Source of the DNA: Levilactobacillus bambusae
GTDB lineage: Bacteria; Bacillota; Bacilli; Lactobacillales; Lactobacillaceae
DNA: 64,000 nucleotides
NCBI RefSeq assembly: GCF_003124125.1
Contig: NZ_QCXQ01000002.1
Span: 519,068 to 583,067 of the forward strand
Direction: 5' to 3'
Shown: one piece after another, positions 1 to 64,000 of the stretch
How positions within the stretch are numbered: the first letter of the stretch is position 1
Layout: every line of letters starts with the position of its first letter
Notes under the pieces: model-generated
Told to the model about the DNA's origin: nothing
Database searches by the model: none
What the model saw: the letters and a program-made list of their open reading frames with translations, nothing else
Program-made: the position numbers and the translations under genes

Positions 1-747
1 CGTTGGGTCCACTGCATGTACTTTATAGGCTGGTACAAAACCGTGGCCCGCACTTTCCGTATTGTAGTAGGCACCCTTATCCCCAATCGTAATAATGAGG
101 TTTTTAACGCCCATTTCCCGGAACTTGGCGGCGTTGGCGTCCATTGACGCTTCATCCGTAACTTCAATCCCCGTTAACGTCGCGCTTTCCGTCTCATTTG
201 GAATAATGAGATCCGTTACCTTTAAGAGATCGGGACTAATTTCACTGGCCGGCGCCGGGTTTAAAATGGTGGTGACGTGATTTTCCTTTGCAATCTGAAA
301 CGCTAAAACGGCGTCTTCCTGTGGGGTTTCAAACTGGGTAATTAAGAAGTCGGACGCCGCAATTTGGCTTTTGGCAGCCTTAACTTCCGTCAACGTCACT
401 TCCTGGTTGGCCCCACCGTAAACTAAAATATTATTCTGACCGTCGCCGTAGACCAAGATCGTGGCACTCCCGGTCCCATGCTTCTTGTCCTCGGCAATGT
501 GCGTTGTATCAATGTTATTTTTTTGCAGGGTTTTCAGCATCTTGTTTCCAAGATCATCCTTCCCTACCTTTCCGATAAAGGCTGTGTCCGCACCGGCCCG
601 GGCAGCAGCAACCGCTTGATTGGCGCCCTTCCCTCCAGCCGCATTGGATTTTTCGTTCACAGCTAGCGTTTCTCCCGGAACCGCAACCCGTGATAACTGT
701 AAAATCGTGTCCACGTTAATACTGCCCAATACCATGACTTTAACCAT
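1..747 (-). CDS. rbsK: Ribokinase, 3' part cut off by window edge
   Basis: PfkB-family sugar kinase that phosphorylates D-ribose at O5 in the cytoplasm. Read leftwards from ATG at 747 it gives MVKVMVLGSINVDTI, then the N-terminal PfkB glycine signature GGKGANQAVAAAR at about residues 40-52 and the NPAPA motif typical of ribokinases at about residue 170. About 249 codons are inside the window; the frame runs off the left edge at AVDPT, the beginning of the C-terminal GAGD signature, so that catalytic part and the stop codon are not seen. The start is supported by AGGAG eight bases upstream. It diverges from the DUF4432-deoK operon, and the two kinases are clearly different paralogues: this one lacks the GSNMIDLITY opening of the deoxyribokinase. 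Confident as ribokinase family; D-ribose as substrate is inferred. Confidence 0.9.
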   Translation of the reverse strand, partial: MVKVMVLGSINVDTILQLSRVAVPGETLAVNEKSNAAGGKGANQAVAAARAGADTAFIGKVGKDDLGNKMLKTLQKNNIDTTHIAEDKKHGTGSATILVYGDGQNNILVYGGANQEVTLTEVKAAKSQIAASDFLITQFETPQEDAVLAFQIAKENHVTTILNPAPASEISPDLLKVTDLIIPNETESATLTGIEVTDEASMDANAAKFREMGVKNLIITIGDKGAYYNTESAGHGFVPAYKVHAVDPT

Positions 748-794
748 GTTCCACACTCCTCAAACGTGTCCTGAGTGGCTACAAATTAAAACTC

Positions 795-808
795 GTAAAA
801 CGTTTTAC
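795..808. promoter_or_regulatory. LacI-family-like operator upstream of rbsK
   Basis: A perfect 14-bp palindrome, GTAAAACGTTTTAC, centred on CG, lies 48 bases upstream of the ribokinase start. CG-centred palindromes of this form are typical of LacI/GalR regulators such as RbsR. It does not fit the cre consensus at its ends. The regulator gene is not in the window. Confidence 0.6.
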
Positions 809-871
809 ATTTTGGCAAAAGAACATCTCTGCACTCGATTAATTAATCAACAGGATTAATCATAAAGGAAT

Positions 872-887
872 TTGAAACCGATTTCAA
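872..887. promoter_or_regulatory. cre box that also has DeoR-operator geometry
   Basis: TTGAAACCGATTTCAA. Its inner 14 bases (873-886) match the CcpA cre consensus TGWAANCGNTNWCA at every position. The same sequence is TTGAA-N6-TTCAA, the arm layout of the Bacillus subtilis DeoR operator. It lies in the divergent region between rbsK and the deoxyribose genes, centre 88 bp from the second TTGAA-N6-TTCAA box. Which protein binds cannot be decided from sequence. Confidence 0.55.
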
Positions 888-956
888 TACCTAATTTAAT
901 TTTTATGTGATTAATTTCTCATGACTTATTATAAGAAAAAAACTTTTCTAAAAAAG

Positions 957-978
957 TTTTTGAAATTAATTTCAAAAA
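957..978. promoter_or_regulatory. Probable DeoR operator
   Basis: A perfect 22-bp palindrome centred at 967/968 whose core is TTGAAATTAATTTCAA, i.e. TTGAA-N6-TTCAA. The described B. subtilis DeoR site (ATTGAACAAAATTTCAAT) has the same arms and spacing. It ends six bases before the -35 box at 984, and a close DeoR homologue is encoded at 5672-6619. Binding by that protein is an inference. Confidence 0.6.
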
Positions 979-983
979 CATTA

Positions 984-1012
984 TTTACATCTGACAATCG
1001 ATTTGGTATGCT
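984..1012 (+). promoter_or_regulatory. Promoter of the DUF4432-deoK operon
   Basis: TTTACA (984-989), 17-bp spacer, TATGCT (1007-1012). It sits between the palindrome at 957-978 and the cre box at 1028-1041, and 56 bases upstream of the TTG start at 1068. Confidence 0.6.
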
Positions 1013-1027
1013 GTGGGTATTCAATAT

Positions 1028-1041
1028 TGTAAGCGATTACA
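1028..1041. promoter_or_regulatory. cre box downstream of promoter
   Basis: TGTAAGCGATTACA matches TGWAANCGNTNWCA at all defined positions. It lies about 16 bases after the -10 box, a position where CcpA would block transcription of the deoxyribose genes when preferred sugars are present. Confidence 0.65.
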
Positions 1042-1067
1042 TTACGTTTTTAAGGAGGTTCCTTACC

Positions 1068-2087
1068 TTGTCGAATTCACTCTTTTTAACCCCCCGTCAG
1101 TTCACGGAAGCACCGCACCTCATCTTTGAAAATGATCAATTTTCCGTAACGGCGTTTACCTATCCTTCAGGCGTTCGGGCCCTGAAGTTGACTAATTCCC
1201 GGGGCTACCTGACTGTTTTACCATATATGGGGCTCATGATTTGGGACGCCGTTTTTGACGGTCAATCCCTCAAAATGAAGGATATGTTTTCCCAACCCCT
1301 CCCGGGAACCGGAATTGTTGACACTTACGGCTGTTTTCAATTTTCATCCGGCCTGTTAGCCAACGGAACGCCGGGGCCAGAAGATGACTACCAACTCCAT
1401 GGTGAATTTCCCACCTCCGAAATGACCCGGGCCACCATCAAATTTACGACGTCATCGCTCACCCTGACCAGTGAATTTGAATACGTCAAGGGGTTTGGCC
1501 ACCACTACTTAGCCCGGCCAGCCGTTACCCTGCACCCTAACAGCGGATTATTTGACATTCAAATGACCGTAAAAAACCTCTCTCACGCCCAAGACATGCC
1601 CTTGCAGTATATGTGCCACATGAATTATGCCTACGTTGATGATGCCACGCTGACCCAAAACATTCCGGACGGTGCGTTTCACCTGCGTGAATCCGTCCCC
1701 GACCACGTCCATCCCACGGCAGATTGGCTGGCTTATAACGCCGAACTATTAAAAAATCAGACGCTCATCAGTCAACTATCCGACCCCAACCACTACGATC
1801 CCGAAATTGTTTACTGCACGGATGATCTCAGTACCATAACACCGGAAGCCGTTTTTCAAATGCACCTGCCAACTGGAGCGACCTTCGAAACCCGGTTCAA
1901 GACGGCCGATTTTCCGATTGTTACTCGGTGGATTTTGCATAACCCTGATCAACAGGTGGGCGCCTTTGCGCTGCCGGGAACTAGTCGGCCAGAGGGTTAC
2001 CACGCCGCCGAACAGGCTGGCACACTCATTTTCTTAGCTCCCCAAGCCGAAAAATCCTTTACCGTAACAACAGGCATAACTGAATAG
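1068..2087 (+). CDS. DUF4432 aldose-1-epimerase-like protein (possible deoxyribose mutarotase)
   Basis: 339 residues, beta-rich, no signal peptide or membrane segment. It resembles the DUF4432/aldose 1-epimerase group; in enteric deoQKPX-type clusters a protein of this kind sits beside deoxyribokinase and a mutarotase role has been proposed. Visible features are GTGIVDTYGCFQFSSGLLANG near residue 80, HGEFP near 110 and a His-rich stretch GFGHHYLARP near 145. The frame is open from 921, but that upstream part would run through the operator palindrome, the promoter and the cre box. The TTG at 1068 has TAAGGAGG nine bases upstream and is taken as the start. The stop is 12 bases before deoK, whose ribosome binding site lies in the gap, so the two are co-transcribed. 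Substrate is inferred from context only. Confidence 0.72.
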   Translation: MSNSLFLTPRQFTEAPHLIFENDQFSVTAFTYPSGVRALKLTNSRGYLTVLPYMGLMIWDAVFDGQSLKMKDMFSQPLPGTGIVDTYGCFQFSSGLLANGTPGPEDDYQLHGEFPTSEMTRATIKFTTSSLTLTSEFEYVKGFGHHYLARPAVTLHPNSGLFDIQMTVKNLSHAQDMPLQYMCHMNYAYVDDATLTQNIPDGAFHLRESVPDHVHPTADWLAYNAELLKNQTLISQLSDPNHYDPEIVYCTDDLSTITPEAVFQMHLPTGATFETRFKTADFPIVTRWILHNPDQQVGAFALPGTSRPEGYHAAEQAGTLIFLAPQAEKSFTVTTGITE

Positions 2088-2099
2088 GAGGACAATTCC

Positions 2100-3026
2100 A
2101 TGACTGATATTACCGTGATCGGATCCAACATGATTGATTTAATCACCTACCTCGACCGTATGCCGGTTGAGGGCGAAACCATTGAGGCCCCAAGCTTTGA
2201 AATGGGGTTTGGTGGTAAGGGAGCCAATCAAGCGGTTGCCGCCGCCCGTTTGGGTTCAGACGTTGCCATGATCACCATGGTTGGCAACGATGAGTTTGGC
2301 AAACAGCAACTCCAAAATTTTAAAACTAACCAGATTAATACAGCCGGCGTTGGCATCGGTTCCTGCAGCAGCGGGACGGCCCCCATCTTCGTTGATCCCA
2401 CGTCCGACAACCGGATTTTAATCATTAAGGGTGCCAACGCTGAACTTACACCAGCTGTTCTGGATCAGCACCAGGATCTCATTCGTCAGACCAAGCTCAT
2501 CGTTTTACAGCAGGAAGTTCCCCTTGAAACGAACTATCACGCCATTGACCTGGCCCAACAATTCGGGATTCCCGTATTGCTTAACCCCGCTCCGGCCAAC
2601 CGGGAATTGAACGTCGATTACGTTTCAAAGGTGCAGTTCTTTACCCCTAATGAAACCGAATTGGCCACCTTAACCGGCATGCCAACCACTAATTTAATGG
2701 AAATCGAAGCGGCCGCTCAGCACCTGATTTCCCGTGGGGTTAGCAATATCATTGTGACGGTAGGATCAAAGGGCGCCCTCTGGGTGACAGTCAACGGGAG
2801 CCAGCTCATTCCCGGCCAGCACGTCCACGCCGTTGATACAACCGGTGCCGGCGACTCCTTCATTGGTTCGTTTGCCCACTACTTTGCAGCCGGTGAACCC
2901 ATCCCCGTCGCCCTCCGGCACGCCAACGAGTACGCATCCGTTACCGTAACACGTTACGGAACGCAAAAATCATACCCCACCCTTGCTGAACTCGATCAAG
3001 TTCAAACTGCGCCGGTTCGTCGATAG
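2100..3026 (+). CDS. deoK: Deoxyribokinase
   Basis: 308-residue PfkB-family kinase. The opening ITVIGSNMIDLITYLDRMP is the hallmark of deoxyribokinase (Salmonella DeoK starts the same way) rather than ribokinase. It has GGKGANQAVAAARLGS at about 38-53, LLNPAPANREL at about 160, FFTPNETEL at about 182 and the catalytic C-terminal signature DTTGAGDSFIG at about 250, and ends near the usual GTQKSYP motif. Product would be 2-deoxyribose 5-phosphate, split by DeoC (not in this window) into glyceraldehyde 3-phosphate and acetaldehyde. It follows the mutarotase-like gene in one operon. A deoxyribose permease such as DeoP is missing beside it. Kinase assignment is firm; deoxyribose specificity is likely. 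Confidence 0.85.
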   Translation: MTDITVIGSNMIDLITYLDRMPVEGETIEAPSFEMGFGGKGANQAVAAARLGSDVAMITMVGNDEFGKQQLQNFKTNQINTAGVGIGSCSSGTAPIFVDPTSDNRILIIKGANAELTPAVLDQHQDLIRQTKLIVLQQEVPLETNYHAIDLAQQFGIPVLLNPAPANRELNVDYVSKVQFFTPNETELATLTGMPTTNLMEIEAAAQHLISRGVSNIIVTVGSKGALWVTVNGSQLIPGQHVHAVDTTGAGDSFIGSFAHYFAAGEPIPVALRHANEYASVTVTRYGTQKSYPTLAELDQVQTAPVRR

Positions 3027-3033
3027 TAAAAAA

Positions 3034-3065
3034 CGGCTCTGTAACCATTTTCCGTTACAGAGCCG
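3034..3065. terminator. Intrinsic terminator between converging genes
   Basis: 12-bp stem CGGCTCTGTAAC/GTTACAGAGCCG with an 8-base loop. Six A residues on the left give a U tract for the minus-strand gene ending at 3087; the plus-strand side has only a weak T run, so it serves best the leftward gene but probably stops both. Confidence 0.75.
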
Positions 3066-3086
3066 CTTAAGTTAGCCATTCAGTTT

Positions 3087-3491
3087 TTAGAAGGTCACCA
3101 CTTCCGTCTTAAAGCCGGCCGTAACCGTTACTGAGGTAAAATCGATAACGTACATGGCCGCATTCTCAATCATTTTCGCAGCGTCCGGAAACTTTGCCGT
3201 GTAGGTGGCCCGCAGCTCAGCAGTATTTTCAACGGGGTTAGCGGTAGCCGCCACAATTCGAACGGCATCCGTTCCCTTAACCGCTTGGGTGGTGACCGCC
3301 ACTTGAGGATGGGCCTTTAGCTCGACAACCTTCTCGGTTTTCTCACCCGTAATGAACAGAATTTGGTGACTTTCGGGCAGGTATGTAAAGTGAACGATTC
3401 GAACGTCCGGGTGCCCGTCCTCCGTTACGGTTGCCAGCGATAAATCCGTTGCATTTGTCATAATATCATTAAAAACTGCCATTGTATCCAT
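3087..3491 (-). CDS. Pyridoxamine 5'-phosphate oxidase-fold FMN-binding protein
   Basis: 134 residues, a small single-domain split-barrel flavoprotein of the PNPOx-like/general stress protein 26 group. Visible are the N-terminal helix, the strand pair LATVTEDGHPDVRIVHF at about 20-36, then LFITGEKTEKVVELKAHPQVAV at about 50-70, typical of this fold. Such proteins bind FMN or F420-like cofactors and often act as small reductases; the substrate is unknown. Two adjacent ATGs at 3494 and 3491 follow AAGGAGG; the second gives the better spacing of eight bases, so it is used. The in-frame extension to 3530 has no ribosome binding site. Single gene, convergent with deoK. Confidence 0.75.
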   Translation of the reverse strand: MDTMAVFNDIMTNATDLSLATVTEDGHPDVRIVHFTYLPESHQILFITGEKTEKVVELKAHPQVAVTTQAVKGTDAVRIVAATANPVENTAELRATYTAKFPDAAKMIENAAMYVIDFTSVTVTAGFKTEVVTF

Positions 3492-3620
3492 CATAACGAC
3501 CTCCTTATTGTTACGTTCACTATAGCACAATTTCGCAAAATAATGAAAGCGTTTAACAAGCCTAACCTTTAGGTGTACTTCTTGCTATACTTAGAACAAT
3601 AACAATTCAGGAGGTGCCAG

Positions 3621-4271
3621 ATGTTTCAATTAATCGGAGAAGCTCAAAACCAGGTTCCCATGGCAAAGTACATGAAGGATCAGTTTCCCTTTGTGGGAGT
3701 CAAATCCGTTTCACGTCGGCAACAGTCTAAGCCGCTGATTACCAAAAGCAAGACGTTGCCCATCGCTGACCTGCAGCAACTGATTGCTGACCTCTACGCC
3801 CGAACCGAACGAGAGTACCAGTACGTTGCCATTGACATGGCCCTAGCTAACGTTCGCCGTTTCACGCTCGACAACATGTGGGAGTTAAAGCCCTACGTCA
3901 CCACTAAAGCATGGTGGGACAGCGTGGACAGTTGGCGAAAGGTATACACCCAGTTTATTCTGCGCCACCCAGAAAGTACCCGGGAAGTCTTTGACTGGTT
4001 CTTTCACCCGGGCGCTGACTCATCAGCCGTTAACCTGTGGGAACGCCGGGTGGCCATCACCCTTCAGCTGCTTATGAAGGATCAATTGAACCGGCACTTA
4101 CTCACGACCGCCATTGAGGCGGAGCGCCTACACGATGAGTTTTTCATTCAAAAGGCCATCGGTTGGTCCCTTCGTGACTACAGTAAAACGGATCCAGCTT
4201 GGGTTCGCCAATTCATTGTTGACCACCAGCTTAGTCCCCTGGCAGTTAAAGAGGGGTCTAAATACCTGTAA
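3621..4271 (+). CDS. AlkD-like DNA alkylation repair protein
   Basis: 216 residues, all alpha-helical, matching the HEAT-like repeat DNA glycosylase family (AlkD/AlkC group) that removes alkylated bases. Characteristic parts are the N-terminal FPFVGVKSVSRRQQSK, the helical core with WWDSVDSW at about 100, NLWERRVAITLQLL at about 138 and the conserved C-terminal WSLRDYSKTDPAWVRQFI at about 182-199. The start has CAGGAGG seven to eight bases upstream. It stands alone: the next gene begins 57 bases downstream behind its own TATAAT box at 4300-4305. Lactobacillales carry several such paralogues, and activity cannot be judged from sequence. Confidence 0.8.
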   Translation: MFQLIGEAQNQVPMAKYMKDQFPFVGVKSVSRRQQSKPLITKSKTLPIADLQQLIADLYARTEREYQYVAIDMALANVRRFTLDNMWELKPYVTTKAWWDSVDSWRKVYTQFILRHPESTREVFDWFFHPGADSSAVNLWERRVAITLQLLMKDQLNRHLLTTAIEAERLHDEFFIQKAIGWSLRDYSKTDPAWVRQFIVDHQLSPLAVKEGSKYL

Positions 4272-4328
4272 TTTTTCCCCAACTCCGCCAAAAACCCGAT
4301 ATAATAATGGAAGGAGTTTTTACAGAAA

Positions 4329-5657
4329 GTGGGGGTTTTTTTGAAAAACGATAATCAACAAGATCAGGGCAGCTTCATTGGCTTAATTCCCCTTATCTTC
4401 TTTTTAGTGCTTTACATTAGCTGTGGGGTAATTAGCGGCAACTTCGAGGCGATGCCCCTCTTGATCGCAATGAGTCTAGCAACCATGGTTGCCTTAGCCA
4501 TTCCGCATCATCATGAAACATTAGAGGAGAAACTGACCATCTTTTTTAAGGGCGCGGGACAAGAGACCATGATGCTCATGATCGTTATTTTTATGTTGGC
4601 AGGTGCCTTTTACTACGTCACCAAATCCATGCATGCGGTTGATGCAGTCACCACCTTAGGGTTAACCTTTCTGCCCAAACAATTCATCATTCCAGGGGTC
4701 TTCGTCCTCGGCTGCCTCATCAGTTTTGCCATGGGAACGTCGATGGGAACCGTAGCGGCTTTAATGCCGATTGCCGCTAATATTGGTCAACTCGCTCACA
4801 TTAACTTGGCACTTCTGGCGGGGGTTGTGGTGAGTGGTGCGATGTTTGGGGATGACCTATCCTTAATCTCGGCCTCCGCCATTATTTCAGCTAAAACTCA
4901 GGGCGTCACCATCTTTGAAAAGTTTAAAACCAACGCCATTATGGTCCTGCCAGCCTTCCTCTTAACCACCGTGGCGCTTGCCTTCGTGCCCGTTGCCACC
5001 GTGAGTTTGGGCCACCTGGCACCCCTGCAGTGGTTGAACCTTCTCCCCTACGTGGTGGTCATTGTGCTCTCGTTTCTAAACATCAACGTGCTCATTGTGT
5101 TGCTGCTCGGAATTGTCACCGCCATTTTAATCGGGCTCAGCCACGGAGATTTTACGCTATTTCAGTCCCTTACCCTGTTAAACAAGGGGATTTTATCCAT
5201 GGCGGACGTATCCTTCATTTCCATTGTGGTGGGGGGTCTCGCAGAGTTAATGACCCATATGGGTGGCATTCAATGGTTGTTAACCAAGCTCACCCAACAC
5301 GCCCGGGGCAAAATTGGGGGCAAGTTTTCCATCGCCTTTTTAGTCCTACTTTTGGACGTGATTACCACTAACAATACTGTTTCCATTATGATTGCCGGCC
5401 CCATATCCGAACGGCTTAGCAAAACCTACCAGATTTCCCCGTCCTACACCGCCAGTATTTTAGATATTTACTCCTGCGTGGGTCAGGGGTTAATTCCGTA
5501 CGGCGCCCAGCTGCTGATGGCGGGTTCCATCGTGGGCGTTTCGGCGACGGCCATCGTCCCGTATAGCTGGTACTGTATGAGTTTATTCGTCATCTCAAGT
5601 CTCTTTTTACTCTCACCATATTCACCTAAGGTTTCCACCAATTCAAATCCTACGTAA
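4329..5657 (+). CDS. NhaC-family Na+/H+ antiporter
   Basis: 442 residues, about a dozen hydrophobic segments, an integral membrane protein. The motifs SFAMGTSMGTVAALMPIA (about 137-154) and VSGAMFGDDLSLISASAI (about 167-184) are those of NhaC-type antiporters; FGDDLS carries the buried acidic residues. Expected role is Na+ extrusion in exchange for H+. The start is uncertain: GTG at 4329 follows GGAAGGAG at 12 bases, rather long, and TTG at 4341 behind GGGGG is possible. It is followed after 14 bases by the DeoR homologue with no terminator, so they look co-transcribed, an unexpected pairing. A role as an organic solute carrier linked to deoxyribose cannot be excluded, because NhaC homologues are functionally varied. 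Confidence 0.8.
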   Translation: MGVFLKNDNQQDQGSFIGLIPLIFFLVLYISCGVISGNFEAMPLLIAMSLATMVALAIPHHHETLEEKLTIFFKGAGQETMMLMIVIFMLAGAFYYVTKSMHAVDAVTTLGLTFLPKQFIIPGVFVLGCLISFAMGTSMGTVAALMPIAANIGQLAHINLALLAGVVVSGAMFGDDLSLISASAIISAKTQGVTIFEKFKTNAIMVLPAFLLTTVALAFVPVATVSLGHLAPLQWLNLLPYVVVIVLSFLNINVLIVLLLGIVTAILIGLSHGDFTLFQSLTLLNKGILSMADVSFISIVVGGLAELMTHMGGIQWLLTKLTQHARGKIGGKFSIAFLVLLLDVITTNNTVSIMIAGPISERLSKTYQISPSYTASILDIYSCVGQGLIPYGAQLLMAGSIVGVSATAIVPYSWYCMSLFVISSLFLLSPYSPKVSTNSNPT

Positions 5658-5671
5658 AGAGGGCTAGCCCA

Positions 5672-6619
5672 ATGGATAGTACCAAACGGATTCAGCAAGC
5701 ACTTGAAGCTTCCCGGTATTACTATCAAGATAACTACGATCAGAGCAAAATTGCCCGGGTGATGTCGCTTTCCCGGCCCACGATTTCGCGCCTGCTTCAG
5801 TTTGCCCGGGACAACGGTTACGTGACCATTCAAATTAACGATCCCTATGCGGACGTCACGGACTTAGAGGCCCAGCTCAAACAAAAGTACGGCCTCGCGA
5901 ACGTTGCCATTGCCTACGTGCCAACCGGTGACTACGACCATATCATTGACAAACTCGGTCAGGCAGCCGCTGACTACCTGCAGCGGACCGTTACCGACAA
6001 CACCCTCATCGGCGTCACCTGGGGTAAAACCATGCAGCAGGTGGCGGCCCATTTAGATCCAGCGCAAAACGAACAGCAGGGTGTCAAAATGGTTCAGCTA
6101 AAGGGCAGCGTTACTCACGCTCAGACCAGCAACTTCGCTAACGAAATTATTAACCAATTTACCCAGGCCTTTCACGCTGAAACGGAAATGTTGCCCCTGC
6201 CCGTTATTTTTGATAACGCCAAAACCCACGATTTGGTGCTTGAGGATCGGCACATTCAATATATTATTGATGAGGGCCGCCGGGCGGACGTTGCCATTTT
6301 TACGGTTGGAACGGTCAGGGACGATGCCCTGCTCTTTAAACTGGGCTACCTGAATTCCGATGAAATTTTGCGGCTCCAACGTCAGGCGGTGGGCGACATT
6401 AATTCCCGGTTTATCACCGCTACCGGTGAGATCGCCGACGAACCCATCAATGCCCGAACCATCGGGGTCGACCTCAATGAACTACAGCACAAACGGGACT
6501 CCATCTTGGTTGCGGGGGGTGCCCGTAAGCTGGCCGCCATCCGGGGCGCCTTGGCCGGACACTACGCTACCACTTTAATTACGGATGAAAAAACGGCGAA
6601 GGCCCTCCTCGCCGACTAA
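5672..6619 (+). CDS. deoR: DeoR-type (SorC family) transcriptional regulator
   Basis: 315 residues. An N-terminal helix-turn-helix (about 20-45, DQSKIARVMSLSRPTISRLLQ) is followed by the SorC/CggR-like sugar-phosphate binding domain with VTWGKTMQQVA, MVQLKGSVTHAQTSNF, LPLPVIFDNA, IFTVGTVRDDALLFKLGY and SILVAGGARKLAAIRGAL. Order and wording follow closely the deoxyribonucleoside regulator DeoR of B. subtilis, whose effector is deoxyribose 5-phosphate. Start ATG at 5672 with GAGGG eight bases upstream, 14 bases after the antiporter gene. It probably represses the operon at 1068-3026 through the TTGAA-N6-TTCAA palindromes; this link rests on matched regulator and operator type. Confidence 0.85.
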   Translation: MDSTKRIQQALEASRYYYQDNYDQSKIARVMSLSRPTISRLLQFARDNGYVTIQINDPYADVTDLEAQLKQKYGLANVAIAYVPTGDYDHIIDKLGQAAADYLQRTVTDNTLIGVTWGKTMQQVAAHLDPAQNEQQGVKMVQLKGSVTHAQTSNFANEIINQFTQAFHAETEMLPLPVIFDNAKTHDLVLEDRHIQYIIDEGRRADVAIFTVGTVRDDALLFKLGYLNSDEILRLQRQAVGDINSRFITATGEIADEPINARTIGVDLNELQHKRDSILVAGGARKLAAIRGALAGHYATTLITDEKTAKALLAD

Positions 6620-6631
6620 CTGGAGAGCCAA

Positions 6632-6690
6632 AAAATTAGGCTGATAACCCGGGTTCGATTAAATCGAATCGGGGTTATCAGCCTAATTTT
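6632..6690. terminator. Bidirectional terminator
   Basis: 19-bp perfect arms (6632-6650 and 6672-6690) beginning AAAATTAGGCTGATAACCC, with a further small hairpin in the loop. A and T runs at the two ends serve both deoR on the plus strand and the synthetase gene on the minus strand. Confidence 0.9.
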
Positions 6691-6735
6691 GTTTCTTACG
6701 TTACTCCTCAAGATCTACCAAGCGGTTCCACACCC

Positions 6736-7434
6736 TTAATCTGGTTCCGTCTCATTCCGAATCGTTTCTTTGATGGCATTCATTTCGGTGTCTAATTGAC
6801 TGACTAAGCCCGCCTTAGCCGTTAACGACCGGCGTAGTTGACCTTGATGGGGGACGTTCTTCTTATAATTGAGTTCATGTTCTAAGGAGGCCCAGAAGTT
6901 CATGGCGATCGTTCGAATTTGAATTTCGACCTCGACTTGCTCCTTGCCGGCAGACAGGTAAATGGGGACCGTGACAATCAAGTGTAGGCTCCGGTACCCG
7001 TTGGCCTTAGGGTGGCGAACGTAATCCTTTACCCGCACGATTTCCATATCATCCTGCTTGTCTAAGAAGGCCTTAACCTTCCAAATATCATCCAAAAACC
7101 GGACGATTAACCGCACCCCTGCAATATCATGAAGGTTGGTCGTTAAACTCTCAAAGGTGCGGGGAATACCCTTTCGTTCCGCCTTTTCTAGGATACTTCG
7201 GGGCTGTTTGATCCTTGACTGAAAACTATCAATGAGGGAATCGCCGTATAAAATTTTATTCTCATCGTTTAAATACCGAACCTTATTTTGAACGGTTCGC
7301 GTCGCACTTTCGTACATCAGCATAATATTCTGAAACGTTTTTGCGTGTTCGGGGACGTTGATTAGTTCATCTAAGTTATGGGCTGCCAGCCACTGCTTGG
7401 TTGGCAGGGGAAACTCGTGGTCGCTGTTACTCAA
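6736..7434 (-). CDS. Small alarmone synthetase (RelP/RelQ type)
   Basis: 232 residues with only the (p)ppGpp synthetase domain and no hydrolase or TGS/ACT regions. It transfers pyrophosphate from ATP to GDP/GTP. Conserved elements in order: SRIKQPRSILEKAERK (about 68-83), HDIAGVRLIVRFLDDIWKV (about 100-118), VKDYVRHPKANGYRSLHLIV (about 134-153) and EVEIQIRTIAMNFWASLEHE (about 169-188), which include the substrate-binding and catalytic Glu residues. The wording is nearer to YwaC/RelP than to YjbM/RelQ, but I do not separate them with certainty. The TTG start at 7434 is preceded by GGAGGGG at six bases. Single gene with a shared terminator to its left. Confidence 0.88.
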   Translation of the reverse strand: MSNSDHEFPLPTKQWLAAHNLDELINVPEHAKTFQNIMLMYESATRTVQNKVRYLNDENKILYGDSLIDSFQSRIKQPRSILEKAERKGIPRTFESLTTNLHDIAGVRLIVRFLDDIWKVKAFLDKQDDMEIVRVKDYVRHPKANGYRSLHLIVTVPIYLSAGKEQVEVEIQIRTIAMNFWASLEHELNYKKNVPHQGQLRRSLTAKAGLVSQLDTEMNAIKETIRNETEPD

Positions 7435-7529
7435 TATGATCCCCTCCTATCTCAATTCCATTGTAGGTAGTTCCACCAACCGCTTCAAGTACTTTTTCTA
7501 GGCCGCAACGAACCCTCAATGTGACTAAA

Positions 7530-7565
7530 ATGAGAAAATTAACATTTACCCTTGTTAATTCTCAT
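7530..7565. promoter_or_regulatory. Inverted repeat overlapping the dtpT leader promoter
   Basis: ATGAGAAAATTAACA (7530-7544) and TTGTTAATTCTCAT (7552-7565) are near-perfect inverted arms separated by 7 bases. The right arm contains the -35 box, so a bound protein would block the promoter. The regulator is unknown. Confidence 0.5.
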
Positions 7566-7580
7566 TTTTATTGCTACACT
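7552..7580 (+). promoter_or_regulatory. Promoter of the dtpT leader
   Basis: TTGTTA (7552-7557), 17-bp spacer, TACACT (7575-7580). Transcription would start about 25 bases before the leader peptide and about 300 bases before dtpT. Confidence 0.65.
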
Positions 7581-7610
7581 ACAGTTATTCAATTTAAGGA
7601 GTGGTTTCTT

Positions 7611-7667
7611 ATGATTTCCATTAACCAACAACCACAATTGAATCTTTATTTTTGGTTTAGCTTTTAG
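7611..7667 (+). CDS. Aromatic-rich leader peptide of dtpT (18 residues)
   Basis: A complete short frame, MISINQQPQLNLYFWFSF, with TAAGGAG nine bases before its ATG and a TAG stop at 7665-7667. Six of its last seven residues are Tyr, Phe, Trp, Phe, Phe or Ser-flanked Phe: one Tyr, one Trp and three Phe in LYFWFSF. The stop is followed after two bases by the first of several mutually exclusive hairpins and, 150 bases on, by an intrinsic terminator just before dtpT. This is the layout of ribosome-mediated attenuators such as the pheST or trp leaders, so the peptide is probably a sensor of charged aromatic tRNA rather than a functional product. Not a T-box: the AGGGTGGNACCGCG element is absent. 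Confidence 0.7.
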   Translation: MISINQQPQLNLYFWFSF

Positions 7668-7818
7668 AAGACGTTCGGACCTGTCAAAGATGCGAACGTC
7701 GTGAACGCAACGTTCGTATCTATTAAGCTGACCATCTTTATGCTGTCGCCTAGTAGATCGTTTATCAAATCTATTAGGCATGAAGCTTTCAGCTGATTAA
7801 AAAAGACCTTTACTTTAT
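7668..7818 (+). ncRNA. Attenuator leader RNA with alternative hairpins
   Basis: GACGTTCG (7670-7677), CGAACGTC (7693-7700) and AACGTTCG (7709-7716) can pair as 1:2 or 2:3 but not both. A separate hairpin CCTAGTAGAT/ATCTATTAGG (7749-7758/7769-7778) follows, and AAGCTGA (7725-7731) can pair with TCAGCT (7789-7794) around it. No coding function is visible in this 150-base stretch between leader peptide and terminator. Confidence 0.6.
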
Positions 7819-7861
7819 GCCGCTAGATTTGACCGTTGTGTCGAATTCTAACGGCTTTTTT
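7819..7861 (+). terminator. Leader terminator (attenuator) before dtpT
   Basis: Hairpin GCCGCTAGATTTGAC (7819-7833) with GTCGAATTCTAACGGC (7840-7855), one mismatch and one bulge, followed directly by TTTTTT. It ends 27 bases before the dtpT start and its strand is that of dtpT, so it can only act as a conditional terminator of that gene. Confidence 0.75.
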
Positions 7862-7888
7862 ATTTTATCAACTGGAGGTTTCAAGCAT

Positions 7889-9379
7889 ATGGAAGAACAA
7901 GCAAACGAGTCAGATATTAAAACCCAGCCTAAACCGGCCCGGACCTTTTTCGGTCAGCCCGTGGCTTTAAAGACCCTGTTTATGACCGAATTTTGGGAAC
8001 GATTCAGTTACTATGGCATGCGGGCAATTCTGTTGTACTACATGTACGACGCCACCGTTCGGGGCGGCCTAGGAATGTCCGTCCAGTTAGCGACATCCAT
8101 TATGGCCATCTACGGTGCCCTCGTTTTCATGACGAGTGTCATTGGCGGATTTATCAGTGATCGTTTAATCGGGAGCGCACGATCTGTCCTATACGGAGGC
8201 CTACTCATCATGTTCGGCCACATCCTATTGTCAATGCCCTTCAAGATTGCCGGCCTATATGGATCGATTTTACTCATCACCTTAGGAACCGGGCTTTTAA
8301 AGCCCAACGTTTCCGAAACCGTTGGTGCCCTGTACGCGCCAGACGATCCCCGGCGTGATTCAGCTTACAGCATTTTCGTCATGGGAATTAACCTGGGATC
8401 ATTAATGGCGCCCCTACTCGTGTCCTGGGTCGGTCAGAGCTATAACTATCACGCCGGGTTCTCATTAGCCGCCTTAGGAATGGCGTTGGGACTCGTTGGC
8501 TACATTCGCAAGATGAAGTCACTGCCAGCGGCATCCCAGGTGGCGCCCGACCCCCTGCCAAAGGCCTTGCGCCAGCGTTACTTAAAACGAACTGGTTGGG
8601 GACTGGTTGGTCTAGGACTTGTCTTAGGCGGATTCGCTCTAACCCATCACCTCACCGCAAACGGGATCGTTCTCGGCCTAACCATCCTTGGCGTTTGCTT
8701 GCCCATTTACTACTTCATCGTTATGCTAACAAGCCCAAAGGTTTCCGCCGTTGAACGGCGGCACCTTAAGGCGTACATCCCGTTATTTATCTGTGAAGTC
8801 CTTTTCTGCCTCATTTTAGAGCAGGGCGGCGTTGTCCTAGCGCTGTTTGCCCAGGATCAAACTCAACTGCAAGTCGGCAGCTGGCACTTACAGGCGGGCC
8901 AATTTCAATCCCTGAACCCCCTCTTTATCATTCTCTACTCCCCCATTTTTGCGTGGTTATGGACCAAACTGGGGACCAAACAGCCAACTGCCGCCACCAA
9001 GTTTGCTTGGAGCCTTATCTTTAGCGGGCTTTCCTTCTTAATCATGGCCATTCCCGTTCTAATGGTCGGGACCGCCCGGGTTAGTCCCCTGTGGTTAGTC
9101 GCAAGCTGGGCCATTCTCGAAATTGGCGAACTGCTTCTCTCGCCAATTGGCCTCTCCGTGACGTCAACGTTGGCCCCGACCGCCTACAAATCACAGATGA
9201 TGAGTATGTGGTTTTTGGGCAACGCTGCCGCCCAGGCTTTAAATTCACAAATCGTTCGATTCTACACCCCGCAAAACGAGGTGGCTTACTTCACCATAAT
9301 CGGTGGAATTACCATTGTAGCAGCCATCATCATGTTTGCACTCGTACCCGCCATTAACCGGCAAATGCAGGACGCTTAG
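7889..9379 (+). CDS. dtpT: POT/PTR-family di- and tripeptide transporter
   Basis: 496 residues, about 12-14 membrane segments. The N-terminal FWERFSYYGMRAILLYYM (about 33-50) carries the ExxERFxYY motif of proton-coupled oligopeptide transporters. Other family marks are GGFISDRLIGSARSVLYGGLL (loop 2-3), GTGLLKPNVSETVGALY (about 155-171), and the GINLGSLMAPLL segment. Role: H+-driven uptake of di- and tripeptides. The frame is open from 7817, but that extension would translate the leader terminator; ATG at 7889 has TGGAGG ten bases upstream and gives the usual N terminus. Expression is likely controlled by the attenuator at 7611-7861. The stop overlaps that of the converging acetyltransferase gene by four bases (TTAG). 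Confidence 0.92.
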   Translation: MEEQANESDIKTQPKPARTFFGQPVALKTLFMTEFWERFSYYGMRAILLYYMYDATVRGGLGMSVQLATSIMAIYGALVFMTSVIGGFISDRLIGSARSVLYGGLLIMFGHILLSMPFKIAGLYGSILLITLGTGLLKPNVSETVGALYAPDDPRRDSAYSIFVMGINLGSLMAPLLVSWVGQSYNYHAGFSLAALGMALGLVGYIRKMKSLPAASQVAPDPLPKALRQRYLKRTGWGLVGLGLVLGGFALTHHLTANGIVLGLTILGVCLPIYYFIVMLTSPKVSAVERRHLKAYIPLFICEVLFCLILEQGGVVLALFAQDQTQLQVGSWHLQAGQFQSLNPLFIILYSPIFAWLWTKLGTKQPTAATKFAWSLIFSGLSFLIMAIPVLMVGTARVSPLWLVASWAILEIGELLLSPIGLSVTSTLAPTAYKSQMMSMWFLGNAAAQALNSQIVRFYTPQNEVAYFTIIGGITIVAAIIMFALVPAINRQMQDA

Positions 9380-9810
9380 CGTTGCCAGTGCATCGTTAAG
9401 TCCGCTTCCCCCGTCAGCGGATCAATCCCTCGAGATTGCATTAAAAAGTTGGCCCGGCGATAAAACTGAACGGCCCGCTCGTTTTTTTCGTAAACGTGCA
9501 GCGTTAAACTCGGATGTTGCTCCTTAACCGTATCTAACAGGGCCGAACCAACCCCCTGATGCTGGCTTGCTGGCAGGACAAAGAGGCCTTCAATGTTGCC
9601 AGCTTCACAGCCAAGAAACCCGTCAATGGTACCAGATTGGTTTCGATGGACAACCACCGTGAACCCCGTCAGCATTTGCCGCACCTGAGGTAGGGCGTGA
9701 AGCCAAACCGATTGATCAACAAAGGGATGCCCATCAAAATTTCCCTTTAACCAGACTTCCAACACTTGATTCAGATCAGAACCCGTTAATTTTTCAATCG
9801 TTTCAATCAT
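9376..9810 (-). CDS. GNAT-family N-acetyltransferase
   Basis: 144 residues, one GNAT fold. The acetyl-CoA binding motif A is LFVLPASQHQGVGSALLDTV (about 71-90; Q-x-x-G-V-G pattern), followed by LHVYEKNERAVQFYRRANF, the motif B region typical of the YjaB/RimI-like group, and an end ...DLTMHWQR. Substrate unknown. Start chosen at 9810 (third of three in-frame ATGs near 9822-9810) because GGAG lies six bases upstream; ATGs at 9813 and 9822 are alternatives. It converges on dtpT with overlapping stop codons, and a tandem array of family A repeats lies 45 bases upstream of it. Confidence 0.8.
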   Translation of the reverse strand: MIETIEKLTGSDLNQVLEVWLKGNFDGHPFVDQSVWLHALPQVRQMLTGFTVVVHRNQSGTIDGFLGCEAGNIEGLFVLPASQHQGVGSALLDTVKEQHPSLTLHVYEKNERAVQFYRRANFLMQSRGIDPLTGEADLTMHWQR

Positions 9811-9854
9811 CATGAACTCCATTTCGTTTTCTACTAGTGTACAACAATATAACA

Positions 9855-9968
9855 GGGCGTGATATCCCTCGCTTTATCCCCCGAGGATTAACGGAGCTAT
9901 CAAAAAATACTGGGTTTTAGTATTATTTGATAGCTTGGTTAACCACAAGGGGTTGAGGGACTGAACCC
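9855..9968. repeat. Family A hairpin repeat, copy 1
   Basis: Begins GGGCGTGATATCCCTC and ends GAGGGACTGAACCC. Nested pairing: TCCCTC/GAGGGA, CCCC/GGGG, then AGCTATCAAAAAATAC with GTATTATTTGATAGCT around a TGGGTTTTA loop. A ten-base linker AACTATAACA joins it to copy 2. Confidence 0.85.
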
Positions 9969-9978
9969 AACTATAACA

Positions 9979-10091
9979 GGGTGTGAAGTCCCCCGCTTTA
10001 TCCCCCGAGGATTAACGGAGCTATCAAAAATACTGGGTTTTAGTATTATTTGATAGCTTGGTTAACCACAAGGGGTTGAGGGACTGAACCC
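9979..10091. repeat. Family A hairpin repeat, copy 2
   Basis: Nearly identical to copy 1, with GTCCCCC in place of ATCCCTC and one A less in the central stem. Begins GGGTGTGAAG, ends TGAACCC, followed by the same AACTATAACA linker. Confidence 0.85.
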
Positions 10092-10101
10092 AACTATAAC
10101 A

Positions 10102-10121
10102 GGGTGTGAAATCCCTCGGTT
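10102..10121. repeat. Family A left-end fragment
   Basis: GGGTGTGAAATCCCTCGG, the first 18 or so bases of a third unit, then unrelated sequence. With copies 1 and 2 this makes the 400-base gap 9823-10225 essentially repeat plus one terminator, with no gene in it. Confidence 0.7.
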
Positions 10122-10136
10122 TTTCTCTACACAACA

Positions 10137-10182
10137 AAAAGTGCACCCCGCTTGGAAATAGTTCCAAGCGGGGTGCACTTTT
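10137..10182. terminator. Terminator of the TetR-MMPL operon
   Basis: 21-bp perfect stem, AAAAGTGCACCCCGCTTGGAA (10137-10157, shown to 20 plus one base as its two halves AAAAGTGCACC and CCGCTTGGAA) with its complement at 10162-10182, loop of four. A and T runs at both ends; it closes the leftward operon. Confidence 0.88.
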
Positions 10183-10225
10183 ATTTCAGTAATTCACTAT
10201 CGGTTTTATCACACGTGAACAACCG

Positions 10226-12925
10226 TTATTTATCGCGTGGCGCTAACTTGTTGTCCAAGGGGTAAGTTAGCCGGATAAAGCTAGAGATTACCGTTGGCAG
10301 CATGAAGATTAAGAGGACAAGCCCAATAATCACAACCATGGCAACTTGAATTAAGGTGAGGACACCCGATGGCATTAATGCGGCAAAGGTTCCGCCTAAA
10401 ATAATGGCGGCCGAGAGAACAACCGCACCAATCACTCCCGAAGCCTTCACAATTCGTTCGGTTGGTACCCCATCTGGACCGTATTCCCGGTACTTCATCA
10501 TTAAGAAAATACTGTAATCAATTCCCAGCGTCACTAACATGATGAAGGAGAAGAATGGCGTATTCCAGGTCAGAACCGACTGACCAGTGGTGAGACCGCT
10601 AACCCACTGCGTCAAGCCGAGTGACGTCATGTAGGCCAACAGTAAGGTCCCGAGAATGTACATCGGTTGAAGGACGGAGCGGGTAACGAAGAGAAGGCAG
10701 ATAAACAGCCCGATCATCATAATTGCAGCCGTCCGAATGAAATCAGAACTGGCAATCCGGTGCGTATCAGAAATGGTAGCCGTTTGGCCCCCAATGGCAA
10801 CGGTCGCGTTCTTTAGGTCCGTTCCCTTTAAGTTATCAATGACTTGCGTCTGCATCTTATCCACCTTCGACATGGAAGCCATCGAGCTTGGGTTGCTATC
10901 TAAGACAACCGTAATCTTGGCCACCTTCTTGTCGGAGGACAGGTAAGCTTTTTCAGAATCCTTGAACTCTGAGCTATTTAACACGTTATCAGGGATGTAG
11001 AACGTATCAGAAGCCGATGAGTTTTGTAACCCAGAGAGGTATTGGTTAGCCGCAACCGTCCCCTGGTTAATCTTCGTTAACCCATCGTTTGCTTCCTTCA
11101 AGCTTCCTTGAGCAGCCTGAAGTTCGCTAGCGACACTCTGCGTGTTCGTCCCAATACTTTGGGTGTCACTCGCAATCTGTTCCAAACTGCTTTGGAGGGT
11201 TGCGAGTGAACTTTGCTGACTCGAGCTGGCCTGTTGCAAAGCAGCCGCCAACACCTGTGATTGAGAGGCTGATAGCGGCTGGCCTGTTGCGGCCATTGCC
11301 TGCTGCAGCTGGCTCATCATCTGACTCTGCCCGTTGCTGCTTGAACCGGTTGCGGACTGAATGGCCTTTAACTGGCTGGCAATATCTTTGGCTGAGTTTC
11401 CGATGGATTTCAACCCGTTAGCGGTAGTTGTGCCGTTACTGCTGCTCAACCCATTCGAAATTTTCGTTAACCCATCTTGGGTTTTGCCTAGCTGACCGTT
11501 CAGCGTGCTTAATTGATCGTTCACGTAAAGTTTGTTAATCGGGGTCCCACCCGGTTGAGTAACCGATGCGACCGTCTTAACGCCCTTTTCGTCCTTCAAC
11601 TGTTTGGTAATCCGATCAATTTGTTGGTAGTCCTTTTCGTTGTCTAACTTATGGTTCGACTTGATGTAGATCGTGGAAGGTTCTGCAGTTCCCTCCGAGA
11701 AGTGTTTTTCGACAATCCGGAAACCCTTCTTGGCGGGTAACTGATCACTCAGTTCTACCATCGTATCGTAATTTAAGTTATTGTGGAACGTTAAGGCGAC
11801 TGGAATCGTTAGGATGGCGACAAGAGCCAACGCAATGAAGGGGTGAAGAACTGAGCTAGCGGATAAGCCATGCCACAGTTTATTCTCCCGGGCCCCGTCA
11901 AAGTTCTTGCTTGGCCAAAACATTTTCTTACCTAACAGAGCCATAAAGAACGGATTCAAGGTCAGTAAGACCACCAGCAGAACCGCAACCCCAACGGCAA
12001 CTCCTAGAGCAGATTGGTAAATGGAGAACTTGGCTAACCCTAACGTGGTAAACCCAATTAACACGGATAAGCCACTGTAGAGAATGGTTTTTCCCGCAAC
12101 CTTGCGGGCATCGATGGTTGCTTGGATTTTATCCTTGCCCTTCGATAGTTCTTCCTTAAATTGATCGTAAAGCAGAATATTGTAGTCCGTTCCAATCCCG
12201 AAGAGAACCACGACCATAAAGACCTGGGTAAAGTTCGACAGCGGGAAGTTCATGAACTTGACGAGGTTCATGACGATGCTTAATGACGTGATAAAACTGA
12301 CGCCAACCGTTAACAATGAAATTAGCGGAACCACCGGGGAACGGAAAACGAGAATCAACACAATCAAGATGAAAATGACGGCAATAACCTCCGTCTTTTG
12401 AATCCCCTGTTCCGTGGAAAGCCGGAAATCATCGTTTAAAACGTCGCTTCCCGTAACGTAGGTCTTAACCCCGTGTGTCTTAACGGCGCTAGATAACTGT
12501 TCGTTCATCTTTTGAACGGATTGATCCTTAGAAATGTTCAGCTGAACCAGTTGGGTAGTTTTATCCTTTGAGATCAACTGCTTCTTGGTTGCTGAATTAT
12601 CGTTTGGAGCCGTAATGCCCTTGATGTTGTAGCGGGACTTATGGTCCTGCAGCTTCGTAATGGTATCGTTGATATCATCCTGCTGACTCGTTGTAATCTT
12701 GTGGTCCCCGTTGTTGAATACCACCACAACTTGGCGGGTGTTACTGATGTTATGCCCCCAATGTTTCTGAATGGTATCCGCTACTTGGCTCTGTGCGGAG
12801 GCTGGAATCTTGGTCTGACCCTTGTCAGCCACTAATTGTGACATATTTGGCAGGGCCACCACACTAAGAATAACAACAACCAGCCAGGCAATGAGGCTCA
12901 ACGTTGTTTTGTTTCTGAACTTCAT
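10226..12925 (-). CDS. MMPL/RND-family membrane exporter
   Basis: 899 residues in two homologous halves. Each half has one N-terminal membrane segment (first at about 8-26), a large extracellular domain and a cluster of membrane segments. The proton-relay Asp-Tyr pair is present in both: GIGTDYNILLYDQF at about 243-256 and LGIDYSIFLMMKYREYG at about 800-816. The second extracellular domain (about 470-640) is a Ser/Gln/Ala-rich predicted coiled coil (QLGKTQDGLTKISNG, SLEQIASDTQSIGTN). The family exports lipids, hydrophobic compounds or peptides; substrate here unknown. The TetR gene lies 22 bases upstream on the same strand and a strong terminator follows, so the two form one operon, presumably autoregulated. 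Confidence 0.88.
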   Translation of the reverse strand: MKFRNKTTLSLIAWLVVVILSVVALPNMSQLVADKGQTKIPASAQSQVADTIQKHWGHNISNTRQVVVVFNNGDHKITTSQQDDINDTITKLQDHKSRYNIKGITAPNDNSATKKQLISKDKTTQLVQLNISKDQSVQKMNEQLSSAVKTHGVKTYVTGSDVLNDDFRLSTEQGIQKTEVIAVIFILIVLILVFRSPVVPLISLLTVGVSFITSLSIVMNLVKFMNFPLSNFTQVFMVVVLFGIGTDYNILLYDQFKEELSKGKDKIQATIDARKVAGKTILYSGLSVLIGFTTLGLAKFSIYQSALGVAVGVAVLLVVLLTLNPFFMALLGKKMFWPSKNFDGARENKLWHGLSASSVLHPFIALALVAILTIPVALTFHNNLNYDTMVELSDQLPAKKGFRIVEKHFSEGTAEPSTIYIKSNHKLDNEKDYQQIDRITKQLKDEKGVKTVASVTQPGGTPINKLYVNDQLSTLNGQLGKTQDGLTKISNGLSSSNGTTTANGLKSIGNSAKDIASQLKAIQSATGSSSNGQSQMMSQLQQAMAATGQPLSASQSQVLAAALQQASSSQQSSLATLQSSLEQIASDTQSIGTNTQSVASELQAAQGSLKEANDGLTKINQGTVAANQYLSGLQNSSASDTFYIPDNVLNSSEFKDSEKAYLSSDKKVAKITVVLDSNPSSMASMSKVDKMQTQVIDNLKGTDLKNATVAIGGQTATISDTHRIASSDFIRTAAIMMIGLFICLLFVTRSVLQPMYILGTLLLAYMTSLGLTQWVSGLTTGQSVLTWNTPFFSFIMLVTLGIDYSIFLMMKYREYGPDGVPTERIVKASGVIGAVVLSAAIILGGTFAALMPSGVLTLIQVAMVVIIGLVLLIFMLPTVISSFIRLTYPLDNKLAPRDK

Positions 12926-12947
12926 TTCGTCTCTTCCTCTCTAACAC

Positions 12948-13565
12948 TTAATTATCTTCGTGCAGCACATCATTGGGCGCCACAAATTGGGAGTCCCAGA
13001 TGATCTGCGCAATTTGTTTGGGTGATTCTGGATCAGGTTTCGATAACCAATGCATCACAATCGCCATCACACTACCCATAATCATTTCCTCGGTATACTC
13101 TTCGGGAATTTTCTGGTTATTAAAGAATCGGCTGCCACTTTCCTTTAAAGTGTGGTGCAACTTACTTCTAAATAGGGTCTCGATTCGATTGCGCAGCGTT
13201 AAATCACCCTGCTCACTCAACAGAGTCGAAATCATATCACGCTCTTCATCAAACCGGTTCAAAACCTTTAACACCACTCCATACAGGGAGTCGGCATGCC
13301 GTTCCGACTGACCCGTTAAATGGAGGAAGTCCTCCGACATGACTTGATCTAAGTCTTCTTCCAGAATTGCCATCAGCCGATCCTCAAGCTTGGCTAATAG
13401 ATCGTTAATGTCTAAATAGTGAAGGTAAAAGGTTCCTCGTCCCACACCCGCTTCCCGCGTAATATCGGTGACCTTGATGTTTTTCAAGCCCTTTTCCTTC
13501 ATTAACCTCACGAAGGCGTGAATAATGTCATGTTCCGTCTTAGCATTTCGCTCTTCCTGTTTCAC
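12948..13565 (-). CDS. TetR/AcrR-family regulator of the MMPL exporter
   Basis: 205 residues. N-terminal TetR DNA-binding domain with TEHDIIHAFVRLMKEKGLKN then the helix-turn-helix VTDITREAGVGRGTFYLHY at about 38-56, followed by an all-helical ligand domain with no close match that I recognise. First gene of a two-gene operon with the MMPL exporter 22 bases downstream; probably represses its own promoter until a substrate of the exporter binds. Start ATG at 13565 behind AAAGGGGTGAT. Confidence 0.88.
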   Translation of the reverse strand: MKQEERNAKTEHDIIHAFVRLMKEKGLKNIKVTDITREAGVGRGTFYLHYLDINDLLAKLEDRLMAILEEDLDQVMSEDFLHLTGQSERHADSLYGVVLKVLNRFDEERDMISTLLSEQGDLTLRNRIETLFRSKLHHTLKESGSRFFNNQKIPEEYTEEMIMGSVMAIVMHWLSKPDPESPKQIAQIIWDSQFVAPNDVLHEDN

Positions 13566-13596
13566 AAAATCACCCCTTTCTAATGCAACGGTGATT

Positions 13597-13624
13597 ATTA
13601 TACTGACAAAATTAAAATAGTCAA
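13597..13624 (-). promoter_or_regulatory. Promoter/operator of the TetR-MMPL operon
   Basis: On the minus strand TTGACT (13624-13619), 16-bp spacer, TATAAT (13602-13597). The spacer and -35 hold the inverted repeat TGAC-N12-GTCA (13604-13623), a candidate autoregulatory operator. Confidence 0.6.
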
Positions 13625-13799
13625 CACGGTGTTCAGCGTTTTTGAAAACAATCGTGACAGGCCATAAACCAATCGAACAATTTATGAAAGCAAGGCAGCA
13701 TTACACGTATATGAACAAGCAACGTTTTGACCGTAAAACTCATTCGTGCGTTTATATGCCGTTAACACTCTAGTTAAATTTAGGCGCTAAAACTGAGGG

Positions 13800-13836
13800 T
13801 TGACAAAATTTATAAACAACATTATTGTATGTACAA
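13800..13836 (+). promoter_or_regulatory. Promoter with MarR-type operator for the SDR-MarR operon
   Basis: TTGACA (13800-13805), 17-bp spacer, TATTGT (13823-13828). The inverted repeat TTGTATGTACAA (13825-13836) overlaps the -10 box and initiation region, the usual place for MarR autorepression. Confidence 0.65.
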
Positions 13837-13864
13837 TCAACAGATACGGAAAGAAGTGTTCTTC

Positions 13865-14599
13865 ATGACTAAAAATATCGTCATAACGGGTGGGACTTCT
13901 GGAATCGGGTTAGCCACCGCCAAACTACTCGCAAATGAACAGACAAACGTTATTATAATTGGTAAAAATTCTGAAAATAATCGAGCGGTTCAAGTGGCAA
14001 ACCCCAACCTACACGTTTACACCGCTGATCTCGGTCGACTTAATGACATTAAACAAGTATTTACCAAAATTCACAAAACCTTTAATACTATTGATAGTCT
14101 ATTTATTAACGCTGGCTTCGGACTCTTTAAACCCTTTACTGAAATCACAGAACAGGATTTCGACCGCTCCGTGGATTTAAACTATAAGGGCGCCTTTTTC
14201 ACCGCACAATCCGCTCTTCAATATATGCCAAATGGCTCCAATATGGTCTTTAATTTATCTTGGACCCATCACCGTGGTCTTGCAACCTCAACCCTCTATT
14301 CCTCCACGAAGGCCGCTACTTCCTATCTTATTAAGTCACTGGCATTGGAACTTTCAGATCGTCAAATTCGAATAAATGCCGTTAGTCCAGGCTACACAAA
14401 TACTAGTCAATTCAATGAGCAAAGCATTGAAACTGACCGTCTTAAGCAGATGCTGTCGGATGTTCCAGAGGGTCGGTTTGGCAGCGCCGAAGAAATCGGC
14501 AACGTCGTGAAATTTTTAATGTCTGATGAAGCCAGCTACGTCAATGGTCAAGAGGTCATTGTTGATGGTGGGCTAACCAGCGTTCAAGCTGGGGTATAG
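13865..14599 (+). CDS. Short-chain dehydrogenase/reductase
   Basis: 244 residues, classical SDR with cofactor motif TGGTSGIG at about 8-15 and a C-terminal GQEVIVDGGL. The NNAG motif appears as INAGFG (about 80). The catalytic region reads NLSWTHHRGLATSTLYSSTKAAT: the YxxxK pair is present, but the usual catalytic Ser three strands earlier is embedded in an unusual SWTHHR. An ATG at 13829 opens the frame but lies inside the -10/operator; ATG at 13865 behind GAAAGAAG is used. Overall AT-richer than the neighbouring genes. Ten bases before the MarR gene, in one operon. Substrate unknown. Confidence 0.82.
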   Translation: MTKNIVITGGTSGIGLATAKLLANEQTNVIIIGKNSENNRAVQVANPNLHVYTADLGRLNDIKQVFTKIHKTFNTIDSLFINAGFGLFKPFTEITEQDFDRSVDLNYKGAFFTAQSALQYMPNGSNMVFNLSWTHHRGLATSTLYSSTKAATSYLIKSLALELSDRQIRINAVSPGYTNTSQFNEQSIETDRLKQMLSDVPEGRFGSAEEIGNVVKFLMSDEASYVNGQEVIVDGGLTSVQAGV

Positions 14600-14609
14600 G
14601 AGGTTAATA

Positions 14610-15035
14610 ATGAGTAATATCAATTTTGAAGACTGTCTTTATTTTTCGAGTGCCAGATTTAACCGCATCGTTACACAGATGAGCGACCAAGAATTCAAAC
14701 GATTGGGGCTGTCATCAACATCTGCTTTTATTTTAATGGCATTGAATGCAGATGATGTTGTTTCCCCATCCGAAATTGCGGATCAACTGTACCTTGATCG
14801 TTCCACTATCACCCGGTTTCTCGACAAACTTGAACGTGATGGCTACCTCACACGAACAGCTGACGGTCGGCGCGTTCATGTTCAATTAACCTCCGCAGGT
14901 AAACTTCTGCAACCCCAACTAAAAATAATTTGGTCGGCTTTAAACGAAGCCTACCAGCAATTATTAGGAAAGCCATCAGAAGAACGAATCCGCACCCTGC
15001 TAAATACAACGTATAATCATATCACTAAAAAATAA
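14610..15035 (+). CDS. MarR-family regulator
   Basis: 141 residues with a winged helix-turn-helix: SPSEIADQLYLDRSTITRFLDKLERDGYLTRTADGRRVHVQLT (about 51-93, quoted only for location; recognition helix DRSTITRFLDKLE). The MarR dimerisation helices flank it. The ribosome binding site AGGAGG overlaps the end of the SDR gene, so it is translated as the second gene of that operon. Likely autoregulates through TTGTATGTACAA at 13825-13836, with release by a ligand that is a substrate of the SDR. Confidence 0.85.
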   Translation: MSNINFEDCLYFSSARFNRIVTQMSDQEFKRLGLSSTSAFILMALNADDVVSPSEIADQLYLDRSTITRFLDKLERDGYLTRTADGRRVHVQLTSAGKLLQPQLKIIWSALNEAYQQLLGKPSEERIRTLLNTTYNHITKK

Positions 15036-15092
15036 TTCAACTGTGCGTAACACTATTTAGGCGATACAACTAGTAGAAGTAAAATTAATTTA

Positions 15093-15719
15093 TTAATCTT
15101 CATCTGGCTTGCCTCGACCAGACCGGTAATCAGGCCTTAGCTGCTTCAAATATTCCAGTGCCATCTTAATCGATGCATCAGTATTCGGTAATTCATGGGT
15201 CATAAGGAAGCGATACCCCATTTCCTGCAGCTGATCATTATCACCATTAACCAGCATATCATCGATAATAGTTGCTGCTTGAGTACGAACACTCGGTATT
15301 TCCCGGGCAATAATAAACTTCCGAACAATATTCTTGAAAAGCTGTTCGTGTGAGATATTTCCCGGGTTATGGTAAATAGCCCGTTTAACATCAATCAGCA
15401 TCAACGCCATTTCAATTTGCAGTTTCTTCTCATTTAATGTTGCCTCGTGCTTGTCTAGAAGTGCATCCTTCTGGGTTAATTGAGCTTGGTCCTTGTTCCC
15501 CAGTGGCTCCATAATCGTAGCTATTTCATCCAATTCGATCCCAATTTGTCGAAAGCAAAGAACGGTTTCCAAATCACGAATATCTGTAGGTTGATAAACA
15601 CGATACCCGCTAGCATTCCGTTTTAATCGAGGAAAGAGTCCCTTCTTATCCCAAAAACGCAATGTTTGAACGGGCAAGTTATAGGCCTCCGCTACCTCTT
15701 TAATGGATTTACCAGTCAT
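15093..15719 (-). CDS. MerR-family regulator
   Basis: 208 residues. N-terminal MerR winged helix SIKEVAEAYNLPVQTLRFWDKKGLFP (about 4-29) followed by GYRVYQPTDIRDLETVLCF and the dimerisation coiled coil (about 80-125). The C-terminal 90 residues (FIIAREIPSVRTQAATIIDDM...) form a helical effector-type domain that I do not recognise. AGGAGG lies eight bases before the ATG. Convergent with the MarR gene. No target gene is adjacent in the same orientation; the leftward TMEM175-like gene is upstream of it and separated by a terminator. Confidence 0.82.
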   Translation of the reverse strand: MTGKSIKEVAEAYNLPVQTLRFWDKKGLFPRLKRNASGYRVYQPTDIRDLETVLCFRQIGIELDEIATIMEPLGNKDQAQLTQKDALLDKHEATLNEKKLQIEMALMLIDVKRAIYHNPGNISHEQLFKNIVRKFIIAREIPSVRTQAATIIDDMLVNGDNDQLQEMGYRFLMTHELPNTDASIKMALEYLKQLRPDYRSGRGKPDED

Positions 15720-15803
15720 TCTATCACCCTCCTTAACGAGCTGATTAATTTGTTTACATCATAAACCCTATTGTCAACTTTAACGCAAATAATATCAAAA
15801 TCG

Positions 15804-15840
15804 AGAACTAACTCGACTGGCTATAAATCGAGTTAGTTCT
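15804..15840. terminator. Terminator after the TMEM175-like gene
   Basis: 13-bp stem AGAACTAACTCGA/TCGAGTTAGTTCT with an 11-base loop. It follows the leftward gene 15950-16495; T-rich on both sides. Confidence 0.65.
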
Positions 15841-15949
15841 TTCTTATTAGTCACGGGTTATGTTACGTTGCTCATCATTAATATCACATCAATCAAGTTA
15901 TACACATTATGAAACCCGTTAAAAATTGACGGCATTTGCTCAAGTTGCC

Positions 15950-16495
15950 CTACTTCTTGCGACTCGTCGAGATTAACCACAAAACACTATCCGTAACCAG
16001 GCTAATTAAAATCACTGGTGGCCAGAGAAAAATTAATAGGCACCCTACTCCGTTAATCCCCAAGGATAACCACTCCAACCGCTGCATTTCACGATTAATG
16101 TGATTCGTCCGTTGTAAGGTGCTACGTAACCCTAAGAGCGCCCCATTAACTAATAAAATATTAATTCCATATAGCAGTGCCGGAACCATCCCTTGAATAT
16201 CCGAGCCAAACCATGCAGTCGTCGCTGGAAAAAGGGACAAGAAAAAGAGAAAGAGAATATTAGCCCATATAGACCCCATTTCTATATACTGGACCTCATG
16301 AAATAGCTGCATGTGGCTGACCCAAAACGCTGCAATAATTAAAAAGCTTGCCATGTAGGCAATAAACACTGGGATCTGGGGAACTAAATTAATTAGTTGA
16401 TGACTTCTTTCGGGTAAATGAATATCCAATACTAAAATAGTCAAAATAATGGCAATTACCGCATCGGTAAACGCTACAAGACGTTCCTTAAACAT
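15950..16495 (-). CDS. TMEM175/DUF1211-family membrane protein (possible K+ channel)
   Basis: 181 residues with about six hydrophobic segments. The N-terminal RLVAFTDAVIAIILTILVLD (5-24) is the RxxxFTD hallmark of the bacterial TMEM175 family, in which the first helix lines a potassium-selective pore. Further segments include FIAYMASFLIIAAFWVSHMQ and ANILFLFFLSLFPATTAW, both characteristic. The known members are non-canonical potassium channels; activity here is inferred from family. Single gene between two terminators; the upstream ribosome binding site is weak. Confidence 0.82.
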   Translation of the reverse strand: MFKERLVAFTDAVIAIILTILVLDIHLPERSHQLINLVPQIPVFIAYMASFLIIAAFWVSHMQLFHEVQYIEMGSIWANILFLFFLSLFPATTAWFGSDIQGMVPALLYGINILLVNGALLGLRSTLQRTNHINREMQRLEWLSLGINGVGCLLIFLWPPVILISLVTDSVLWLISTSRKK

Positions 16496-16579
16496 AACGA
16501 TCAGTCCGTTTCATCTTTTTTACTAAGCATACACTAAACCAACTAAATTGAATCCAACATACTTCCGTAACAAATCAAC

Positions 16580-16632
16580 AAGAAATGCCAAGAATTGGGA
16601 TGAACGAATCATCCTAACTCTTGGCATTTCTT
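16580..16632. terminator. Terminator after the epimerase-like SDR
   Basis: 14-bp perfect outer stem AAGAAATGCCAAGA/TCTTGGCATTTCTT with an inner GGATGA/TCATCC hairpin. It stops the leftward gene 16651-17571. Confidence 0.82.
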
Positions 16633-16650
16633 TGAATGTCCTAATTAGCC

Positions 16651-17571
16651 CTAATTATTTTTTAAATGGTCAACGTTTGCTGGACTTGATAAAAACGTCG
16701 TCATGTCCTCAACCAGCGTTGGGTGCGTGGGATTCCACCCTAGAGCAGCCTGAGTCTTAGCACTCGACGTTGGGTTATTAATTTGCAGGGTGGGGCCAAA
16801 GTAAGGACCCGCGTAGGCCTTCGCTTCGTCAGCAGCCAGTGACTTTAAGGGTATCCCCACCGTCTGACTGATTGTTTCGGCAATCACTTTAAACGGAATT
16901 CCCTCTTCCGCTGCCGCATTATAAACGGTTCCAGCAACGCCCCGTTCAAACGCCTTTACAAACAGATCGGCTGCATCCAACCGGTGAACGGACGGCCATT
17001 CATTTTGACCAGCACCAAAGTAAGCTGAATAACCGTTGTTTACCGCAATACTAGCGGCAATTGTTCCAAATCCCTGCCGGGTTTCATCGTGGACCGTTGG
17101 TGATAAACGAATAGCTGTGGCTCGAACGGCCTGGCCGGCATAGTTTAATGATGTTACTTCTGATTCCGTTCGGAGCTGACTGGGATCGCCTGCGTCATCC
17201 TCCGTAGCAGGCCGACCCGTAAAGGCGACCATGAGGGTTCCTGAGGTATTGACAAACGGTTTGTTAGTCCCTACCAACGCGTCCCCCATTGCTTCTATAG
17301 CTGCAACGTCTTGTTTTACGGCTTGATCCATATGGTTAAAATCATTTGTAAAACCTAAGTGGATTACGCCGTCACTCTGTTTGGCAGCTTCAGCTAGGAC
17401 GTCAAGGTCGGTTAGGGACCCCGAAACAGCTTCCGCTCCCTTATCCGTTAATTGTTTAGCGGACCGATCAGACCGGGCTAACCCGGTAACTTGATAACCA
17501 CGTTGTAAAAGTTCATCAACAACCGCTGATCCAATAAATCCGGTGGCTCCCGTTACAAATACCTTCGTCAT
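16651..17571 (-). CDS. NAD(P)-dependent epimerase/dehydratase-like SDR
   Basis: 306 residues, extended/atypical SDR. The Rossmann motif is VFVTGATGFIGSAVVDELLQRG (4-25, GxxGxxG). Then VIHLGFTNDF at about 69, NTSGTLMVAF at about 108 as the active-site strand, and RATAIRLSPTVHDETRQGFG; the classical YxxxK is replaced by a Tyr-poor stretch (SLNYAGQAV), so activity may differ from true epimerases. Substrate unknown. It diverges from a TetR gene, and two operator palindromes lie between them; a role in detoxifying or modifying the TetR ligand is plausible. Start ATG at 17571 behind GGGAG. Confidence 0.8.
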   Translation of the reverse strand: MTKVFVTGATGFIGSAVVDELLQRGYQVTGLARSDRSAKQLTDKGAEAVSGSLTDLDVLAEAAKQSDGVIHLGFTNDFNHMDQAVKQDVAAIEAMGDALVGTNKPFVNTSGTLMVAFTGRPATEDDAGDPSQLRTESEVTSLNYAGQAVRATAIRLSPTVHDETRQGFGTIAASIAVNNGYSAYFGAGQNEWPSVHRLDAADLFVKAFERGVAGTVYNAAAEEGIPFKVIAETISQTVGIPLKSLAADEAKAYAGPYFGPTLQINNPTSSAKTQAALGWNPTHPTLVEDMTTFLSSPANVDHLKNN

Positions 17572-17607
17572 ATTAAGAACTCCCTTTAATTAAATTCATC
17601 GTCATTT

Positions 17608-17625
17608 AAAGATAACATTATCTTT
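17608..17625. promoter_or_regulatory. Operator 1 of the TetR-SDR pair
   Basis: AAAGATAACATTATCTTT, an 18-bp inverted repeat 37 bases upstream of the SDR start. It is the exact reverse complement of the box at 17642-17659; centre-to-centre distance 34 bp. Confidence 0.7.
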
Positions 17626-17641
17626 AATGCATCCGATTATA

Positions 17642-17659
17642 AAAGATAATGTTATCTTT
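17642..17659. promoter_or_regulatory. Operator 2 of the TetR-SDR pair
   Basis: AAAGATAATGTTATCTTT, second 18-bp box between the divergent genes. Probable binding sites of the TetR protein at 17757-18341. Confidence 0.7.
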
Positions 17660-17756
17660 TGTCAAGAAAGTTAACGTCTATTACGGGTACCATACACCGA
17701 AACTTCTACGCACACACCTATTAAGCCTCCATAATTTTTGATAAACTAAGGATATT

Positions 17757-18341
17757 ATGAAGAAAAAAAGTCAACTAAAATACGAACAGATCCTTGCTGA
17801 AACGGTCAACCTCATCAACGAAAAGGATGTTGCCATGGTTTCTACTAACCAGGTCGCCAAAAAGGTTGGGATCTCTCAATCTAACATTTACATCTACTTT
17901 AAAAACCGGGACGATCTCATTAGCCAGGTGTTTACGACCGAGGTCAATAAAATGAGTGCCTTCGTTATCGAACGGATCGAAACGCGCCCAACGGACAACC
18001 TCAAAGCTAAATTTGAATTAACGTTTACCGTCCTGTTTCAATACGCCCTTAAGTTTCCTAAAAGTATGACGGTGATTCAAAAAATCCTTCAATCCTACGC
18101 TTATACCCATATGCAGGATCAATCGGCTGCCTATAGCAAAGCTAACGGTATGTTAGTCGCCAGCCTCGATGCCGGGATCGCTACGGGACTCTTAAAACCA
18201 ATTGACCGGACGTTGTTGCAAAACATTATTTTTTCAACCATTAAGCTCCACGCCGATAATTTGCACCGTGGGCGCTATACTGAACGGGACGTTCCGTTTG
18301 ATCAGGTGGCCGCCATGATATGGGACGCAATTTCGGCCTAG
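17757..18341 (+). CDS. TetR/AcrR-family regulator
   Basis: 194 residues. Helix-turn-helix STNQVAKKVGISQSNIYIYFKN at about 30-51 with the usual YxYFxxxxxL ending, then a helical ligand-binding domain. It diverges from the epimerase-like SDR; two copies of an AAAGATAA-type palindrome lie in the 185 bases between them, so it probably represses both. Start ATG at 17757 with TAAGG five bases upstream, a modest site. A 59-bp palindrome closes the gene on its right. Confidence 0.85.
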   Translation: MKKKSQLKYEQILAETVNLINEKDVAMVSTNQVAKKVGISQSNIYIYFKNRDDLISQVFTTEVNKMSAFVIERIETRPTDNLKAKFELTFTVLFQYALKFPKSMTVIQKILQSYAYTHMQDQSAAYSKANGMLVASLDAGIATGLLKPIDRTLLQNIIFSTIKLHADNLHRGRYTERDVPFDQVAAMIWDAISA

Positions 18342-18368
18342 AACTGTATTTGACAAGGATAATGAGCC

Positions 18369-18427
18369 ATTTAAAAGCCGTGCTTCCCCAGTTGATGCCA
18401 TCAACTGGGGAAGCACGGCTTTTAAAT
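18369..18427. terminator. 59-bp perfect palindrome acting as convergent terminator
   Basis: 29-bp perfect arms around a single C at 18398; the arm begins ATTTAAAAGCCGTGCTTCCC. It lies between the converging TetR and SDR genes, with A/T runs at both ends, so a bidirectional terminator is the simplest reading. The arm length is far greater than needed. Confidence 0.8.
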
Positions 18428-18436
18428 TATAATTTT

Positions 18437-19075
18437 TTAATACCAGCTTGGTTTTGGCCCATCCGTATGAGGTTTATTAACCCCAATGGAGTACCGCACA
18501 TCTTTATCAGGATTGAGGACATGGTCCGTTACTACGGCCGCAATACTTTCCCGGGAGACCTCGGTCCCCTTGAAAGGATCGCCCTTATGGGTGACTTCAT
18601 AATCAATTTCATCATTATCGGTTAGCCATGCTGGCCGAATAATGGTGTAGCCAAGGTCGGAGTCTTCAATGACCTCGGCCGCAGTTGCGTATGTCTCGAG
18701 GTAGCCACCATCAAGCATCTTGTGGTTCCACTGGCCAAATTCACCCGGAACTTCATCGTAAATCCCAAGGGTCGAAATCCAAATTAACCGTTTCACCCCG
18801 CAGCGATCCATGCTAGCGACGACAGCCTTGGCCTCTTCCACAATGTTGTGGCCGCTTAAATTTGCGTAGACCACGTCAATATCCTGCATCGCAAGATCCA
18901 GATCCGCCGCGCTCGTTGCGTCGCCCTCAATAATCGTTTCCTTATTTTTATCCGTCACCTTAAGCCGGTTGGCATCCCGCAAAAATAACGTCAAGTGAAC
19001 AGGCTTTTCAAGTAGTTGTTGAGTGGCTAACCGCGCGATTTTTCCGTGGGCGCCTAAAATTAAGACATTGGTCAT
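18437..19075 (-). CDS. NAD(P)-binding atypical SDR (NmrA/SDR_a5-like)
   Basis: 212 residues. Rossmann motif VLILGAHGKIARLATQQLL (4-22; GxxGxxxR), FLRDANRL (cofactor-specificity loop, Arg suggesting NADPH), IEGDATSAADL, VKRLIWISTLGIYDE at about 103-117, YTIIRPAWLTD at about 148. No YxxxK pair, as in this subgroup, which act as NAD(P)H sensors or flavin/quinone-type reductases. It is a paralogue of the protein at 52340-52993. GGAGG lies nine bases before the ATG; the promoter upstream is overlapped by a cre box, implying catabolite repression. Function unknown. Confidence 0.82.
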   Translation of the reverse strand: MTNVLILGAHGKIARLATQQLLEKPVHLTLFLRDANRLKVTDKNKETIIEGDATSAADLDLAMQDIDVVYANLSGHNIVEEAKAVVASMDRCGVKRLIWISTLGIYDEVPGEFGQWNHKMLDGGYLETYATAAEVIEDSDLGYTIIRPAWLTDNDEIDYEVTHKGDPFKGTEVSRESIAAVVTDHVLNPDKDVRYSIGVNKPHTDGPKPSWY

Positions 19076-19114
19076 GAGATAGTTCCTCCGTTTAATTTAT
19101 TTAACTTTAAATTC

Positions 19115-19152
19115 AGTATAGCAAACCAGCTTACTTAATGAAACCGATTTCA
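19115..19152 (-). promoter_or_regulatory. Promoter overlapped by a cre box
   Basis: Minus strand TTCATT (19142-19137), 16-bp spacer, TATACT (19120-19115). The cre TGAAACCGATTTCA (19139-19152) fits the consensus perfectly and covers the -35 box of the SDR gene 18437-19075. Confidence 0.6.
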
Positions 19153-19270
19153 ACAAGTGATAATTTTCACTGCTTATCCATGCCAAAACAACCAAAATTC
19201 CTGCTGTAATTTATGATACTAATGTTAACTAATAATAACTATGTCTTCCAAAAAGGGGTTGGAACCAATT

Positions 19271-19310
19271 GGTCCGTTCCGCTCAGAAACATGACGCTTT
19301 CACCGGGACC
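19271..19310. repeat. Remnant of a family B element
   Basis: GGTCCGTTCCGCTCAGAAAC followed by GACGCTTTC and GGGACC. It matches in outline the left end of the element at 20483-20643 (GGTCCGCTCCGCTTAAAAAATG...AGCTTTCGGACC) but lacks the rest. Confidence 0.5.
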
Positions 19311-19335
19311 AAAAGTTTTATATGCCATCCTCTTT

Positions 19336-20331
19336 TTAGACCTCCTGACACCTTAAAAGCGTACGGCCCAAATGGGTACCTTCCCGCAAAGCTCGAACCG
19401 TTTCAGACAGTTCAGCCGGACTAATTTCATTAACGAGAACGGTGCCAGTGACGTTCCACTCCGTAGCTAATTTTTGCCACACGGGTAGTCGGTCCTTCAT
19501 CGGAACGTTCACGGAATCAATCCCTAGCAGATTAACCCCCCGAAGAATAAACGGCAACACGGTCGTTGTCAATACGGCGCCGCCGGCATTACCGCAGGTG
19601 CTGACCCAGCCGGCGTAGGCGACCTGGGTTAAGGCCTGCGCAAGAGTGTCGCCGCCCACCGTATCCACTATGAAATCGAATGCGGCACTCTGGAGCGGTT
19701 TCCGGGAGGCAAACTGCGTAGTAGACGTGACGACTTGGGGGGCGCCTAACTGCTTGGCCACCTGAATTTGGTTGTCGCGGTGAACTAACGCCGTCACATT
19801 GCGGTATCCGGCTTTCAACAGGATTTTAAGTGCCACGCTGCCAACGCCGCCTGTGGCTCCGGTCACTAGAATACGGGGCTGCTGAGCAACCGTCATGCCC
19901 GCTTGCTCCAGCCGTTGAATTGACAAGGCTGCGGTAAACCCTGCCGTTCCCAGCACCATGGCCTCCCGGCTAGTTAACCCGGTTGGCAGCGGAACCACCC
20001 AATCCGCAGGAACCCGGGCATACTGGGCGTAACCACCAGTGTGGGACATCCCCATTTGAAACCCGGTCACTAAAACCTTCTGACCGACCAGTAACTGGTC
20101 CGACTCTGACGCAACCACCGTCCCGCTCAGGTCGATTCCCGGAATAAACGGGTAGTGGCGAACCACACCACCGTGCGCCGATAAAGCTAACATATCCTTA
20201 TAATTGACGTCCGAGTAGGCCACCTTGATCAGAACACTCCCCTGAGACAGATCGGCTAAGGTGACCTGTTCGCGTTGATAAGTAACGGTATCCTCAAACT
20301 CACGGGCAACGATTGCATTAAATGGTCCCAT
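19336..20331 (-). CDS. YhdH/YhfP-type quinone/acrylyl-CoA oxidoreductase
   Basis: 331 residues, zinc-free medium-chain dehydrogenase. Typical parts: VAYSDVNYKDMLAL at about 38, FIPGIDLSGTVV at about 63, GGYAQYARVPADWVVPLP at about 97, the family-specific LGTAGFTAALSIQRLE at about 127 and the NADPH-binding VTGATGGVGSVALKILLKAG at about 156. Homologues include AcuI, which reduces acrylyl-CoA with NADPH, and the quinone oxidoreductases YhdH/YhfP. The cysteine and histidine zinc ligands of alcohol dehydrogenases are absent. Stands alone between repeat-bearing gaps. An acyl-CoA dehydrogenase operon lies 4 kb away but no link is shown. Confidence 0.85.
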   Translation of the reverse strand: MGPFNAIVAREFEDTVTYQREQVTLADLSQGSVLIKVAYSDVNYKDMLALSAHGGVVRHYPFIPGIDLSGTVVASESDQLLVGQKVLVTGFQMGMSHTGGYAQYARVPADWVVPLPTGLTSREAMVLGTAGFTAALSIQRLEQAGMTVAQQPRILVTGATGGVGSVALKILLKAGYRNVTALVHRDNQIQVAKQLGAPQVVTSTTQFASRKPLQSAAFDFIVDTVGGDTLAQALTQVAYAGWVSTCGNAGGAVLTTTVLPFILRGVNLLGIDSVNVPMKDRLPVWQKLATEWNVTGTVLVNEISPAELSETVRALREGTHLGRTLLRCQEV

Positions 20332-20482
20332 CTCATGACTTCCCTTCGTAATCTCTACCTACAGGATAGCGCTGGCCCGCATAAAAATATAGTTTCTCCG
20401 TAAACTTCACTAAATTGTTATGGTTAAGGACCATTTTGTTACCCTTTTAAGGCGCCCCGACCTACAGGGGGGTGAGATATTA

Positions 20483-20643
20483 GGTCCGCTCCGCTTAAAA
20501 AATGTGAAGCTTTCGGACCAGTAGTTACGGAACATAAGACAGACCACAACAAAATAGGGTAAGGGACCAAATCCGATCAAAATACAATCGAACCTGGTCC
20601 CTTACCCTATTTGGAATGGCCTGAACGTCTTATGTTCCAGCCT
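20483..20643. repeat. Family B structured repeat, fullest copy
   Basis: Left part GGTCCGCTCCGCTTAAAA...AGCTTTCGGACC, then nested hairpin: outer GGAACATAAGAC/GTCTTATGTTCC (20529-20540/20627-20638), inner 17-bp perfect arms starting AAATAGGGTAAGGGACC (20552-20568/20596-20612), loop containing AATCCGATC and ATCGAA. The 3' side carries CTGAACGTCTTA. It fills the 325-base gap 20332-20656 and may also terminate the MMPL gene. Confidence 0.78.
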
Positions 20644-20656
20644 CTTATCGTTAACT

Positions 20657-23263
20657 TTACTTGGACCGATCAGATCGGTTTCTAAACAAATACATAATGG
20701 CCGGTAAAATCGTCAATGCACTTATCAATGAGTAGGCGGTATCCAACACCGTGATTAATCCAAACGAATTCAATACGGGGAAGTTGACAAACATCAGCGT
20801 GCTAAATCCGCCAATCACGGTAAGGCCCGAAACGGTAATCGCTTGACCAACTGAACCAACCGCCGTTTGAATGGCTTGTAGGGTACCAGACCCGGCTTTC
20901 TGTTCCTCAATGAAGCGCTCTAGGATGAGAATGGTAAACTCGGTCCCAATCCCTAAGACAAGGGAACTTAAGGCTACCGTGACGGGATTATAACTAATTC
21001 CTAACAGCATTAGGGTCATCGGTGATAAACCTAGCACAATCATAATTGGAACGAGGGGGTACAACGCATCCCGCAGGTTACGATAAACCAAGAGCAGCAC
21101 CATAAAGATAATTAATAATCCGGCAATGATAATCAACCCGTGGTTAGCCGTCATATTATCGATCCCCTGCAGCATCATTGCCTGGCTCCCCGCAGCGACA
21201 ATGGTCATTCCAGCCGGTTTTGCCGTCCGGTTTGCGTCCGCTGAAATTTGATTCATCAGTTTTAGCATTTGCCCGGAATCGAGATCGGGATTAATCCGAA
21301 AGGAGATGGTCGCATACTTCTGGTTCGAACTCATAAGGGTAGTTTTCATGACTTCCGGCGTTTTCTTAATGGTCCGGTTAATCACCCCTTGCGATTGTGT
21401 CAACGTTCCAGACTGACTCAGACTACTTCCTAGGGAGGTCACCGCCTGAATCTTATGATGACCATACTTTTTGACCTCGGCCCGACCAAATTGGTTCATC
21501 GTCTTTAGGACGGCTTGATCTTGAACGTTATCCGCTGATACCAAGTACGTCAGGTTAGTCGTTGAACCCACTAAGTGACTGAGATGCTTGGTCTGCTTGA
21601 GGGCCGGACTATCCTGGGGTACCATCTTCATCATGTCCGTTTCAACGCTAATCCGGCTTTCAAAGAAGAATCCTACTCCGCCAAGAACGACACCCACAAT
21701 GACAATTGGCAAGGCGTGCTTAGCCACCCAAGTGGCATAAGCCGTCAATCCTCGGGATAACCGGGATGGTTTTTCGGGTTCATCCGAAGCGGATAAGGGG
21801 GATGCCTGACGATCCCGGACAGAAAGAACGGAAAACATTAATAGGAGTTCGACAATGTAGCACACGATGACCCCAATGGCTAACGTCACCCCAAAGTTCT
21901 GCATCATCGGGGCCTTTGAAATTAACATCGTCAGAAAACTGAGGGCCATCACGACGACGGCCGTTAAAACGGCTGGCCCCGTGTGCGTCATGGTCGTGGT
22001 AATTGCCCGTGAAACATGATGGTCACGCCGGTATTCTTCTTCGTACCGGTTCAGGAATTGAACCCCAAAGTCGGTCCCAAGTCCAATGATGATGGGCAAC
22101 GTTGCCATGGTCGCCATGGTCAGCTTAATATTGAGCCAGCCCATAAGACCAAACGTCCACACTAACCCCACAAGTACGAAGAGTAACGGGAGCAACCGAC
22201 GCCGAACCGGGAAAACGATCCCTAAAATAACGACCATTAAAATGACACCCGCTACCAGCATGATCATCATACTCTTCATCATTAAGGACATAATTTCAAC
22301 TGATACCGCTGGGTTACCATCAATATTCGTATGGTAGCCGTTAGAAGTTAATCCGGCTGCTTTCAAGGCAGCCTTAATCTGAGTTTCCTTAGCAGCATAA
22401 TCGTTCTGATTAACGTTGCCCTTTAACGTGATCGTCACTAACAGGTGCTGCCCATTTTCTGGTAGTAACTGTTTTAACGCACCTGGAACCCGACCATGAT
22501 CAGAATAGACCAACTCATGCAGTAGATCGGCATGCATATGTTGAGCCTTAGGCAGCATCTGCAGCATCGTGGCGGCTAACTGGCCCTGCTGTTGTTTGGT
22601 CAATAACGCCATCGTATAGGACTGCACGGCTGCCTGCTGCTTTTTGGTCAGCATCTGAGCTAATCCAGCATTGACGTTGCCACTCGGATTGCCACCCGAT
22701 GCCATTGCCACTTCTAATTGGGCTTTCTGCGTCGACGTCAGCAGCGACTCGGTGTACGCTGACATTTTTTGCTGCTGGGCGGCCGTTAAACTGGCTGTCG
22801 TTTGTTTCTGCAAGCTCGCCTGCTGCTCGGCCGATAACTGTTTCATCATGGCAGCCTGCAACTTCGGATTTACCGCCCCATCAGACTGCTGTCCCGTTTC
22901 ACTAGACAGCTGGGCATTCAGGGCGTCAACAACACTTGTCGTCGCCATAACACCAGAAATCTGCTGGGCGCGTTGCGTAAACTTGGTCACTTTCTTGAAC
23001 GTATCTGGGGTAACCATACTTTTTTGACCATCCGTAACGTCCATTAAAAATGTGTCGCTACCAAAATTACGACTATAAATTTTTGAGTCTCGACTTAATT
23101 TAGTCCGACTGGAAACAAACGTCCCGTTACTGGTATCCATCGTAATTCGGGGCAGTCCCAGCCCCACTAAAACGGTTAAAATCAGCGTCACAATAATTGT
23201 CAGTGTCGCATGCTTGTGAATTAACTGACCCAACCGGGTGAACCACTTTGCCATCTTCTCCAC
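20657..23263 (-). CDS. MMPL/RND-family exporter (HAE3-like)
   Basis: 868 residues, two halves each with one membrane helix, an extracellular domain and five to six clustered helices. Proton-relay motifs: IIIGLGTDFGVQFLNRYEEE (about 391-410) and LVLGIGTEFTILILERF (about 768-784); the second half has Glu where the first has Asp. The first extracellular domain (about 115-240) is very rich in Gln/Ser/Ala and includes two tandem copies of a 29-residue unit, LTAAQQQKMSAYTESLLTST and LTKKQQAAVQSYTMALLTKQ. Such proteins export hydrophobic or amphiphilic compounds. The TetR gene is 90 bases upstream on the same strand with an inverted repeat between, so one regulated unit. Distinct in sequence from the exporter at 10226-12925. 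Confidence 0.87.
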   Translation of the reverse strand: MEKMAKWFTRLGQLIHKHATLTIIVTLILTVLVGLGLPRITMDTSNGTFVSSRTKLSRDSKIYSRNFGSDTFLMDVTDGQKSMVTPDTFKKVTKFTQRAQQISGVMATTSVVDALNAQLSSETGQQSDGAVNPKLQAAMMKQLSAEQQASLQKQTTASLTAAQQQKMSAYTESLLTSTQKAQLEVAMASGGNPSGNVNAGLAQMLTKKQQAAVQSYTMALLTKQQQGQLAATMLQMLPKAQHMHADLLHELVYSDHGRVPGALKQLLPENGQHLLVTITLKGNVNQNDYAAKETQIKAALKAAGLTSNGYHTNIDGNPAVSVEIMSLMMKSMMIMLVAGVILMVVILGIVFPVRRRLLPLLFVLVGLVWTFGLMGWLNIKLTMATMATLPIIIGLGTDFGVQFLNRYEEEYRRDHHVSRAITTTMTHTGPAVLTAVVVMALSFLTMLISKAPMMQNFGVTLAIGVIVCYIVELLLMFSVLSVRDRQASPLSASDEPEKPSRLSRGLTAYATWVAKHALPIVIVGVVLGGVGFFFESRISVETDMMKMVPQDSPALKQTKHLSHLVGSTTNLTYLVSADNVQDQAVLKTMNQFGRAEVKKYGHHKIQAVTSLGSSLSQSGTLTQSQGVINRTIKKTPEVMKTTLMSSNQKYATISFRINPDLDSGQMLKLMNQISADANRTAKPAGMTIVAAGSQAMMLQGIDNMTANHGLIIIAGLLIIFMVLLLVYRNLRDALYPLVPIMIVLGLSPMTLMLLGISYNPVTVALSSLVLGIGTEFTILILERFIEEQKAGSGTLQAIQTAVGSVGQAITVSGLTVIGGFSTLMFVNFPVLNSFGLITVLDTAYSLISALTILPAIMYLFRNRSDRSK

Positions 23264-23330
23264 TCCTTTGGTCTAAAATCCTTGACCACTATAGCGGGGA
23301 AACGGTGGCAACACTAGCACGCATTCGCGG

Positions 23331-23353
23331 AACTGTTGCAGGCCGCAACAGTT
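23331..23353. promoter_or_regulatory. Inverted repeat between TetR and MMPL genes
   Basis: AACTGTTGC-AGGCC-GCAACAGTT, 9-bp perfect arms, ending one base before the TetR stop. GCAACAGTTTTAACA recurs at 24003-24017, upstream of the TetR gene, so both may be bound by the TetR protein. Confidence 0.5.
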
Positions 23354-23929
23354 TTAACAGAATGTCTCATCCTTCTTCTGGCTAATGAACGTTTCCATTT
23401 GTTCAAAGGTAATTTCTGGGTGGTCAATCCACGCTAGCATAATCCCCACGATGGAATTGCAGAACGCCTCAATGGCAAATTCCGGGTTAGGTGACTGCGC
23501 CACTAAGGCATTGATTTGCAGACTCATCGTATCCTGCTTACCACCACAGGGAGCCAATTCATCGTTCAAATGCTGACGCATAATCGACATTGCCACCCGA
23601 ATAATTTCTTGGTAGAGGTTAAAATTTTGGTTATTGGCGATCACGTTTTTTAAAACCATTCGATGCTGGTCAACCCATTCCAAAATATGGTGGAAGTCCC
23701 CGTCAAACGAGGTTGCTTGTGCGGTTGACGTATCCAGCGACGAACTAATGGCATCCCCTAAAAGATCAAATTTATTGGGGTAATACCGGTAAAAGGTACT
23801 CCGGTTAATTTTAGCGGCCCCGGCAATGTCGCTGATACTAATACTTTCAAAGGACTGATGGGATAGTAGATCAAACAGCGTTAGTTGGAGGTGCCGCTGC
23901 ATGCGCACTACCGTTTGGGTTTCAGACAA
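23354..23929 (-). CDS. TetR/AcrR-family regulator
   Basis: 191 residues. Helix-turn-helix ISISDIAGAAKINRSTFYRYYPNK (about 29-52) with the FYRYY ending that marks TetR proteins, followed by a helical domain with several Cys/Met. TTG start at 23929 with AAAGGAG eight bases upstream. Lies 90 bases before the MMPL gene on the same strand, presumably its regulator. Its C-terminal codons overlap the GCAACAGTTTTAACA repeat, so the end of the coding region doubles as regulatory DNA. Confidence 0.86.
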   Translation of the reverse strand: MSETQTVVRMQRHLQLTLFDLLSHQSFESISISDIAGAAKINRSTFYRYYPNKFDLLGDAISSSLDTSTAQATSFDGDFHHILEWVDQHRMVLKNVIANNQNFNLYQEIIRVAMSIMRQHLNDELAPCGGKQDTMSLQINALVAQSPNPEFAIEAFCNSIVGIMLAWIDHPEITFEQMETFISQKKDETFC

Positions 23930-24002
23930 CGTGAGGACTCCTTTGTTTTTTCTCGAGTGTATCGAACCCCTGCAACAATCTCAATTAATGCGTTGAAGAA
24001 TG

Positions 24003-24027
24003 CAACAGTTTTAACAAAGTGTCTTAG
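24003..24027. promoter_or_regulatory. Direct copy of the GCAACAGTTTTAACA motif
   Basis: GCAACAGTTTTAACA followed by AxTGTCT, matching 23345-23368 over about 20 of 24 bases. It lies 74 bases upstream of the TetR start at 23929, in the probable promoter. Confidence 0.45.
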
Positions 24028-24055
24028 TCTATCAAACACCCGTGGGTCCCTGCGT

Positions 24056-25021
24056 TTACTTAACCTGAGCCAGCAAACCTTCCAAAAATTCGGTAGCATC
24101 GCCCACATAGCCGTAATCGGAGTCCGCAAAGATTGGCGCGGTTGCATCCGTGTTGACAGAAACGATTCGGTTAGCATTTTGGATTCCCACCGTATACTGA
24201 ACGGCACCTGAAATCCCTAAGTTAATGAGCAGATCAGGGGCAACCGTCTGTCCACTCTGCCCAATTTGTTGGTCGTGGGTAAATTGGGGGTCATCAGTCA
24301 GCGGCCGGGTTACCCCGACGACGCCACCCATTTTGGCCGCTAACTGCCGGGCAAGCTCAATGGTCTTGGGCTGGTTAGCTCCCCGCCCCAGCGCAATAAC
24401 GGTTTGGGCGTCAGAAAGACTCGCCGTCTGACTGATCAACCGGGTCGTATTTAAAATCGTCATCGTTGTTTCGGGGTGAAACGTAAAGGTAGCGGAGACG
24501 ACTTCCGTTTGAGAATTAGGCACCCGCACGGCCTTAAAGATGTTGGGCCGAACCGTTGCCATCTGGGGCCGGCGATCGGGACAGATAATATCGCACATGA
24601 TGTTATCCCCGTAAGTCGGTTTAACCTGAACTAACGTGTCCCCATCGAAGGCGAGGTCTAAACAATCGGCGGTGAGTCCCGTCTGCAGTTTGGCCTGGAG
24701 CCGGGGGGCTAACGAACGGCCGGCGGTTGTCGCAGGGAATAGGAAACTGTTCGGATTATACTGGGTCACGACTTGCTCTAGCGCATCGGCTAACTCTTCG
24801 TCCGTTGCGGCGGCAAACCGATCGTCCCTTAATCGTAAAATATTGTCGGGGCCGTACTGTTGGATCGTTGCTTCGGCAGTCAACGTTGTCGGTTCTAAGA
24901 GGATGGCCCAAACGGGTTTATCTTCCGCAATCTGTTTGGCCTTGGTTAGGAGTTGGAGGCTGGTCGGCTCAATTTTGTCTTGATTTAGTTGAATATAAAC
25001 CCAAATACTTTCATTCGTCAT
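24056..25021 (-). CDS. etfA: Electron transfer flavoprotein, alpha subunit
   Basis: 321 residues. N-terminal Rossmann-like domain (1-190) and the C-terminal FAD-binding domain with IGQSGQTVAPDLLINLGISG (about 252-271), AVQYTVGIQNA and IVSVNTDATAPIFADSDYGYVGD, the signature of EtfA. With EtfB it forms a soluble FAD heterodimer that passes electrons from acyl-CoA dehydrogenases. Last gene of the operon acd-etfB-etfA, 12 bases after etfB with AGGAGG before its ATG. EtfAB is uncommon in lactic acid bacteria, which lack the usual ETF:quinone oxidoreductase; the partner may be an NADH-linked or bifurcating reaction. Confidence 0.92.
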   Translation of the reverse strand: MTNESIWVYIQLNQDKIEPTSLQLLTKAKQIAEDKPVWAILLEPTTLTAEATIQQYGPDNILRLRDDRFAAATDEELADALEQVVTQYNPNSFLFPATTAGRSLAPRLQAKLQTGLTADCLDLAFDGDTLVQVKPTYGDNIMCDIICPDRRPQMATVRPNIFKAVRVPNSQTEVVSATFTFHPETTMTILNTTRLISQTASLSDAQTVIALGRGANQPKTIELARQLAAKMGGVVGVTRPLTDDPQFTHDQQIGQSGQTVAPDLLINLGISGAVQYTVGIQNANRIVSVNTDATAPIFADSDYGYVGDATEFLEGLLAQVK

Positions 25022-25033
25022 CAGATGTCCCTC

Positions 25034-25801
25034 CTATAGTGATTGAAGTAATTCTTGTACGGCATGTTCAGGGGTCCCCGTTAGCATAGTGACCCGTTTT
25101 TTGGCGGCAGCTGGCGCATATACCTGGGTCACCTGGGTAGGAGAACCGGCGAGCCCAATGCGTTCAGGGTCTAAATCAAGGTCCTGTTCCGTCCAAACGG
25201 TTAGCGGCTTTTCAAAGCTCTTTTGAATCTGACGGGGAGTGGCATAGCGGGGCTGGTTCATTTCACTTCGAACGGTCACCGCTGCCGGCAGTTCCACTTC
25301 AACTTCCTGTTCAGCCGCATCCAACCGGCGTTTGCCAATTAGGTGGTGGTCCTCCGTCAAGTCAATGGCTTCGGCAAAGGTCACCTGAGGCACATTCAGG
25401 TATTCCGCTACGATCGGCCCCACCTGACCCGTATCGGCATCCACAGACTGGCGGCCAAATAAAACGAGTTCAACATCGCCAATTTTCTGAATGGCTTGGC
25501 TCAACGGATAGCCGGTCGCCAAGGTATCGGCCCCGCCTAACGCCCGTGAACTGAGCAAGTAGGCTGAATCGGCACCCATTGCCAGCCCCTCCAGCAGGGA
25601 TTCGCGGTAACTCTCGGGCCCCATGCTGAGTAAAATCACTTCCCCATTTGTTTGATCGCGCAGCTTTAACGCCGCTTCAATGGCGTTTTTATCAAACGGA
25701 TTAATCACTCCATCGGCTGACCTCACCAGATTATGCGTTTGGGGATCAATTTTGACATCGTTAGTGCTAGGAACCTGTTTAATACAAACCACAATTTTCA
25801 T
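25034..25801 (-). CDS. etfB: Electron transfer flavoprotein, beta subunit
   Basis: 255 residues, full family length. Begins MKIVVCIKQVPSTNDVKID as EtfB proteins do, with INPFDKNAIEAALKLRD at about 32, LLSMGPESYRESLLEGLAMGAD at about 57 and LVLFGRQSVDADTGQVGPIVAEYL at about 110, the nucleotide-binding region conserved in the family. RYATPRQI near 198 corresponds to the recognition loop that docks on acyl-CoA dehydrogenase. Eight bases after the acyl-CoA dehydrogenase stop; translated with etfA as one complex. Whether it binds AMP or a second FAD (the bifurcating type) cannot be settled by eye. Confidence 0.92.
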   Translation of the reverse strand: MKIVVCIKQVPSTNDVKIDPQTHNLVRSADGVINPFDKNAIEAALKLRDQTNGEVILLSMGPESYRESLLEGLAMGADSAYLLSSRALGGADTLATGYPLSQAIQKIGDVELVLFGRQSVDADTGQVGPIVAEYLNVPQVTFAEAIDLTEDHHLIGKRRLDAAEQEVEVELPAAVTVRSEMNQPRYATPRQIQKSFEKPLTVWTEQDLDLDPERIGLAGSPTQVTQVYAPAAAKKRVTMLTGTPEHAVQELLQSL

Positions 25802-25809
25802 TTTTTCAC

Positions 25810-26934
25810 CTACTTATTAATTTCTGCCTTAGTGATTTCAAGGTTCATTTTTTCAATACTGCCTTCCGCAAGCTCCATGGCCCGGGCATCCCGAATCAGA
25901 TGTTCAATGGGATAATCCCGGCTGTAACCATAACCGCCAAGAATCTGCAGGGTTTCATCCCCAACCTTCACCGCGGAGCGGCTCCCATACGACTTGGCCA
26001 TCGCCGCAATCTCAGCGTAGGGCTGTCCCTGGACCTTAAGTTTGGCGGCCTGTTGATACAGCAACTCAGTATTCTGTTTGGCAATGGCAATATCCGCAAT
26101 CTTTTGCTGGGTCACTTGAAGCTGGTAGAGCGGCGTCGTTAGCGCCTTGCGTTCCTTGGCGTAATCCACCGCAATTTGCAGCTCGTGGGTCATGATTCCC
26201 GCTAGTACAGCGCCCATCAAGACCCGGGCATCAGCATGGGCCTGATCCCCAATTTCTAACCCTTGGCCAACCTGACCCAGTAGGTGGTAATCAGGAACTA
26301 CAATGTGATCCATCACGATTTCAGCAACCGGCGTACCCTTAAGGCCAATGAAGTCCTCCCGCTTGCCAAACGAAAATCCTGGCATGTCCTGGTCAACGAC
26401 AAAGACCGCCAATTGATCATCCTCCGTCTTGGCTAGCACGCAGTAAACGGACGCCAGGCCCCCGTTCGTAATCATAATTTTATCCCCGGTAATCACCCAG
26501 TTATCCCCCTGCTTCACGGCTCGTGTCGTAATGCCAGTGGGATTGGATCCTCCAGAGGGTTCCGTCTGGGAAAAGGCCAGAATTTGGTGGGTTGCCAGGG
26601 GTAAATAATGGTCGTTCAATTCCGGATTCCCGTACTTCATAAATTGTTCAATCGTTTTGAAGTGGCCCTCTAACGTGACGGCTAAACTGGCATTGCCGGC
26701 TGCCATAATCTGAAGAGCCTGGGCCGTAGCGGCATAATCAAACCCGGCCCCACCGTATTGCTGGGGCAGCGTGATCCCCAACAGTCCGGTCTGCACCGCC
26801 AACTCAAATAATCCCTCCGGGTAGTCGCCTTGTTTGTCAATTAACATATCTACCGGTGCTAGTTCATTATTGGTAAAATCGCTTATCATATGCATTAACA
26901 TCTGATTCGCCAGTTTTTGGTTCTTATCAGTCAC
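25810..26934 (-). CDS. Acyl-CoA dehydrogenase
   Basis: 374 residues, full-length flavoprotein. N-terminal helical domain with LGITLPQQYGGAGFDY (about 55-70), the flavin strand motif AFSQTEPSGGSNPTGI (about 125-140), ITGDKIMITNGGLASVY, and the C-terminal LQILGGYGYSRDYPIEHLIRDAR. The catalytic base position is taken by Glu in LAEGSIEKMNLEI near residue 360, as in short-chain dehydrogenases. First gene of the operon with etfBA, so electrons go to or come from that ETF. In an anaerobic fermenter it may run as an enoyl-CoA reductase. GTG at 26934 with GAGG eight bases upstream is preferred to the GTG at 26943. Confidence 0.9.
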   Translation of the reverse strand: MTDKNQKLANQMLMHMISDFTNNELAPVDMLIDKQGDYPEGLFELAVQTGLLGITLPQQYGGAGFDYAATAQALQIMAAGNASLAVTLEGHFKTIEQFMKYGNPELNDHYLPLATHQILAFSQTEPSGGSNPTGITTRAVKQGDNWVITGDKIMITNGGLASVYCVLAKTEDDQLAVFVVDQDMPGFSFGKREDFIGLKGTPVAEIVMDHIVVPDYHLLGQVGQGLEIGDQAHADARVLMGAVLAGIMTHELQIAVDYAKERKALTTPLYQLQVTQQKIADIAIAKQNTELLYQQAAKLKVQGQPYAEIAAMAKSYGSRSAVKVGDETLQILGGYGYSRDYPIEHLIRDARAMELAEGSIEKMNLEITKAEINK

Positions 26935-26980
26935 TCCACACACCTCATTTTTATAATTATTTCACAATATTTATTCCATT

Positions 26981-27009
26981 ATTATATATTCAGTTATTCT
27001 AAATAGCAA
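26981..27009 (-). promoter_or_regulatory. Promoter of the acd-etfBA operon
   Basis: Minus strand TTGCTA (27009-27004), 17-bp spacer, TATAAT (26986-26981). It faces the promoter of the XRE-TPR gene (TATACT at 27023-27028), so the two start regions overlap. Confidence 0.6.
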
Positions 27010-27061
27010 TATTATTTTCTGTTATACTAGGATCAATCATTCTTAACGAGGGGGCACCAGC

Positions 27062-27922
27062 ATGAACGTGCAACGGTTTATCGACCGGCGAAAGGAACTC
27101 GGGCTTTCCCAAAGTGAATTAGCCCGGGGAATTTGCACCCAAACGACCATCAGTAAATTTGAAAATCAAAGCCAAATGATGTCGACTAAGATTTTATCCC
27201 GGTTGTGCAACCGCCTGGGATTAACGCTGAACGACCTCTTTTCGGATCAACTGCCCGATGAACAGCAGCTAAAGGCCAGCCTGAACCAGGCGGAATTTGA
27301 CCTCATCACGAGTGAATACGATCAAGCTCTCGTTAAACTTGACCAGTTGGATCTCACCCACCACCAAACGGGTAATTTGCAAATGGACTACCTCTTTATC
27401 AAGGGGTTCGCCCTTGCCTTGAGTCGGACAAACCTGACGGACGCCATCTTCTGCTTTGACCAAATTCTTAACGGTCTTGATGAAACCCACCAGACCATTT
27501 ATTCCCAACTCGCCTACGTTGGCCTAGGCGTAGCATACGAACAAACGGGCAATATCCAACAGGCCGATTTTTACTTTGGTAAAATGCCGGAACGTCTAAT
27601 GAAAGTTCAGGGCGACTCCCCTGATAAGACTTGGAAGATGATTACCATGCTATTTTACACGGGGGAATTTTACGCTGGCCAAGCCGACTACGAAACCAGC
27701 AACGCCCTCTTAAACACCGTCTTAACCATCTGTTCCAATCAGCACATGACGTTTTACGTCGCCCGGGCACAGTACCAGCTCGCCCTTAACCTAGTGCATA
27801 CCGGTGCCCACAGAGATACCATCGAACCGGTTCTAGCCGAAGCAGCCGTTTTCGCCCGGTTTAACCAAAATGCAAAACTGTTGAAAAAAATTGCGGCCCT
27901 TACCCAGCAGTTGGACCTCTAA
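27062..27922 (+). CDS. XRE helix-turn-helix regulator with TPR-like domain (Rgg/PlcR type)
   Basis: 286 residues. N-terminal HTH_3 domain FIDRRKELGLSQSELARGIC (6-25) through RLCNRLGLTLNDLF (about 48-61), then about 220 residues of helical repeats with TPR spacing (YVGLGVAYEQTGNIQQADFYF at about 150, YTGEFYAGQADYETSNALL at about 200). This layout is that of Rgg/PlcR/MutR-like regulators, many of which bind short peptides. Divergent from acd-etfBA with overlapping promoter regions, so it is the likely regulator of that operon. No pheromone-like small frame was found beside it. Confidence 0.85.
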   Translation: MNVQRFIDRRKELGLSQSELARGICTQTTISKFENQSQMMSTKILSRLCNRLGLTLNDLFSDQLPDEQQLKASLNQAEFDLITSEYDQALVKLDQLDLTHHQTGNLQMDYLFIKGFALALSRTNLTDAIFCFDQILNGLDETHQTIYSQLAYVGLGVAYEQTGNIQQADFYFGKMPERLMKVQGDSPDKTWKMITMLFYTGEFYAGQADYETSNALLNTVLTICSNQHMTFYVARAQYQLALNLVHTGAHRDTIEPVLAEAAVFARFNQNAKLLKKIAALTQQLDL

Positions 27923-27962
27923 GAGGAACCGCAGTGAATTCACGCACCACCCAAAAAAACTT

Positions 27963-28012
27963 AACCCCGATTTAACGGTTCCCTAATATCTGGGGGCCGT
28001 TAAATCGGGGTT
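27963..28012. terminator. Terminator of the XRE-TPR gene
   Basis: 16-bp perfect stem AACCCCGATTTAACGG/CCGTTAAATCGGGGTT with an 18-base loop and A/T runs at both ends. It ends two bases before the parS palindrome. Confidence 0.82.
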
Positions 28013-28014
28013 TA

Positions 28015-28030
28015 TGTTTCACGTGAAACA
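28015..28030. other. parS centromere site (ParB/Spo0J binding)
   Basis: TGTTTCACGTGAAACA, a perfect 16-bp palindrome identical to the bacterial parS consensus TGTTNCACGTGAAACA. It lies in an intergenic position right after a terminator. parS sites cluster around oriC in Firmicutes, so it places the window in the origin-proximal part of a chromosome. parA/parB are not in the window, and no second copy was noticed. Confidence 0.85.
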
Positions 28031-28106
28031 TTACTAATGTGATTGGTGGACTTTTACGGGCGTTTACCGTAGAGTACAGGCTATAAAAGATAAAGGGGCG
28101 GTAAAA

Positions 28107-28901
28107 ATGGACTTACAGTTAAAGGGTAAAACGGCACTCATTACCGGATCAACGAAGGGAATTGGCAAGGCAATCGCCCAGTCCATGGCGGGCGAAGGAG
28201 TCAACGTGATTATTAACGGTCGCCAACCAGACGTTGTTTCACAGGTTGTCACGGACCTCCAAAGCCAGTATCCACACGTTACGGTCAGTGGCGCCCCGTT
28301 TGACATCACCAGTGATTTAAAGGCGCGTGAACTCATGGCTAAGTTCCCCCACGTTGACATCTTAGTGAATAATATGGGGATTTTTAAACCGATGGCCTAC
28401 CAAAACATTGACGATGCCACATGGAAGAAATTTTTCGACGTCAACGTCCTTTCGGGCAACCGATTGGCTAAATACTACCTCCCCAAAATGATCAGCCAAA
28501 ACTTTGGGCGCATCATTTTTATTGCTAGTGAGGAAGCGGTAATGCCGTCCGGTGAAATGCCACAGTACAGCATGACCAAATCCATGAACCTCTCGCTTGC
28601 TAAGAGCCTGTCTAAATTAACGGTTGGAACAAACGTGACCGTCAACACCGTCATGCCTGGATCCACCTTAACGGAGGGTGTGCAAACCATGTTGGACGAC
28701 ATGTACGCAGATACCGATTTAACGGCATCGGAACGGGAAGCCGACTTTATGAAAAACCACCGGCCCCTCTCGCAAATTCAGCGGCTAATCCGCCCAGAAG
28801 AAATCGGTGCCTTTGTCACATTCGTCGCCAGCCCACTAGCCGGTGGCTTTTCAGGCGAAGCTCTCCGCATGGACGGTGGCATGGTCCCAACGATTTTTTA
28901 A
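28107..28901 (+). CDS. Short-chain dehydrogenase/reductase
   Basis: 264 residues, classical SDR: cofactor motif TGSTKGIGKAIAQSM at about 14-28, DILVNNMGIFKPM (NNxG) at about 85, active site IASEEAVMPSGEMPQYSMTK with Ser, Tyr and Lys in place (about 140-160), and the C-terminal GFSGEALRMDGGMVPTIF. Substrate unknown. GGGGCGG precedes the ATG by five bases. A family A repeat array begins one base after the stop codon. No regulator is adjacent; parS lies 76 bases upstream. Confidence 0.85.
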   Translation: MDLQLKGKTALITGSTKGIGKAIAQSMAGEGVNVIINGRQPDVVSQVVTDLQSQYPHVTVSGAPFDITSDLKARELMAKFPHVDILVNNMGIFKPMAYQNIDDATWKKFFDVNVLSGNRLAKYYLPKMISQNFGRIIFIASEEAVMPSGEMPQYSMTKSMNLSLAKSLSKLTVGTNVTVNTVMPGSTLTEGVQTMLDDMYADTDLTASEREADFMKNHRPLSQIQRLIRPEEIGAFVTFVASPLAGGFSGEALRMDGGMVPTIF

Positions 28902-28902
28902 A

Positions 28903-29014
28903 GGGTGTGGAACCGCTCGGTAGATCTCGAGGATTAACTGAGGCATCGGAAAATGCTGGTTTTGAGCATTATTCGATGCCTTGGTTAACCGCAGAGATCT
29001 GAGCGGTGGAACCC
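28903..29014. repeat. Family A hairpin repeat, copy 3
   Basis: Begins GGGTGTGGAACCGCTCGG, ends GAGCGGTGGAACCC. Pairs: CCGCTC/GAGCGG, AGATCTC/GAGATCT, central GGCATCGGAAAATGCT with AGCATTATTCGATGCC. Linker GACTAAA to the next copy. Confidence 0.85.
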
Positions 29015-29021
29015 GACTAAA

Positions 29022-29133
29022 GGGTGTGGAATCACTCGGTAGATCCCGAGGAATAACGTCAGAAACAAAATATGCTGGGCTTTAGCATAATTTGTTTCTT
29101 GGGTTATCCGGAGGGATCTGAGTGATGGAACCC
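29022..29133. repeat. Family A hairpin repeat, copy 4
   Basis: Pairs: ATCACTC/GAGTGAT, AGATCCC/GGGATCT, central AGAAACAAAATATGCT with AGCATAATTTGTTTCT around TGGGCTTT. Almost identical to the copy at 63665-63776, 34 kb away. Linker GACTAAA. Confidence 0.88.
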
Positions 29134-29140
29134 GACTAAA

Positions 29141-29251
29141 GGGTGTGTAGCATTTCGGGAGCTTCTGAGAATTAACGGAGAAAGGAAAAATGCCGGGCTT
29201 TGGCATTCTTTTCTTTCTTGGTTAACCGCAGGAAGCTGAAATGCGGAACCC
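29141..29251. repeat. Family A hairpin repeat, copy 5
   Basis: Pairs: GCATTTC/GAAATGC, AGCTTC/GAAGCT, central AGAAAGGAAAAATGCC with GGCATTCTTTTCTTTCT. All three stems differ in sequence from copies 3 and 4 yet still pair. Confidence 0.85.
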
Positions 29252-29256
29252 GACTA

Positions 29257-29287
29257 GGGTGTAGAATTACTCGGTAGATCCTGAAAC
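29257..29287. repeat. Family A left-end fragment
   Basis: GGGTGTAGAATTACTCGGTA and GATCCTGA, the first 30 bases of a unit, after which the sequence departs. Together with copies 3-5 this accounts for most of the 483-base gap 28902-29384; the remaining 97 bases hold nothing recognisable beyond the ribosome binding site of the next gene. Confidence 0.7.
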
Positions 29288-29384
29288 CTACCGTCTCCGC
29301 CAAGCCCAATCCATTGAGTTTACCACCAAACCGTTTTACACTAGCCGTAAGCAAAACAACTAATTTAATGATGGGGGCATTAGT

Positions 29385-30329
29385 ATGAAAGCAGTTGGTT
29401 ACACTAAAACGGGTGATCCATCCGTGCTTGAACTTATCGAAACGCCAAACCTCCGCGCCAAGCGCTGGGAGCTAGTCGTTGAGGTTGATTCAGTAGGACT
29501 CAATAACTTTGAGCAGGCCCAACGTAACGGGTCCATTCCAGCTAGCGACCGAACGCCAGCGCCCACAGATACCCATCCGGCCGTGATCGGATCCGACATT
29601 GTCGGTAAAATCACCGAAGTTGGGGCGGGCGTAACCGGGTTTGAAGTTGGCCAGACGATCATCGGGCACACCCAACGGGGTTACGCCGAACAGGCAATTG
29701 TTCGTCAGGATGATGCCGTGCTGCTTCCCCCTAACCTTTCCCCAGACCTTGCGGCGGCTAGTATAACGCCGGGTATTACCGCCTACAATGCCGTCCACTA
29801 TCAAGCGCAGGTCAAAATAAACGATGTGGTTGTTATTCGGGGAGCGGCCGGCGGGGTCGGTTCCATTGCACTACAGCTCGTCCACACGATTGGAGCCAAG
29901 GTCATTGCAATTGTCGGTCGGCATTCGATTGATGCCGTTAAACGGATGGGAGCGGATGACGTCATTGCCTACGATGACCCCAACCTGGATTTAACTGCGT
30001 ATAATCAGTCAGCGGATATCGTCTTGAACTTTGCGATGAACGGGGCCGGGGGCGACCAAGACGTTAAATTTTTGCGGGATGGTGGCCGACTAGTGAGCGT
30101 TGCCATGAAGGAACCCTTGGACGGCCGGGCCGTTGAATTTCAACACATTCACCCCCAACCTAACCACGTTATGTCATCATATAAACACGTGTTAGACCTC
30201 ATGGAAGCCGGGAAAGTGACAATCAAAATCGGAGCCAAGTTTCCGTTTACCCTCCAGGGCTTTATTGATGGTCACAAACTATTAGACCAAAAACACGACG
30301 GTCGAATCGTTGTTACCCATAGCGTGTGA
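29385..30329 (+). CDS. Zinc-free MDR oxidoreductase (quinone reductase-like)
   Basis: 314 residues, medium-chain dehydrogenase/reductase without zinc ligands. GroES-like N-terminal domain with VDSVGLNNFEQAQRNG (about 34-49) and HPAVIGSDIVGKITEVGAGV (about 66-85), then the Rossmann motif VVIRGAAGGVGSIALQLVHT (about 148-167) and end DGRIVVTHSV. It probably uses NADPH to reduce quinones or alpha,beta-unsaturated carbonyls. GGGGG lies seven bases upstream of the ATG. Preceded by the family A repeat array and followed by a strong terminator, it is a single-gene unit. Confidence 0.85.
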   Translation: MKAVGYTKTGDPSVLELIETPNLRAKRWELVVEVDSVGLNNFEQAQRNGSIPASDRTPAPTDTHPAVIGSDIVGKITEVGAGVTGFEVGQTIIGHTQRGYAEQAIVRQDDAVLLPPNLSPDLAAASITPGITAYNAVHYQAQVKINDVVVIRGAAGGVGSIALQLVHTIGAKVIAIVGRHSIDAVKRMGADDVIAYDDPNLDLTAYNQSADIVLNFAMNGAGGDQDVKFLRDGGRLVSVAMKEPLDGRAVEFQHIHPQPNHVMSSYKHVLDLMEAGKVTIKIGAKFPFTLQGFIDGHKLLDQKHDGRIVVTHSV

Positions 30330-30344
30330 TACCCGATTCAAATC

Positions 30345-30397
30345 TAAATGAGCACCGGTTGATTTGCGTTAGACAGGCAATCAACCGGTGCTCATTT
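30345..30397. terminator. Bidirectional terminator
   Basis: About 20-bp stem TAAATGAGCACCGGTTGATT.../...ATCAACCGGTGCTCATTTA with one bulged T, between converging genes. Confidence 0.85.
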
Positions 30398-30401
30398 ACT
30401 T

Positions 30402-31511
30402 TTAATGGTTTAACCACTTCTCAATTGCGGGCAAAAAGGCTTCTGCCACCCGTTTCCCAGCGGCGGGATTTAAATGCAGCTGATCACCGAAATCATTATT
30501 AGGGTCCAGATACCCCGTCTGATCGGCTAAAAAGTCAGTGGTTGCCTGTACATGAGGGTCGGCCAGCAACTGCTGATTAATTTGAGCACCTGTCCACATA
30601 ATTTCCGCTGCGTTAGCGTACTCTTGACCAATAACCGGCAGCGTTCCTAAAATTAAATGGCTATCAGAGTCGGCCACCCTTTGCGTCAACTCATGAATTG
30701 CCGTCATAAACTGATCGGCCGTTACGGGGGGTGCGTCCTGACTTTGGTGCGGTAAGATTAAATCATTTCCCCCAATGGTCGCCACCACTACCCTGGGCTT
30801 TAATGCCATAACCCCGTCAATTCGCTTTAACAACCCGGGGCCAAACGTTCGGTATACCGGCTGATCTTGTGGCGCATCGCCAATCAATTGATTCCCTGAT
30901 ATTGCCGTATTCGCAAACGTGACCTGGTTGGGGAATCGGTCTAACAACGTCTGAATGATGGGGGTGGTAATCATCCCCATTTCCATCAGAGAATCCCCGG
31001 TAAAGGCAACCATTTGTGGCTTAGCGACCGTCCATACTGCAAGCTGTTCCACGCTAAACCACCCCTTGCTAACCTTCCAGGAAGTGGAAAAGTGCGGCAC
31101 CGTTTTAACCTGTGGCGAACTCACCGCATTAGTTAATGTTGGTTCATAAACACTGTTGAAATCCGCGTACGTCTGGACTCGTGTTGCACGGGTCATAATG
31201 TAGATTGGCCGCCCCACCTTAGCGGACAAGGTAACGGGATCCAGCCAGACCCTCTGTCCCTGCGGCACCCGGATCTGCTGGCTGCCGTGCTGCATCATCG
31301 GAATCATATCCGTCATTTTTTCGGTCAGGCTTACCCCGACTAAGTCAAATTCGAGGTCGGTTGGCCCATACCGATTTGAAAGTGCCAGTCGAATCCGATT
31401 ACCACTTAAGGCACTCGTAACCTTAATGAGTTGCGTGAATCGGTTGCGCGGTTTGGCTAAGCCGGAAAAATCATGCATTTCCCGGTACCAAGCATTTTGC
31501 CAAGTTGGCAT
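30402..31511 (-). CDS. SGNH/GDSL-family hydrolase
   Basis: 369 residues, two domains. The N-terminal 170 residues form a beta-rich domain (RIRLALSNRYGPTDLEF) seen in front of many GDSL esterases. The catalytic domain has block I FTGDSLMEMG (Ser nucleophile) at about 175, block III TIGGNDL at about 246 and block V DQLHLNPAAGKRVAEAF (Asp-x-x-His) at about 345. No signal peptide is seen, so probably cytoplasmic; likely an acyl esterase. The frame is open to 31682 but that part runs through the lplA terminator; ATG at 31511 has GGGGGG eight bases upstream. Follows the pdh-lplA operon. Confidence 0.85.
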   Translation of the reverse strand: MPTWQNAWYREMHDFSGLAKPRNRFTQLIKVTSALSGNRIRLALSNRYGPTDLEFDLVGVSLTEKMTDMIPMMQHGSQQIRVPQGQRVWLDPVTLSAKVGRPIYIMTRATRVQTYADFNSVYEPTLTNAVSSPQVKTVPHFSTSWKVSKGWFSVEQLAVWTVAKPQMVAFTGDSLMEMGMITTPIIQTLLDRFPNQVTFANTAISGNQLIGDAPQDQPVYRTFGPGLLKRIDGVMALKPRVVVATIGGNDLILPHQSQDAPPVTADQFMTAIHELTQRVADSDSHLILGTLPVIGQEYANAAEIMWTGAQINQQLLADPHVQATTDFLADQTGYLDPNNDFGDQLHLNPAAGKRVAEAFLPAIEKWLNH

Positions 31512-31527
31512 TTTAAATTCCCCCCTG

Positions 31528-31574
31528 AACAAAGGCTTAACCCCTACCATACCAATAGGAGTTAAGCCTTTGTT
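31528..31574. terminator. Terminator of the pdh-lplA operon
   Basis: 14-bp perfect stem AACAAAGGCTTAAC/GTTAAGCCTTTGTT, loop with a further CCCT/AGGA pair. It lies between lplA and the SGNH gene and shows that the long open frame upstream of 31511 is not coding. Confidence 0.75.
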
Positions 31575-31635
31575 GACTCGTTTTGAATTCCACCACCTGA
31601 CAGGTATTACTCCCAACCATCCGGTTTCATTTAAC

Positions 31636-32649
31636 CTAGTTTGCAAGAAGTTCCACGACATCATCCTGTGCAATTCCCGCAAAATAACTGTTTAGATCAA
31701 TATTGGTTAGAACCTCTTCGAGAACGTCGCCAGTATAGGGTAGCCCCTTCAGTGATTCTTCTAGTTGGGCGACATCGGCCGTGCCAAAGAAGTCGCCGTA
31801 TAGTTTAACCTCGCTAATTCGGCCGTTATCCACTTGGAACCGGGCATCGATGGTCCCGTTCGTAAAGTGCTTCCGTTTTTGGACCGTAAACTCCGGTGAC
31901 TTACCGTAAACCCAGTCCCAATTCCGGTAGAGGTCGTCCTCAATCGCCTTGATTGCGGCCCGGTCCTCATCGTCTAACTGGTATTCATGGGTTTCAGCCT
32001 CTGCCATCGTCGTCACACCGAGAACCCGCTTTGTGAGTTCATCACGGAACCCTTCCGTCGTCAAATCCTGGTACTCCGGCTTTAAGTAGGGTTTCAGATT
32101 TGTCACCCGGCTTCTAACCGACTTGATTCCCTTGGATTCAATCTTGTCCTTGGGGACGTGCAAAGCATTTGCAACGTCACTCGTATCCACGTCAAACATC
32201 AGTGTCCCGTGTGAGAAGGTTTTTCCATCCCGGGTGTACATCGCGTTGCCTGAGAACTTTTTCCCGTCAACCGTTAAATCATTGCGGCCATTGACTTCGG
32301 CCCCGGTAACCCCCATCTCATGCAGTGCATCGACAATGGGCGCCGCTAGCTTTCCGAAGTCGCCAAACCGTTGATCCTTGGCGGGCACAATAAAACTGAA
32401 GCAGAGGTTGCCTAAGTCTTGGTACATGGCTCCGCCACCGGATAACCGTCGGGTGATCGTAATGTGATGTTCCCGGCAATAATCCTCGTTAATCTCTTCT
32501 AACGTGTTTTGATTTCGCCCGACAATGATACACGGTTCCTCAATGTAAAACAGCATGAAGGGCACGGAAACTTTGCCGCTGTTCATTAAATACTGTTCCG
32601 TTGCTAGGTTCGTTCGAATATCATGGGTTTTCATTGCGATATATTGCAT
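31636..32649 (-). CDS. lplA: Lipoate-protein ligase A
   Basis: 337 residues, full length with the C-terminal accessory domain. It attaches lipoate, via lipoyl-AMP, to the lipoyl domain of E2. Motifs: ITRRLSGGGAMYQDLGNLCF (about 68-87), VNGRNDLTVDGKKFSGNAMY (about 124-143, with the catalytic Lys) and SHGTLMFDVD. The frame extends to 32709 inside pdhD; ATG at 32649 has GGAG eight bases upstream and lies 13 bases after the pdhD stop. Being last in the pdh operon it couples cofactor loading to complex synthesis. The operon also implies dependence on scavenged lipoate, since no LipA/LipB is nearby. Confidence 0.93.
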   Translation of the reverse strand: MQYIAMKTHDIRTNLATEQYLMNSGKVSVPFMLFYIEEPCIIVGRNQNTLEEINEDYCREHHITITRRLSGGGAMYQDLGNLCFSFIVPAKDQRFGDFGKLAAPIVDALHEMGVTGAEVNGRNDLTVDGKKFSGNAMYTRDGKTFSHGTLMFDVDTSDVANALHVPKDKIESKGIKSVRSRVTNLKPYLKPEYQDLTTEGFRDELTKRVLGVTTMAEAETHEYQLDDEDRAAIKAIEDDLYRNWDWVYGKSPEFTVQKRKHFTNGTIDARFQVDNGRISEVKLYGDFFGTADVAQLEESLKGLPYTGDVLEEVLTNIDLNSYFAGIAQDDVVELLAN

Positions 32650-32662
32650 GATGCCATCTCCA

Positions 32663-34066
32663 TTAAATGTTTGTTGGGAAACCAATTCCGACGTCTGCGG
32701 TATCACCAATGGCCTCGCTTAACGTTGGGTGCGGGTGAATGGTTAACGCAATGTCATCAATCGTGACGCCCGCTTCAATGGCCAGGGTAATTTCAGAAAT
32801 CAAATCGCTGGTATCTGGTCCGACCATCTGGGCCCCGATAACGACCCCGCTATCCTTCATGTAAACAATCCGGATAAACCCGTCCGTCGAGTTTAACGTA
32901 ATTGCTCGACCGTTTGCCATGAACGGGAACTGGGCCTTCTTAACGTCTAAGCCCCGATCCTTAGCTTCGGCAACCGTTAATCCGGTGGTGGCAATCTCAC
33001 TATCCGTGTAGCAAACCGCCGGCATTGCCCGGTAATCAACCGTTGATGACTGACCTGAGATAGCTTCTGCGGCGACCTTGCCTTCATACATCGCTTTGTG
33101 GGCTAGGGCTAATCCGGCTACGATATCACCAATCGCATAGATGTTTGAAACGTTGGTCCGTCCCTGAGCATCCACCGGAATCAACCCGTGATCATCCACC
33201 TTAACCCCGGTTTTATCCAGGCCCATGTCTGCCGTATTCGCCCGCCGACCGACGCTCACAATGCAGTCGTCGGCCTTGATCGTTTGATCCTTGCCATCGA
33301 CGGTGAACGTGACGTTTACCGCATCCGCCGTCTGTTCGGCATTCTTCGCCATGGCACTGGTATAAATAGCCACGTTTTGTTCCTTGAAATGTTTCTTAAT
33401 AACCTTTACTAGGTCGGCTTCGTAGTTAGACAGGATGCTATCCTTACCTTCCACAATGGTGACGTGGGCCCCTAAGTTTGCGTACGCTGAAGCTAATTCA
33501 CAGCCGATGTAGCCGCCGCCAATGACAACGAGCTCCTTAGGAAATTCCTTGAATGATAAGGCTCCCGTTGAATCCACGACCCGGCCGTTGAACTTAAAGT
33601 TAGGGATTTCGATGGGGTGACTCCCCGTTGCAATAATTAAGTTCTTAAAGGTGTACGTTTGGGCATGATCAGAATTCATGACCCGCAAACTGTGGTTATC
33701 CTTCATGTAGGCGTTTCCCCAAACGACGTCAATACCGTGTTTTTTGAACAAGCTGGCCACACCGCTGGTTAGCTGATGCACCACCTTGTCCTTCCATTCG
33801 ATGGTTTTAGTAAAGTCTAAGCTAGTTTGACCGACCGACAACCCCATGTAACTGGAGTTCGTGGCATCCTGATAGACGTGGCCCGCTTGAATCATAGCCT
33901 TCGATGGGATACAACCTACATTGAGGCAGACTCCCCCGATAAATTCACGTTCAATCACGGTAACCTTCTGGCCGAGTTCGGCGGCGTGAATGGCAGCCAC
34001 GTAGCCCCCGGGGCCAGCACCAATAACAACCGTCTCTAAATCAATTGCAAAATCTCCGACTACCAT
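32663..34066 (-). CDS. pdhD: Dihydrolipoyl dehydrogenase (E3 of pyruvate dehydrogenase)
   Basis: 467 residues, FAD disulfide reductase. FAD motif VIGAGPGGYVAAIHAAELGQ (about 15-34), redox disulfide GGVCLNVGCIPSKAM (about 45-59), NAD motif VVIGGGYIGCELASAYANLG (about 182-201), second FAD contact IYAIGDIVAG and the catalytic base His-Glu pair in IHPHPTLSEAIGD (about 442-454). It reoxidises dihydrolipoamide on E2 with NAD+. The ribosome binding site GGAAGG overlaps the end of pdhC, and the genes are seven bases apart. Confidence 0.96.
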   Translation of the reverse strand: MVVGDFAIDLETVVIGAGPGGYVAAIHAAELGQKVTVIEREFIGGVCLNVGCIPSKAMIQAGHVYQDATNSSYMGLSVGQTSLDFTKTIEWKDKVVHQLTSGVASLFKKHGIDVVWGNAYMKDNHSLRVMNSDHAQTYTFKNLIIATGSHPIEIPNFKFNGRVVDSTGALSFKEFPKELVVIGGGYIGCELASAYANLGAHVTIVEGKDSILSNYEADLVKVIKKHFKEQNVAIYTSAMAKNAEQTADAVNVTFTVDGKDQTIKADDCIVSVGRRANTADMGLDKTGVKVDDHGLIPVDAQGRTNVSNIYAIGDIVAGLALAHKAMYEGKVAAEAISGQSSTVDYRAMPAVCYTDSEIATTGLTVAEAKDRGLDVKKAQFPFMANGRAITLNSTDGFIRIVYMKDSGVVIGAQMVGPDTSDLISEITLAIEAGVTIDDIALTIHPHPTLSEAIGDTADVGIGFPTNI

Positions 34067-34072
34067 ACGTGA

Positions 34073-35365
34073 TCATCCTTCCATCAACAATAATTCTGGG
34101 TCGCTCAAGAGTTCCTTTAACCGGTTCATGGCCCGCTGAGCGGTTGCACCGTCAATTACCCGGTGGTCAACGGCGAGGGACAGTTTCAGTACCCGGCCAA
34201 TTTGTAACTCCTCATCAATGACAACGGGCTCCTTCGTAATCCGGCCCATCCCTAAGATGGCAACTTCCGGCCAGTTAATGAGCGGTGTGAAGAATCCGCC
34301 GCCAACGGAACCAATGTTAGTAATCGACATGCCGGTGTGGGCCATATCAGCAGGGCTCAGCTGATTATCCTGAGCCTTTGCCGTATTTTCCGTAATGGCA
34401 TTAGCAATGCTAAACAGGCTCATTTGATCAGCGTGTTTCAGGTTAGGCACGTATAAGCCATGATCCGTATCCGTGGCAATACCCACGTTGATGTAATCTT
34501 TATGACTGATCTGGAGGTTTTCCATGTCGACGCTGGAGTTGAACTCTGGAAATTCCTTCATGACGACGGCTAACGCCTTAACCACGTAAGCTAAGAAGGT
34601 TAAGTGAACGCCACGGTCCGCAGCCATTTCCTTGTACTTTGCCCGGTGAGCCCACAGTTTATCCACGGGAACATCGTCAAAGATGTGAATACTTGGAATT
34701 TCTGAGGCACTCTTAGCCATTGCTTTGGCCGTTGCTTTCCGAACGGGTGACATCTTTTCGGTCGTTTCGGGCCAGTCAGTACTGGATGAAGCAGCTGGCG
34801 TGGCGCTCTTGTCTGCTGGTTGAGCGGTCTGAACGGCACCCCCGTTTGCTGCAAACCCGTCAACATCGGCTTTCACCACTTGACCATGGCGGCCGGATCC
34901 CTGAATCTGGCTAATGTCGACGTTCTTTTCGCGGGCGTAGGCCCGAACGGACGGCATAGCTAAGACGGGCAGACTATGGTCGGCTTTGGCAGTGACGGGT
35001 GCTGGTTGTGCTGGCGTTGCAACTGGGGCGGGCGCTGGTTTTTCAGCCGCTGGAACGGGCGTTGGCTCCGGGGCTGCAGCTGGCGCCGCACTCTCATCCG
35101 GTTGAAACTCTTCGGGTACGTCACCCTCAACTTCTAGTTCTACGAGTGGTTGGCCCACCGTAGCTTCATCGCCCTCTGGGACCAAAATTGTAGTTACTGT
35201 TCCGGCCACGGGAGAGGGGATTTCTTCAACGGATTTATCGTTTTCGATTTGAACCAGATCACCATCAGCTTCAACGGTATCGCCGGGTTTAACGTGCCAT
35301 TCGCCAACGGTTCCTTCGGTGATACCTTCGCCTAGGGCTGGTAATTTAAATTGATATTTACTCAT
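34073..35365 (-). CDS. pdhC: Dihydrolipoamide acetyltransferase (E2 of pyruvate dehydrogenase)
   Basis: 430 residues. One lipoyl domain (1-78) with the lipoylated Lys in [15 protein letters not shown] at about residue 44, a Pro/Ala linker (about 88-130, [16 protein letters not shown]), the subunit-binding domain [20 protein letters not shown] (about 137-156), a second linker, and the catalytic domain (about 200-430) ending with [20 protein letters not shown], which holds the His and Asp of the acyltransferase. A single lipoyl domain is common in Gram-positive E2. AGGAG precedes the ATG. Third gene of the operon. Confidence 0.96.
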
Positions 35366-35383
35366 GTCAGTTAAACTCCTATC

Positions 35384-36361
35384 CTAAAAATTGACGATTT
35401 CCTTCACTTTATTAATAATATCCGTTTGGTTAGGCAGCCAAGCGTCTTCGGCCATTGAGAATGGGTACGGTGTATCCGGTGCGCTAACCCGGCCGATTGG
35501 GGCATCCAGTGAAAGAATTCCCTCTTCAGCAATTAAGGCTGCCACTTGACCACTAACCCCCGCCTGCTTTTGGGCTTCTTGAACGAGCACAACGTGGCCG
35601 GTCTTCTTTACGGAGTTTAAAATGGTTTCGTGATCGAGGGGCGAAATGGTCCGTAAATCAACCACTTCGGTATCGATTCCTTCCTTAGCCAGTTCATCGG
35701 CAGCGGCTAAACTGTCCCGAACCATGGCACCATAGGTAATAATCGTGACGTCTTGGCCATCCCGCTTAACATCAGCCTTATCCAACGGGACGGTGTAGGC
35801 TTCATCCGGAACCTCTTCCTTAAAGGACCGGTACAACTTCATGTGTTCCAGGAACAGTACGGGATCGTCCGAACGAATGGCAGAAATCATGAGGCCCTTA
35901 GCGTCGTAAGGATTGCTAGGAACCACTACCCGAATTCCCGGCGTTTGGGTAATTAAACCTTCCAAACTGTCGGAGTGGAGTTCTGGCGTATGAACCCCGC
36001 CACCAAAAGCAGCCCGAATGGTAATTGGCATTTTACGGGTGCCGCCCATCCGGAACGGTTCACGGGAAATTTGGCCGGCAATTTCATCCATGGCTTCAAA
36101 AACGAACCCGAAGAATTGCAATTCTGGAACTGGCCGGAAACCTTCCAAAGCTAGCCCGGTTGCTAACCCAATAATGCCAGATTCAGCAAGGGGAGTATCA
36201 AAAACCCGGTCCTCACCGTTGTTCGCTTGGAGGTCTTCAGTTGCCCGGAACACCCCACCATTTTTACCAACGTCTTCACCAAAAACGAGGACTTTATCAT
36301 CGCGTTTAATTTCTTCATCTAAGGCGGCATTGATCGCCTTAATCATCGTCATTTTAGCCAT
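35384..36361 (-). CDS. pdhB: Pyruvate dehydrogenase E1, beta subunit
   Basis: 325 residues, full length. Typical stretches are [21 protein letters not shown] (about 25-45, with the ThDP-contacting Glu), [56 protein letters not shown] (about 110-131) and the C-terminal half beginning [11 protein letters not shown]. With PdhA it forms the thiamine-diphosphate heterotetramer that decarboxylates pyruvate and acetylates the lipoyl group. It begins two bases after the pdhA stop, implying translational coupling. Confidence 0.96.
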
Positions 36362-36363
36362 AA

Positions 36364-37470
<1,107 letters not shown>

Positions 37471-37544
37471 TCAATTCTTCAGATGGTGTGACTAATCAAT
37501 TCCCACGCTTTACTAAATATTTTAGCGAGACTAACTCGTTTATT

Positions 37545-37558
37545 TAAAAGCGCTTTCA
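37545..37558. promoter_or_regulatory. cre-like box at the pdh promoter
   Basis: Read on the minus strand TGAAAGCGCTTTTA, one mismatch to TGWAANCGNTNWCA. It begins five bases after the -10 box, i.e. over the transcription start. Confidence 0.55.
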
Positions 37559-37563
37559 TTGTG

Positions 37564-37592
37564 AGTATAAGCCATCCTTTCGCAGATGTAAA
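37564..37592 (-). promoter_or_regulatory. Promoter of the pdh operon
   Basis: Minus strand TTTACA (37592-37587), 17-bp spacer, TATACT (37569-37564). The remaining AT-rich stretch up to 37780 holds no gene or clear site that I can see. Confidence 0.65.
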
Positions 37593-37782
37593 TATTGTTT
37601 CCCATTGAACATAATCCCTAAAAATCCGAGAAAGCTTTAATTTTTGTGAAATTAATAAACCCTTGATACTGAAATAATGTTCAGTTTAATTTAGTGTTAT
37701 CAGAAACAGTTTATATCATATACAAAATCGTTAAAAAAATCACATGACTTGATTTTGAGTAAAATCTGCCGATTTTTTCTAA

Positions 37783-37900
37783 AAAAAGTGGGACTGGAAA
37801 CAAATAGGGGCGATGCCCAATCCGATCAAAAACTCGATCGAATCTGGTCATCGCCCCTACTTGGCGGGATCTGAACGTCTTACGCCCCCGCCCCCACCTT
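37783..37900. repeat. Family B structured repeat / terminator
   Basis: Outer AAAAAGTGGG with CCCACCTTTTT, inner AAATAGGGGCGATG/CATCGCCCCTACTT (37802-37815/37849-37862), loop with AATCCGATC and GATCGAATC, then CTGAACGTCTTA. It overlaps the stop of the HAD gene and probably terminates it. Confidence 0.75.
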
Positions 37901-37901
37901 T

Positions 37902-38720
37902 TTACATTAATCCCAACTTTTTTATTCCCTCAGCGACACCGTCTTCATAGTCGGCATCAGTCACTAGCTTTGCGGCCTGCTGCACCTCGGGAATTCCGTT
38001 GGCCACCGAGACAGGCATCCCCACCTGCGTTAACATGGCCAGATCATTTGAATTATCGCCGAACGCCACGATCTCATCGGGGGTGATTCCCAGCCGCTCA
38101 CCCAGTTCAATCACGGCTTGGCCCTTGTCGACCCCGGCGTGGTTGACTTCCACGTAAATGCCGGAGGAGTACGTGACGTTAATTCCGCCGTTAAATGCCT
38201 CTTCGATCGCCGCAAACATTTGGTGGCGCACCGTTTCATCGGGGTTCATCGCAATCACCTTCATGATCGTTTGGTCCTTAAAAATTGAAAAATCCGGGGT
38301 AGCCATCGGAATGTAGGTCACGTTCCGCGTTTTAAAGTAGGCCTCATCATCAGCCCGAACCCGGTAAATGTAGAGTTGGTCGGTGGTATAGACGTGAACA
38401 TCAGCCGTTTCAAACTGACGAAGCGTATCAAACGCTAACTTTGCCTCATCATATGGCATGGCATGGCTAATCACAATTTGGTTGCCCGCATTTTCCACTA
38501 CCACGCCACCGTTATAAGAAATAACGTATTCGTCAGCGGTCTGATACAGACCCAACTGTTTTAACAGCGCCTGCACCGTTAAGTAGCTCCGCCCGGTATT
38601 GGGGACGAACTTCACGCCCCGGCTTACAGCCGCCTCAATGGCGTCAACGTTGGCCTGTGAAATACTACCGTCCGCCCGCAAAAGTGTTTCATCTAGATCG
38701 CTGGTGATCATTTTGTACAT
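37902..38720 (-). CDS. Cof-type HAD-IIB sugar phosphatase
   Basis: 272 residues. HAD motif I MITSDLDETLLRADGSIS (4-21, nucleophile and acid DxD as DLDET), motif II Thr/Ser in VPNTGRSYLTV, the type IIB cap domain, Lys in motif III, and motif IV VAFGDNSNDLAMLTQVG (about 218-234). Members dephosphorylate sugar phosphates, FMN or phosphorylated cofactors. The frame is open to 38828 but that stretch covers the terminator of the kinase gene upstream; ATG at 38720 has GGGGGA eight bases before it. Lies just downstream of the polyol locus, with a separate terminator between. Confidence 0.85.
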   Translation of the reverse strand: MYKMITSDLDETLLRADGSISQANVDAIEAAVSRGVKFVPNTGRSYLTVQALLKQLGLYQTADEYVISYNGGVVVENAGNQIVISHAMPYDEAKLAFDTLRQFETADVHVYTTDQLYIYRVRADDEAYFKTRNVTYIPMATPDFSIFKDQTIMKVIAMNPDETVRHQMFAAIEEAFNGGINVTYSSGIYVEVNHAGVDKGQAVIELGERLGITPDEIVAFGDNSNDLAMLTQVGMPVSVANGIPEVQQAAKLVTDADYEDGVAEGIKKLGLM

Positions 38721-38761
38721 GTTGATTTCCCCCACTGGTAATTTGTCCCAAATCAAGAGAC

Positions 38762-38813
38762 AACGGGGTCCCGCCAGATAAGGAACGCTTTCCTTATCCG
38801 CAGGACCCCGTTT
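38762..38813. terminator. Terminator of the kinase-SDR operon
   Basis: Long stem AACGGGGTCC...GGACCCCGTTT with inner GATAAGGAA/TTCCTTATC around a short loop; T run on the minus-strand side. Confidence 0.85.
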
Positions 38814-38850
38814 ATCAGATCCGAGCAAGAATCAATTCCTACCCCTCATT

Positions 38851-40392
38851 TTAGGACTCTTCAATTCCGGAAATCAATGATAAATTGTGCATATCATCGC
38901 CTAAGTCGTTGTAAAGGTCCCGGTAAAGCTGATAGTACTGGTTATAAATTTCGTGTTGGTTACTTCGGGGCTGCACGGTCTCACCGAGAACCTGCCACTT
39001 TTGAACTTGCTCCACCGTCAAAGTATCCGTGGCTAGCCCGGCCAGCATGACGTCGCCTAAGTTGGCTTCGGCATCCTCAATCGGTGTCCGAACGGCATAA
39101 CCCGTGACGTCCGCAAACATTTGAACCCAGTCGGCCGACTGAGTGACACCCCCGGCAATCACAATGTAATCGCCAAGGTCCTGACCCGTACTTTCAATAC
39201 TGTGCCGAAGAGCGTAGCAGACAGCTTCTTGAAAGGCGTGGTAGACATCCGCTTTCGTGTGCACGAGGGACAGTCCGAAGACCATTCCCTTAGCATCCGA
39301 ATTCCAGACGGGCGCCCGTTCTCCCATGAAGTAGGGCAAAACGACTAAGCCCCGGCTCCCCGCAGGGACATCCTTCGCTTCCTCACCCAAAGCAACGTAG
39401 GCATTTTGGCCTCCCGCACGTTGTACGGCCATTTCGGCCTGGGCAAAGTTATTTCTAAACCACTTCGTAATTGCGCCAGCAGTTGCTGACCCGCTAAAAT
39501 TATACACGAGGTTTCGTGACTGATACGGATAGGGCCAAACAATGAGACCCTTGCCCTTAATCGGTTTGTCGCTCACTAACGCTGCATTCATAGAGGAACC
39601 GATCGCAGCCACGTACCGGCCGGGTTCAAAAACTCCCATGCCAACGTTAGCGGCCCCAACGTCCACTCCGCCAGCGATAACTGGTGTCCCGACCTCAAGG
39701 CCAAGGTCAGCGGCGACGTCCGCCGTTAACCGCCCGGCAATTTCAGTGGCATCCACAAATTTTTCGGGCATCTTGCTAACGGGAACACCCATGGCATCCA
39801 TCAATTCTTTGGACCAGGTCCCGTTATTGATGTCGTAGAATCCGCCGATGTTACCGGCAGCGGAGTAGTCGATGGAGATATCGCCCGTCAACTTATAAAT
39901 GACGTAGTTGTTTGGCGGCAGGAACATCTGAATCCGGTTCCAATTTTCGGGTTCATGATTCTTGATCCAGAGAACCTTGGTGTAGCCGTAGTAGGGGTCA
40001 ACCACGTCGTTCCCCGTAATTTCGGATAACCGATCGAGGTCCACGTTATTCTTCACCCAATCCGTTTCCTCGGCTGCCCGCCGATCCATCCAAATCAGGT
40101 CGGGCCGAACCGGGTTCATGTCCTTATCAACTGGTACCCCAGAACCACCGTACAGGCCGCTAATGCCAATTCCCTTAATATCCTTGGGGTTAACCCCACT
40201 CTGTTTGACCACGGCCCGAATCGACTCTTTGACCCCGTTTAACCAGACATCGGGCCATTGTTCGGCCCACAGCGGCCGGGGCGTTAAAACATCGTATTCC
40301 TCTAAATCATGCGCAATCAGTTTGCCATTGGTATCCATCAAAATGCTTTTAGTTCCCGACGTACCGATGTCCGTCCCAATTAAGTAATCCAT
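38851..40392 (-). CDS. FGGY-family carbohydrate kinase
   Basis: 513 residues, two actin-like domains. N-terminal phosphate-binding loop YLIGTDIGTSGTKSILMD (3-20), IGISGLYGGSGVPVD at about 82, the metal-binding WMDRRAAEE at about 106, and the C-terminal FGGY region VVLPYFMGERAPVWN and YIVIAGGVTQSADWVQMFADV (adenosine site). The family covers xylulokinase, ribulokinase, gluconokinase and relatives; which one is not clear. The neighbouring polyol-type dehydrogenase and GPH symporter suggest D-xylulose or another ketose made from a pentitol, with the phosphorylated product entering the phosphoketolase pathway. ATG at 40392 is used; TTG at 40413 is possible. Confidence 0.85.
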   Translation of the reverse strand: MDYLIGTDIGTSGTKSILMDTNGKLIAHDLEEYDVLTPRPLWAEQWPDVWLNGVKESIRAVVKQSGVNPKDIKGIGISGLYGGSGVPVDKDMNPVRPDLIWMDRRAAEETDWVKNNVDLDRLSEITGNDVVDPYYGYTKVLWIKNHEPENWNRIQMFLPPNNYVIYKLTGDISIDYSAAGNIGGFYDINNGTWSKELMDAMGVPVSKMPEKFVDATEIAGRLTADVAADLGLEVGTPVIAGGVDVGAANVGMGVFEPGRYVAAIGSSMNAALVSDKPIKGKGLIVWPYPYQSRNLVYNFSGSATAGAITKWFRNNFAQAEMAVQRAGGQNAYVALGEEAKDVPAGSRGLVVLPYFMGERAPVWNSDAKGMVFGLSLVHTKADVYHAFQEAVCYALRHSIESTGQDLGDYIVIAGGVTQSADWVQMFADVTGYAVRTPIEDAEANLGDVMLAGLATDTLTVEQVQKWQVLGETVQPRSNQHEIYNQYYQLYRDLYNDLGDDMHNLSLISGIEES

Positions 40393-40440
40393 CTCATCCC
40401 ATCCTCTTTTCAACTATTATCGTTCGGTTGCCCCATTAGT

Positions 40441-41220
40441 CTACCAAGCCGTGAAGGCCCCATCAATCAGGTAGTCATCACCGGTTGAGAAGCTGCTGGC
40501 ATCGCTAGCTAAGTAAACGGCCATTCCCTGTAATTCCTCAGGCTTGCCTAACCGACCCAGCGGAGCCCAGTCATTCCAAGTCTTAATCAGCGGCTTCAAG
40601 TCGGGTGAGCTTAAGGTTAAGTCGGTTCCCATGTAACCTGGGCTCATCGTGTTGACCCGAACTCCCTTCTTTGCCCATTCAATGGCTAAGGACTTCGATA
40701 ATTGGATAACACCAGCCTTCGTTGCGTTGTACGAACACTGCGGCTGCGGCCGGTTAACGATATGGGCTGACATAGAGGCCGTGTTGATAATGGATCCCTT
40801 CCCCTGTTCAATCATGTAGCGCCCGGCAGCGGTTGAACATAAGAAGACGGAATTCAAGTTGAGGTTGACCACCTTTAGCCACTGGTCGTACGTCATTTCA
40901 GCTGCGGGTACGTTTAAACACATTCCAGCGTTGTTGAAGGCTGCATCCAAACCTCCTAATTCCTTAACGACGGTCTTTACCATGGCCTCAACTTCGTCCT
41001 GGTTCGTGACGTCCGTTTTTACCGAGATCGTTTTTTGTCCGGTGGCAGCCGCAATTTCCTGAGCGGCTTCAGCGGCCTTATCCCCGTTAATATCAACAAT
41101 GGCAACGTCAGCCCCCGCTTCGGCCAATCCTAGAGCCATCGCCTTACCTAACCCTTGGGCACCCCCAGTCACGTACGCTTTCTTACCCTTGAGACTCATT
41201 CGTTCTAAAATTGTACTCAT
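40441..41220 (-). CDS. SDR polyol dehydrogenase-like
   Basis: 259 residues, classical SDR: AYVTGGAQGLGKAMALGLAE (about 14-33), DVAIVDINGDKAAEAA with Asp after strand 2 favouring NAD, DAAFNNAGM at about 93, active site INTASMSAHIVNRPQPQCSYNATK (Ser-Tyr-Lys) and end SSFSTGDDYLIDGAFTAW. It resembles the arabitol/mannitol/sorbose dehydrogenase subgroup. TTG at 41235 opens the frame, but ATG at 41220 has GGAGG eight bases upstream. Operon with the kinase 48 bases downstream; expected to oxidise a polyol to the ketose phosphorylated by that kinase. Promoter, operator-like box and cre are all present upstream. Confidence 0.85.
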   Translation of the reverse strand: MSTILERMSLKGKKAYVTGGAQGLGKAMALGLAEAGADVAIVDINGDKAAEAAQEIAAATGQKTISVKTDVTNQDEVEAMVKTVVKELGGLDAAFNNAGMCLNVPAAEMTYDQWLKVVNLNLNSVFLCSTAAGRYMIEQGKGSIINTASMSAHIVNRPQPQCSYNATKAGVIQLSKSLAIEWAKKGVRVNTMSPGYMGTDLTLSSPDLKPLIKTWNDWAPLGRLGKPEELQGMAVYLASDASSFSTGDDYLIDGAFTAW

Positions 41221-41263
41221 TGTGTGTTCCTCCAATTTCTAATCCGCCATTTTATTTTAATTA

Positions 41264-41288
41264 GTTTTATAAAACGACTTTATTTAAT
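41264..41288 (-). promoter_or_regulatory. Shared operator of the polyol locus, copy 1
   Basis: On the minus strand ATTAAATAAAGTCG-T-TTTATAAAAC. It matches 42737-42761 at 22 of 25 positions and lies, like it, just downstream of a promoter. Probable site of the ROK regulator encoded between the two. Confidence 0.65.
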
Positions 41289-41296
41289 TCGACATC

Positions 41297-41325
41297 AGCA
41301 TACCGCCGACATTTTGACTTGTCAA
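41297..41325 (-). promoter_or_regulatory. Promoter of the SDR-kinase operon
   Basis: Minus strand TTGACA (41325-41320), 17-bp spacer, TATGCT (41302-41297). Confidence 0.7.
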
Positions 41326-41333
41326 TCATTTTT

Positions 41334-41347
41334 TGTAATCGATTTCA
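41334..41347. promoter_or_regulatory. cre box
   Basis: TGTAATCGATTTCA, full match to TGWAANCGNTNWCA, eight bases upstream of the -35 box of the SDR-kinase promoter. Confidence 0.65.
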
Positions 41348-41430
41348 TCGTTTGTCGCCAATCTTTCTATTTACCCAGATTGTGCTAAACTAAATTTATG
41401 ATCTTTTCAAGTTAAGGAGGCTTCATCACC

Positions 41431-42549
41431 ATGGGCGTCAGCAATATGCAGTCGATCCAACAATCGAACTATTCGGATATTTATCATTTCATGTACCTAC
41501 ACGACCGCTTGTCCAAACAGGATATTGCCGATGAATTAGGCCTTAGCCTGCCTACCGTCACATCCAACTTAAACAAGCTGCTCAACCAACAGTTAATTAT
41601 GAAAAACGGCCAGTTAAAATCCCACATTGGTCGCCGGGCCACCGCTTATTCTATTGATGCCAACGTTAAGCTAAGTGTCGGGGTCGAAATTTTTCACCAC
41701 GAAGCCACCTTCGCGATCCTTAACCTCCACCACGACGTCTTAATCACCCACACCGTTCCCCTGACGTTTGAGAAAACGAGTTCATACTGCCAGACCTTAA
41801 GCACGAAATTACTCAACCTGCTTAAAGGAAGGGGGCTCAGTCTAAACCAAGTGATCGGCGTGAGCATTGGGGTCCAAGGCCTGATTTCAAACGATGGGAC
41901 CACCATCCTCTACGGTAAAATTTTAGACTGTACCGGAATGACCACCCAGGACTTCGCCCAGTTTTTACCGTTTCCCGTTACGTTCTATCACGACGCCGAC
42001 TGTGTGGCGGCCGCCGAAAATACGGCCGTCCCAAAGGATGGGATCTACCTTTCCATCGGGGAACATTTGGGAACCGCCATTATCATTAACGGGCACCTCT
42101 TCAAAAGTCCCCACGGTAGGGACGGCACAATGGAACACATTTCCTTAGATCCCGTTAACGGCCGGCAATGCTACTGCGGCCGGCGCGGATGCATCGAGAC
42201 GTACAGTTCCTTAAGTTCTCTACTGGAACCCGGTGAAACAACCACCAGCTTCTTTGCCGGGTTAAAGGCGGCCAACCCTGCCATTGCCGATCGCTTTGAC
42301 CGCTACTTAAACGACCTGGCTGAAGCCGTCTATAACCTACACATGTTTGTCGACCTATCCATCATCGTTGCGGGTGAAATTGCGTCGTTTCTCACCCCCG
42401 CAATGATTGAAGAACTCGCCAACCGGTTCAGCCAGCTCGCTGTCTTTCCGGAAGACGGTGCCGATATCCGGTTAGGCCGGGTTACCCACCACGCCGTTGC
42501 GATTGGGGCGGCGATTCCAGCCATTCAGGACTACTTAACTCAAATCTAG
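41431..42549 (+). CDS. ROK-family (XylR-like) transcriptional regulator
   Basis: 372 residues. N-terminal winged helix SDIYHFMYLHDRLSKQDIADELGLSLPTVTSNL (about 14-46; recognition helix SLPTVTSNLNKL), then the ROK domain with VIGVSIGVQGLIS at about 142, YHDADCVAAAENT at about 186, and the zinc-binding signature QCYCGRRGCIETY at about 246-258. Such proteins repress sugar genes until the sugar binds. It sits between the outward-facing SDR-kinase and GPH symporter units, both of which carry the same 25-bp box. AAGGAGG lies ten bases before the ATG; MQSIQQ at 41446 is an alternative start. Confidence 0.88.
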   Translation: MGVSNMQSIQQSNYSDIYHFMYLHDRLSKQDIADELGLSLPTVTSNLNKLLNQQLIMKNGQLKSHIGRRATAYSIDANVKLSVGVEIFHHEATFAILNLHHDVLITHTVPLTFEKTSSYCQTLSTKLLNLLKGRGLSLNQVIGVSIGVQGLISNDGTTILYGKILDCTGMTTQDFAQFLPFPVTFYHDADCVAAAENTAVPKDGIYLSIGEHLGTAIIINGHLFKSPHGRDGTMEHISLDPVNGRQCYCGRRGCIETYSSLSSLLEPGETTTSFFAGLKAANPAIADRFDRYLNDLAEAVYNLHMFVDLSIIVAGEIASFLTPAMIEELANRFSQLAVFPEDGADIRLGRVTHHAVAIGAAIPAIQDYLTQI

Positions 42550-42552
42550 CCG

Positions 42553-42594
42553 AAAAAGAAACCATTTAGGTGAAATTCCCGGTGGTTTCTTTTT
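42553..42594 (+). terminator. Terminator of the ROK gene
   Basis: 12-bp stem AAAAAGAAACCA/TGGTTTCTTTTT and a run of Ts. Confidence 0.82.
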
Positions 42595-42700
42595 TTGTGA
42601 TCTCATAACCAAAGTTTAAAATTAATGCCCGATTTGATCATTAAAAGTTTGAATATAAGCGATATTATAATTGTGAAATTAATATTTAGTGGTGTTAGGG

Positions 42701-42730
42701 TTGAAATTTGAAATCGGTTACATTTATAAT
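42701..42730 (+). promoter_or_regulatory. Promoter of the GPH symporter with cre in the spacer
   Basis: TTGAAA (42701-42706), 18-bp spacer, TATAAT (42725-42730). The cre TGAAATCGGTTACA (42709-42722), a full consensus match, lies inside the spacer, so CcpA binding would exclude polymerase. Confidence 0.68.
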
Positions 42731-42736
42731 TGCCGT

Positions 42737-42761
42737 ATTAAATAAAGTCGATTTACAAATC
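42737..42761 (+). promoter_or_regulatory. Shared operator of the polyol locus, copy 2
   Basis: ATTAAATAAAGTCG-A-TTTACAAATC, seven bases after the -10 box. Counterpart of 41264-41288, same orientation relative to transcription. Confidence 0.65.
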
Positions 42762-42802
42762 GTTATTTTAATTAATATGGAATCAGGAAGGGACATGACA
42801 AT

Positions 42803-44263
42803 ATGAAACGATATCTCTCTTACGCCTTGGGAGCGTTCGGCCACGATGCCTTTTACCAGACGCTAAGTATGTACTTTATGATTTTTGTGACCAGCGAGCT
42901 ATTCGTATCCAGCGATAAGGCCTGGAACACGAAGATGATCGGAATTGTGACCACGTTAATGGTCGTGATTCGGGTGGGCGAAATTATGTTTGATCCCGTC
43001 ATTGGTGGGGTGGTTGATAATACGCAAACCCGATTTGGTAAGTTTAAACCGTGGATTTTATCCGGATCCATCATTGCTTCCCTCGGGTTAGTCACCATCT
43101 TTTCCGATTTTGGCGGTCTCACCTATTCGAATCCGCTCCTCTACTTAATTCTCTTCGGAATCACATTCTTAATCCTGGACATTTTCTACTCGTTCAGTGA
43201 TATTTCATTTTGGTCCATGTTACCCGCCCTTAGTTTAGATCCTAAGGAACGTACAACGTACGCCACGGCCGGCCGATTTGGCTCAACCTTAGGAGCCCAA
43301 GGGGTCATTATTATTATCACCCCCGCCATCCTACTTTGTTCCCGACTGTTTGGCGGTAAACCTGGTCAGGAGACCCAACCTGGTTGGATGGGGTACGCCG
43401 TTGTTGTCGGTCTGCTTTGTACCGGGGGTGCCATCTTAACCTGCCTCAACACCAACGAATCGCATAACATCATTCGGAAAAACACCGTTCACACCCGGTT
43501 AATTGACGTCTTTAAGGTCATTGCTTCAAACGACCAGTTACTTTGGATTGCCCTTTCCTACATTCTCTTTGCCTTTAGCTACGTCGTCACCAATTCCCTG
43601 ATGATGTACTACTTCCGGTACCGGGTGGGTAACGTTGGTGCCTTCACCTGGGTCGGGGTCATTACTTGTATTATCGGGGTCATATCCGTTGCCGTCTTTC
43701 CCGCACTAGAAATGAAGTTCCACAGAAAAGCCATCTACGTTGGTGGGATCGTTGTGATGTTAGGCGGGTACAGCCTCTTTCTGGCAGCCGGAACAAACTT
43801 GGTCTGGGCACTGGCAGGGATCGGCCTTCTATTTGCCCCCTATCCCCTCATCTTCTTAGCCACCCTCATGGCTATCACTGACTGCGTCGAATACGGCCAG
43901 CTAAAGAGCGGGGTCAGAAACGAATCCGTAACCCTCTCCGTTCGGCCGTTGCTGGATAAACTGGCAGGGGCGGCCTCAAACGCCGTCGTGGGCGTCGTTG
44001 CTGTAGCTGCCGGGATGACCGGTTCTGCAACCCCCAGCGATATCACCCGCGCCGGGGTCACCCAGTTCAACACGTTTATGTTCTACATCCCCATGGCATT
44101 ACTCGTCGTTGCCGCCCTCCTCTTTCTTTGGAAGGTTAAGATTTCAGAGAGTGCCCACAAGCAAATCGTTCAACAGTTAAACGCTCGATTAAGCCAGCAG
44201 GAATCCCCATCAACATCTGCCGGTTCCCTGACTGAAACGGACCTGAATTCCGCTAAACTGTAA
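42803..44263 (+). CDS. GPH-family glycoside/pentoside-cation symporter
   Basis: 486 residues, 12 predicted membrane segments. Marks of the glycoside-pentoside-hexuronide family: N-terminal YALGAFGHDAFYQTLSMYFM, FDPVIGGVVDNTQTRFGKFKPWIL (about 70-93; D-P-x-x-G and the R-x-G-K/R-x-R-P-W-like loop) and DCVEYGQLKSGVRNESVTLS in the second half. There is no PTS IIA-like tail, so it lacks that type of allosteric control. Expected to import a pentoside or polyol for the SDR and kinase. Own promoter with cre and operator-like box; GGAAGGG upstream of the ATG. Confidence 0.87.
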   Translation: MKRYLSYALGAFGHDAFYQTLSMYFMIFVTSELFVSSDKAWNTKMIGIVTTLMVVIRVGEIMFDPVIGGVVDNTQTRFGKFKPWILSGSIIASLGLVTIFSDFGGLTYSNPLLYLILFGITFLILDIFYSFSDISFWSMLPALSLDPKERTTYATAGRFGSTLGAQGVIIIITPAILLCSRLFGGKPGQETQPGWMGYAVVVGLLCTGGAILTCLNTNESHNIIRKNTVHTRLIDVFKVIASNDQLLWIALSYILFAFSYVVTNSLMMYYFRYRVGNVGAFTWVGVITCIIGVISVAVFPALEMKFHRKAIYVGGIVVMLGGYSLFLAAGTNLVWALAGIGLLFAPYPLIFLATLMAITDCVEYGQLKSGVRNESVTLSVRPLLDKLAGAASNAVVGVVAVAAGMTGSATPSDITRAGVTQFNTFMFYIPMALLVVAALLFLWKVKISESAHKQIVQQLNARLSQQESPSTSAGSLTETDLNSAKL

Positions 44264-44285
44264 ACCAAGTTAGACAGAGGCTGTA

Positions 44286-44389
44286 ACATTAGTCGTTTAA
44301 GCCTAGCAAAATAAGGATCATCCCGTAATGCGAACGTCCTTTGTTCGTGTTTTGGGCTGATCCTTATTTTGATTGGGATTGACTAATGT
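44286..44389. repeat. Nested hairpin element, family B-like
   Basis: ACATTAGTC/GACTAATGT (44286-44294/44381-44389) encloses AAAATAAGGATCA/TGATCCTTATTTT (44308-44320/44358-44370) and GAAC/GTTC at the tip. Same nesting plan as family B, different sequence. Fills the first half of the gap 44264-44547. Confidence 0.6.
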
Positions 44390-44400
44390 CACGTAACTAC

Positions 44401-44442
44401 TGGCACGAAGGCATCCATACTTTGGTGGGGGGCTTCGTGCCA
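44401..44442. terminator. Hairpin, probable terminator
   Basis: 10-bp perfect arms TGGCACGAAG/CTTCGTGCCA with a 22-base loop; no long T run. Confidence 0.5.
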
Positions 44443-44460
44443 AGTTGCAGATTTGTGTTT

Positions 44461-44490
44461 TCTGAGCGAAGCGGACTTATGTCCCGGACC
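44461..44490 (-). repeat. Remnant of family B left end, inverted
   Basis: TCTGAGCGAAGCGGAC...GTCCCGGACC is the reverse complement of the GGTCCG-TTCCGCTCAGA type found at 19271 and, in variant form, at 20483. Confidence 0.45.
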
Positions 44491-44547
44491 TTTTTATGGA
44501 TAACTAATTTGACTGAGTGGGGTTGCTGACCATCTTCGAGGCACATC

Positions 44548-45192
44548 TCACCTTATTTTTACCCGCCAAAACAGCTGAGCAAACAGCACCGCTTGCGATT
44601 CATTAAGGGTACAGCCGCTGAGTTGATTGGGTTGAATTTGCAGGTTATCAAACTGGCTAGAACTTAAATTCAGGCGTTTGAGAGTGGCTTCCTCGAAGCT
44701 CGTATCCGTTAATTGACAGTCATCAAAGGTTAACCGGTCTACTTTAGCGTAGCCAAAATCAGCGCTTACTATCTGACATCCGGTCAAAACGAGTTGGGTC
44801 AATCGGCCGTCACTAAAATCAGCAAAATCCATTTTGCACCCCTGAAACGTTACCTGGTTAACATACGATTCATGAAAATTGGTTCCCACAAGTTTGCAGT
44901 TGATAAATTTCACCCGGAGTAACGATGCTCCCTCAAACCGACAATTGGATAAATCACACTGATCAAAGACCACATCCGTGAGTTCGATGCGATCCCATGT
45001 CACGCCTGCAAATACCGTGTTGGTGAACTGAGATTGCTCCACGAAGGGATGGTCTAAATCGACTCCCGTTACCGTCTCATCATGAATCAACGTCCGTTTT
45101 AACAGGTGGTCTTCGTCCTCTAAAATAGCCGTAAACGGTACCGATCGTAATTGGTCCATTTGAATTCGAGGTTCCTGCCGGGCGGTTACCAT
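44548..45192 (-). CDS. Pentapeptide-repeat protein
   Basis: 214 residues, almost wholly built from five-residue repeats of the form (A/S/T)(D/N)(F/L)xx, e.g. CDLSNCRFEGASLLRVKF, FINCKLVGTNF, CKMDFADFSDG and CQLTDTSFEEATLKRLNL, spanning about residues 40-190, with Cys frequent before the repeat Asp. A right-handed quadrilateral beta helix is expected. Length and layout resemble Qnr/MfpA-like proteins that mimic DNA and protect gyrase, but there is nothing specific to prove such a role. Its ATG overlaps the stop of the aldo/keto reductase gene (ATGGTAA), implying translational coupling. Confidence 0.85.
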   Translation of the reverse strand: MVTARQEPRIQMDQLRSVPFTAILEDEDHLLKRTLIHDETVTGVDLDHPFVEQSQFTNTVFAGVTWDRIELTDVVFDQCDLSNCRFEGASLLRVKFINCKLVGTNFHESYVNQVTFQGCKMDFADFSDGRLTQLVLTGCQIVSADFGYAKVDRLTFDDCQLTDTSFEEATLKRLNLSSSQFDNLQIQPNQLSGCTLNESQAVLFAQLFWRVKIR

Positions 45193-46163
45193 AAGTAATC
45201 GACCGGATCCTTGATGTATTGATCGTAGACGTCCCGAACAATGGCCATTTGTTCCTTGGAAAAGGCTGGCAATTCCGCTGCGGCCGCATTGGCAGTGATC
45301 TGTTCAGGCTTGCTAGCACCTGGGATCACGGCGGAAACGGCATCGTACATGAGAATGTAGCGTAAGGCCATCCCCGCTAAATCCTCCGTGCCAAGCCGCC
45401 GTTTTAATTCCGAAACAGCAGTAATTCCCGTTTCATAGTTAACCCCCGAGAAAGTTTCTCCCTTATCAAAGGCTTCCCCGTTCCGGTTGAACGAGCGGTG
45501 ATCACCCTTCCCAAACTGGGTCGTAGCGGTATACTTGCCGCTTAATAGTCCGCTAGCAAGTGGGACGCGAGCCAAAATGCCCACGTTAGCTGCCTGAGCC
45601 TCAGCAAAAAACTGTTCTTCTGGCCGTAACCGGAACATATTAAAGATAATTTCAACCGCCGAAATATCAAATTGGAGGGCCTTCATCGCTTCCTCAACCC
45701 GTTCCACGCTAACCCCGTAGTTTTGAATCTTCCCGGCCCGCTTCATTTCATCCAGGGTAAAGAACACCTCAGGATCGTAGTACACACTGGTAGGTGGGCA
45801 ATGCAGCAGTACCAAGTCTAAGGACTCAACGCCCATGTTGCTTAACGAACTGTCCACAAAGTCCGTTAAGTTGGCCTTTGAGTAGTTGGCTGCCGTGTGA
45901 GGTTCAAGCTTGCGGCCCATTTTGGTGGAGTAGTGCACGTCAGGATGCTGCTTAATGAATTCACCCACGGCATGTTCACTGTGACCATCCTGATAAATGT
46001 CCGCCGTATCAAAGTAGTTCACGCCAGACTCATAAGCGGCCGCCAAGGTGTCCGCCGCATCCCGTGGATCGAAGGGATCGCCCCACTTCGAGCCCAATTG
46101 CCAAGTTCCTAATGATACTTCACTAACCTTAAAACCCGTTTTACCTAACGTTCGAAAATCCAT
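45186..46163 (-). CDS. Aldo/keto reductase
   Basis: 325 residues, TIM-barrel oxidoreductase. Catalytic Asp and Tyr in YFDTADIYQDGHSEHAVGEF (about 49-68), Lys in YSTKMGRKL (about 78-86), His in LVLLHCPPTSVYY (about 116), and the NADPH-binding IPGASKPEQITANAAAA near the C terminus. Similar to the YccK/general stress group of Gram-positive aldo/keto reductases. Substrate unknown. AAGGAGG precedes the ATG; followed with a 7-base overlap by the pentapeptide protein. Confidence 0.88.
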   Translation of the reverse strand: MDFRTLGKTGFKVSEVSLGTWQLGSKWGDPFDPRDAADTLAAAYESGVNYFDTADIYQDGHSEHAVGEFIKQHPDVHYSTKMGRKLEPHTAANYSKANLTDFVDSSLSNMGVESLDLVLLHCPPTSVYYDPEVFFTLDEMKRAGKIQNYGVSVERVEEAMKALQFDISAVEIIFNMFRLRPEEQFFAEAQAANVGILARVPLASGLLSGKYTATTQFGKGDHRSFNRNGEAFDKGETFSGVNYETGITAVSELKRRLGTEDLAGMALRYILMYDAVSAVIPGASKPEQITANAAAAELPAFSKEQMAIVRDVYDQYIKDPVDYLW

Positions 46164-46333
46164 AGTGTCCTCCTTGAAATTCTAATTACTGTCATCTTAG
46201 CCGTTTCAGCTGGGCCGCGCAACCGGCCATGATTAGACCAATTCCGACAAATGATTATCCACCTTTTTGAAAACCGTCTGAAAACTTGTGCTATAGTGAA
46301 TATAGCGTGAATTATGAACGAGGAGTTGATCAA

Positions 46334-47077
46334 TTGCCAGTCGGACCATTTGTTGACTGTGCCTTAACGTTTTTAGGAGTTGTCGTCGGTACCCTTCTCA
46401 GGGATCGGGTGCCCCATGACATTAAGGAAGAGATGCCGCTGATCTTAGGGCTAATCTCGATGGCGTTAGGAATTGTCATGTTATTTAAAATGAAACAAAC
46501 CCCAATCGTAGTGCTCTCAACCGTTATTGGGAGTGCCATTGGAATTAGCTGCCACTTAGAAGACAACATTAAAAAGGGCCTGTTCTGGCTTCTTCGGGGT
46601 GGCAAAAAGGCCGATCAAAGTTTTGAAGCGAAGGCCCTGGAAAAAAACCGGGATGAAATTGTTAATAACAACCGGTTGGAGCAGTTAATTGCTTTACTCG
46701 TGCTCTTCAGTGTTAGCGGGATGGGCATTTTTGGTGCCTTAAACGAAGGCATGACCCATAATGCCGATATGCTGATCAGTAAGGGAATCCTCGATTTTGT
46801 TAGCGGCATGATTTTTGCAACGCTGCTTGGAATGTTAGTTGCCGTAGCGGTGATTCCCCAGGCCATTGTCTTGTTCGGGCTCTTTTACTCGGCGGTCCTC
46901 ATCATGCCCCTCATGACCCCCGATATGATCGGTAACCTCTCCGCAGCGGGCGGAATTTTAATGTTGGCCACGGGAATGCGGCTCAGCAACATTAAAACAT
47001 TTCCGATTGCTGATATGGTTCCCATCTTAATTATCGTCATGCCACTTACTTGGCTGTTAAAACCTATATTTGGCTAA
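46334..47077 (+). CDS. DUF554 membrane protein
   Basis: 247 residues, about six to seven hydrophobic segments. The N-terminal GPFVDCALTFLGVVVGTLLRDRVP and the central LFSVSGMGIFGALNEGM with GILDFVSGMIFATLLG are the conserved blocks of the DUF554 (YdfK-like) family, whose function is unknown. The frame opens at 46286, but the natural start is TTG at 46334, with AGGAG eight bases upstream; the N terminus then begins MPVGPFVD as in relatives. Monocistronic, with an imperfect terminator at its 3' end. Confidence 0.85.
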   Translation: MPVGPFVDCALTFLGVVVGTLLRDRVPHDIKEEMPLILGLISMALGIVMLFKMKQTPIVVLSTVIGSAIGISCHLEDNIKKGLFWLLRGGKKADQSFEAKALEKNRDEIVNNNRLEQLIALLVLFSVSGMGIFGALNEGMTHNADMLISKGILDFVSGMIFATLLGMLVAVAVIPQAIVLFGLFYSAVLIMPLMTPDMIGNLSAAGGILMLATGMRLSNIKTFPIADMVPILIIVMPLTWLLKPIFG

Positions 47078-47084
47078 TCCATCA

Positions 47085-47128
47085 TCACCCCATCGGTTTG
47101 CTTCATGAATCGAGCGAGGTGTTTTTTT
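47085..47128 (+). terminator. Weak terminator of the DUF554 gene
   Basis: Imperfect hairpin CACC...GGTG containing TCG/CGA, followed by a run of seven Ts. Confidence 0.45.
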
Positions 47129-47204
47129 AAGCCTTTTTTCTGACAATAAGTTAGAACCGTGTTAACCTGATCGGCATAGTTTAATGAATTGGAGGTCAAT
47201 GTAA

Positions 47205-48014
47205 ATGGTAGATATGATCGAAACAAAGGACGTTCTATTTGATGAAATTCATCAATTAAAGTTAGATGTTTATCAACCCAACCCATCAAGTATTAAGGCT
47301 AACGGTGCCGCAATAATTGATATTCATGGGGGCGGGTGGTTTAAAGGCGATAAATCTTCTGAAGGAAATCTCGCTTCCCATTTAGTTGGCCAAGGTTACT
47401 TAGTCATTGTGCCAAACTACCGGTTAGCACCGGATAACCCTTACCCAGCGGCCGTCGAGGATATTGAGACCGCTTATCAATGGCTAAAGGCCTCAGATTA
47501 TGCCTTTGACCGCAGTAAAATTGGGGCGATGGGCATGTCCTCCGGCGGTAACTTATCGGTTGAAATGGCCATTTCCGAACACATTCCCGTTGCATCCTGG
47601 TCGGGAATTATTGACTTGGATGAATGGGTCGATTCCCATCCAACGGTAAAACCCAGTCCAAATTCAGCACCGGCCCCAAACACTAACCCGGATCAAATTG
47701 ACCAGGGCGGCGATGATGATGCCTACTATAAGTGGTTCGTCTTAAACTACGTCAAGGGTGATTTGAATTTGTTGCACGATGCTTCGTTATTGCACCGGGT
47801 TACAGAGAGTACCGCACCCGTTTTAATGTGTAACTCGCTTGATGAATTGGCTCCCGTTTCCGGAGTTCAAAAGTTACAGACCCAACTCCTCGCTCATAAT
47901 GTTCCATGTGAAACAATTTTCTACGCCGGATCCCGGCACGGTGAAGCCTACTTAAACGACGCCATGCAGCCCACCTTCGATTTCTTCAACCAATATTTAA
48001 AGTTGAATAATTAA
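47205..48014 (+). CDS. Alpha/beta hydrolase of the HSL (lipase/esterase) type
   Basis: 269 residues. Oxyanion-hole motif IIDIHGGGWFKGD (about 38-50), VPNYRLAPDNPYPAAVEDIE (about 70-89), nucleophile elbow GAMGMSSGGNLSVEMA with catalytic Ser at about 114, Asp in NSLDELAPVS near 222 and His in AGSRHGEAYL near 250. No signal peptide, so cytoplasmic; probably hydrolyses short acyl esters. An insert rich in Pro/Asn/Asp (PSPNSAPAPNTNPDQIDQGG) precedes the cap region. GGAGG lies nine bases before the ATG. Followed by a strong bidirectional terminator. Confidence 0.88.
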   Translation: MVDMIETKDVLFDEIHQLKLDVYQPNPSSIKANGAAIIDIHGGGWFKGDKSSEGNLASHLVGQGYLVIVPNYRLAPDNPYPAAVEDIETAYQWLKASDYAFDRSKIGAMGMSSGGNLSVEMAISEHIPVASWSGIIDLDEWVDSHPTVKPSPNSAPAPNTNPDQIDQGGDDDAYYKWFVLNYVKGDLNLLHDASLLHRVTESTAPVLMCNSLDELAPVSGVQKLQTQLLAHNVPCETIFYAGSRHGEAYLNDAMQPTFDFFNQYLKLNN

Positions 48015-48022
48015 ATAAAACA

Positions 48023-48079
48023 CAAAAGTTCCCCGAATCCAGACGTCAGACAAGACCGTCAGGATTCGGGGAACTTTTG
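48023..48079. terminator. Bidirectional terminator
   Basis: 18-bp perfect stem CAAAAGTTCCCCGAATCC/GGATTCGGGGAACTTTTG with an inner GACG/CGTC pair; A/T runs on both sides. Serves the hydrolase and the leftward mini-gene at 48101-48172. Confidence 0.85.
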
Positions 48080-48100
48080 AATACCCAATTTTTTTATGTT

Positions 48101-48172
48101 TTAATCGTTCCAACCGCTCAACATAATGGCGACGATTCCGCCACAAAATAACCACCAAATTGCCATAAACAT
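48101..48172 (-). CDS. 23-residue membrane mini-protein
   Basis: A complete short frame on the minus strand: AGGAGG eight bases before ATG at 48172, TAA at 48103-48101, a TATACT box about 35 bases upstream (48197-48202) and a terminator just downstream. The product starts MFMAIWWLFCGGIVAIMLSG and ends with Trp, Asn, Asp: one short hydrophobic helix with two Trp at its start and a GG pair in the middle. It fits a small membrane protein, either a regulator of a larger membrane protein or a type I toxin-like peptide; I recognise no family. Ideal translation signals and bounded transcription make it credible despite its length. Confidence 0.6.
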   Translation of the reverse strand: MFMAIWWLFCGGIVAIMLSGWND

Positions 48173-48300
48173 GACCTCATCCTCCTCATCCCCTACTAGT
48201 ATAGCAAACTAGCGGCACTAAAAGCTGTTTTCCGAGAATAGTCGCTTTTTCCCGTTGAATAGCCTACAATGAAAGCAATCGTAGGAAAGGATGACGACAA

Positions 48301-49710
48301 ATGACAAAACGTGTTAAAGGTTCTTGTACGACCATCTTAGTCGGCAAGAATGCTTCCATTGATGGCTCCACCATGATTGCAAGAAACGAAGACGGTGAGG
48401 GACCTTTAAACCCACAGAAATTTGTACTCGTACAACCCGAAGACCAAGAACGCCACTATCAATCGGTTTTAAGCAAGTTTGAAATCGACTTGCCGGATAA
48501 CCCGCTCCGCTACTCGAGTGCCCCCGATGCTACCGGTAAAAACGGTATCTGGGCCGCCGCAGGGATTAACAGTGAGAACGTGGCAATGACCGCAACCGAA
48601 ACGATTACCACTAACGAACGAATTCTAGGGGTTGACCCATTAGTTGATGATGGTATTGGTGAAGAGGATTTAACGTACATCACCCTGCCTTACATCCACT
48701 CCGCCCGTGAAGGTGTCAAACGTTTGGGCGCCCTGCACGAAAAGTACGGGACATACGAAACCAACGGCGTCGCCTTCTCAGATAAGGACGAAGTTTGGTA
48801 CTTCGAAACTATCGGTGGACACCACTGGGCGGCCATTCGAATTCCAGACGACGCTTACGTTGTTGCCCCAAACCGGTTCAACATTACCGACTTTGATTTT
48901 GATTCCGACGACACTATGTACGCCGCGGATCTGCCTGAACTTATTGAAACTTACCACTTAAACCCAGATTCCGAAGGCGTCAACTTACGCCACATTTTTG
49001 GCAGTCATACCATCAAGGACACCCGGTACAATAACCCACGGACCTGGTACGGCCAAATGTACTTCAATCCTGAAATTGTTCAGGATCCGTTGGACCAAGA
49101 CTTACCGTTCATTTGCTACACGGACAAAAAGATTAGTCCTGACGACATTAAATGGGTCCTAAGTTCCCACTACCAAAATACGCCCTATGATGTGTACGGT
49201 GCCTTAGGAACTCCAGCCGAAAAGAAACTATTCCGGCCAATCGGTATCAACCGGAACGAAGAATGCCACATCTTACAAATTCGAAACGATGTCCCAGCCG
49301 CAATTGCCGGTATCCACTGGTTAGGGTTTGGACCAAATACGTTTAACGCCTTCGTTCCTTTCTATGCCAACGTTAACGACACGCCAGAAAGTTTCAAGGG
49401 CACAACCGGCGACCAAGATCCAACTAAGGCTTACTGGTTAAACAACATCATGGGCGTCTTAGGCGACACCGATTACGACCTTTACGACGATTCCGAAAGC
49501 GACTTTGAACAGTCCACCATCGCCAGCTGCAATAACATGCGAATTAAGGCCGATAAGGAAGCCGTCAACCAAAAGGATGTCACCGCCTACCTAACCCAAG
49601 TCAACCAAAACATGGCCGACCTCTACATGAAAAATGCCAACGAACTCTTAGGCAAAATGCTCATGCTCGGTCGTCCAAAAATGAAGCTGGCGTATAATTT
49701 AACGGATTAG
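48301..49710 (+). CDS. pepD: C69-family dipeptidase
   Basis: 469 residues, Ntn-hydrolase dipeptidase. After the N-terminal MTKRVKGSCTTILVGKNAS the catalytic nucleophile is Cys9; these enzymes may remove the preceding residues. IARNEDGEGPLNPQKF (about 27-42) and the central WYFETIGGHHWAAIRIPDDAYVVAPN (about 163-188) are conserved in PepD. Broad-specificity cytoplasmic cleavage of dipeptides fits a cell that imports peptides through DtpT. AAAGG lies ten bases before the ATG. Single gene. Confidence 0.92.
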   Translation: MTKRVKGSCTTILVGKNASIDGSTMIARNEDGEGPLNPQKFVLVQPEDQERHYQSVLSKFEIDLPDNPLRYSSAPDATGKNGIWAAAGINSENVAMTATETITTNERILGVDPLVDDGIGEEDLTYITLPYIHSAREGVKRLGALHEKYGTYETNGVAFSDKDEVWYFETIGGHHWAAIRIPDDAYVVAPNRFNITDFDFDSDDTMYAADLPELIETYHLNPDSEGVNLRHIFGSHTIKDTRYNNPRTWYGQMYFNPEIVQDPLDQDLPFICYTDKKISPDDIKWVLSSHYQNTPYDVYGALGTPAEKKLFRPIGINRNEECHILQIRNDVPAAIAGIHWLGFGPNTFNAFVPFYANVNDTPESFKGTTGDQDPTKAYWLNNIMGVLGDTDYDLYDDSESDFEQSTIASCNNMRIKADKEAVNQKDVTAYLTQVNQNMADLYMKNANELLGKMLMLGRPKMKLAYNLTD

Positions 49711-49798
49711 GAAGTGTAGACTTCCGCGGGAAATTCTGAGAATTTGCGGAATGGAACACGTTATTCGTTTAAGGATTAACCTCTTCATACACTAGCGC

Positions 49799-49840
49799 AA
49801 AAGTCTGTTAATGCTTGATCTTGAGCATTGACAGGCTTTT
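49799..49840 (+). terminator. Terminator of pepD
   Basis: 17-base arms AAAAGTCTGTTAATGCT/AGCATTGACAGGCTTTT with two G-T pairs, then more Ts. Confidence 0.78.
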
Positions 49841-49994
49841 TTCTACCAGAAAAATTCAATCACAAGTTAAAGTGTCGTGATTTGATGTTTATTTGGCACT
49901 GTTTGGTGTTCGAAGCCACGAGAGGACTTGGTATACTTAGTTCATCAGTTAAGGAAATAAACATTTAAAATAAATGGTCGAGGAGAATTTTAAA

Positions 49995-50777
49995 ATGACA
50001 AAGACCGGATTAATTACAGGTGCAACAGGCGGATTAGGAAGCGAATTTGTAAAATTATTTGCTGCAAAAGGTAATGATTTAGTGGTAGTTGGCCGCAATC
50101 CACAAAAGCTAACTACTTTAAAAAAAGATACAGAAAATGATTATGGCGTTCGGGTGTATACAATTGCTGTTGATTTCTCTGATGAAACAGCTGCCGAACA
50201 GATTTATGAACAAGTAAAAAAAGATCAACTTCAAATTGATTACTTGGTTAACAATGCCGGCTTAGGTGGCCAAGGCTCATTTATTGAACGGACGATGGAT
50301 CAAGATATTTCGATGATGCGAGTTAACATGTTGGTACCAACTAAATTAATGAAATTATTTATTCCAGAATTTGTTAAACGTGGGTCTGGTAAGGTACTAA
50401 ACGTTTCTTCATCGGCAGCTTTAATTCCCGGGCCGTTGCAAGCGGAATACTATGCAACTAAGGCTTATTTAACCTCTTTAAGCAATGCCATTGCCTATGA
50501 GGTTAAAGATACTGGCGTAACAGTTACAACTTTAATGCCAGGAGCGATTGAGACAGGTTTTGCAAAAGCCGGTGGCTTAACTCAGACCAAGATGTTTGCC
50601 CATGGTGCCGAGGCAGCCGACGTAGCTTTAGAAGGATATAAGGCGATGCAAGCTGGTAAATTAAATGTTTTTGCGGGTTTATCATCAATTCAACGTCCAT
50701 TTGTTGGCTTAATGCCACTGATGCCGAAAAAAGCTATCATGGGATTTGTGGCTAGTCAGCAATCTAATTCAAATTAA
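49995..50777 (+). CDS. Short-chain dehydrogenase/reductase (AT-rich)
   Basis: 260 residues, classical SDR: GLITGATGGLGSEFVKLFAA (5-24), DYLVNNAGLGGQGSF (about 81-95), active-site LNVSSSAALIPGPLQAEYYATK with Ser-Tyr-Lys (about 131-152) and MPGAIETGFAKAGG. Similar to the YqjQ/DltE-like group. GAGGAG nine bases before ATG 49995; the in-frame ATG at 49974 has no such site. Its codons are clearly AT-richer (many AAA, TTA, GAT) than those of the flanking genes, like its partner AraC gene 11 bases downstream, which suggests joint acquisition. Substrate unknown. Confidence 0.85.
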   Translation: MTKTGLITGATGGLGSEFVKLFAAKGNDLVVVGRNPQKLTTLKKDTENDYGVRVYTIAVDFSDETAAEQIYEQVKKDQLQIDYLVNNAGLGGQGSFIERTMDQDISMMRVNMLVPTKLMKLFIPEFVKRGSGKVLNVSSSAALIPGPLQAEYYATKAYLTSLSNAIAYEVKDTGVTVTTLMPGAIETGFAKAGGLTQTKMFAHGAEAADVALEGYKAMQAGKLNVFAGLSSIQRPFVGLMPLMPKKAIMGFVASQQSNSN

Positions 50778-50788
50778 AGGATAGGAAT

Positions 50789-51784
50789 ATGAAAAAATTT
50801 ATTGTCGATGGGCAGTATGCTCAATTGCTGCAACATAACCATTTTGCCGTGGATAAGGTGTTAAAACGAGCAAAGTTACCTGAAAACCTATTTACCCAAC
50901 ATACAATCAGGTTAACTGAACCAGAATATTATTCACTGATGAATGCCATTGAAGCGCAGGCTCCAGATCAACAAGCCTTGCTTCAATTAGCAACGTATAG
51001 TGGGATTGAAACCTTTGCGGCTCCTATTTTAGCAGCATATTGTAGTGAAAATGGCCTTAAATTCATCAAACGTTTAGGCCAGTATAAGCAATTGATCGGC
51101 CCCATTGTCTATCAAATCAAGGCAGACCAAGAGACTGTTACAGTAACTTTGCAATCATTGAATGATTTACCAATTGAATCTAAATTCTATGTTACTAGTG
51201 AATTATTATTTTTAGTTAATTTACTATCTCAGGGAACCGAAACTAAAATTAAACCGCTCAAAATAACGTCAACGTTTAAAATATTGGAACCAAGTTTAAT
51301 CTCTGACTTAGGCATTGAACCAACTGTAGGAACCACCAACAGGATTACATTTAAAACTGTTGATTTGGAACTGCCTTTTTTAACTAATAATGAAGCCTTA
51401 AGAGATTACCTAACGCCAGAATTAAAGCGCCGTTTGTCTGAATTAGAAGTAGATGAATCTTTCGGCGCGCAAGTTCGAAGTGCGTTAGTTGATTTATTAC
51501 CAACTGGGGAATGTACGATTGATGACGTAGCTATCAAATTAAATATTAGTAAACGAACTTTACAACGTAAACTAAAAGCAGAGAAGACTAGTTTTCAAAA
51601 ACAAATTAACAGTGTTCGCGAAATGTTAGCGAAGAATTATTTGAAAAATACAACCCTAGCTTCAGATGAAATTGCCTATTTATTAGGTTACTTAGAAGTA
51701 AATTCTTTTTTACGTGCCTTTACGATTTGGACAGGAATGAGTCTCAGCGAGTACCGCAAACAACTGGCACCAACTGATAAATAA
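50789..51784 (+). CDS. AraC-family regulator (OruR/ArgR-like sensor domain)
   Basis: 331 residues. The N-terminal 190 residues resemble the Arabinose_bd/OruR-type domain found in regulators of the GadX/OruR group (LLQLATYSGIETFAAPILAAY at about 68). C-terminal AraC domain with two helix-turn-helix units: CTIDDVAIKLNISKRTLQRKLKAE (about 248-271) and SSDEIAYLLGYLEVNSFLRAF-like (about 292-312), then WTGMSLSEYRK. Such regulators usually act on the neighbouring gene, here the SDR with which it forms an operon. AT-rich codon use as in the SDR. Confidence 0.85.
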   Translation: MKKFIVDGQYAQLLQHNHFAVDKVLKRAKLPENLFTQHTIRLTEPEYYSLMNAIEAQAPDQQALLQLATYSGIETFAAPILAAYCSENGLKFIKRLGQYKQLIGPIVYQIKADQETVTVTLQSLNDLPIESKFYVTSELLFLVNLLSQGTETKIKPLKITSTFKILEPSLISDLGIEPTVGTTNRITFKTVDLELPFLTNNEALRDYLTPELKRRLSELEVDESFGAQVRSALVDLLPTGECTIDDVAIKLNISKRTLQRKLKAEKTSFQKQINSVREMLAKNYLKNTTLASDEIAYLLGYLEVNSFLRAFTIWTGMSLSEYRKQLAPTDK

Positions 51785-51807
51785 CTGACACAAATTATAT
51801 GCAAAAT

Positions 51808-51842
51808 AATCCTCTTCAAGCTAACCTATCTTGAGAGGGATT
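51808..51842 (+). terminator. Terminator of the SDR-AraC operon
   Basis: 13-bp stem AATCCTCTTCAAG/CTTGAGAGGGATT with a 9-base loop, followed by CTTTTTATT. Confidence 0.82.
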
Positions 51843-52339
51843 CTTTTTATTATTGCATCTCATTAAACGATCTCATTGAGAAGAAATCAATGGGTAAGGC
51901 TTAATAACCCAATTAAAACGTTCATTCCCCTTAACAAGACAGTAGGTTGATAAATGGGCACTGTTTTAAACCTAGTTAAAATTCCTTTAGTGCTCATTGC
52001 GGTTGCAAACGCTAGCTTAAGTAATACTCTTCGTTCAGGTTTGGCATCCACCGCAATAGCTGGTGAGCAGAACTGATTGCTTGGATCGTGAGTGGACATC
52101 TAGGGTCTTATTAAATTTATTTTTTTAAATGGACCATAAAGATTGGGCAGTCCGATTCCTCAGCATCGTAATTATCCGCTTTAATTTGTTAGACGGAAAA
52201 AGCGGGGGTGGGGAGATCTTGAGGATTTACCTAACTGACACATCCTCTAAGTAACAGTGCTAGCTTTTTAGGGTTTAAAGCTCTATGATGACCCTAGTTA
52301 CAGATGATAAAGTTCGCAAACGACTTGGAGGGATTTAGT
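51843..52339. other. Gap without a convincing gene
   Basis: About 500 bases. An open frame of 70 codons on the minus strand (51887-52099) has no ribosome binding site and matches no family I know; it may be debris of a lost gene. At 52211-52230 GGGAGATCTTGAGGATTTAC is a clear remnant of the left end of a family A repeat (consensus GGGAGATCTTGAGGATTAAC). The last 20 bases hold the ribosome binding site GGAGGG of the next gene. Confidence 0.5.
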
Positions 52340-52993
52340 ATGAATCTACTTATTTTGGGTGCCAACGGGCAAATTGCTCAGATTATCGAACATCGAATTC
52401 TAACGGAAGATCAATTTAAGGACGTTAATTTGACGCTGTTTCTTCGTGACCGCTCACGGCTGAGCCAGCTAGACAATAATCCTCGGGTTACTTTAATCGA
52501 AGGGGATTTAAAGGATGCGGCCGTCGTTCAATCAGCCATGGCAAATCAACAGATGGTTCTATTAGCAACGGTAGATACCGATCCTAAAAACACCCTAACT
52601 AAGAACGTCATTACGGGGATGCAGCAGGCCAAGGTTGACCGGCTCTTAGCGGCTAGCTCAATTGGAATCTACGGCGAAGAACCCAACCCTCAGTTCCACT
52701 CTTGGAACCAAACGACGTTGAGCGGGGCTCTAAAACCCATGCGTCAAGCTGCCGAACTCATTGAAAATTCCGGCTTAACTTACACCATTATGCGGTTTGC
52801 CTGGTTAAACGATCGGGATCAAATCCAATACCAAGTGACTAAACGGGGCGAAAAATTTGCGGGCGGTTCTGGTTCCCGTCAGAGTATGGCCGACGCCGCC
52901 CTAAAGATTATCGCTGACCCAGCCCTCGGTGCTGATGACGTCATTGGCATCGCAGATCCCGAAACTAAGGATGCACCGTCAGTCGTTTATTAA
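52340..52993 (+). CDS. NAD(P)-binding atypical SDR (NmrA/SDR_a5-like)
   Basis: 217 residues, paralogue of the protein at 18437-19075. Rossmann motif LLILGANGQIAQIIEHRIL (3-21), FLRDRSRLSQLD at about 35 (Arg for NADPH), LIEGDLKDAAVV, VDRLLAASSIGIYGEEP at about 107 and YTIMRFAWLNDRDQI at about 150. No YxxxK. GGAGGG lies seven bases before ATG 52340; the in-frame ATG at 52304 is unsupported. Monocistronic, followed by a family B element. Function unknown; possible redox-sensing or quinone reductase. Confidence 0.82.
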   Translation: MNLLILGANGQIAQIIEHRILTEDQFKDVNLTLFLRDRSRLSQLDNNPRVTLIEGDLKDAAVVQSAMANQQMVLLATVDTDPKNTLTKNVITGMQQAKVDRLLAASSIGIYGEEPNPQFHSWNQTTLSGALKPMRQAAELIENSGLTYTIMRFAWLNDRDQIQYQVTKRGEKFAGGSGSRQSMADAALKIIADPALGADDVIGIADPETKDAPSVVY

Positions 52994-53009
52994 TTAAAAT
53001 TATTTTTAT

Positions 53010-53111
53010 GAACCCACAACAAAATAAGCAGCGTAGCCAATTCCGATTACAACGAATCGAATTCAGCCACGCTGCTTATTTGTCAGGTCTAAACATCTTA
53101 TCGTTCAGCCT
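53010..53111. repeat. Family B structured repeat
   Basis: AAATAAGCAGCGT/ACGCTGCTTATTT (53022-53034/53069-53081) around ATTCCGATT...AATCGAATT, then TCTAAACATCTTA in place of CTGAACGTCTTA. Lies between the converging SDR and OpuA genes, where it may terminate both. Confidence 0.72.
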
Positions 53112-53115
53112 TTAT

Positions 53116-54024
53116 TTACTCATTATTCTTCAAATCTTCAATTGAATTAATATTGGTCATATACTTTGGCACCGCTAATCCCACACGGGCACCCTTTAAA
53201 TTTGTGCCAAGGTCAACGAACTTACCCTGATAATCGTGGTAGTATTTCGCTGACGTTGTAGGAAGCCAAGCCGCAACCTGAGCGTCGGCAACGTTGGTCG
53301 CAATCGAAGCCCACATGGGTTGCATTTCCATGGCTTGAATCGTCACCTTATAGCCTAAGCCCCGGAGAACTTCTGCAACGACATTGGTCGAGGCAATCTC
53401 TGAATCCCAAGCCACATAGGTCATCTTAAGCGTGGGATGCCCCGAGACCTTCTTAATCCCCTTCGTCCACGACTTCACCTGGTCCGGGTGGGCCTGAATC
53501 CATTCCTTAGCCGCCCGCTCAGGATCCTTACCGTTATTAACCTGAATCATCACCTGAGACATTTCAGTGGGAGTCCAGTGAAACCGGTCTAGCATTTCAT
53601 AGGCCTCAGGCTTATCCTGCTTTAACCCCTTCCGAACAATGGTATGAATGTTTTCCGATTTCCCGTAAACGTGTTTAGGATCCTTCAAGAACTTAATCGG
53701 GTACTTGGTAAACATCCAGTGCGGCTGCCAACCCGTGATGACGATTGGTTCATGGTGACGGATGGCCTTGTCGAGGGTGCTGGTCATGGCGGCCGTCGAA
53801 CTCGTTTGCAACTGCCAATTATCCTTGGTCAAGCCGTACTCTGTTAACGCTTTTTGGGTGGTCGCCATAATTCCGGCTCCAGCATCAATCCCCGTAATCG
53901 TATAGTTAATTTGCGGCCCCAACGGTTTCTTAGCGTTGTACTCGGGAGCCTTCGTACTACAGCCACTCAGTAGTAGGCCCAGCAGGAGCGCCACCGGGAG
54001 AAGAAAACGCAGCTTCTTTTTCAT
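53116..54024 (-). CDS. opuAC: Glycine betaine-binding lipoprotein of ABC transporter
   Basis: 302 residues. Lipoprotein signal peptide KKKLRFLLPVALLLGLLLSGC with lipobox LSGC, Cys at about 22, so anchored to the outer face of the membrane. The body is an OpuAC-type solute-binding domain, with the ligand-cage Trp residues in VITGWQPHWMFTKY (about 96-109) and VAWDSEIASTNVV (about 203). Captures glycine betaine or related quaternary amines. Two ATGs follow GGGGGG; the second, at 54024, has the proper spacing of six bases. Last gene of the three-gene operon. Confidence 0.9.
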   Translation of the reverse strand: MKKKLRFLLPVALLLGLLLSGCSTKAPEYNAKKPLGPQINYTITGIDAGAGIMATTQKALTEYGLTKDNWQLQTSSTAAMTSTLDKAIRHHEPIVITGWQPHWMFTKYPIKFLKDPKHVYGKSENIHTIVRKGLKQDKPEAYEMLDRFHWTPTEMSQVMIQVNNGKDPERAAKEWIQAHPDQVKSWTKGIKKVSGHPTLKMTYVAWDSEIASTNVVAEVLRGLGYKVTIQAMEMQPMWASIATNVADAQVAAWLPTTSAKYYHDYQGKFVDLGTNLKGARVGLAVPKYMTNINSIEDLKNNE

Positions 54025-54035
54025 CGTCATCCCCC

Positions 54036-54881
54036 CTACTTGTTCTTTGACTGGTTAAACGCCTGGGTCACCCGATCCAAGATGATCGCTAAAATCACAA
54101 TGGCAAACCCAGCGGTAAACCCGCTTCCGGCGTCATTCCGACCCACGGCAAAGTAAACCTTGGTTCCGAGTCCCATTGCCCCAATCATGGAAGCAATCAC
54201 GACCATGGAGAGCGACAGCATCATGCTTTGGTTCACCCCCGCCATAATGGTTGACTTGGCGATCGGAAGCTGAACCTGCGTCAGTTTTTGCCAACTGGTG
54301 GAGCCAAAGGAATTAGCGGCTTCGATCAGATCATAAGGGACCTGACGAATCCCTAAGTTCGTCATCCGGACGGTTGGCGGCATCGCAAAAATCACGGAGG
54401 CGACGACCCCCGGAGCCATCCCAATCCCAAAGAATGCGACGGCTGGAATCAGGTAAACAAAGGCGGGCATCGTCTGCATGAAGTCCAAGATCGGGTTCAC
54501 AACGGTGCGTACCTTATCGCTCTTCGCCATCCAGATCCCCAGTGGAATTCCAATTACTATGGCAATCAAGCTGGATGTTAAGACCAGCGTCAGCGTTTGG
54601 GTCATATCCCGCCAGTAGCCCTGGTTAGAAATGTACCAAAAGCCAAAGAATTCCAGCAGGAGCAAACTCCATTTCTGTTTTTTCCGGTTTAAATAAAGGG
54701 TGAGGCCCATAATAATGGCAACAAATAACCATTGGGGCAGTAAATCAAATAGCCATTGAAACGAGTTAATGATGGCGTTTAAAAAGTTCGTTATGGCTTG
54801 AAAAAAGCCCTCAAACTGCGTCAACCAGCTAACAAACTCGTTGACCCACTTCGCTAACGGCAGCTTTGGCAGACTAGTCAT
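54036..54881 (-). CDS. opuAB: Glycine betaine ABC transporter permease
   Basis: 281 residues. Hydrophobic N-terminal segments (about 20-85) followed by the binding-protein-dependent permease core with TLTLVLTSSLIAIVIGIPLG, MQTMPAFVYLIPAVAFFGIG and the EAA-loop-like sequence IEAANSFGSTSWQKLTQVQLP (about 185-205) that contacts the ATPase. Length matches OpuAB/ProW. ATG at 54881 has GGAGG eight bases upstream and overlaps the end of the ATPase gene by eight bases, so the two are translationally coupled. Confidence 0.92.
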   Translation of the reverse strand: MTSLPKLPLAKWVNEFVSWLTQFEGFFQAITNFLNAIINSFQWLFDLLPQWLFVAIIMGLTLYLNRKKQKWSLLLLEFFGFWYISNQGYWRDMTQTLTLVLTSSLIAIVIGIPLGIWMAKSDKVRTVVNPILDFMQTMPAFVYLIPAVAFFGIGMAPGVVASVIFAMPPTVRMTNLGIRQVPYDLIEAANSFGSTSWQKLTQVQLPIAKSTIMAGVNQSMMLSLSMVVIASMIGAMGLGTKVYFAVGRNDAGSGFTAGFAIVILAIILDRVTQAFNQSKNK

Positions 54882-56073
54882 GGCTGTCACCTCCATTCCC
54901 GTTTAACGCATCCAGTACGGCTCCCCGAATAATAATGCCTTGAAGTCGGTTTCGATCGTCCAACACGGCAATGGGCAGCGGAGAATGCGACGCTTCATCC
55001 ATCATACTCTTTAGGGGCGTGTCCATTTCGACCGTTGGCACATCATGATTAATGATGCTGGACAGATCCCGGTTATTATCCTTGATGAGCTGAATGACGT
55101 CGCGGGCATCTACTAACCCGACCATGTGGTGCTGATTATCAATGACGTACAGACTGGAAATTTCATTTTCCCGCATCCGCCGAAGCGTAATCCGGGGCCC
55201 GTCCTTGTCAATGTTAACCGTTACGGGCCGGATCATTACCCGACTGGCGGTTAAGACCTTGCTTCGGTCCACGTCCTCAATAAACCGTTCCACATAATCG
55301 TTAGCGGGGTGCGTTAAGATTTCTTCCGGAGAGCCGATTTGAACGATTTCACCGTCCCGCATGATCATAATGTGGTCCCCAATTCGCAGGGCCTCGTTTA
55401 AGTCGTGGGAAATAAAAATAATCGTTTTTTGCATGTTTTCCTGTAAATCCAGCAGTTCATTCTGCATTTCCTTCCGGTTCAATGGATCAAGGGCCGAAAA
55501 TGCTTCATCCATGAGCAGAATTTCTGGGTCGTTGGCTAACGCCCGGGCGAGCCCAACCCGCTGCTGCATACCCCCAGAAAGCTGGGTTGGGTACTGATCG
55601 TTATAACCCGTTAACCCCACCATTTCGAGTGCGTCATTGGCCTGTTTTTCCCGGGTGGCCTTATCAACTCCCTGGATTTCCAAACCGTATTCCGCGTTTT
55701 CCAGGACCGTTCGATTAGGTAATAGGGCAAAATTTTGGAAAACCATACTCATCTTATGCCGCCGTATTTCACGCAGCTCATCCTTTGACATGGCCATGAC
55801 GTCTTGACCATCCAAAATCACCTGACCGTTTGTCGGTTCAATTAACCGGTTCAGCATTCGAATCGTCGTGGATTTTCCGCTTCCGGACAACCCCATGATG
55901 ACGAAAATCTCACCTTCATCAACCGTGAAGTTAGCCCGGTCAACACCCACTGTGGCGCCGGTTTCCTTTAAAATATCCGCTTTGCTGGCTCCTGCCATGA
56001 GGAGCTCCTTTGCTTTGTTGACCCGTTTTCCAAAAATTTTAGTCAAATTTTTGACTTCTACTTTGGTAGTCAA
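54874..56073 (-). CDS. opuAA: Glycine betaine ABC transporter ATP-binding protein
   Basis: 399 residues. ABC domain with Walker A VIMGLSGSGKSTTIRML (about 58-74), Q-loop MVFQNFALLPNRTV, signature QLSGGMQQRVGLARAL (about 163-178) and Walker B EILLMDEAFSALDPLNR, followed by tandem CBS domains (about 275-395) that sense ionic strength or c-di-AMP in homologues. TTG start at 56073 with GGAGG seven bases upstream. First gene of opuAA-AB-AC; import of osmoprotectants under osmotic stress. A terminator-like hairpin at 56126-56161 lies in its leader. Confidence 0.94.
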   Translation of the reverse strand: MTTKVEVKNLTKIFGKRVNKAKELLMAGASKADILKETGATVGVDRANFTVDEGEIFVIMGLSGSGKSTTIRMLNRLIEPTNGQVILDGQDVMAMSKDELREIRRHKMSMVFQNFALLPNRTVLENAEYGLEIQGVDKATREKQANDALEMVGLTGYNDQYPTQLSGGMQQRVGLARALANDPEILLMDEAFSALDPLNRKEMQNELLDLQENMQKTIIFISHDLNEALRIGDHIMIMRDGEIVQIGSPEEILTHPANDYVERFIEDVDRSKVLTASRVMIRPVTVNIDKDGPRITLRRMRENEISSLYVIDNQHHMVGLVDARDVIQLIKDNNRDLSSIINHDVPTVEMDTPLKSMMDEASHSPLPIAVLDDRNRLQGIIIRGAVLDALNGNGGDSHD

Positions 56074-56125
56074 GCAACACCCTCCTTTGGTTTCTTAAAT
56101 TTGTCCGAATCGGACCCTAATATGC

Positions 56126-56161
56126 AAAAAAAGAACCTATCTAAGCGATAAGTTCTTTTTT
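56126..56161. terminator. Hairpin with U tract in the opuA leader
   Basis: AAAAAAGAAC.../...GTTCTTTTTT with inner TATC/GATA. On the minus strand it ends in a run of Ts about 50 bases upstream of opuAA, so it is either a leader attenuator or the end of a short transcript. GTCCGAATCGGAC at 56103-56115 is a second small inverted repeat. No known riboswitch consensus was recognised. Confidence 0.55.
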
Positions 56162-56234
56162 CAACCGTATATCAAAGCCTAACATAAATTGAAAATGATG
56201 TAAAATTGACCCCATAAAGTTACCTTTTTTCTTG

Positions 56235-56254
56235 CCCTATGGTTAACTATAGGG
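56235..56254. promoter_or_regulatory. Operator-like palindrome at the SDR promoter
   Basis: CCCTATGGTTAACTATAGGG, 20 bp with one mismatched pair. It lies between a TTGCCC (56232-56237) and TTTAAA (56255-56260), i.e. within a 17-bp spacer of a possible promoter for the gene at 56293. Confidence 0.45.
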
Positions 56255-56292
56255 TTTAAACTGAACCTAATCAAAATTGAGGAGGAGTCACC

Positions 56293-57327
56293 ATGTCAAT
56301 TAATCCACAGCAGCATCCCATTCAAAGTCCCTTTAACCAAACGTCAACCGCCAAGCAGGTCATGGCGGGAATTGACTTAGCCGGTAAGTCCGTGGTGATT
56401 ACCGGCGGATACAGTGGGCTGGGGTTAGTAACCACAAAGGCTTTGTTATCAGCCGGGGCGGCCGTTACGGTTCTCGCCCATTCCGTTACTAAGGCTCAAC
56501 GGGCCCTGAAACCCGATCCCCGGCTAAGCTTTGCTCAGGTGGATTTAATGTCCCCGAGTTCCATCGCTAACTTTGCGAACCAATATTTACAGAGGCATTC
56601 TTCGGTAGACCTATTGATTGAAGACGCCGGGATTATGTTTGCACCCCTCATGCGGGATAGTCGGGGAAACGAAGGCCACCTATCCACTAATTACCTCGGC
56701 CACTTTCAGTTAGCAACCGCCCTAATGCCTGCGTTAGCTGCAGCAAACGGCCGGATCGTCATCTTGACTTCACGGGCGGCCGCTTGGAACGGCGTTGATT
56801 TTGACGACCCTAATTTCAACCAGCGGCCCTACGACGACCACGTTGCCTATGCCCAATCCAAAACGGCGGATATTCTTTTAGCGGTCGAACTCGATCGCCG
56901 GTATCAAAACCAAGGCGTGCGCGCCTACGCGGTCCATCCTGGTTTAGTGCCAGGGACCGGACTAGGTCGGTTTGTTACCCACAGTAAAACGGTGTCTAAC
57001 GTCAGTGCCTTCATCATGAATAACCTCCAAGCAACCCGATTGATCAACCTGCGCAACCATTGGTCAGCCCACCGGCACCATCAAACTGAGTTCGACTACT
57101 TTAAGACGGTTCAGCAGGGCGCTGCCAGCACACTTTGGGCGGCAACTTCTCCCCTGCTCAGCACAATCGGCGGGGTCTTTATTGAGGACTGTAACGTTGG
57201 TACCGTTGTTCCCGCTGATAGCAAGTCCATCTACGGGGTTCGTCCCTGGGCCGTCGAGTCACAGCTGTCTGCCCGGCTTTGGCCCCTCGGTGAGGAACTG
57301 ATTCACCGGCCCGTGAAAAAACGTTGA
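56293..57327 (+). CDS. Short-chain dehydrogenase, retinol dehydrogenase-like
   Basis: 344 residues, longer than usual SDRs. SVVITGGYSGLGLVTTKALL (33-52), VDLLIEDAGIMFAPL at about 104 (EDAG replaces NNAG), active site VILTSRAAAWNGVDFDDPNF with YAQSKTADILLAVEL (Tyr-x-x-x-Lys) at about 194, and AVHPGLVPGTGLGRF. The layout matches the WWOX/retinol dehydrogenase-like SDRs that act on bulky hydrophobic carbonyls. GAGGAG precedes the ATG. The last codons overlap an AT palindrome. Substrate unknown. Confidence 0.84.
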   Translation: MSINPQQHPIQSPFNQTSTAKQVMAGIDLAGKSVVITGGYSGLGLVTTKALLSAGAAVTVLAHSVTKAQRALKPDPRLSFAQVDLMSPSSIANFANQYLQRHSSVDLLIEDAGIMFAPLMRDSRGNEGHLSTNYLGHFQLATALMPALAAANGRIVILTSRAAAWNGVDFDDPNFNQRPYDDHVAYAQSKTADILLAVELDRRYQNQGVRAYAVHPGLVPGTGLGRFVTHSKTVSNVSAFIMNNLQATRLINLRNHWSAHRHHQTEFDYFKTVQQGAASTLWAATSPLLSTIGGVFIEDCNVGTVVPADSKSIYGVRPWAVESQLSARLWPLGEELIHRPVKKR

Positions 57328-57360
57328 TTTTATTATTAATAATCATTAATAATAAAATCA
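57325..57360. repeat. AT-only 36-bp palindrome
   Basis: TGATTTTATTATTAAT-AATC-ATTAATAATAAAATCA, 16-bp perfect arms; it includes the TGA stop of the SDR. With no GC in the stem it is a poor terminator and may instead be a protein site for the downstream gene. Confidence 0.7.
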
Positions 57361-57439
57361 GGAGTAAAGATCGGGGATTTTCTTTTAGGCTCCGTTTAGC
57401 TACAATAAGGGAACATTAAAAAAACGAGGTTCTTACGCC

Positions 57440-57850
57440 ATGATAAAACCGATTAATCACGATCTCAAAACGTTATCCATCCCCGCATCACCCGCCACGC
57501 CAAGCGACAAAGCCGTTATATCAGACTTACTGGACACCTTACAGGCCAACAGCGCAACCTGCGTGGGAATGGCCGCGAACATGATTGGGGTGAACAAACA
57601 AATTATCGTGGTACAGATTGGCCCGTTTGCCGTTCCCATGGTCAATCCCAAGGTGGTCAAACGGTCGGATCCTTACCTAACCAGCGAAGGATGCTTATCC
57701 CTCAGCGGTGAACGGCCAACCACCCGATATCACCACGTTACCGTTCAGTACCTAGATCGGCAGTTCCAGCCCCAAGAACAAGCCTTTGATGACTTTGCGG
57801 CCCAGATTATCCAGCACGAGGTCGATCACTGCAACGGCATTTTAATTTAA
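57440..57850 (+). CDS. Peptide deformylase-like protein with altered motif I
   Basis: 136 residues, shorter than canonical peptide deformylases (about 165-190). Motif II EGCLSLSGE (about 83-91) with the metal-binding Cys and motif III IIQHEVDHCNGILI (about 123-136) with both His ligands and the catalytic Glu are intact. Motif I, normally GxGLAAxQ, reads CVGMAANMIGV (about 41-51): the Gln that stabilises the oxyanion is Met. Metal binding should be kept while activity on formyl-Met peptides may be weak or altered. Lactobacillales often carry such a short second deformylase-like gene next to a normal one elsewhere. ATG 57440 has a weak upstream AACGAGG. Confidence 0.8.
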   Translation: MIKPINHDLKTLSIPASPATPSDKAVISDLLDTLQANSATCVGMAANMIGVNKQIIVVQIGPFAVPMVNPKVVKRSDPYLTSEGCLSLSGERPTTRYHHVTVQYLDRQFQPQEQAFDDFAAQIIQHEVDHCNGILI

Positions 57851-57884
57851 TCTAACAAAAGCCACCGACCTAATGCTGCTGGGG

Positions 57885-58038
57885 TTCGGTCATTCGGCAC
57901 TTCGCTCAAAAAACGACTCTTGCAACGTAGTCCGAAAGCCCTTCATCCTTAACAGGATACTTTCGGACCAGGAATTACGGGATATAAGACAGACCACAAC
58001 TAAATAGGGAGGATGGTCTGAACGTCTTATCTCCCAGC
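57885..58038. repeat. Family B element, centre deleted
   Basis: TCCGAAAG/CTTTCGGA (57931-57938/57960-57967), then GGGATATAAGAC/GTCTTATCTCCC (57979-57990/58024-58035) enclosing AGACCACAACTAAATAGGG and GGTCTGAACGTCTTAT. The long inner stem present at 20552-20612 is missing here. Confidence 0.7.
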
Positions 58039-58046
58039 CCGTTTAT

Positions 58047-58058
58047 TTAGGCACCTAA
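58047..58058. promoter_or_regulatory. MarR operator 1
   Basis: TTAGGCACCTAA, inverted repeat with the centre G-C/C differing by one base from operator 2. It lies just upstream of the -35 box at 58067. Confidence 0.68.
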
Positions 58059-58066
58059 CAAAATCC

Positions 58067-58094
58067 TTGCATTCTGATGTCAGGTGCGTATACT
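58067..58094 (+). promoter_or_regulatory. Promoter of the MarR-ABC operon
   Basis: TTGCAT (58067-58072), 16-bp spacer, TATACT (58089-58094), flanked on both sides by TTAGGYACCTAA boxes. Confidence 0.65.
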
Positions 58095-58104
58095 TAGGAT
58101 CTTG

Positions 58105-58116
58105 TTAGGTACCTAA
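58105..58116. promoter_or_regulatory. MarR operator 2
   Basis: TTAGGTACCTAA, perfect 12-bp palindrome ten bases after the -10 box; 58 bp centre to centre from operator 1. Confidence 0.7.
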
Positions 58117-58140
58117 ATAAATTTTAAGGAAGTCGACAAA

Positions 58141-58689
58141 ATGACTGAAAAATCAAACGAAGTCATGCAGAACATGATGCGGATTATCAACGCCATCCGA
58201 AAAAACGGCGCCCGTCATTACCATTACCAATATAGTAGTCAAACCCGGGTGTTGGCCCTCATTGCGCAGCATCAGGATATCACCCAGAGTGAATTAAGCG
58301 AATTACTGGATATTCGCCCCTCATCCACCAGTGAACTGTTGAAAAAGCTGGAATCAAAGGGATTAGTGACCCGAAGTGCGGATCCTAACGATGGCCGGGT
58401 CTCCCACTTCACCCTCACGGACGCGGGCCAAAAGATTGCGAAGGAATTTCACGGGGATGCCATTAACGACCTGACGGAAAATCTCACCCAGAACCTCACT
58501 TCAGATGAGGTGGATCAGTTAAACCACCTCTTAGAAAAGGTCCTTGACGGATTCGAAACGGACGACGAGGACTTTAACGGTTGGTCCAGTGATGATTTTC
58601 GCCGGACGTTTAACCGCCACCGGGGTGGCCACGGATTTGGATTTCCACACGGCGACCGTCCCCGCGGCTTCTTTAACCCATTTCAATAG
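58141..58689 (+). CDS. MarR-family regulator of an ABC exporter
   Basis: 182 residues. Winged helix with ITQSELSELLDIRPSSTSELLKKLESKGLV (about 51-80) and wing RSADPNDGRVSHFTLT. The C-terminal tail is unusual for MarR: an acidic stretch FETDDEDFNGWSSDDF followed by a His/Gly/Arg-rich end HRGGHGFGFPHGDRPRGFF, which could bind metal or nucleic acid. Such tails occur in MarR proteins paired with LmrA-type exporters in lactobacilli. The ABC gene begins 12 bases later. Two TTAGGYACCTAA boxes flank the promoter, so it autoregulates. Confidence 0.87.
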   Translation: MTEKSNEVMQNMMRIINAIRKNGARHYHYQYSSQTRVLALIAQHQDITQSELSELLDIRPSSTSELLKKLESKGLVTRSADPNDGRVSHFTLTDAGQKIAKEFHGDAINDLTENLTQNLTSDEVDQLNHLLEKVLDGFETDDEDFNGWSSDDFRRTFNRHRGGHGFGFPHGDRPRGFFNPFQ

Positions 58690-58701
58690 GAGGTGGCCAC
58701 A

Positions 58702-60465
58702 ATGCGAAATATGCCAAATCTTGAAGCAGATGAATCACTGAACCACCTCTTTACGTGGAAAAAATTCATGGATTTACTCAATAAATCCAAACCGAAAATG
58801 ACGCTATTAATCGTGGGATTTATCATCAGTCTCATTTCCACCGGAATTAGCCTGATGATTCCCCTCTTCACCAAAAACTTAGTGGATGGGTTTTCCCTTA
58901 AGAATCTCAACGCTGGGTTCATCGCAATCATTGTGGCGGCCTTTCTCATTCAAGCCCTCACCAGTGCCATTTCGAGTTACATGATGGGCGTCATGGGTGA
59001 ACAAACCGTTGCCAACCTGCGGCAGCTAGTCTGGCATAAGATCGTTGATCTGAAGGTTGCTTACTTTGACGACCACCAAACGGGTGAAACCACCAGCCGG
59101 CTAACCAATGATACAACGGTGGTCAAATCCCTCGTGGCCGATCAGCTGCCCTCCTTTATTAGCGGTATCCTCTCCATGGTGGGGGCCTTCATCGTGCTCT
59201 TTCTCATGGATTGGAAAATGACCCTGGTTATTCTAGTAGCCGTTCCCATCGTTGCCCTATTAATGATTCCAATCGGTAACTGGATGCGGAAAATTTCCAT
59301 TCGCTTACAGCGTCAGACGGCCGAGTTCAACAGTTTATCAACGGAGACCCTCAGCGAGGCCCGTCTAGTTAAGGCCTCAAACGGCGAAACCACTGAAATC
59401 AAGAACGGGGACAATGGCATTCAGAACCTCTACCAAACCGGGGTTCAAGAAGCCAAAATCATGGCCATTATCAGCCCAATTATGCTGCTTGCCATGATGG
59501 GGATCCTCGTTGCCGTCATTGGTTACGGCGGAGTTCGGGTCCAGAACGGAACACTAACCATCGGAACCCTAGTGGCTTTCTTGCTGTACCTCTTCCAAAT
59601 TATCGCACCCGCAACCCAATTCTCCCAGTTCTTTACCCAGCTCCAAAAGACCAAGGGCGCCACGGCTAGGTTGAACGATATTTTGGAACAGCCCGTTGAA
59701 GATTTATCCGCGGGTAAAGCAGTTGACGTTTCCGGCCAAACAATTGCCGTTCACGACGTTAGTTTTAACTACGAAGCGGATAAACCGGTTCTAAAGCACA
59801 TTAGTTTTGAAGCGCACCCGAATTCCATCGTGGCATTTGCCGGCCCCAGCGGTTCCGGGAAGTCCACCCTCTTTAGCCTGCTGGAACGGTTCTACCAGCC
59901 AACGTCGGGGGAAATCACACTGGGAACACATCCTATTAACGACATTGCGTTAGAGTCCTGGCGGGGGCAGATTGGCTACGTGGCCCAAGATAGTGCCTTG
60001 TTCACCGGCACAATTCGGCATAACCTTACCTACGGCCTCGACCGGGACGTTTCAGACGATGAACTTTGGCAGGTGTTAAAACTGGCGTTTGCCGATCAAT
60101 TCGTCCGGGACATGCCCGACCAGTTAAACACTCAGGTGGGTGAACGCGGGGTTAAGGTATCTGGCGGGCAGCGGCAACGCTTATCCATCGCCCGGGCCTT
60201 TCTCCGGGACCCTAAAATTTTGATGCTGGATGAAGCAACGGCCAGCTTAGATAGTCAATCCGAAGAGATGGTTCAACGAGCCTTAAATAACCTGATGGCC
60301 CACCGGACCACGCTCGTCATTGCCCACCGTTTATCAACCATAGTGGACGCAGATAAAATTATTTTCATCGAAAATGGTGAAATTACGGGTCAAGGCACGC
60401 ACAAAGAACTATTAGCCACCCACGACCTCTACCGTCAATACGTGGACGAACAATTTAATAACTAA
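58702..60465 (+). CDS. ABC multidrug/lipid exporter, half-transporter (LmrA/BmrA-like)
   Basis: 587 residues. Six membrane helices in the first 320 residues, beginning MTLLIVGFIISLISTGISLM, with the coupling region YFDDHQTGETTSRLTNDT. ATPase domain from about 345: Walker A AFAGPSGSGKSTLFSLLERF, Q-loop YVAQDSALFTGTIRHNL, signature VSGGQRQRLSIARAFL, Walker B ILMLDEATASLDSQSEE and H-loop VIAHRLSTI. Works as a homodimer exporting hydrophobic compounds. ATG 58702 has AGGAGG eight bases upstream, within the end of the MarR gene region; GTG 58693 is less likely. Operon with MarR, closed by a strong terminator. Confidence 0.93.
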   Translation: MRNMPNLEADESLNHLFTWKKFMDLLNKSKPKMTLLIVGFIISLISTGISLMIPLFTKNLVDGFSLKNLNAGFIAIIVAAFLIQALTSAISSYMMGVMGEQTVANLRQLVWHKIVDLKVAYFDDHQTGETTSRLTNDTTVVKSLVADQLPSFISGILSMVGAFIVLFLMDWKMTLVILVAVPIVALLMIPIGNWMRKISIRLQRQTAEFNSLSTETLSEARLVKASNGETTEIKNGDNGIQNLYQTGVQEAKIMAIISPIMLLAMMGILVAVIGYGGVRVQNGTLTIGTLVAFLLYLFQIIAPATQFSQFFTQLQKTKGATARLNDILEQPVEDLSAGKAVDVSGQTIAVHDVSFNYEADKPVLKHISFEAHPNSIVAFAGPSGSGKSTLFSLLERFYQPTSGEITLGTHPINDIALESWRGQIGYVAQDSALFTGTIRHNLTYGLDRDVSDDELWQVLKLAFADQFVRDMPDQLNTQVGERGVKVSGGQRQRLSIARAFLRDPKILMLDEATASLDSQSEEMVQRALNNLMAHRTTLVIAHRLSTIVDADKIIFIENGEITGQGTHKELLATHDLYRQYVDEQFNN

Positions 60466-60471
60466 GGGTTT

Positions 60472-60532
60472 AAACCCCCGTATCCGACCTAGAAATGCAA
60501 TTCTGCCAGCATTTTAGGTGATACGGGGGTTT
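60472..60532. terminator. Bidirectional terminator
   Basis: 13-bp stem AAACCCCCGTATC/GATACGGGGGTTT with inner ACCTAGAAATGC/GCATTTTAGGT; T run on the plus strand, A run on the other side. Confidence 0.88.
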
Positions 60533-60543
60533 TTAATTTGCGG

Positions 60544-60918
60544 TTATGCGTCGGGTTGTTGTTTTAGCTGCTTTAGGTGGGTCAGCTTTTGCTTTAAAAA
60601 CTGTTTTTGCTGCTCGATGTCTGCAATCCGTTTATCCAGTTCGACGTCTAAATGGGTCAGAAAGGTTAGGGCCTCATCCACTTTAGCGGGCGTGAAATCC
60701 GTTTCACTCAGCTGAACAAAGTTTTTCGTTTCCTTCACGGTCGCACCTAGCCGACGAAAATGCACTACCTTATTAACGGCTTCAACGTCCGAATCCGAGT
60801 AGTGCCGAATTCCCTGCTGATCCCGTGTAATAGGCGGCAAAAGGCCTTCGCTTTCATAGTATCGGAGGGTGTTTTTAGAAACCCCGAACCGATCGGCCAC
60901 TTCTTTAATTGAGTACAT
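60544..60918 (-). CDS. MerR-family regulator
   Basis: 124 residues. N-terminal MYSIKEVADRFGVSKNTLRY (1-20) with YESEGLLPPITRDQQGIRHY, the two helix-turn-helix/wing parts of MerR, then SDVEAVNKVVHFRRLGATVKE and a long coiled coil (about 80-118, LDKRIADIEQQKQFLKQKL). No metal-binding Cys, so it belongs with the aldehyde/organic-stress MerR group (AdhR-like). It diverges from the SDR at 61005, whose promoter has a 19-bp spacer, the hallmark of MerR activation. Confidence 0.86.
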   Translation of the reverse strand: MYSIKEVADRFGVSKNTLRYYESEGLLPPITRDQQGIRHYSDSDVEAVNKVVHFRRLGATVKETKNFVQLSETDFTPAKVDEALTFLTHLDVELDKRIADIEQQKQFLKQKLTHLKQLKQQPDA

Positions 60919-60942
60919 AGTAAACTCCCTTCAACTTTTCAC

Positions 60943-60973
60943 TTGCGTTAGTGTAACATGAACGTGCTAGACT
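60943..60973 (+). promoter_or_regulatory. MerR-type promoter with 19-bp spacer
   Basis: TTGCGT (60943-60948), 19-bp spacer, TAGACT (60968-60973). CACT-N6-AGTG (60940-60953 region) overlaps the -35 box. Over-long spacers are typical of promoters that need a MerR protein to twist the DNA. Confidence 0.6.
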
Positions 60974-61004
60974 TGCCATCAACAACTTGAAGGGAAGTTT
61001 TATC

Positions 61005-61763
61005 ATGACAAATACTGAAACCATTACGTTAATCACCGGGGCCAACCGAGGCATGGGTTATGAACTTGCTAAAGCTCTAGGGCAGGCTGGGCAGCACGTC
61101 CTCGTCGGTTCCCGCCGCTTCGATAAGGGCCAGGCTGCCGTTCAGCAGCTCCAAGAAGAAGGCATCACCGCAGACGCCATTCAGCTTGATGCGACAGACC
61201 ACGATTCCATTACCCGGGCCGTTCAACGGGTAAGCGATGAATTTGGCTACCTCACCATCCTCATTAATAATGCCGGGGCTGCCTTCGACAGTCATCACGC
61301 CCCATCTGATTTACCACTTAATATTATTCGCCAAGACTTTGATCTGAACCTCTTCGGGTTAATTGACGTGACCCAGCAGTTCTTACCCCTCCTGAAAAAG
61401 AGCCCGTCCGCTAAAATCATCAATATCTCGAGCATGATGGGATCCATTACTGCCGCACTGGATCCAAATTCAGCCGTTTATCGGGCTAGTGCAGCGGGTT
61501 ACCAGGCCTCAAAATCGGCTGTTAACATGTACTCCGTTCAACTCGCAAAGGAGCTTCAGCGGGACAACCTTCCCATTACGGTCAACCTAATTGATCCCGG
61601 GATGGTTGCCACCCACTTTGGCGGAGTAACACCGGAACAGGCCAAACAAATGGGGGCTCAGCCGCTCGAAGTCGGGATTGCAAGAACGGTTGAACTAGCA
61701 ACGAGCTCCGATAATAACACCTCCGCAACGTTCAGCAACGTTAACGGTCCGGTAGGCTGGTAA
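61005..61763 (+). CDS. Short-chain dehydrogenase (carbonyl reductase type)
   Basis: 252 residues. TLITGANRGMGYELAKALGQ (8-27), VGSRRFDKGQAAV (Arg pair, NADPH), LTILINNAGAAFDSHH (about 86-101), active site INISSMMGSITAALDPNSAVYR with YQASK (Ser-Tyr-Lys) and LIDPGMVATHFGG. Resembles carbonyl reductase-like SDRs. The frame opens at 60987, but ATG 61005 has GAAGGGAAG seven bases upstream. Divergent from a MerR gene and probably activated by it, which hints at an aldehyde or quinone substrate. Confidence 0.86.
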   Translation: MTNTETITLITGANRGMGYELAKALGQAGQHVLVGSRRFDKGQAAVQQLQEEGITADAIQLDATDHDSITRAVQRVSDEFGYLTILINNAGAAFDSHHAPSDLPLNIIRQDFDLNLFGLIDVTQQFLPLLKKSPSAKIINISSMMGSITAALDPNSAVYRASAAGYQASKSAVNMYSVQLAKELQRDNLPITVNLIDPGMVATHFGGVTPEQAKQMGAQPLEVGIARTVELATSSDNNTSATFSNVNGPVGW

Positions 61764-61833
61764 TTTTCCCGTTGGAATTGGGGGCCGTTCATGATACGGT
61801 AAACCTAAATAAACCTTTTTAGGAGGCCCCACC

Positions 61834-62364
61834 ATGCAGATTATTCCAGTTACACCTGATGAATACAAAACCACCGAGCACCTCGTGCAAACTGCCTTTG
61901 CGCCCGTTGAACTATCCGACCACGATGAGCATCGATTGATTAACCGGCTCCGAAACGAGCCCCACTACCACCCGGAATTTGACTTAGTGGCTAAGGATGA
62001 GAATGGGCAAATCATCGGCCATGCGATGCTGTCTGAAATTCAGATTCAGTCCAACTCTCAATCCGTTACGGCCCTTGCTCTCGCTCCCTTAGCCGTCCTG
62101 CCAGAGGCCCAAGGTCAGGGCGTTGGGGGAAGACTCATTGCGGCGCTTGAAACCGCAGCGCGAGAAGCCGACTATCCCGCCATCAGCATCCTCGGTGATC
62201 CCCACTATTACGGTCGGTTTGGGTACGTTCCCGCTAGTCAGTATCAAATTCACGCAAGCTTTGCCGTCCCCGCCGAGTTTTACATGGTTAAACCACTCAC
62301 TCCTCGGGCCCTGGCAGGCGTTACGGGTACCATTTCTTATTTACCCGCGTTTGGGATTGACTAA
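61834..62364 (+). CDS. GNAT-family N-acetyltransferase (YhbS-like)
   Basis: 176 residues. LAPLAVLPEAQGQGVGGRLI (about 86-105) is the acetyl-CoA binding motif A with Q-x-x-G-V-G; ILGDPHYYGRFGYVPASQYQ (about 128-147) is the motif that distinguishes the YhbS group. Substrate unknown. AGGAGG lies seven to eight bases before the ATG. Short gaps separate it from neighbours, but the next gene has its own start region. Confidence 0.88.
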   Translation: MQIIPVTPDEYKTTEHLVQTAFAPVELSDHDEHRLINRLRNEPHYHPEFDLVAKDENGQIIGHAMLSEIQIQSNSQSVTALALAPLAVLPEAQGQGVGGRLIAALETAAREADYPAISILGDPHYYGRFGYVPASQYQIHASFAVPAEFYMVKPLTPRALAGVTGTISYLPAFGID

Positions 62365-62448
62365 TTTTCCGGATAAATTAACCCGTTCATAAATTTATTG
62401 ATAAATTATGCTATGATAATCACATCAATAAAAATTGGAGTGATTATT

Positions 62449-63072
62449 TTGTCAAATCGACCCGCCGATCCAAATATTGAAGCCCTTTCAAAAAAGGACA
62501 TTTTTGATCGAGTTCGGGATGGTGATTGGTATCAGTTCAAACACGAACCCGCCATGCAAAAAATCGTTACCGAGAGTGCCATTCAAATTCAAAAAATTAA
62601 CGACGTGGCTAAAACTGATCCGGATCAGGCACTAACTATGCTGCACGACATCGTCCCCCATTTAGCGGACGATGTCGCCATCCTGTTTCCGATTGCCACG
62701 ATTGAGCACCCTGCCTGTTTAACCGTTGGCCCCGGGACCTTCTTTAACACGGGATTGCAAATTCTCAGTGCTGGCCAGGTGACCATCGGCAGCAACTGCT
62801 TTATTGGCCCGAACTGTCAGCTGTATACCCCCAACCACCATCCATCGGATAAGCTGCTGCGCCGAGATGGTTGGCAGTATGACCTGCCCATTACCATCGG
62901 GGATGACTGCTGGTTTGGAGGGTCAGTCATTGTGCTTCCCGGGGTTACACTCGGGGATAACGTGGTCGTTGGGGCTGGCAGCGTCATTACCAAGGACGTT
63001 CCAAGTGATACCGTGGTTGCAGGGAACCCCGCCCGGCCGATTCAGCACCACGAAAATTCCCCGGCATCTTAA
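62449..63072 (+). CDS. Sugar O-acetyltransferase (maltose/galactoside type)
   Basis: 207 residues. N-terminal maltose-acetyltransferase region (ALSKKDIFDRVRDGDWYQ) and a left-handed beta helix of hexapeptide repeats, e.g. LTVGPGTFFNTGLQILSAGQ, VTIGSNCFIGPNCQLY, catalytic His in YTPNHHPSD (about 124-132), ITIGDDCWFGGSVIVLPGVT and VVVGAGSVITKDVPSDTVVA. Acetyl-CoA dependent acetylation of sugars, probably to expel non-metabolised ones. The frame opens at 62398, but TTG 62449 has GGAG eight bases upstream and matches the family N terminus. Confidence 0.88.
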   Translation: MSNRPADPNIEALSKKDIFDRVRDGDWYQFKHEPAMQKIVTESAIQIQKINDVAKTDPDQALTMLHDIVPHLADDVAILFPIATIEHPACLTVGPGTFFNTGLQILSAGQVTIGSNCFIGPNCQLYTPNHHPSDKLLRRDGWQYDLPITIGDDCWFGGSVIVLPGVTLGDNVVVGAGSVITKDVPSDTVVAGNPARPIQHHENSPAS

Positions 63073-63131
63073 TCGTTGCATCTCCACCCAATTTCAACTA
63101 GACTCTGCGTAAAGCAGAGGAGGTTTTGCCA

Positions 63132-63692
63132 ATGAAACGCCAGGTGATTTTGTTCATCGCCCAGAGCTTGGACGGTTACATTGCCAAACCAGATTTTTCC
63201 GTTGATTTTTTGATGACGGGCGACCCCATCGAACCAGACCACGAATACGATAAACTCATGGCCCAAGTCGATACCGTTATCATGGGAAAAACGACCTATG
63301 ATCAACTCGTCACCGAGTTATCACCCACGCATTATCCCTACGCCAACCAGGAAAGTTATGTTCTAACGTCCCACCCGGAAGACGTCGAAGCAACGGGTAA
63401 CCGGCACTTCATGAATACGGATCCCGTTGCCTTAGTTCAACAACTAAAAAGTCAACCCGGACGCAGCATCTGGATTGTCGGGGGCAGCAGTTTAATTACG
63501 CCGCTCGTCAATGCGGGCCTCATTGACCGCTACCAAATTGCCGTGGTTCCCGTTATCCTAGGTGACGGAATTCCCCTTTTTTCATTGGGCATTCAACCGA
63601 CAACGCTCAACCTAGTCGACGCATTTAAAATTAACGAAATTGCCTATTTAACGTACCAAAAAAAGGGTGTGGAATCACTCGGGAGATCTTGA
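63132..63692 (+). CDS. DHFR/RibD-like reductase ending inside a repeat
   Basis: 186 residues, RibD C-terminal/DHFR fold: VILFIAQSLDGYIAKPDFSV (4-23), DTVIMGKTTYDQL (about 47-59), SIWIVGGSSLITPLVNAGLID (about 114-134) and VVPVILGDGIPLF. NADPH-dependent reductase of unknown substrate; not a true folate reductase. GAGGAGG lies eight bases before ATG 63132. The natural C terminus would be INEIAYLTYQKK; the last nine codons (GVESLGRS and the TGA) are read from a family A repeat that begins at 63665, so the repeat now supplies the stop codon. Confidence 0.86.
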   Translation: MKRQVILFIAQSLDGYIAKPDFSVDFLMTGDPIEPDHEYDKLMAQVDTVIMGKTTYDQLVTELSPTHYPYANQESYVLTSHPEDVEATGNRHFMNTDPVALVQQLKSQPGRSIWIVGGSSLITPLVNAGLIDRYQIAVVPVILGDGIPLFSLGIQPTTLNLVDAFKINEIAYLTYQKKGVESLGRS

Positions 63693-63776
63693 GGATTAAC
63701 GTAAGAAACAAAATATGCTGGGCTTTAGCATAATTTGTTTCTTGGGTTATCCGGAGGGATCTGAGTGATGGAACCC
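63665..63776. repeat. Family A hairpin repeat, copy 6
   Basis: Pairs ATCACTC/GAGTGAT, GATC/GATC and AGAAACAAAATATGCT with AGCATAATTTGTTTCT. Close copy of 29022-29133. Its first 28 bases form the end of the DHFR-like gene. Confidence 0.88.
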
Positions 63777-63783
63777 GACTATA

Positions 63784-63895
63784 AGGTGTGGAAAGCCTCG
63801 GTAACTCTCGAGGATTAACGTAAGCAGCAAATAATACTAAAGCCCAGTATTTTTTGCTGCTTGGGTTAACCGGAAAGAGTTGAGGTTTGGAACCC
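63784..63895. repeat. Family A hairpin repeat, copy 7
   Basis: Pairs AGCCTC/GAGGTT (one G-T), AACTCT/AGAGTT and AGCAGCAAATAATACT with AGTATTTTTTGCTGCT. The loop reads AAAGCCC, the reverse complement of GGGCTTT in copies 4-6, so the tip of the hairpin is inverted. Confidence 0.85.
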
Positions 63896-63902
63896 AACTA
63901 TA

Positions 63903-63960
63903 GGGTGTGGAACCACTCGGGAGATCGTGAGGAATAATGTAAGAAGTAAAATTGGAACCT
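63903..63960. repeat. Family A unit with internal deletion, copy 8
   Basis: GGGTGTGGAACCACTCGGGAGATC...GTAAGAAGTAAAATTGGAACC: the left third fused to the right end, with the central hairpin lost. The last 40 bases of the window hold nothing I recognise. The gap 63693-64000 is otherwise all repeat. Confidence 0.75.
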
Positions 63961-64000
63961 GACTATATTAAAACCCTCCAAAAACACACCAAGATTAGAT

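Follow-up and report, generated by a model that had tools for sequence, protein, structure and literature searches.

Covarying bulged hairpins at gene ends of Levilactobacillus and their probable mobility

Tandem repeats whose stems differ from copy to copy raise the question of what is conserved in them, and whether such units serve the host or move through its genome. We addressed this question in a stretch of 64,000 nt from Levilactobacillus bambusae, hereafter the window, for which a first-pass annotation had listed seven full tandem units of about 112 nt at three places, each with three separate stems.

Architecture and covariation of the hairpin units

Analysis of the window indeed revealed seven full hairpin units at three places, all on the + strand, although each is 119-122 nt in length and the supposedly separate stems stack on one another within a single hairpin, in which a 3-4 nt bulge on the 5' side and a small internal loop set them apart. 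Upon folding, each of the seven units forms one long bulged hairpin, with z scores of -5.6 to -9.5 against dinucleotide shuffles (calculated on stretches set 1-2 nt off the reported unit ends), and the real folding energy was matched by none of 200 shuffles.

The first array consists of unit 1 (9852..9973, +; 120.5 bits, z -5.9) and unit 2 (9976..10096, +; 119.1 bits, z -6.1; 96% identity to unit 1), in addition to a 5' fragment of a further unit (10097..10121, +; repeat family D4 in the window). Directly behind it lies an inverted repeat between A and T runs (I12, 10128..10191, no strand assigned), which looks like a two-way terminator. The second array follows a short-chain dehydrogenase gene (28107-28901) whose stop codon overlaps the first bases of unit 3 (28900..29019, +; 136.8 bits, z -9.0); unit 4 (29019..29138, +; 133.8 bits, z -7.1), unit 5 (29138..29256, +; 121.9 bits, z -6.7) and another 5' fragment (29256..29295, +; repeat family D3) follow. 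The third array begins with unit 6 (63662..63781, +; 131.3 bits, z -9.5), within which the RibD_C-domain ORF upstream (63126-63692) terminates, so that its final residues and stop codon come from the unit; the array continues with unit 7 (63781..63900, +; 121.5 bits, z -5.6) and a unit from which the central stem is deleted (63900..63968, +; partial model match 63900-64000, 20.0 bits). A covariance-model search of the window lists five of the seven units, the remaining two overlapping a neighbour by one base. Further pieces are the 5' half of a unit on the - strand, absent from the first-pass list (6685..6738; inverted repeats I1, I3, I4 and I7; model match 6646-6738, 18.8 bits) and a weak match that is possibly a strongly deleted remnant (49711..49764, +; 20.1 bits, E 0.002). 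Single skeleton words are weaker evidence for the family; with one mismatch allowed, for example, GGGTGTGGAA has 14 matches in the window compared to 5.5 by chance, a number reached in none of 100 shuffles.

Among relatives in the genus, the skeleton starts with AAGAGTG, stem 1, CGGTTAG (which contains the 5' bulge of 3-4 nt), stem 2 and YGAGSATTAACG, and proceeds through stem 3 with its loop, GTTAASCGSAG, stem 2', CTG and stem 1' to CACGTTTC; the terminal sequences AAAGAGTGYG and CRCACGTTTC are roughly inverted to each other. The stem letters, by contrast to this fixed frame, vary freely provided that pairing holds. Among the seven units of the window, both partners of many stem pairs have changed. 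Across the genus, an alignment of 43 copies has 97.4% of its pair cells paired and double compensatory changes in 33 of 41 pairs, so the compensation first noticed in the window is borne out. Larger structural alignments, proposed at first pass as the check on this point, showed massive covariation: the score was 0.713 for the 43 rows, compared to 0.177 for shuffled and at most 0.138 for slid rows, and 0.904 compared to 0.186 for 81 distinct rows from Lactobacillales and Bacilli, an alignment that was fitted to the model and includes four reverse-strand rows. As the two sides of a stem change together, what the stems keep is their shape rather than their sequence, confirming that the fold is under selection. 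The original wording, that the fold and not the sequence is selected, holds for the stems, with the correction that the skeleton letters are conserved besides the pairing. Moreover, G.T cells outnumber A.C cells in the stem pairs (75 versus 9), and therefore the fold of one strand is favoured. Most copies examined from other families also retain three irregularities of the fold, namely a one-sided bulge, a bulged A and an asymmetric internal loop.

Stop codons, terminators and the pyrG gene end

The copies mostly sit in sense orientation at the ends of genes. With mechanical ORF calls, 25 of 41 clusters in the genome of the window are sense and lie at most 20 nt past the upstream stop codon or overlap it, compared to a random mean of 5.6 and a maximum of 13 in 2000 draws; the same holds for 46 of 94 copies in relatives (random mean 6.5, maximum 15). 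Further classification of 96 copies in relatives, chosen, as in the other position, terminator and energy counts for relatives, by a skeleton-demanding pattern, revealed three classes: 48 begin within 24 nt of a same-strand stop codon, another 31 are in sense orientation at a greater distance from the stop, and 17 are opposite to their upstream gene. A terminator follows within 150 nt downstream in 22 of the 48 stop-codon copies, compared to 5 of the 48 others. Among the farther sense copies, 19 of 31 are preceded by a terminator whose end lies at most 30 nt upstream, compared to 5.1% of random places in the same stretches and one of the 48 stop-codon copies. The scan was a simple one, and it found no terminator within 150 nt downstream of 26 of the 48 stop-codon copies and none close upstream of 12 of the 31. 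The mean folding energies of the classes are -64.7, -64.5 and -65.2 kcal/mol, an equality that is partly built in because the pattern misses decayed copies.

The units themselves do not match an intrinsic terminator, in which a T run directly follows a GC-rich hairpin: they end mostly with CACGTTTC or CCCGACTA, the terminators being separate features beside the units. As for the stop codons borne by the element, a loose count, in which some entries are double, gave TAG in 50 of 111; a controlled count gave 17/35 versus 178/556 (Fisher p 0.06), and we do not claim an enrichment.

The end of pyrG allowed a comparison across species. Eight of 30 species have a copy there, all in sense orientation and at up to six junctions, and the covariance model finds none in the stretches of the other 22. 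Three genomes have one junction in common, at which the stop codon TAG is formed jointly with the element; three others have an altered C-terminus that ends in or at the element; and in two the element sits 8 and 11 nt behind an intact stop. At these two sites, in G026 and G017, the native pyrG terminator of the empty genomes G002 and G019 is without counterpart, as seen in a species-level comparison. A single TA target would match one of these junctions but not the others, and is not claimed. All differences observed are between species, with no strain-level insertion seen and no target-site duplication, which along with terminal inverted repeats marks MITEs, established.

At one shared pyrG junction, the close species G012 and G027 carry wholly different stems, which requires the replacement of one copy by another, and some of the pyrG differences could reflect loss or conversion rather than insertion. 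Such replacement is what one would expect if the matched stem changes arose from hairpin-templated correction and gene conversion between otherwise inert repeats. However, correction between the arms would remove the irregularities of the fold too (one-sided bulge, bulged A and asymmetric internal loop), and these persist in most copies examined from other families, and the 75 G.T against 9 A.C cells favour the fold of one strand; we therefore give this explanation very little credence.

The sense copies that start at the stop codon suggest a role for the host, namely a regulatory 3'-UTR hairpin held by RNA-level selection on mRNA stability, translation termination or ribosome release. Orthologous gene ends that carry a copy with compensated stems in several species are consistent with such a role. 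So are two precedents: Efa elements of Enterococcus possibly stabilise cotranscribed mRNA, according to unpublished preliminary data (PMC1590033), and bcr3 accompanies a longer mRNA half-life in Bacillus cereus, in numbers that the authors themselves call small (PMC3446304). Yet pyrG lacks a copy in 22 of 30 species, and the 31 farther sense copies (19 of them directly behind a terminator) and the 17 opposite ones fold equally well, at least among the skeleton-bearing copies compared. As these copies fold equally well, with the selection bias just given, a 3'-UTR role alone was rejected as the main reading and is in our view unlikely. Of the two options raised at first pass, an RNA family or a mobile element recognised as folded single-stranded DNA, the mobile element is better supported, because a single gene end shows several different junctions and because folding is equal in all three position classes; the form recognised could be single-stranded DNA or RNA.

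Distribution, arrays and candidate movers

The genome of the window holds 67 full-length copies. Within the genus Levilactobacillus, the covariance model gave 1,565 matches in 36 genomes, mirror matches included, with 20 to 99 in each of 29 genomes; G016 and G022 have none and G025 has two. The hairpin shape occurs in 113 of 201 genomes of Lactobacillaceae, in 45 of 246 of Lactobacillales and in 7 of 299 of Bacilli, counts that include the genome of the window. Rfam gave no match in the window at the gathering score and, for two loci searched up to E 1, a single chance match away from the units. We found no description of the family in Lactobacillaceae in the titles and abstract openings of the open-access papers searched. 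Searches by blastn, which reach only close copies, gave no match in a plasmid collection (six queries) or a phage collection (two queries), a result unlike many mobile elements but a weak sign of absence, given how far the copies diverge. In viral contigs, a strict pattern found nothing, and four stretches found by a looser pattern were rejected as chance, the covariance model giving no match.

At first pass, the tandem arrangement was called unusual for REP/ERIC-type elements; arrays with a period of 122-125 nt occur in other genera too, and it is therefore a trait of the hairpin family. Array members are mostly more similar to copies elsewhere than to their neighbours: when the 27 adjacent pairs were compared in both directions, the neighbour was the best match in 14 of the 54 comparisons. 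In some arrays in the genome of the window, one or two units are bracketed by two recurrent pieces, a 5' piece and a terminator piece, and these pieces also occur in the window with no unit between them.

Which enzyme might move such a hairpin? A strand-specific hairpin at the 3' ends of genes and in arrays recalls REP-type elements moved by a Y1 transposase (RAYT or IS200-type) that recognises folded single-stranded DNA, and a Y1_Tnp domain is encoded in 23 of 36 genomes of the genus. However, PF01797 has no match in the genome of the window, Y1_Tnp is also missing from G002 (74 model matches), G017 (74), G033 (66), G012 (47) and G005 (39), and G022 has the domain and no hairpin copy. Some of the Y1 genes of the genus are probably ordinary IS200, and a Y1 mover appears improbable. 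Copying of the hairpin RNA by a reverse transcriptase into transcript ends, as in a SINE-like retroelement, would explain the sense orientation at 3' ends. The sense bias and the position beside terminators fit this scheme, and class C group II introns likewise take terminators as targets. Nevertheless, RVT_1 (PF00078) is absent from the genome of the window, and of the 36 genomes of the genus only 10 have it whereas 29 have 20 to 99 model matches for the hairpin, which makes this retroelement scheme highly implausible. The search for a mobilising enzyme thus found none, neither Y1 transposase nor reverse transcriptase domains being encoded in the genome of the window.

Proposed mobility and comparison with known systems

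Building on the observed fold and covariation, the folded strand, the bias in position and orientation, the differing junctions at one gene end and the make-up of the arrays, we propose that the units are probably copies of a non-autonomous mobile hairpin of about 120 bp that is recognised by its shape and inserts beside terminators. Its + strand would fold into one long hairpin with the fixed skeleton, and a putative enzyme may recognise this folded strand. Insertion would take place next to the stem-loops of intrinsic terminators, with the element reading in the direction of transcription; the element would consequently begin at the stop codon, either between gene end and terminator or replacing the terminator, or else just behind the terminator. 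The target hairpin may be lost on insertion. Existing copies, being hairpins themselves, may also serve as targets, which would yield same-direction tandem arrays of unlike copies, and transcribed copies would affect the 3' ends of mRNA. A bolder version, possible but in our judgement doubtful, is a superfamily of shape-defined transposable hairpins that extends across Lactobacillales into other Bacilli and transposes from hairpin to hairpin, independently of Y1 transposase and reverse transcriptase, by a novel type of enzyme that would read the bulged skeleton of one folded strand and join it to the stem-loop of a terminator.

Small dispersed repeats are usually described by sequence, one species at a time. 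This family shows well only when modelled by shape, and then spans an order and beyond. Its many natural variants separate what must be kept (bulges, skeleton letters and pairing) from what is free to drift, so that the recogniser should be findable. Moreover, the family accounts for unusual C-termini and rearranged 3' ends of some genes in these food bacteria, and connects transcription terminators with insertion sites in a way that can be tested.

The probable mobile hairpin resembles REP, BOX and Efa elements, and a similar abundant repeat is found in Bacillus. We take the Efa elements to be the EFAR elements of a 2007 paper in FEMS Microbiology Letters, in which stem-loop sequences reportedly serve as integration targets and are mostly lost. 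The preferential location at the 3' ends of CDSs, a trait of Efa-1/EFAR, is also found for the Levilactobacillus hairpin. The following comparisons are by description. Efa/Efa-1 elements of Enterococcus faecalis are intergenic stem-loop repeats preferentially located near the 3' ends of CDSs (PMC1590033). Compared to the single bulged hairpin of about 120 nt described here, Efa-1 is a pair of adjacent stem-loops of 163 bp with 65 copies (PMC1590033, PMC2267715), and it was reported from one species. BOX elements of Streptococcus pneumoniae and S. suis are likewise small intergenic repeats that form a modular array, are over-represented between convergent genes and contribute the stop codons of 36 CDSs at their 3' ends (PMC3049150). 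Their plan, boxA-(boxB)n-boxC, recalls the arrays in the genome of the window, in which recurrent 5' and terminator pieces flank 0, 1 or 2 units; here, however, complete hairpins are repeated whole, and neighbouring units vary in their stems by compensation. REP/BIME sequences with RAYT share the palindromic, dispersed and composite-array character (PMC2817692, PMC3733652) and the location near gene 3' ends (PMC1590033), but a REP unit measures 20-40 bp and carries a GTAG or CGTC tag (PMC3733652), compared to 119-122 nt here, and the genome of the window encodes no Y1 transposase. The bcr1-bcr18 repeats are similarly intergenic, some MITE-like, some with conserved RNA structure and often in UTRs, and differ in being described for the B. 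cereus group (PMC3446304). Finally, a mobile or repeat candidate with a single long stem also shows strong covariation, often has dozens of copies per genome and was judged selfish (PMC11109978); its conserved repeat UYCCGG, as given there, is missing from the hairpin skeleton of the present family.

Fold of the hairpin units

As the first-pass annotation had claimed, the window holds seven complete hairpin units at three places (9852-10096, 28900-29256 and 63662-63900); each measures 119-122 nt and lies on the + strand. Hairpin fragments adjoin the three arrays, and a partial copy lies on the - strand at 6685-6738. All seven units fold as one long hairpin, with z of -5.6 to -9.5. A short outer stem leads through a purine-rich internal loop or a continued stem into stem 1, followed by a one-sided bulge of 3-4 nt, stem 2 and a small asymmetric loop, and the innermost part comprises a bulged A within GG(A)TTAAC/GTTAACC, stem 3 and the apical loop. 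The three stems described earlier are present, but all are segments of this single hairpin in each unit folded. Among the seven units numerous base pairs in stems 1-3 carry changes in both partners, in agreement with the earlier claim that the stems vary yet keep pairing, although some cells are unpaired. Two inverted repeats were also seen in the window, one perfect, its 29-nt arms separated by a single nucleotide (18369-18427), and the other of 93% (6632-6690).

The covariation check on a larger alignment was likewise positive. In 43 rows, consisting of 35 copies from Levilactobacillus relatives (hand-chosen among 51 matches) and eight from the window's genome, 97.4% of cells are paired and 33 of the 41 pairs show double changes, with a covariation score of 0.713 against 0.177 for shuffled and 0.076-0.138 for slid alignments. 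A model-fitted alignment of 81 distinct rows, four of them reverse-strand, from 47 chosen loci across the Levilactobacillus, Lactobacillaceae, Lactobacillales and Bacilli groups has double changes in 41/41 pairs and a score of 0.904 versus 0.186; its count of further pair types is no higher than in shuffles. Since the 43-row alignment holds 75 G.T cells versus nine A.C cells, the strand as drawn is the one whose fold matters, which is compatible with either RNA or single-stranded DNA.

Copies in the genome and its relatives

At E 0.01, a covariance model built from the seven window units retrieved 107 matches from the 1.97-Mb genome of the window, many of which are the mirror image on the opposite strand. 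The curated own-strand list has 72 entries (69 from this search and three from another), 67 of them 105-130 nt long. There are 41 clusters of one to four units each, two holding a short piece only. Across 27 adjacent pairs compared in both directions, 14 of 54 comparisons have the neighbouring unit as the closest match, and mean identity is 0.74 to the adjacent unit versus 0.86 to the best match anywhere; recent local duplication is therefore not the origin of most arrays. Four pairs or arrays (C10:528919, C10:609703, C21:111342 and C35:51912), 0.96-0.99 identical, look as if they arose in that way.

A second repeat occurs in the window at 20510-20642, 37829-37892, 53014-53110 and 57960-58039, and also flanks clusters elsewhere in this genome, e.g. 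C10:136084 and C10:292326. One side of it reads CTTTCGGACCAGTAGTTACGGG; the other is a long terminator-like hairpin with varying letters (AAATAGGG..ACC / GGT..CCCTATTT), followed by CATGGCCTGAACGTCTTATGTTCCAGCC. It encloses zero, one or two hairpin units, a plan resembling that of BOX, and the stems of its own hairpin also seem to co-vary. In relatives, a recurrent GACYATANACGTTCGGAGCGCAAAA-type linker and a repeated GGGTCTGGGACTTTTGTCCCAGACCC-type terminator lie 3' of many copies (e.g. loci L128, L173 and L106), and downstream copies at L089, L102, L111, L114 and other loci keep the 3' half only, with the 5' half changed and the same linker repeated.

A second covariance model, built from the 43-row alignment, was used for relatives, its match counts including mirror hits and the window's own genome. 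Matches occur in 34 of 36 Levilactobacillus genomes, ranging from zero to at least 99 each; 29 genomes have 20 or more, versus none in G016 and G022, two match-free genomes useful for finding the mover. With the window's genome included throughout, matches extend to at least 113 of 201 Lactobacillaceae genomes (at least 24 of 40 genera), 45 of 246 in Lactobacillales (31 outside Lactobacillaceae) and seven of 299 in Bacilli. Four of these seven lie outside Lactobacillales, two of them in one genus with genomes of 4.1-4.2 Mb. Among the matches listed for a skeleton-pattern scan are Levilactobacillus, Lactiplantibacillus, Companilactobacillus, Lacticaseibacillus, Lapidilactobacillus, Paucilactobacillus and further Lactobacillus genomes. 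Judged by the letters of 21 + 17 distant matches, most keep the same plan, in which an AGAG or GAAAAG start is followed by a CG(N)TTAG bulge, a paired stem 2, CTG or CTGG, and an end of the CACGTTT or GGACA type; some deviate. The same hairpin was also seen in tandem in other families and orders, with a period of 122-125 nt (loci L260, L262, L277, L284 and L286).

Position at gene ends and terminators

In the window's genome 34/41 clusters share the strand of their upstream gene, as do 77/94 copies in relatives, the latter chosen by a pattern requiring the skeleton and placed against mechanical ORF calls. Sense copies starting within 20 nt past the upstream stop, or overlapping it, number 25/41 clusters in the window's genome (random mean 5.6, largest 13) and 46/94 copies in relatives (random mean 6.5, largest 15; 2000 draws each). 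In the window, the stop of the SDR gene overlaps unit 3 (28900-29019), the RibD_C ORF enters unit 6 (63662-63781) and terminates inside it, and the array at 9852 is oriented opposite to its upstream gene.

Sorting of 96 copies from relatives, selected by the same skeleton pattern, gave 48 whose start is at most 24 nt from a stop on their own strand, 31 sense but farther away, and 17 opposite to the upstream gene. For copies at the stop, a terminator follows within 150 nt in 22/48 cases and lies just upstream in 1/48. In the sense-but-farther class, a hairpin with a T run ends within 30 nt upstream of 19/31 copies, compared with 5.1% at random positions in the same stretches; such an upstream terminator precedes 2/17 opposite copies. 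When these two classes are pooled, 5/48 copies are followed by a terminator within 150 nt. For genes outside this sorting, the median distance from stop to terminator stem is 23 nt (43 cases found). Taken together, these counts and the median distance indicate that the terminator is the better landmark, from which the stop-codon position follows.

The end of pyrG, detected in 36/36 Levilactobacillus genomes, was compared in 30 fetched loci. Eight carry the element, always in the gene direction and in two with a second tandem copy; the remaining 22 stretches have no model match at E 0.001. The eight occupied ends represent up to six junctions. Genomes G021, G012 and G027 share a junction at which the stop, TAG, is formed together with the element; in G020, G018 and G015 the usual last pyrG residues are lost and the stop lies in or at the element; in G026 and G017 the element begins 11 and 8 nt, respectively, past an intact stop. 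In the empty relatives G002 and G019 the stretch past the stop leads to a terminator; this terminator lacks a counterpart in G026 and G017, where the element and a different terminator stand in its place. At further orthologous gene ends a copy is kept in different species with compensated stems. G012 and G027 have entirely different stems at the pyrG junction they share, suggesting that one copy was replaced by another.

Mobile element or host RNA, and known systems

The first-pass annotation had left the choice between a structured RNA and a mobile element recognised as folded single-stranded DNA. If a role in host 3' UTRs maintained the fold, decay would be expected in copies behind terminators or opposite to the upstream gene. 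Mean folding energies are instead equal across the three classes, at -64.7 (at the stop, n=48), -64.5 (farther, n=31) and -65.2 kcal/mol (opposite, n=17), in a test biased towards skeleton-bearing copies, though the selection pattern did not demand paired stems. Because copies in all these positions fold equally well, we favour a mobile element over a host RNA, with a 3' UTR role alone disfavoured; the form recognised may be RNA or single-stranded DNA. Alternatively, all copies might act in trans as RNAs. Copies that are transcribed may matter to the host as well: Efa RNA possibly stabilises mRNA, according to unpublished data quoted in PMC1590033, and bcr3 is associated with longer half-lives (PMC3446304).

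As for a candidate mover, a domain search found no Y1_Tnp in the window's genome or in five further genomes having 39-74 matches, and G022 has Y1_Tnp with zero element copies. Reverse transcriptase domains are absent from the window's genome and present in 10/36 Levilactobacillus genomes.

The general kind of element is already known: like REP, BOX, Efa and bcr, the hairpins are small, dispersed repeats that can fold and that lie at the ends of genes. To judge from its description, Efa/EFAR may be related, and stem-loops are reportedly its targets in the EFAR study. As far as searches of open-access literature show, three features are new, namely a shape-defined family spanning an order and beyond, free compensatory stem drift between neighbouring copies, and a two-sided association with intrinsic terminators.
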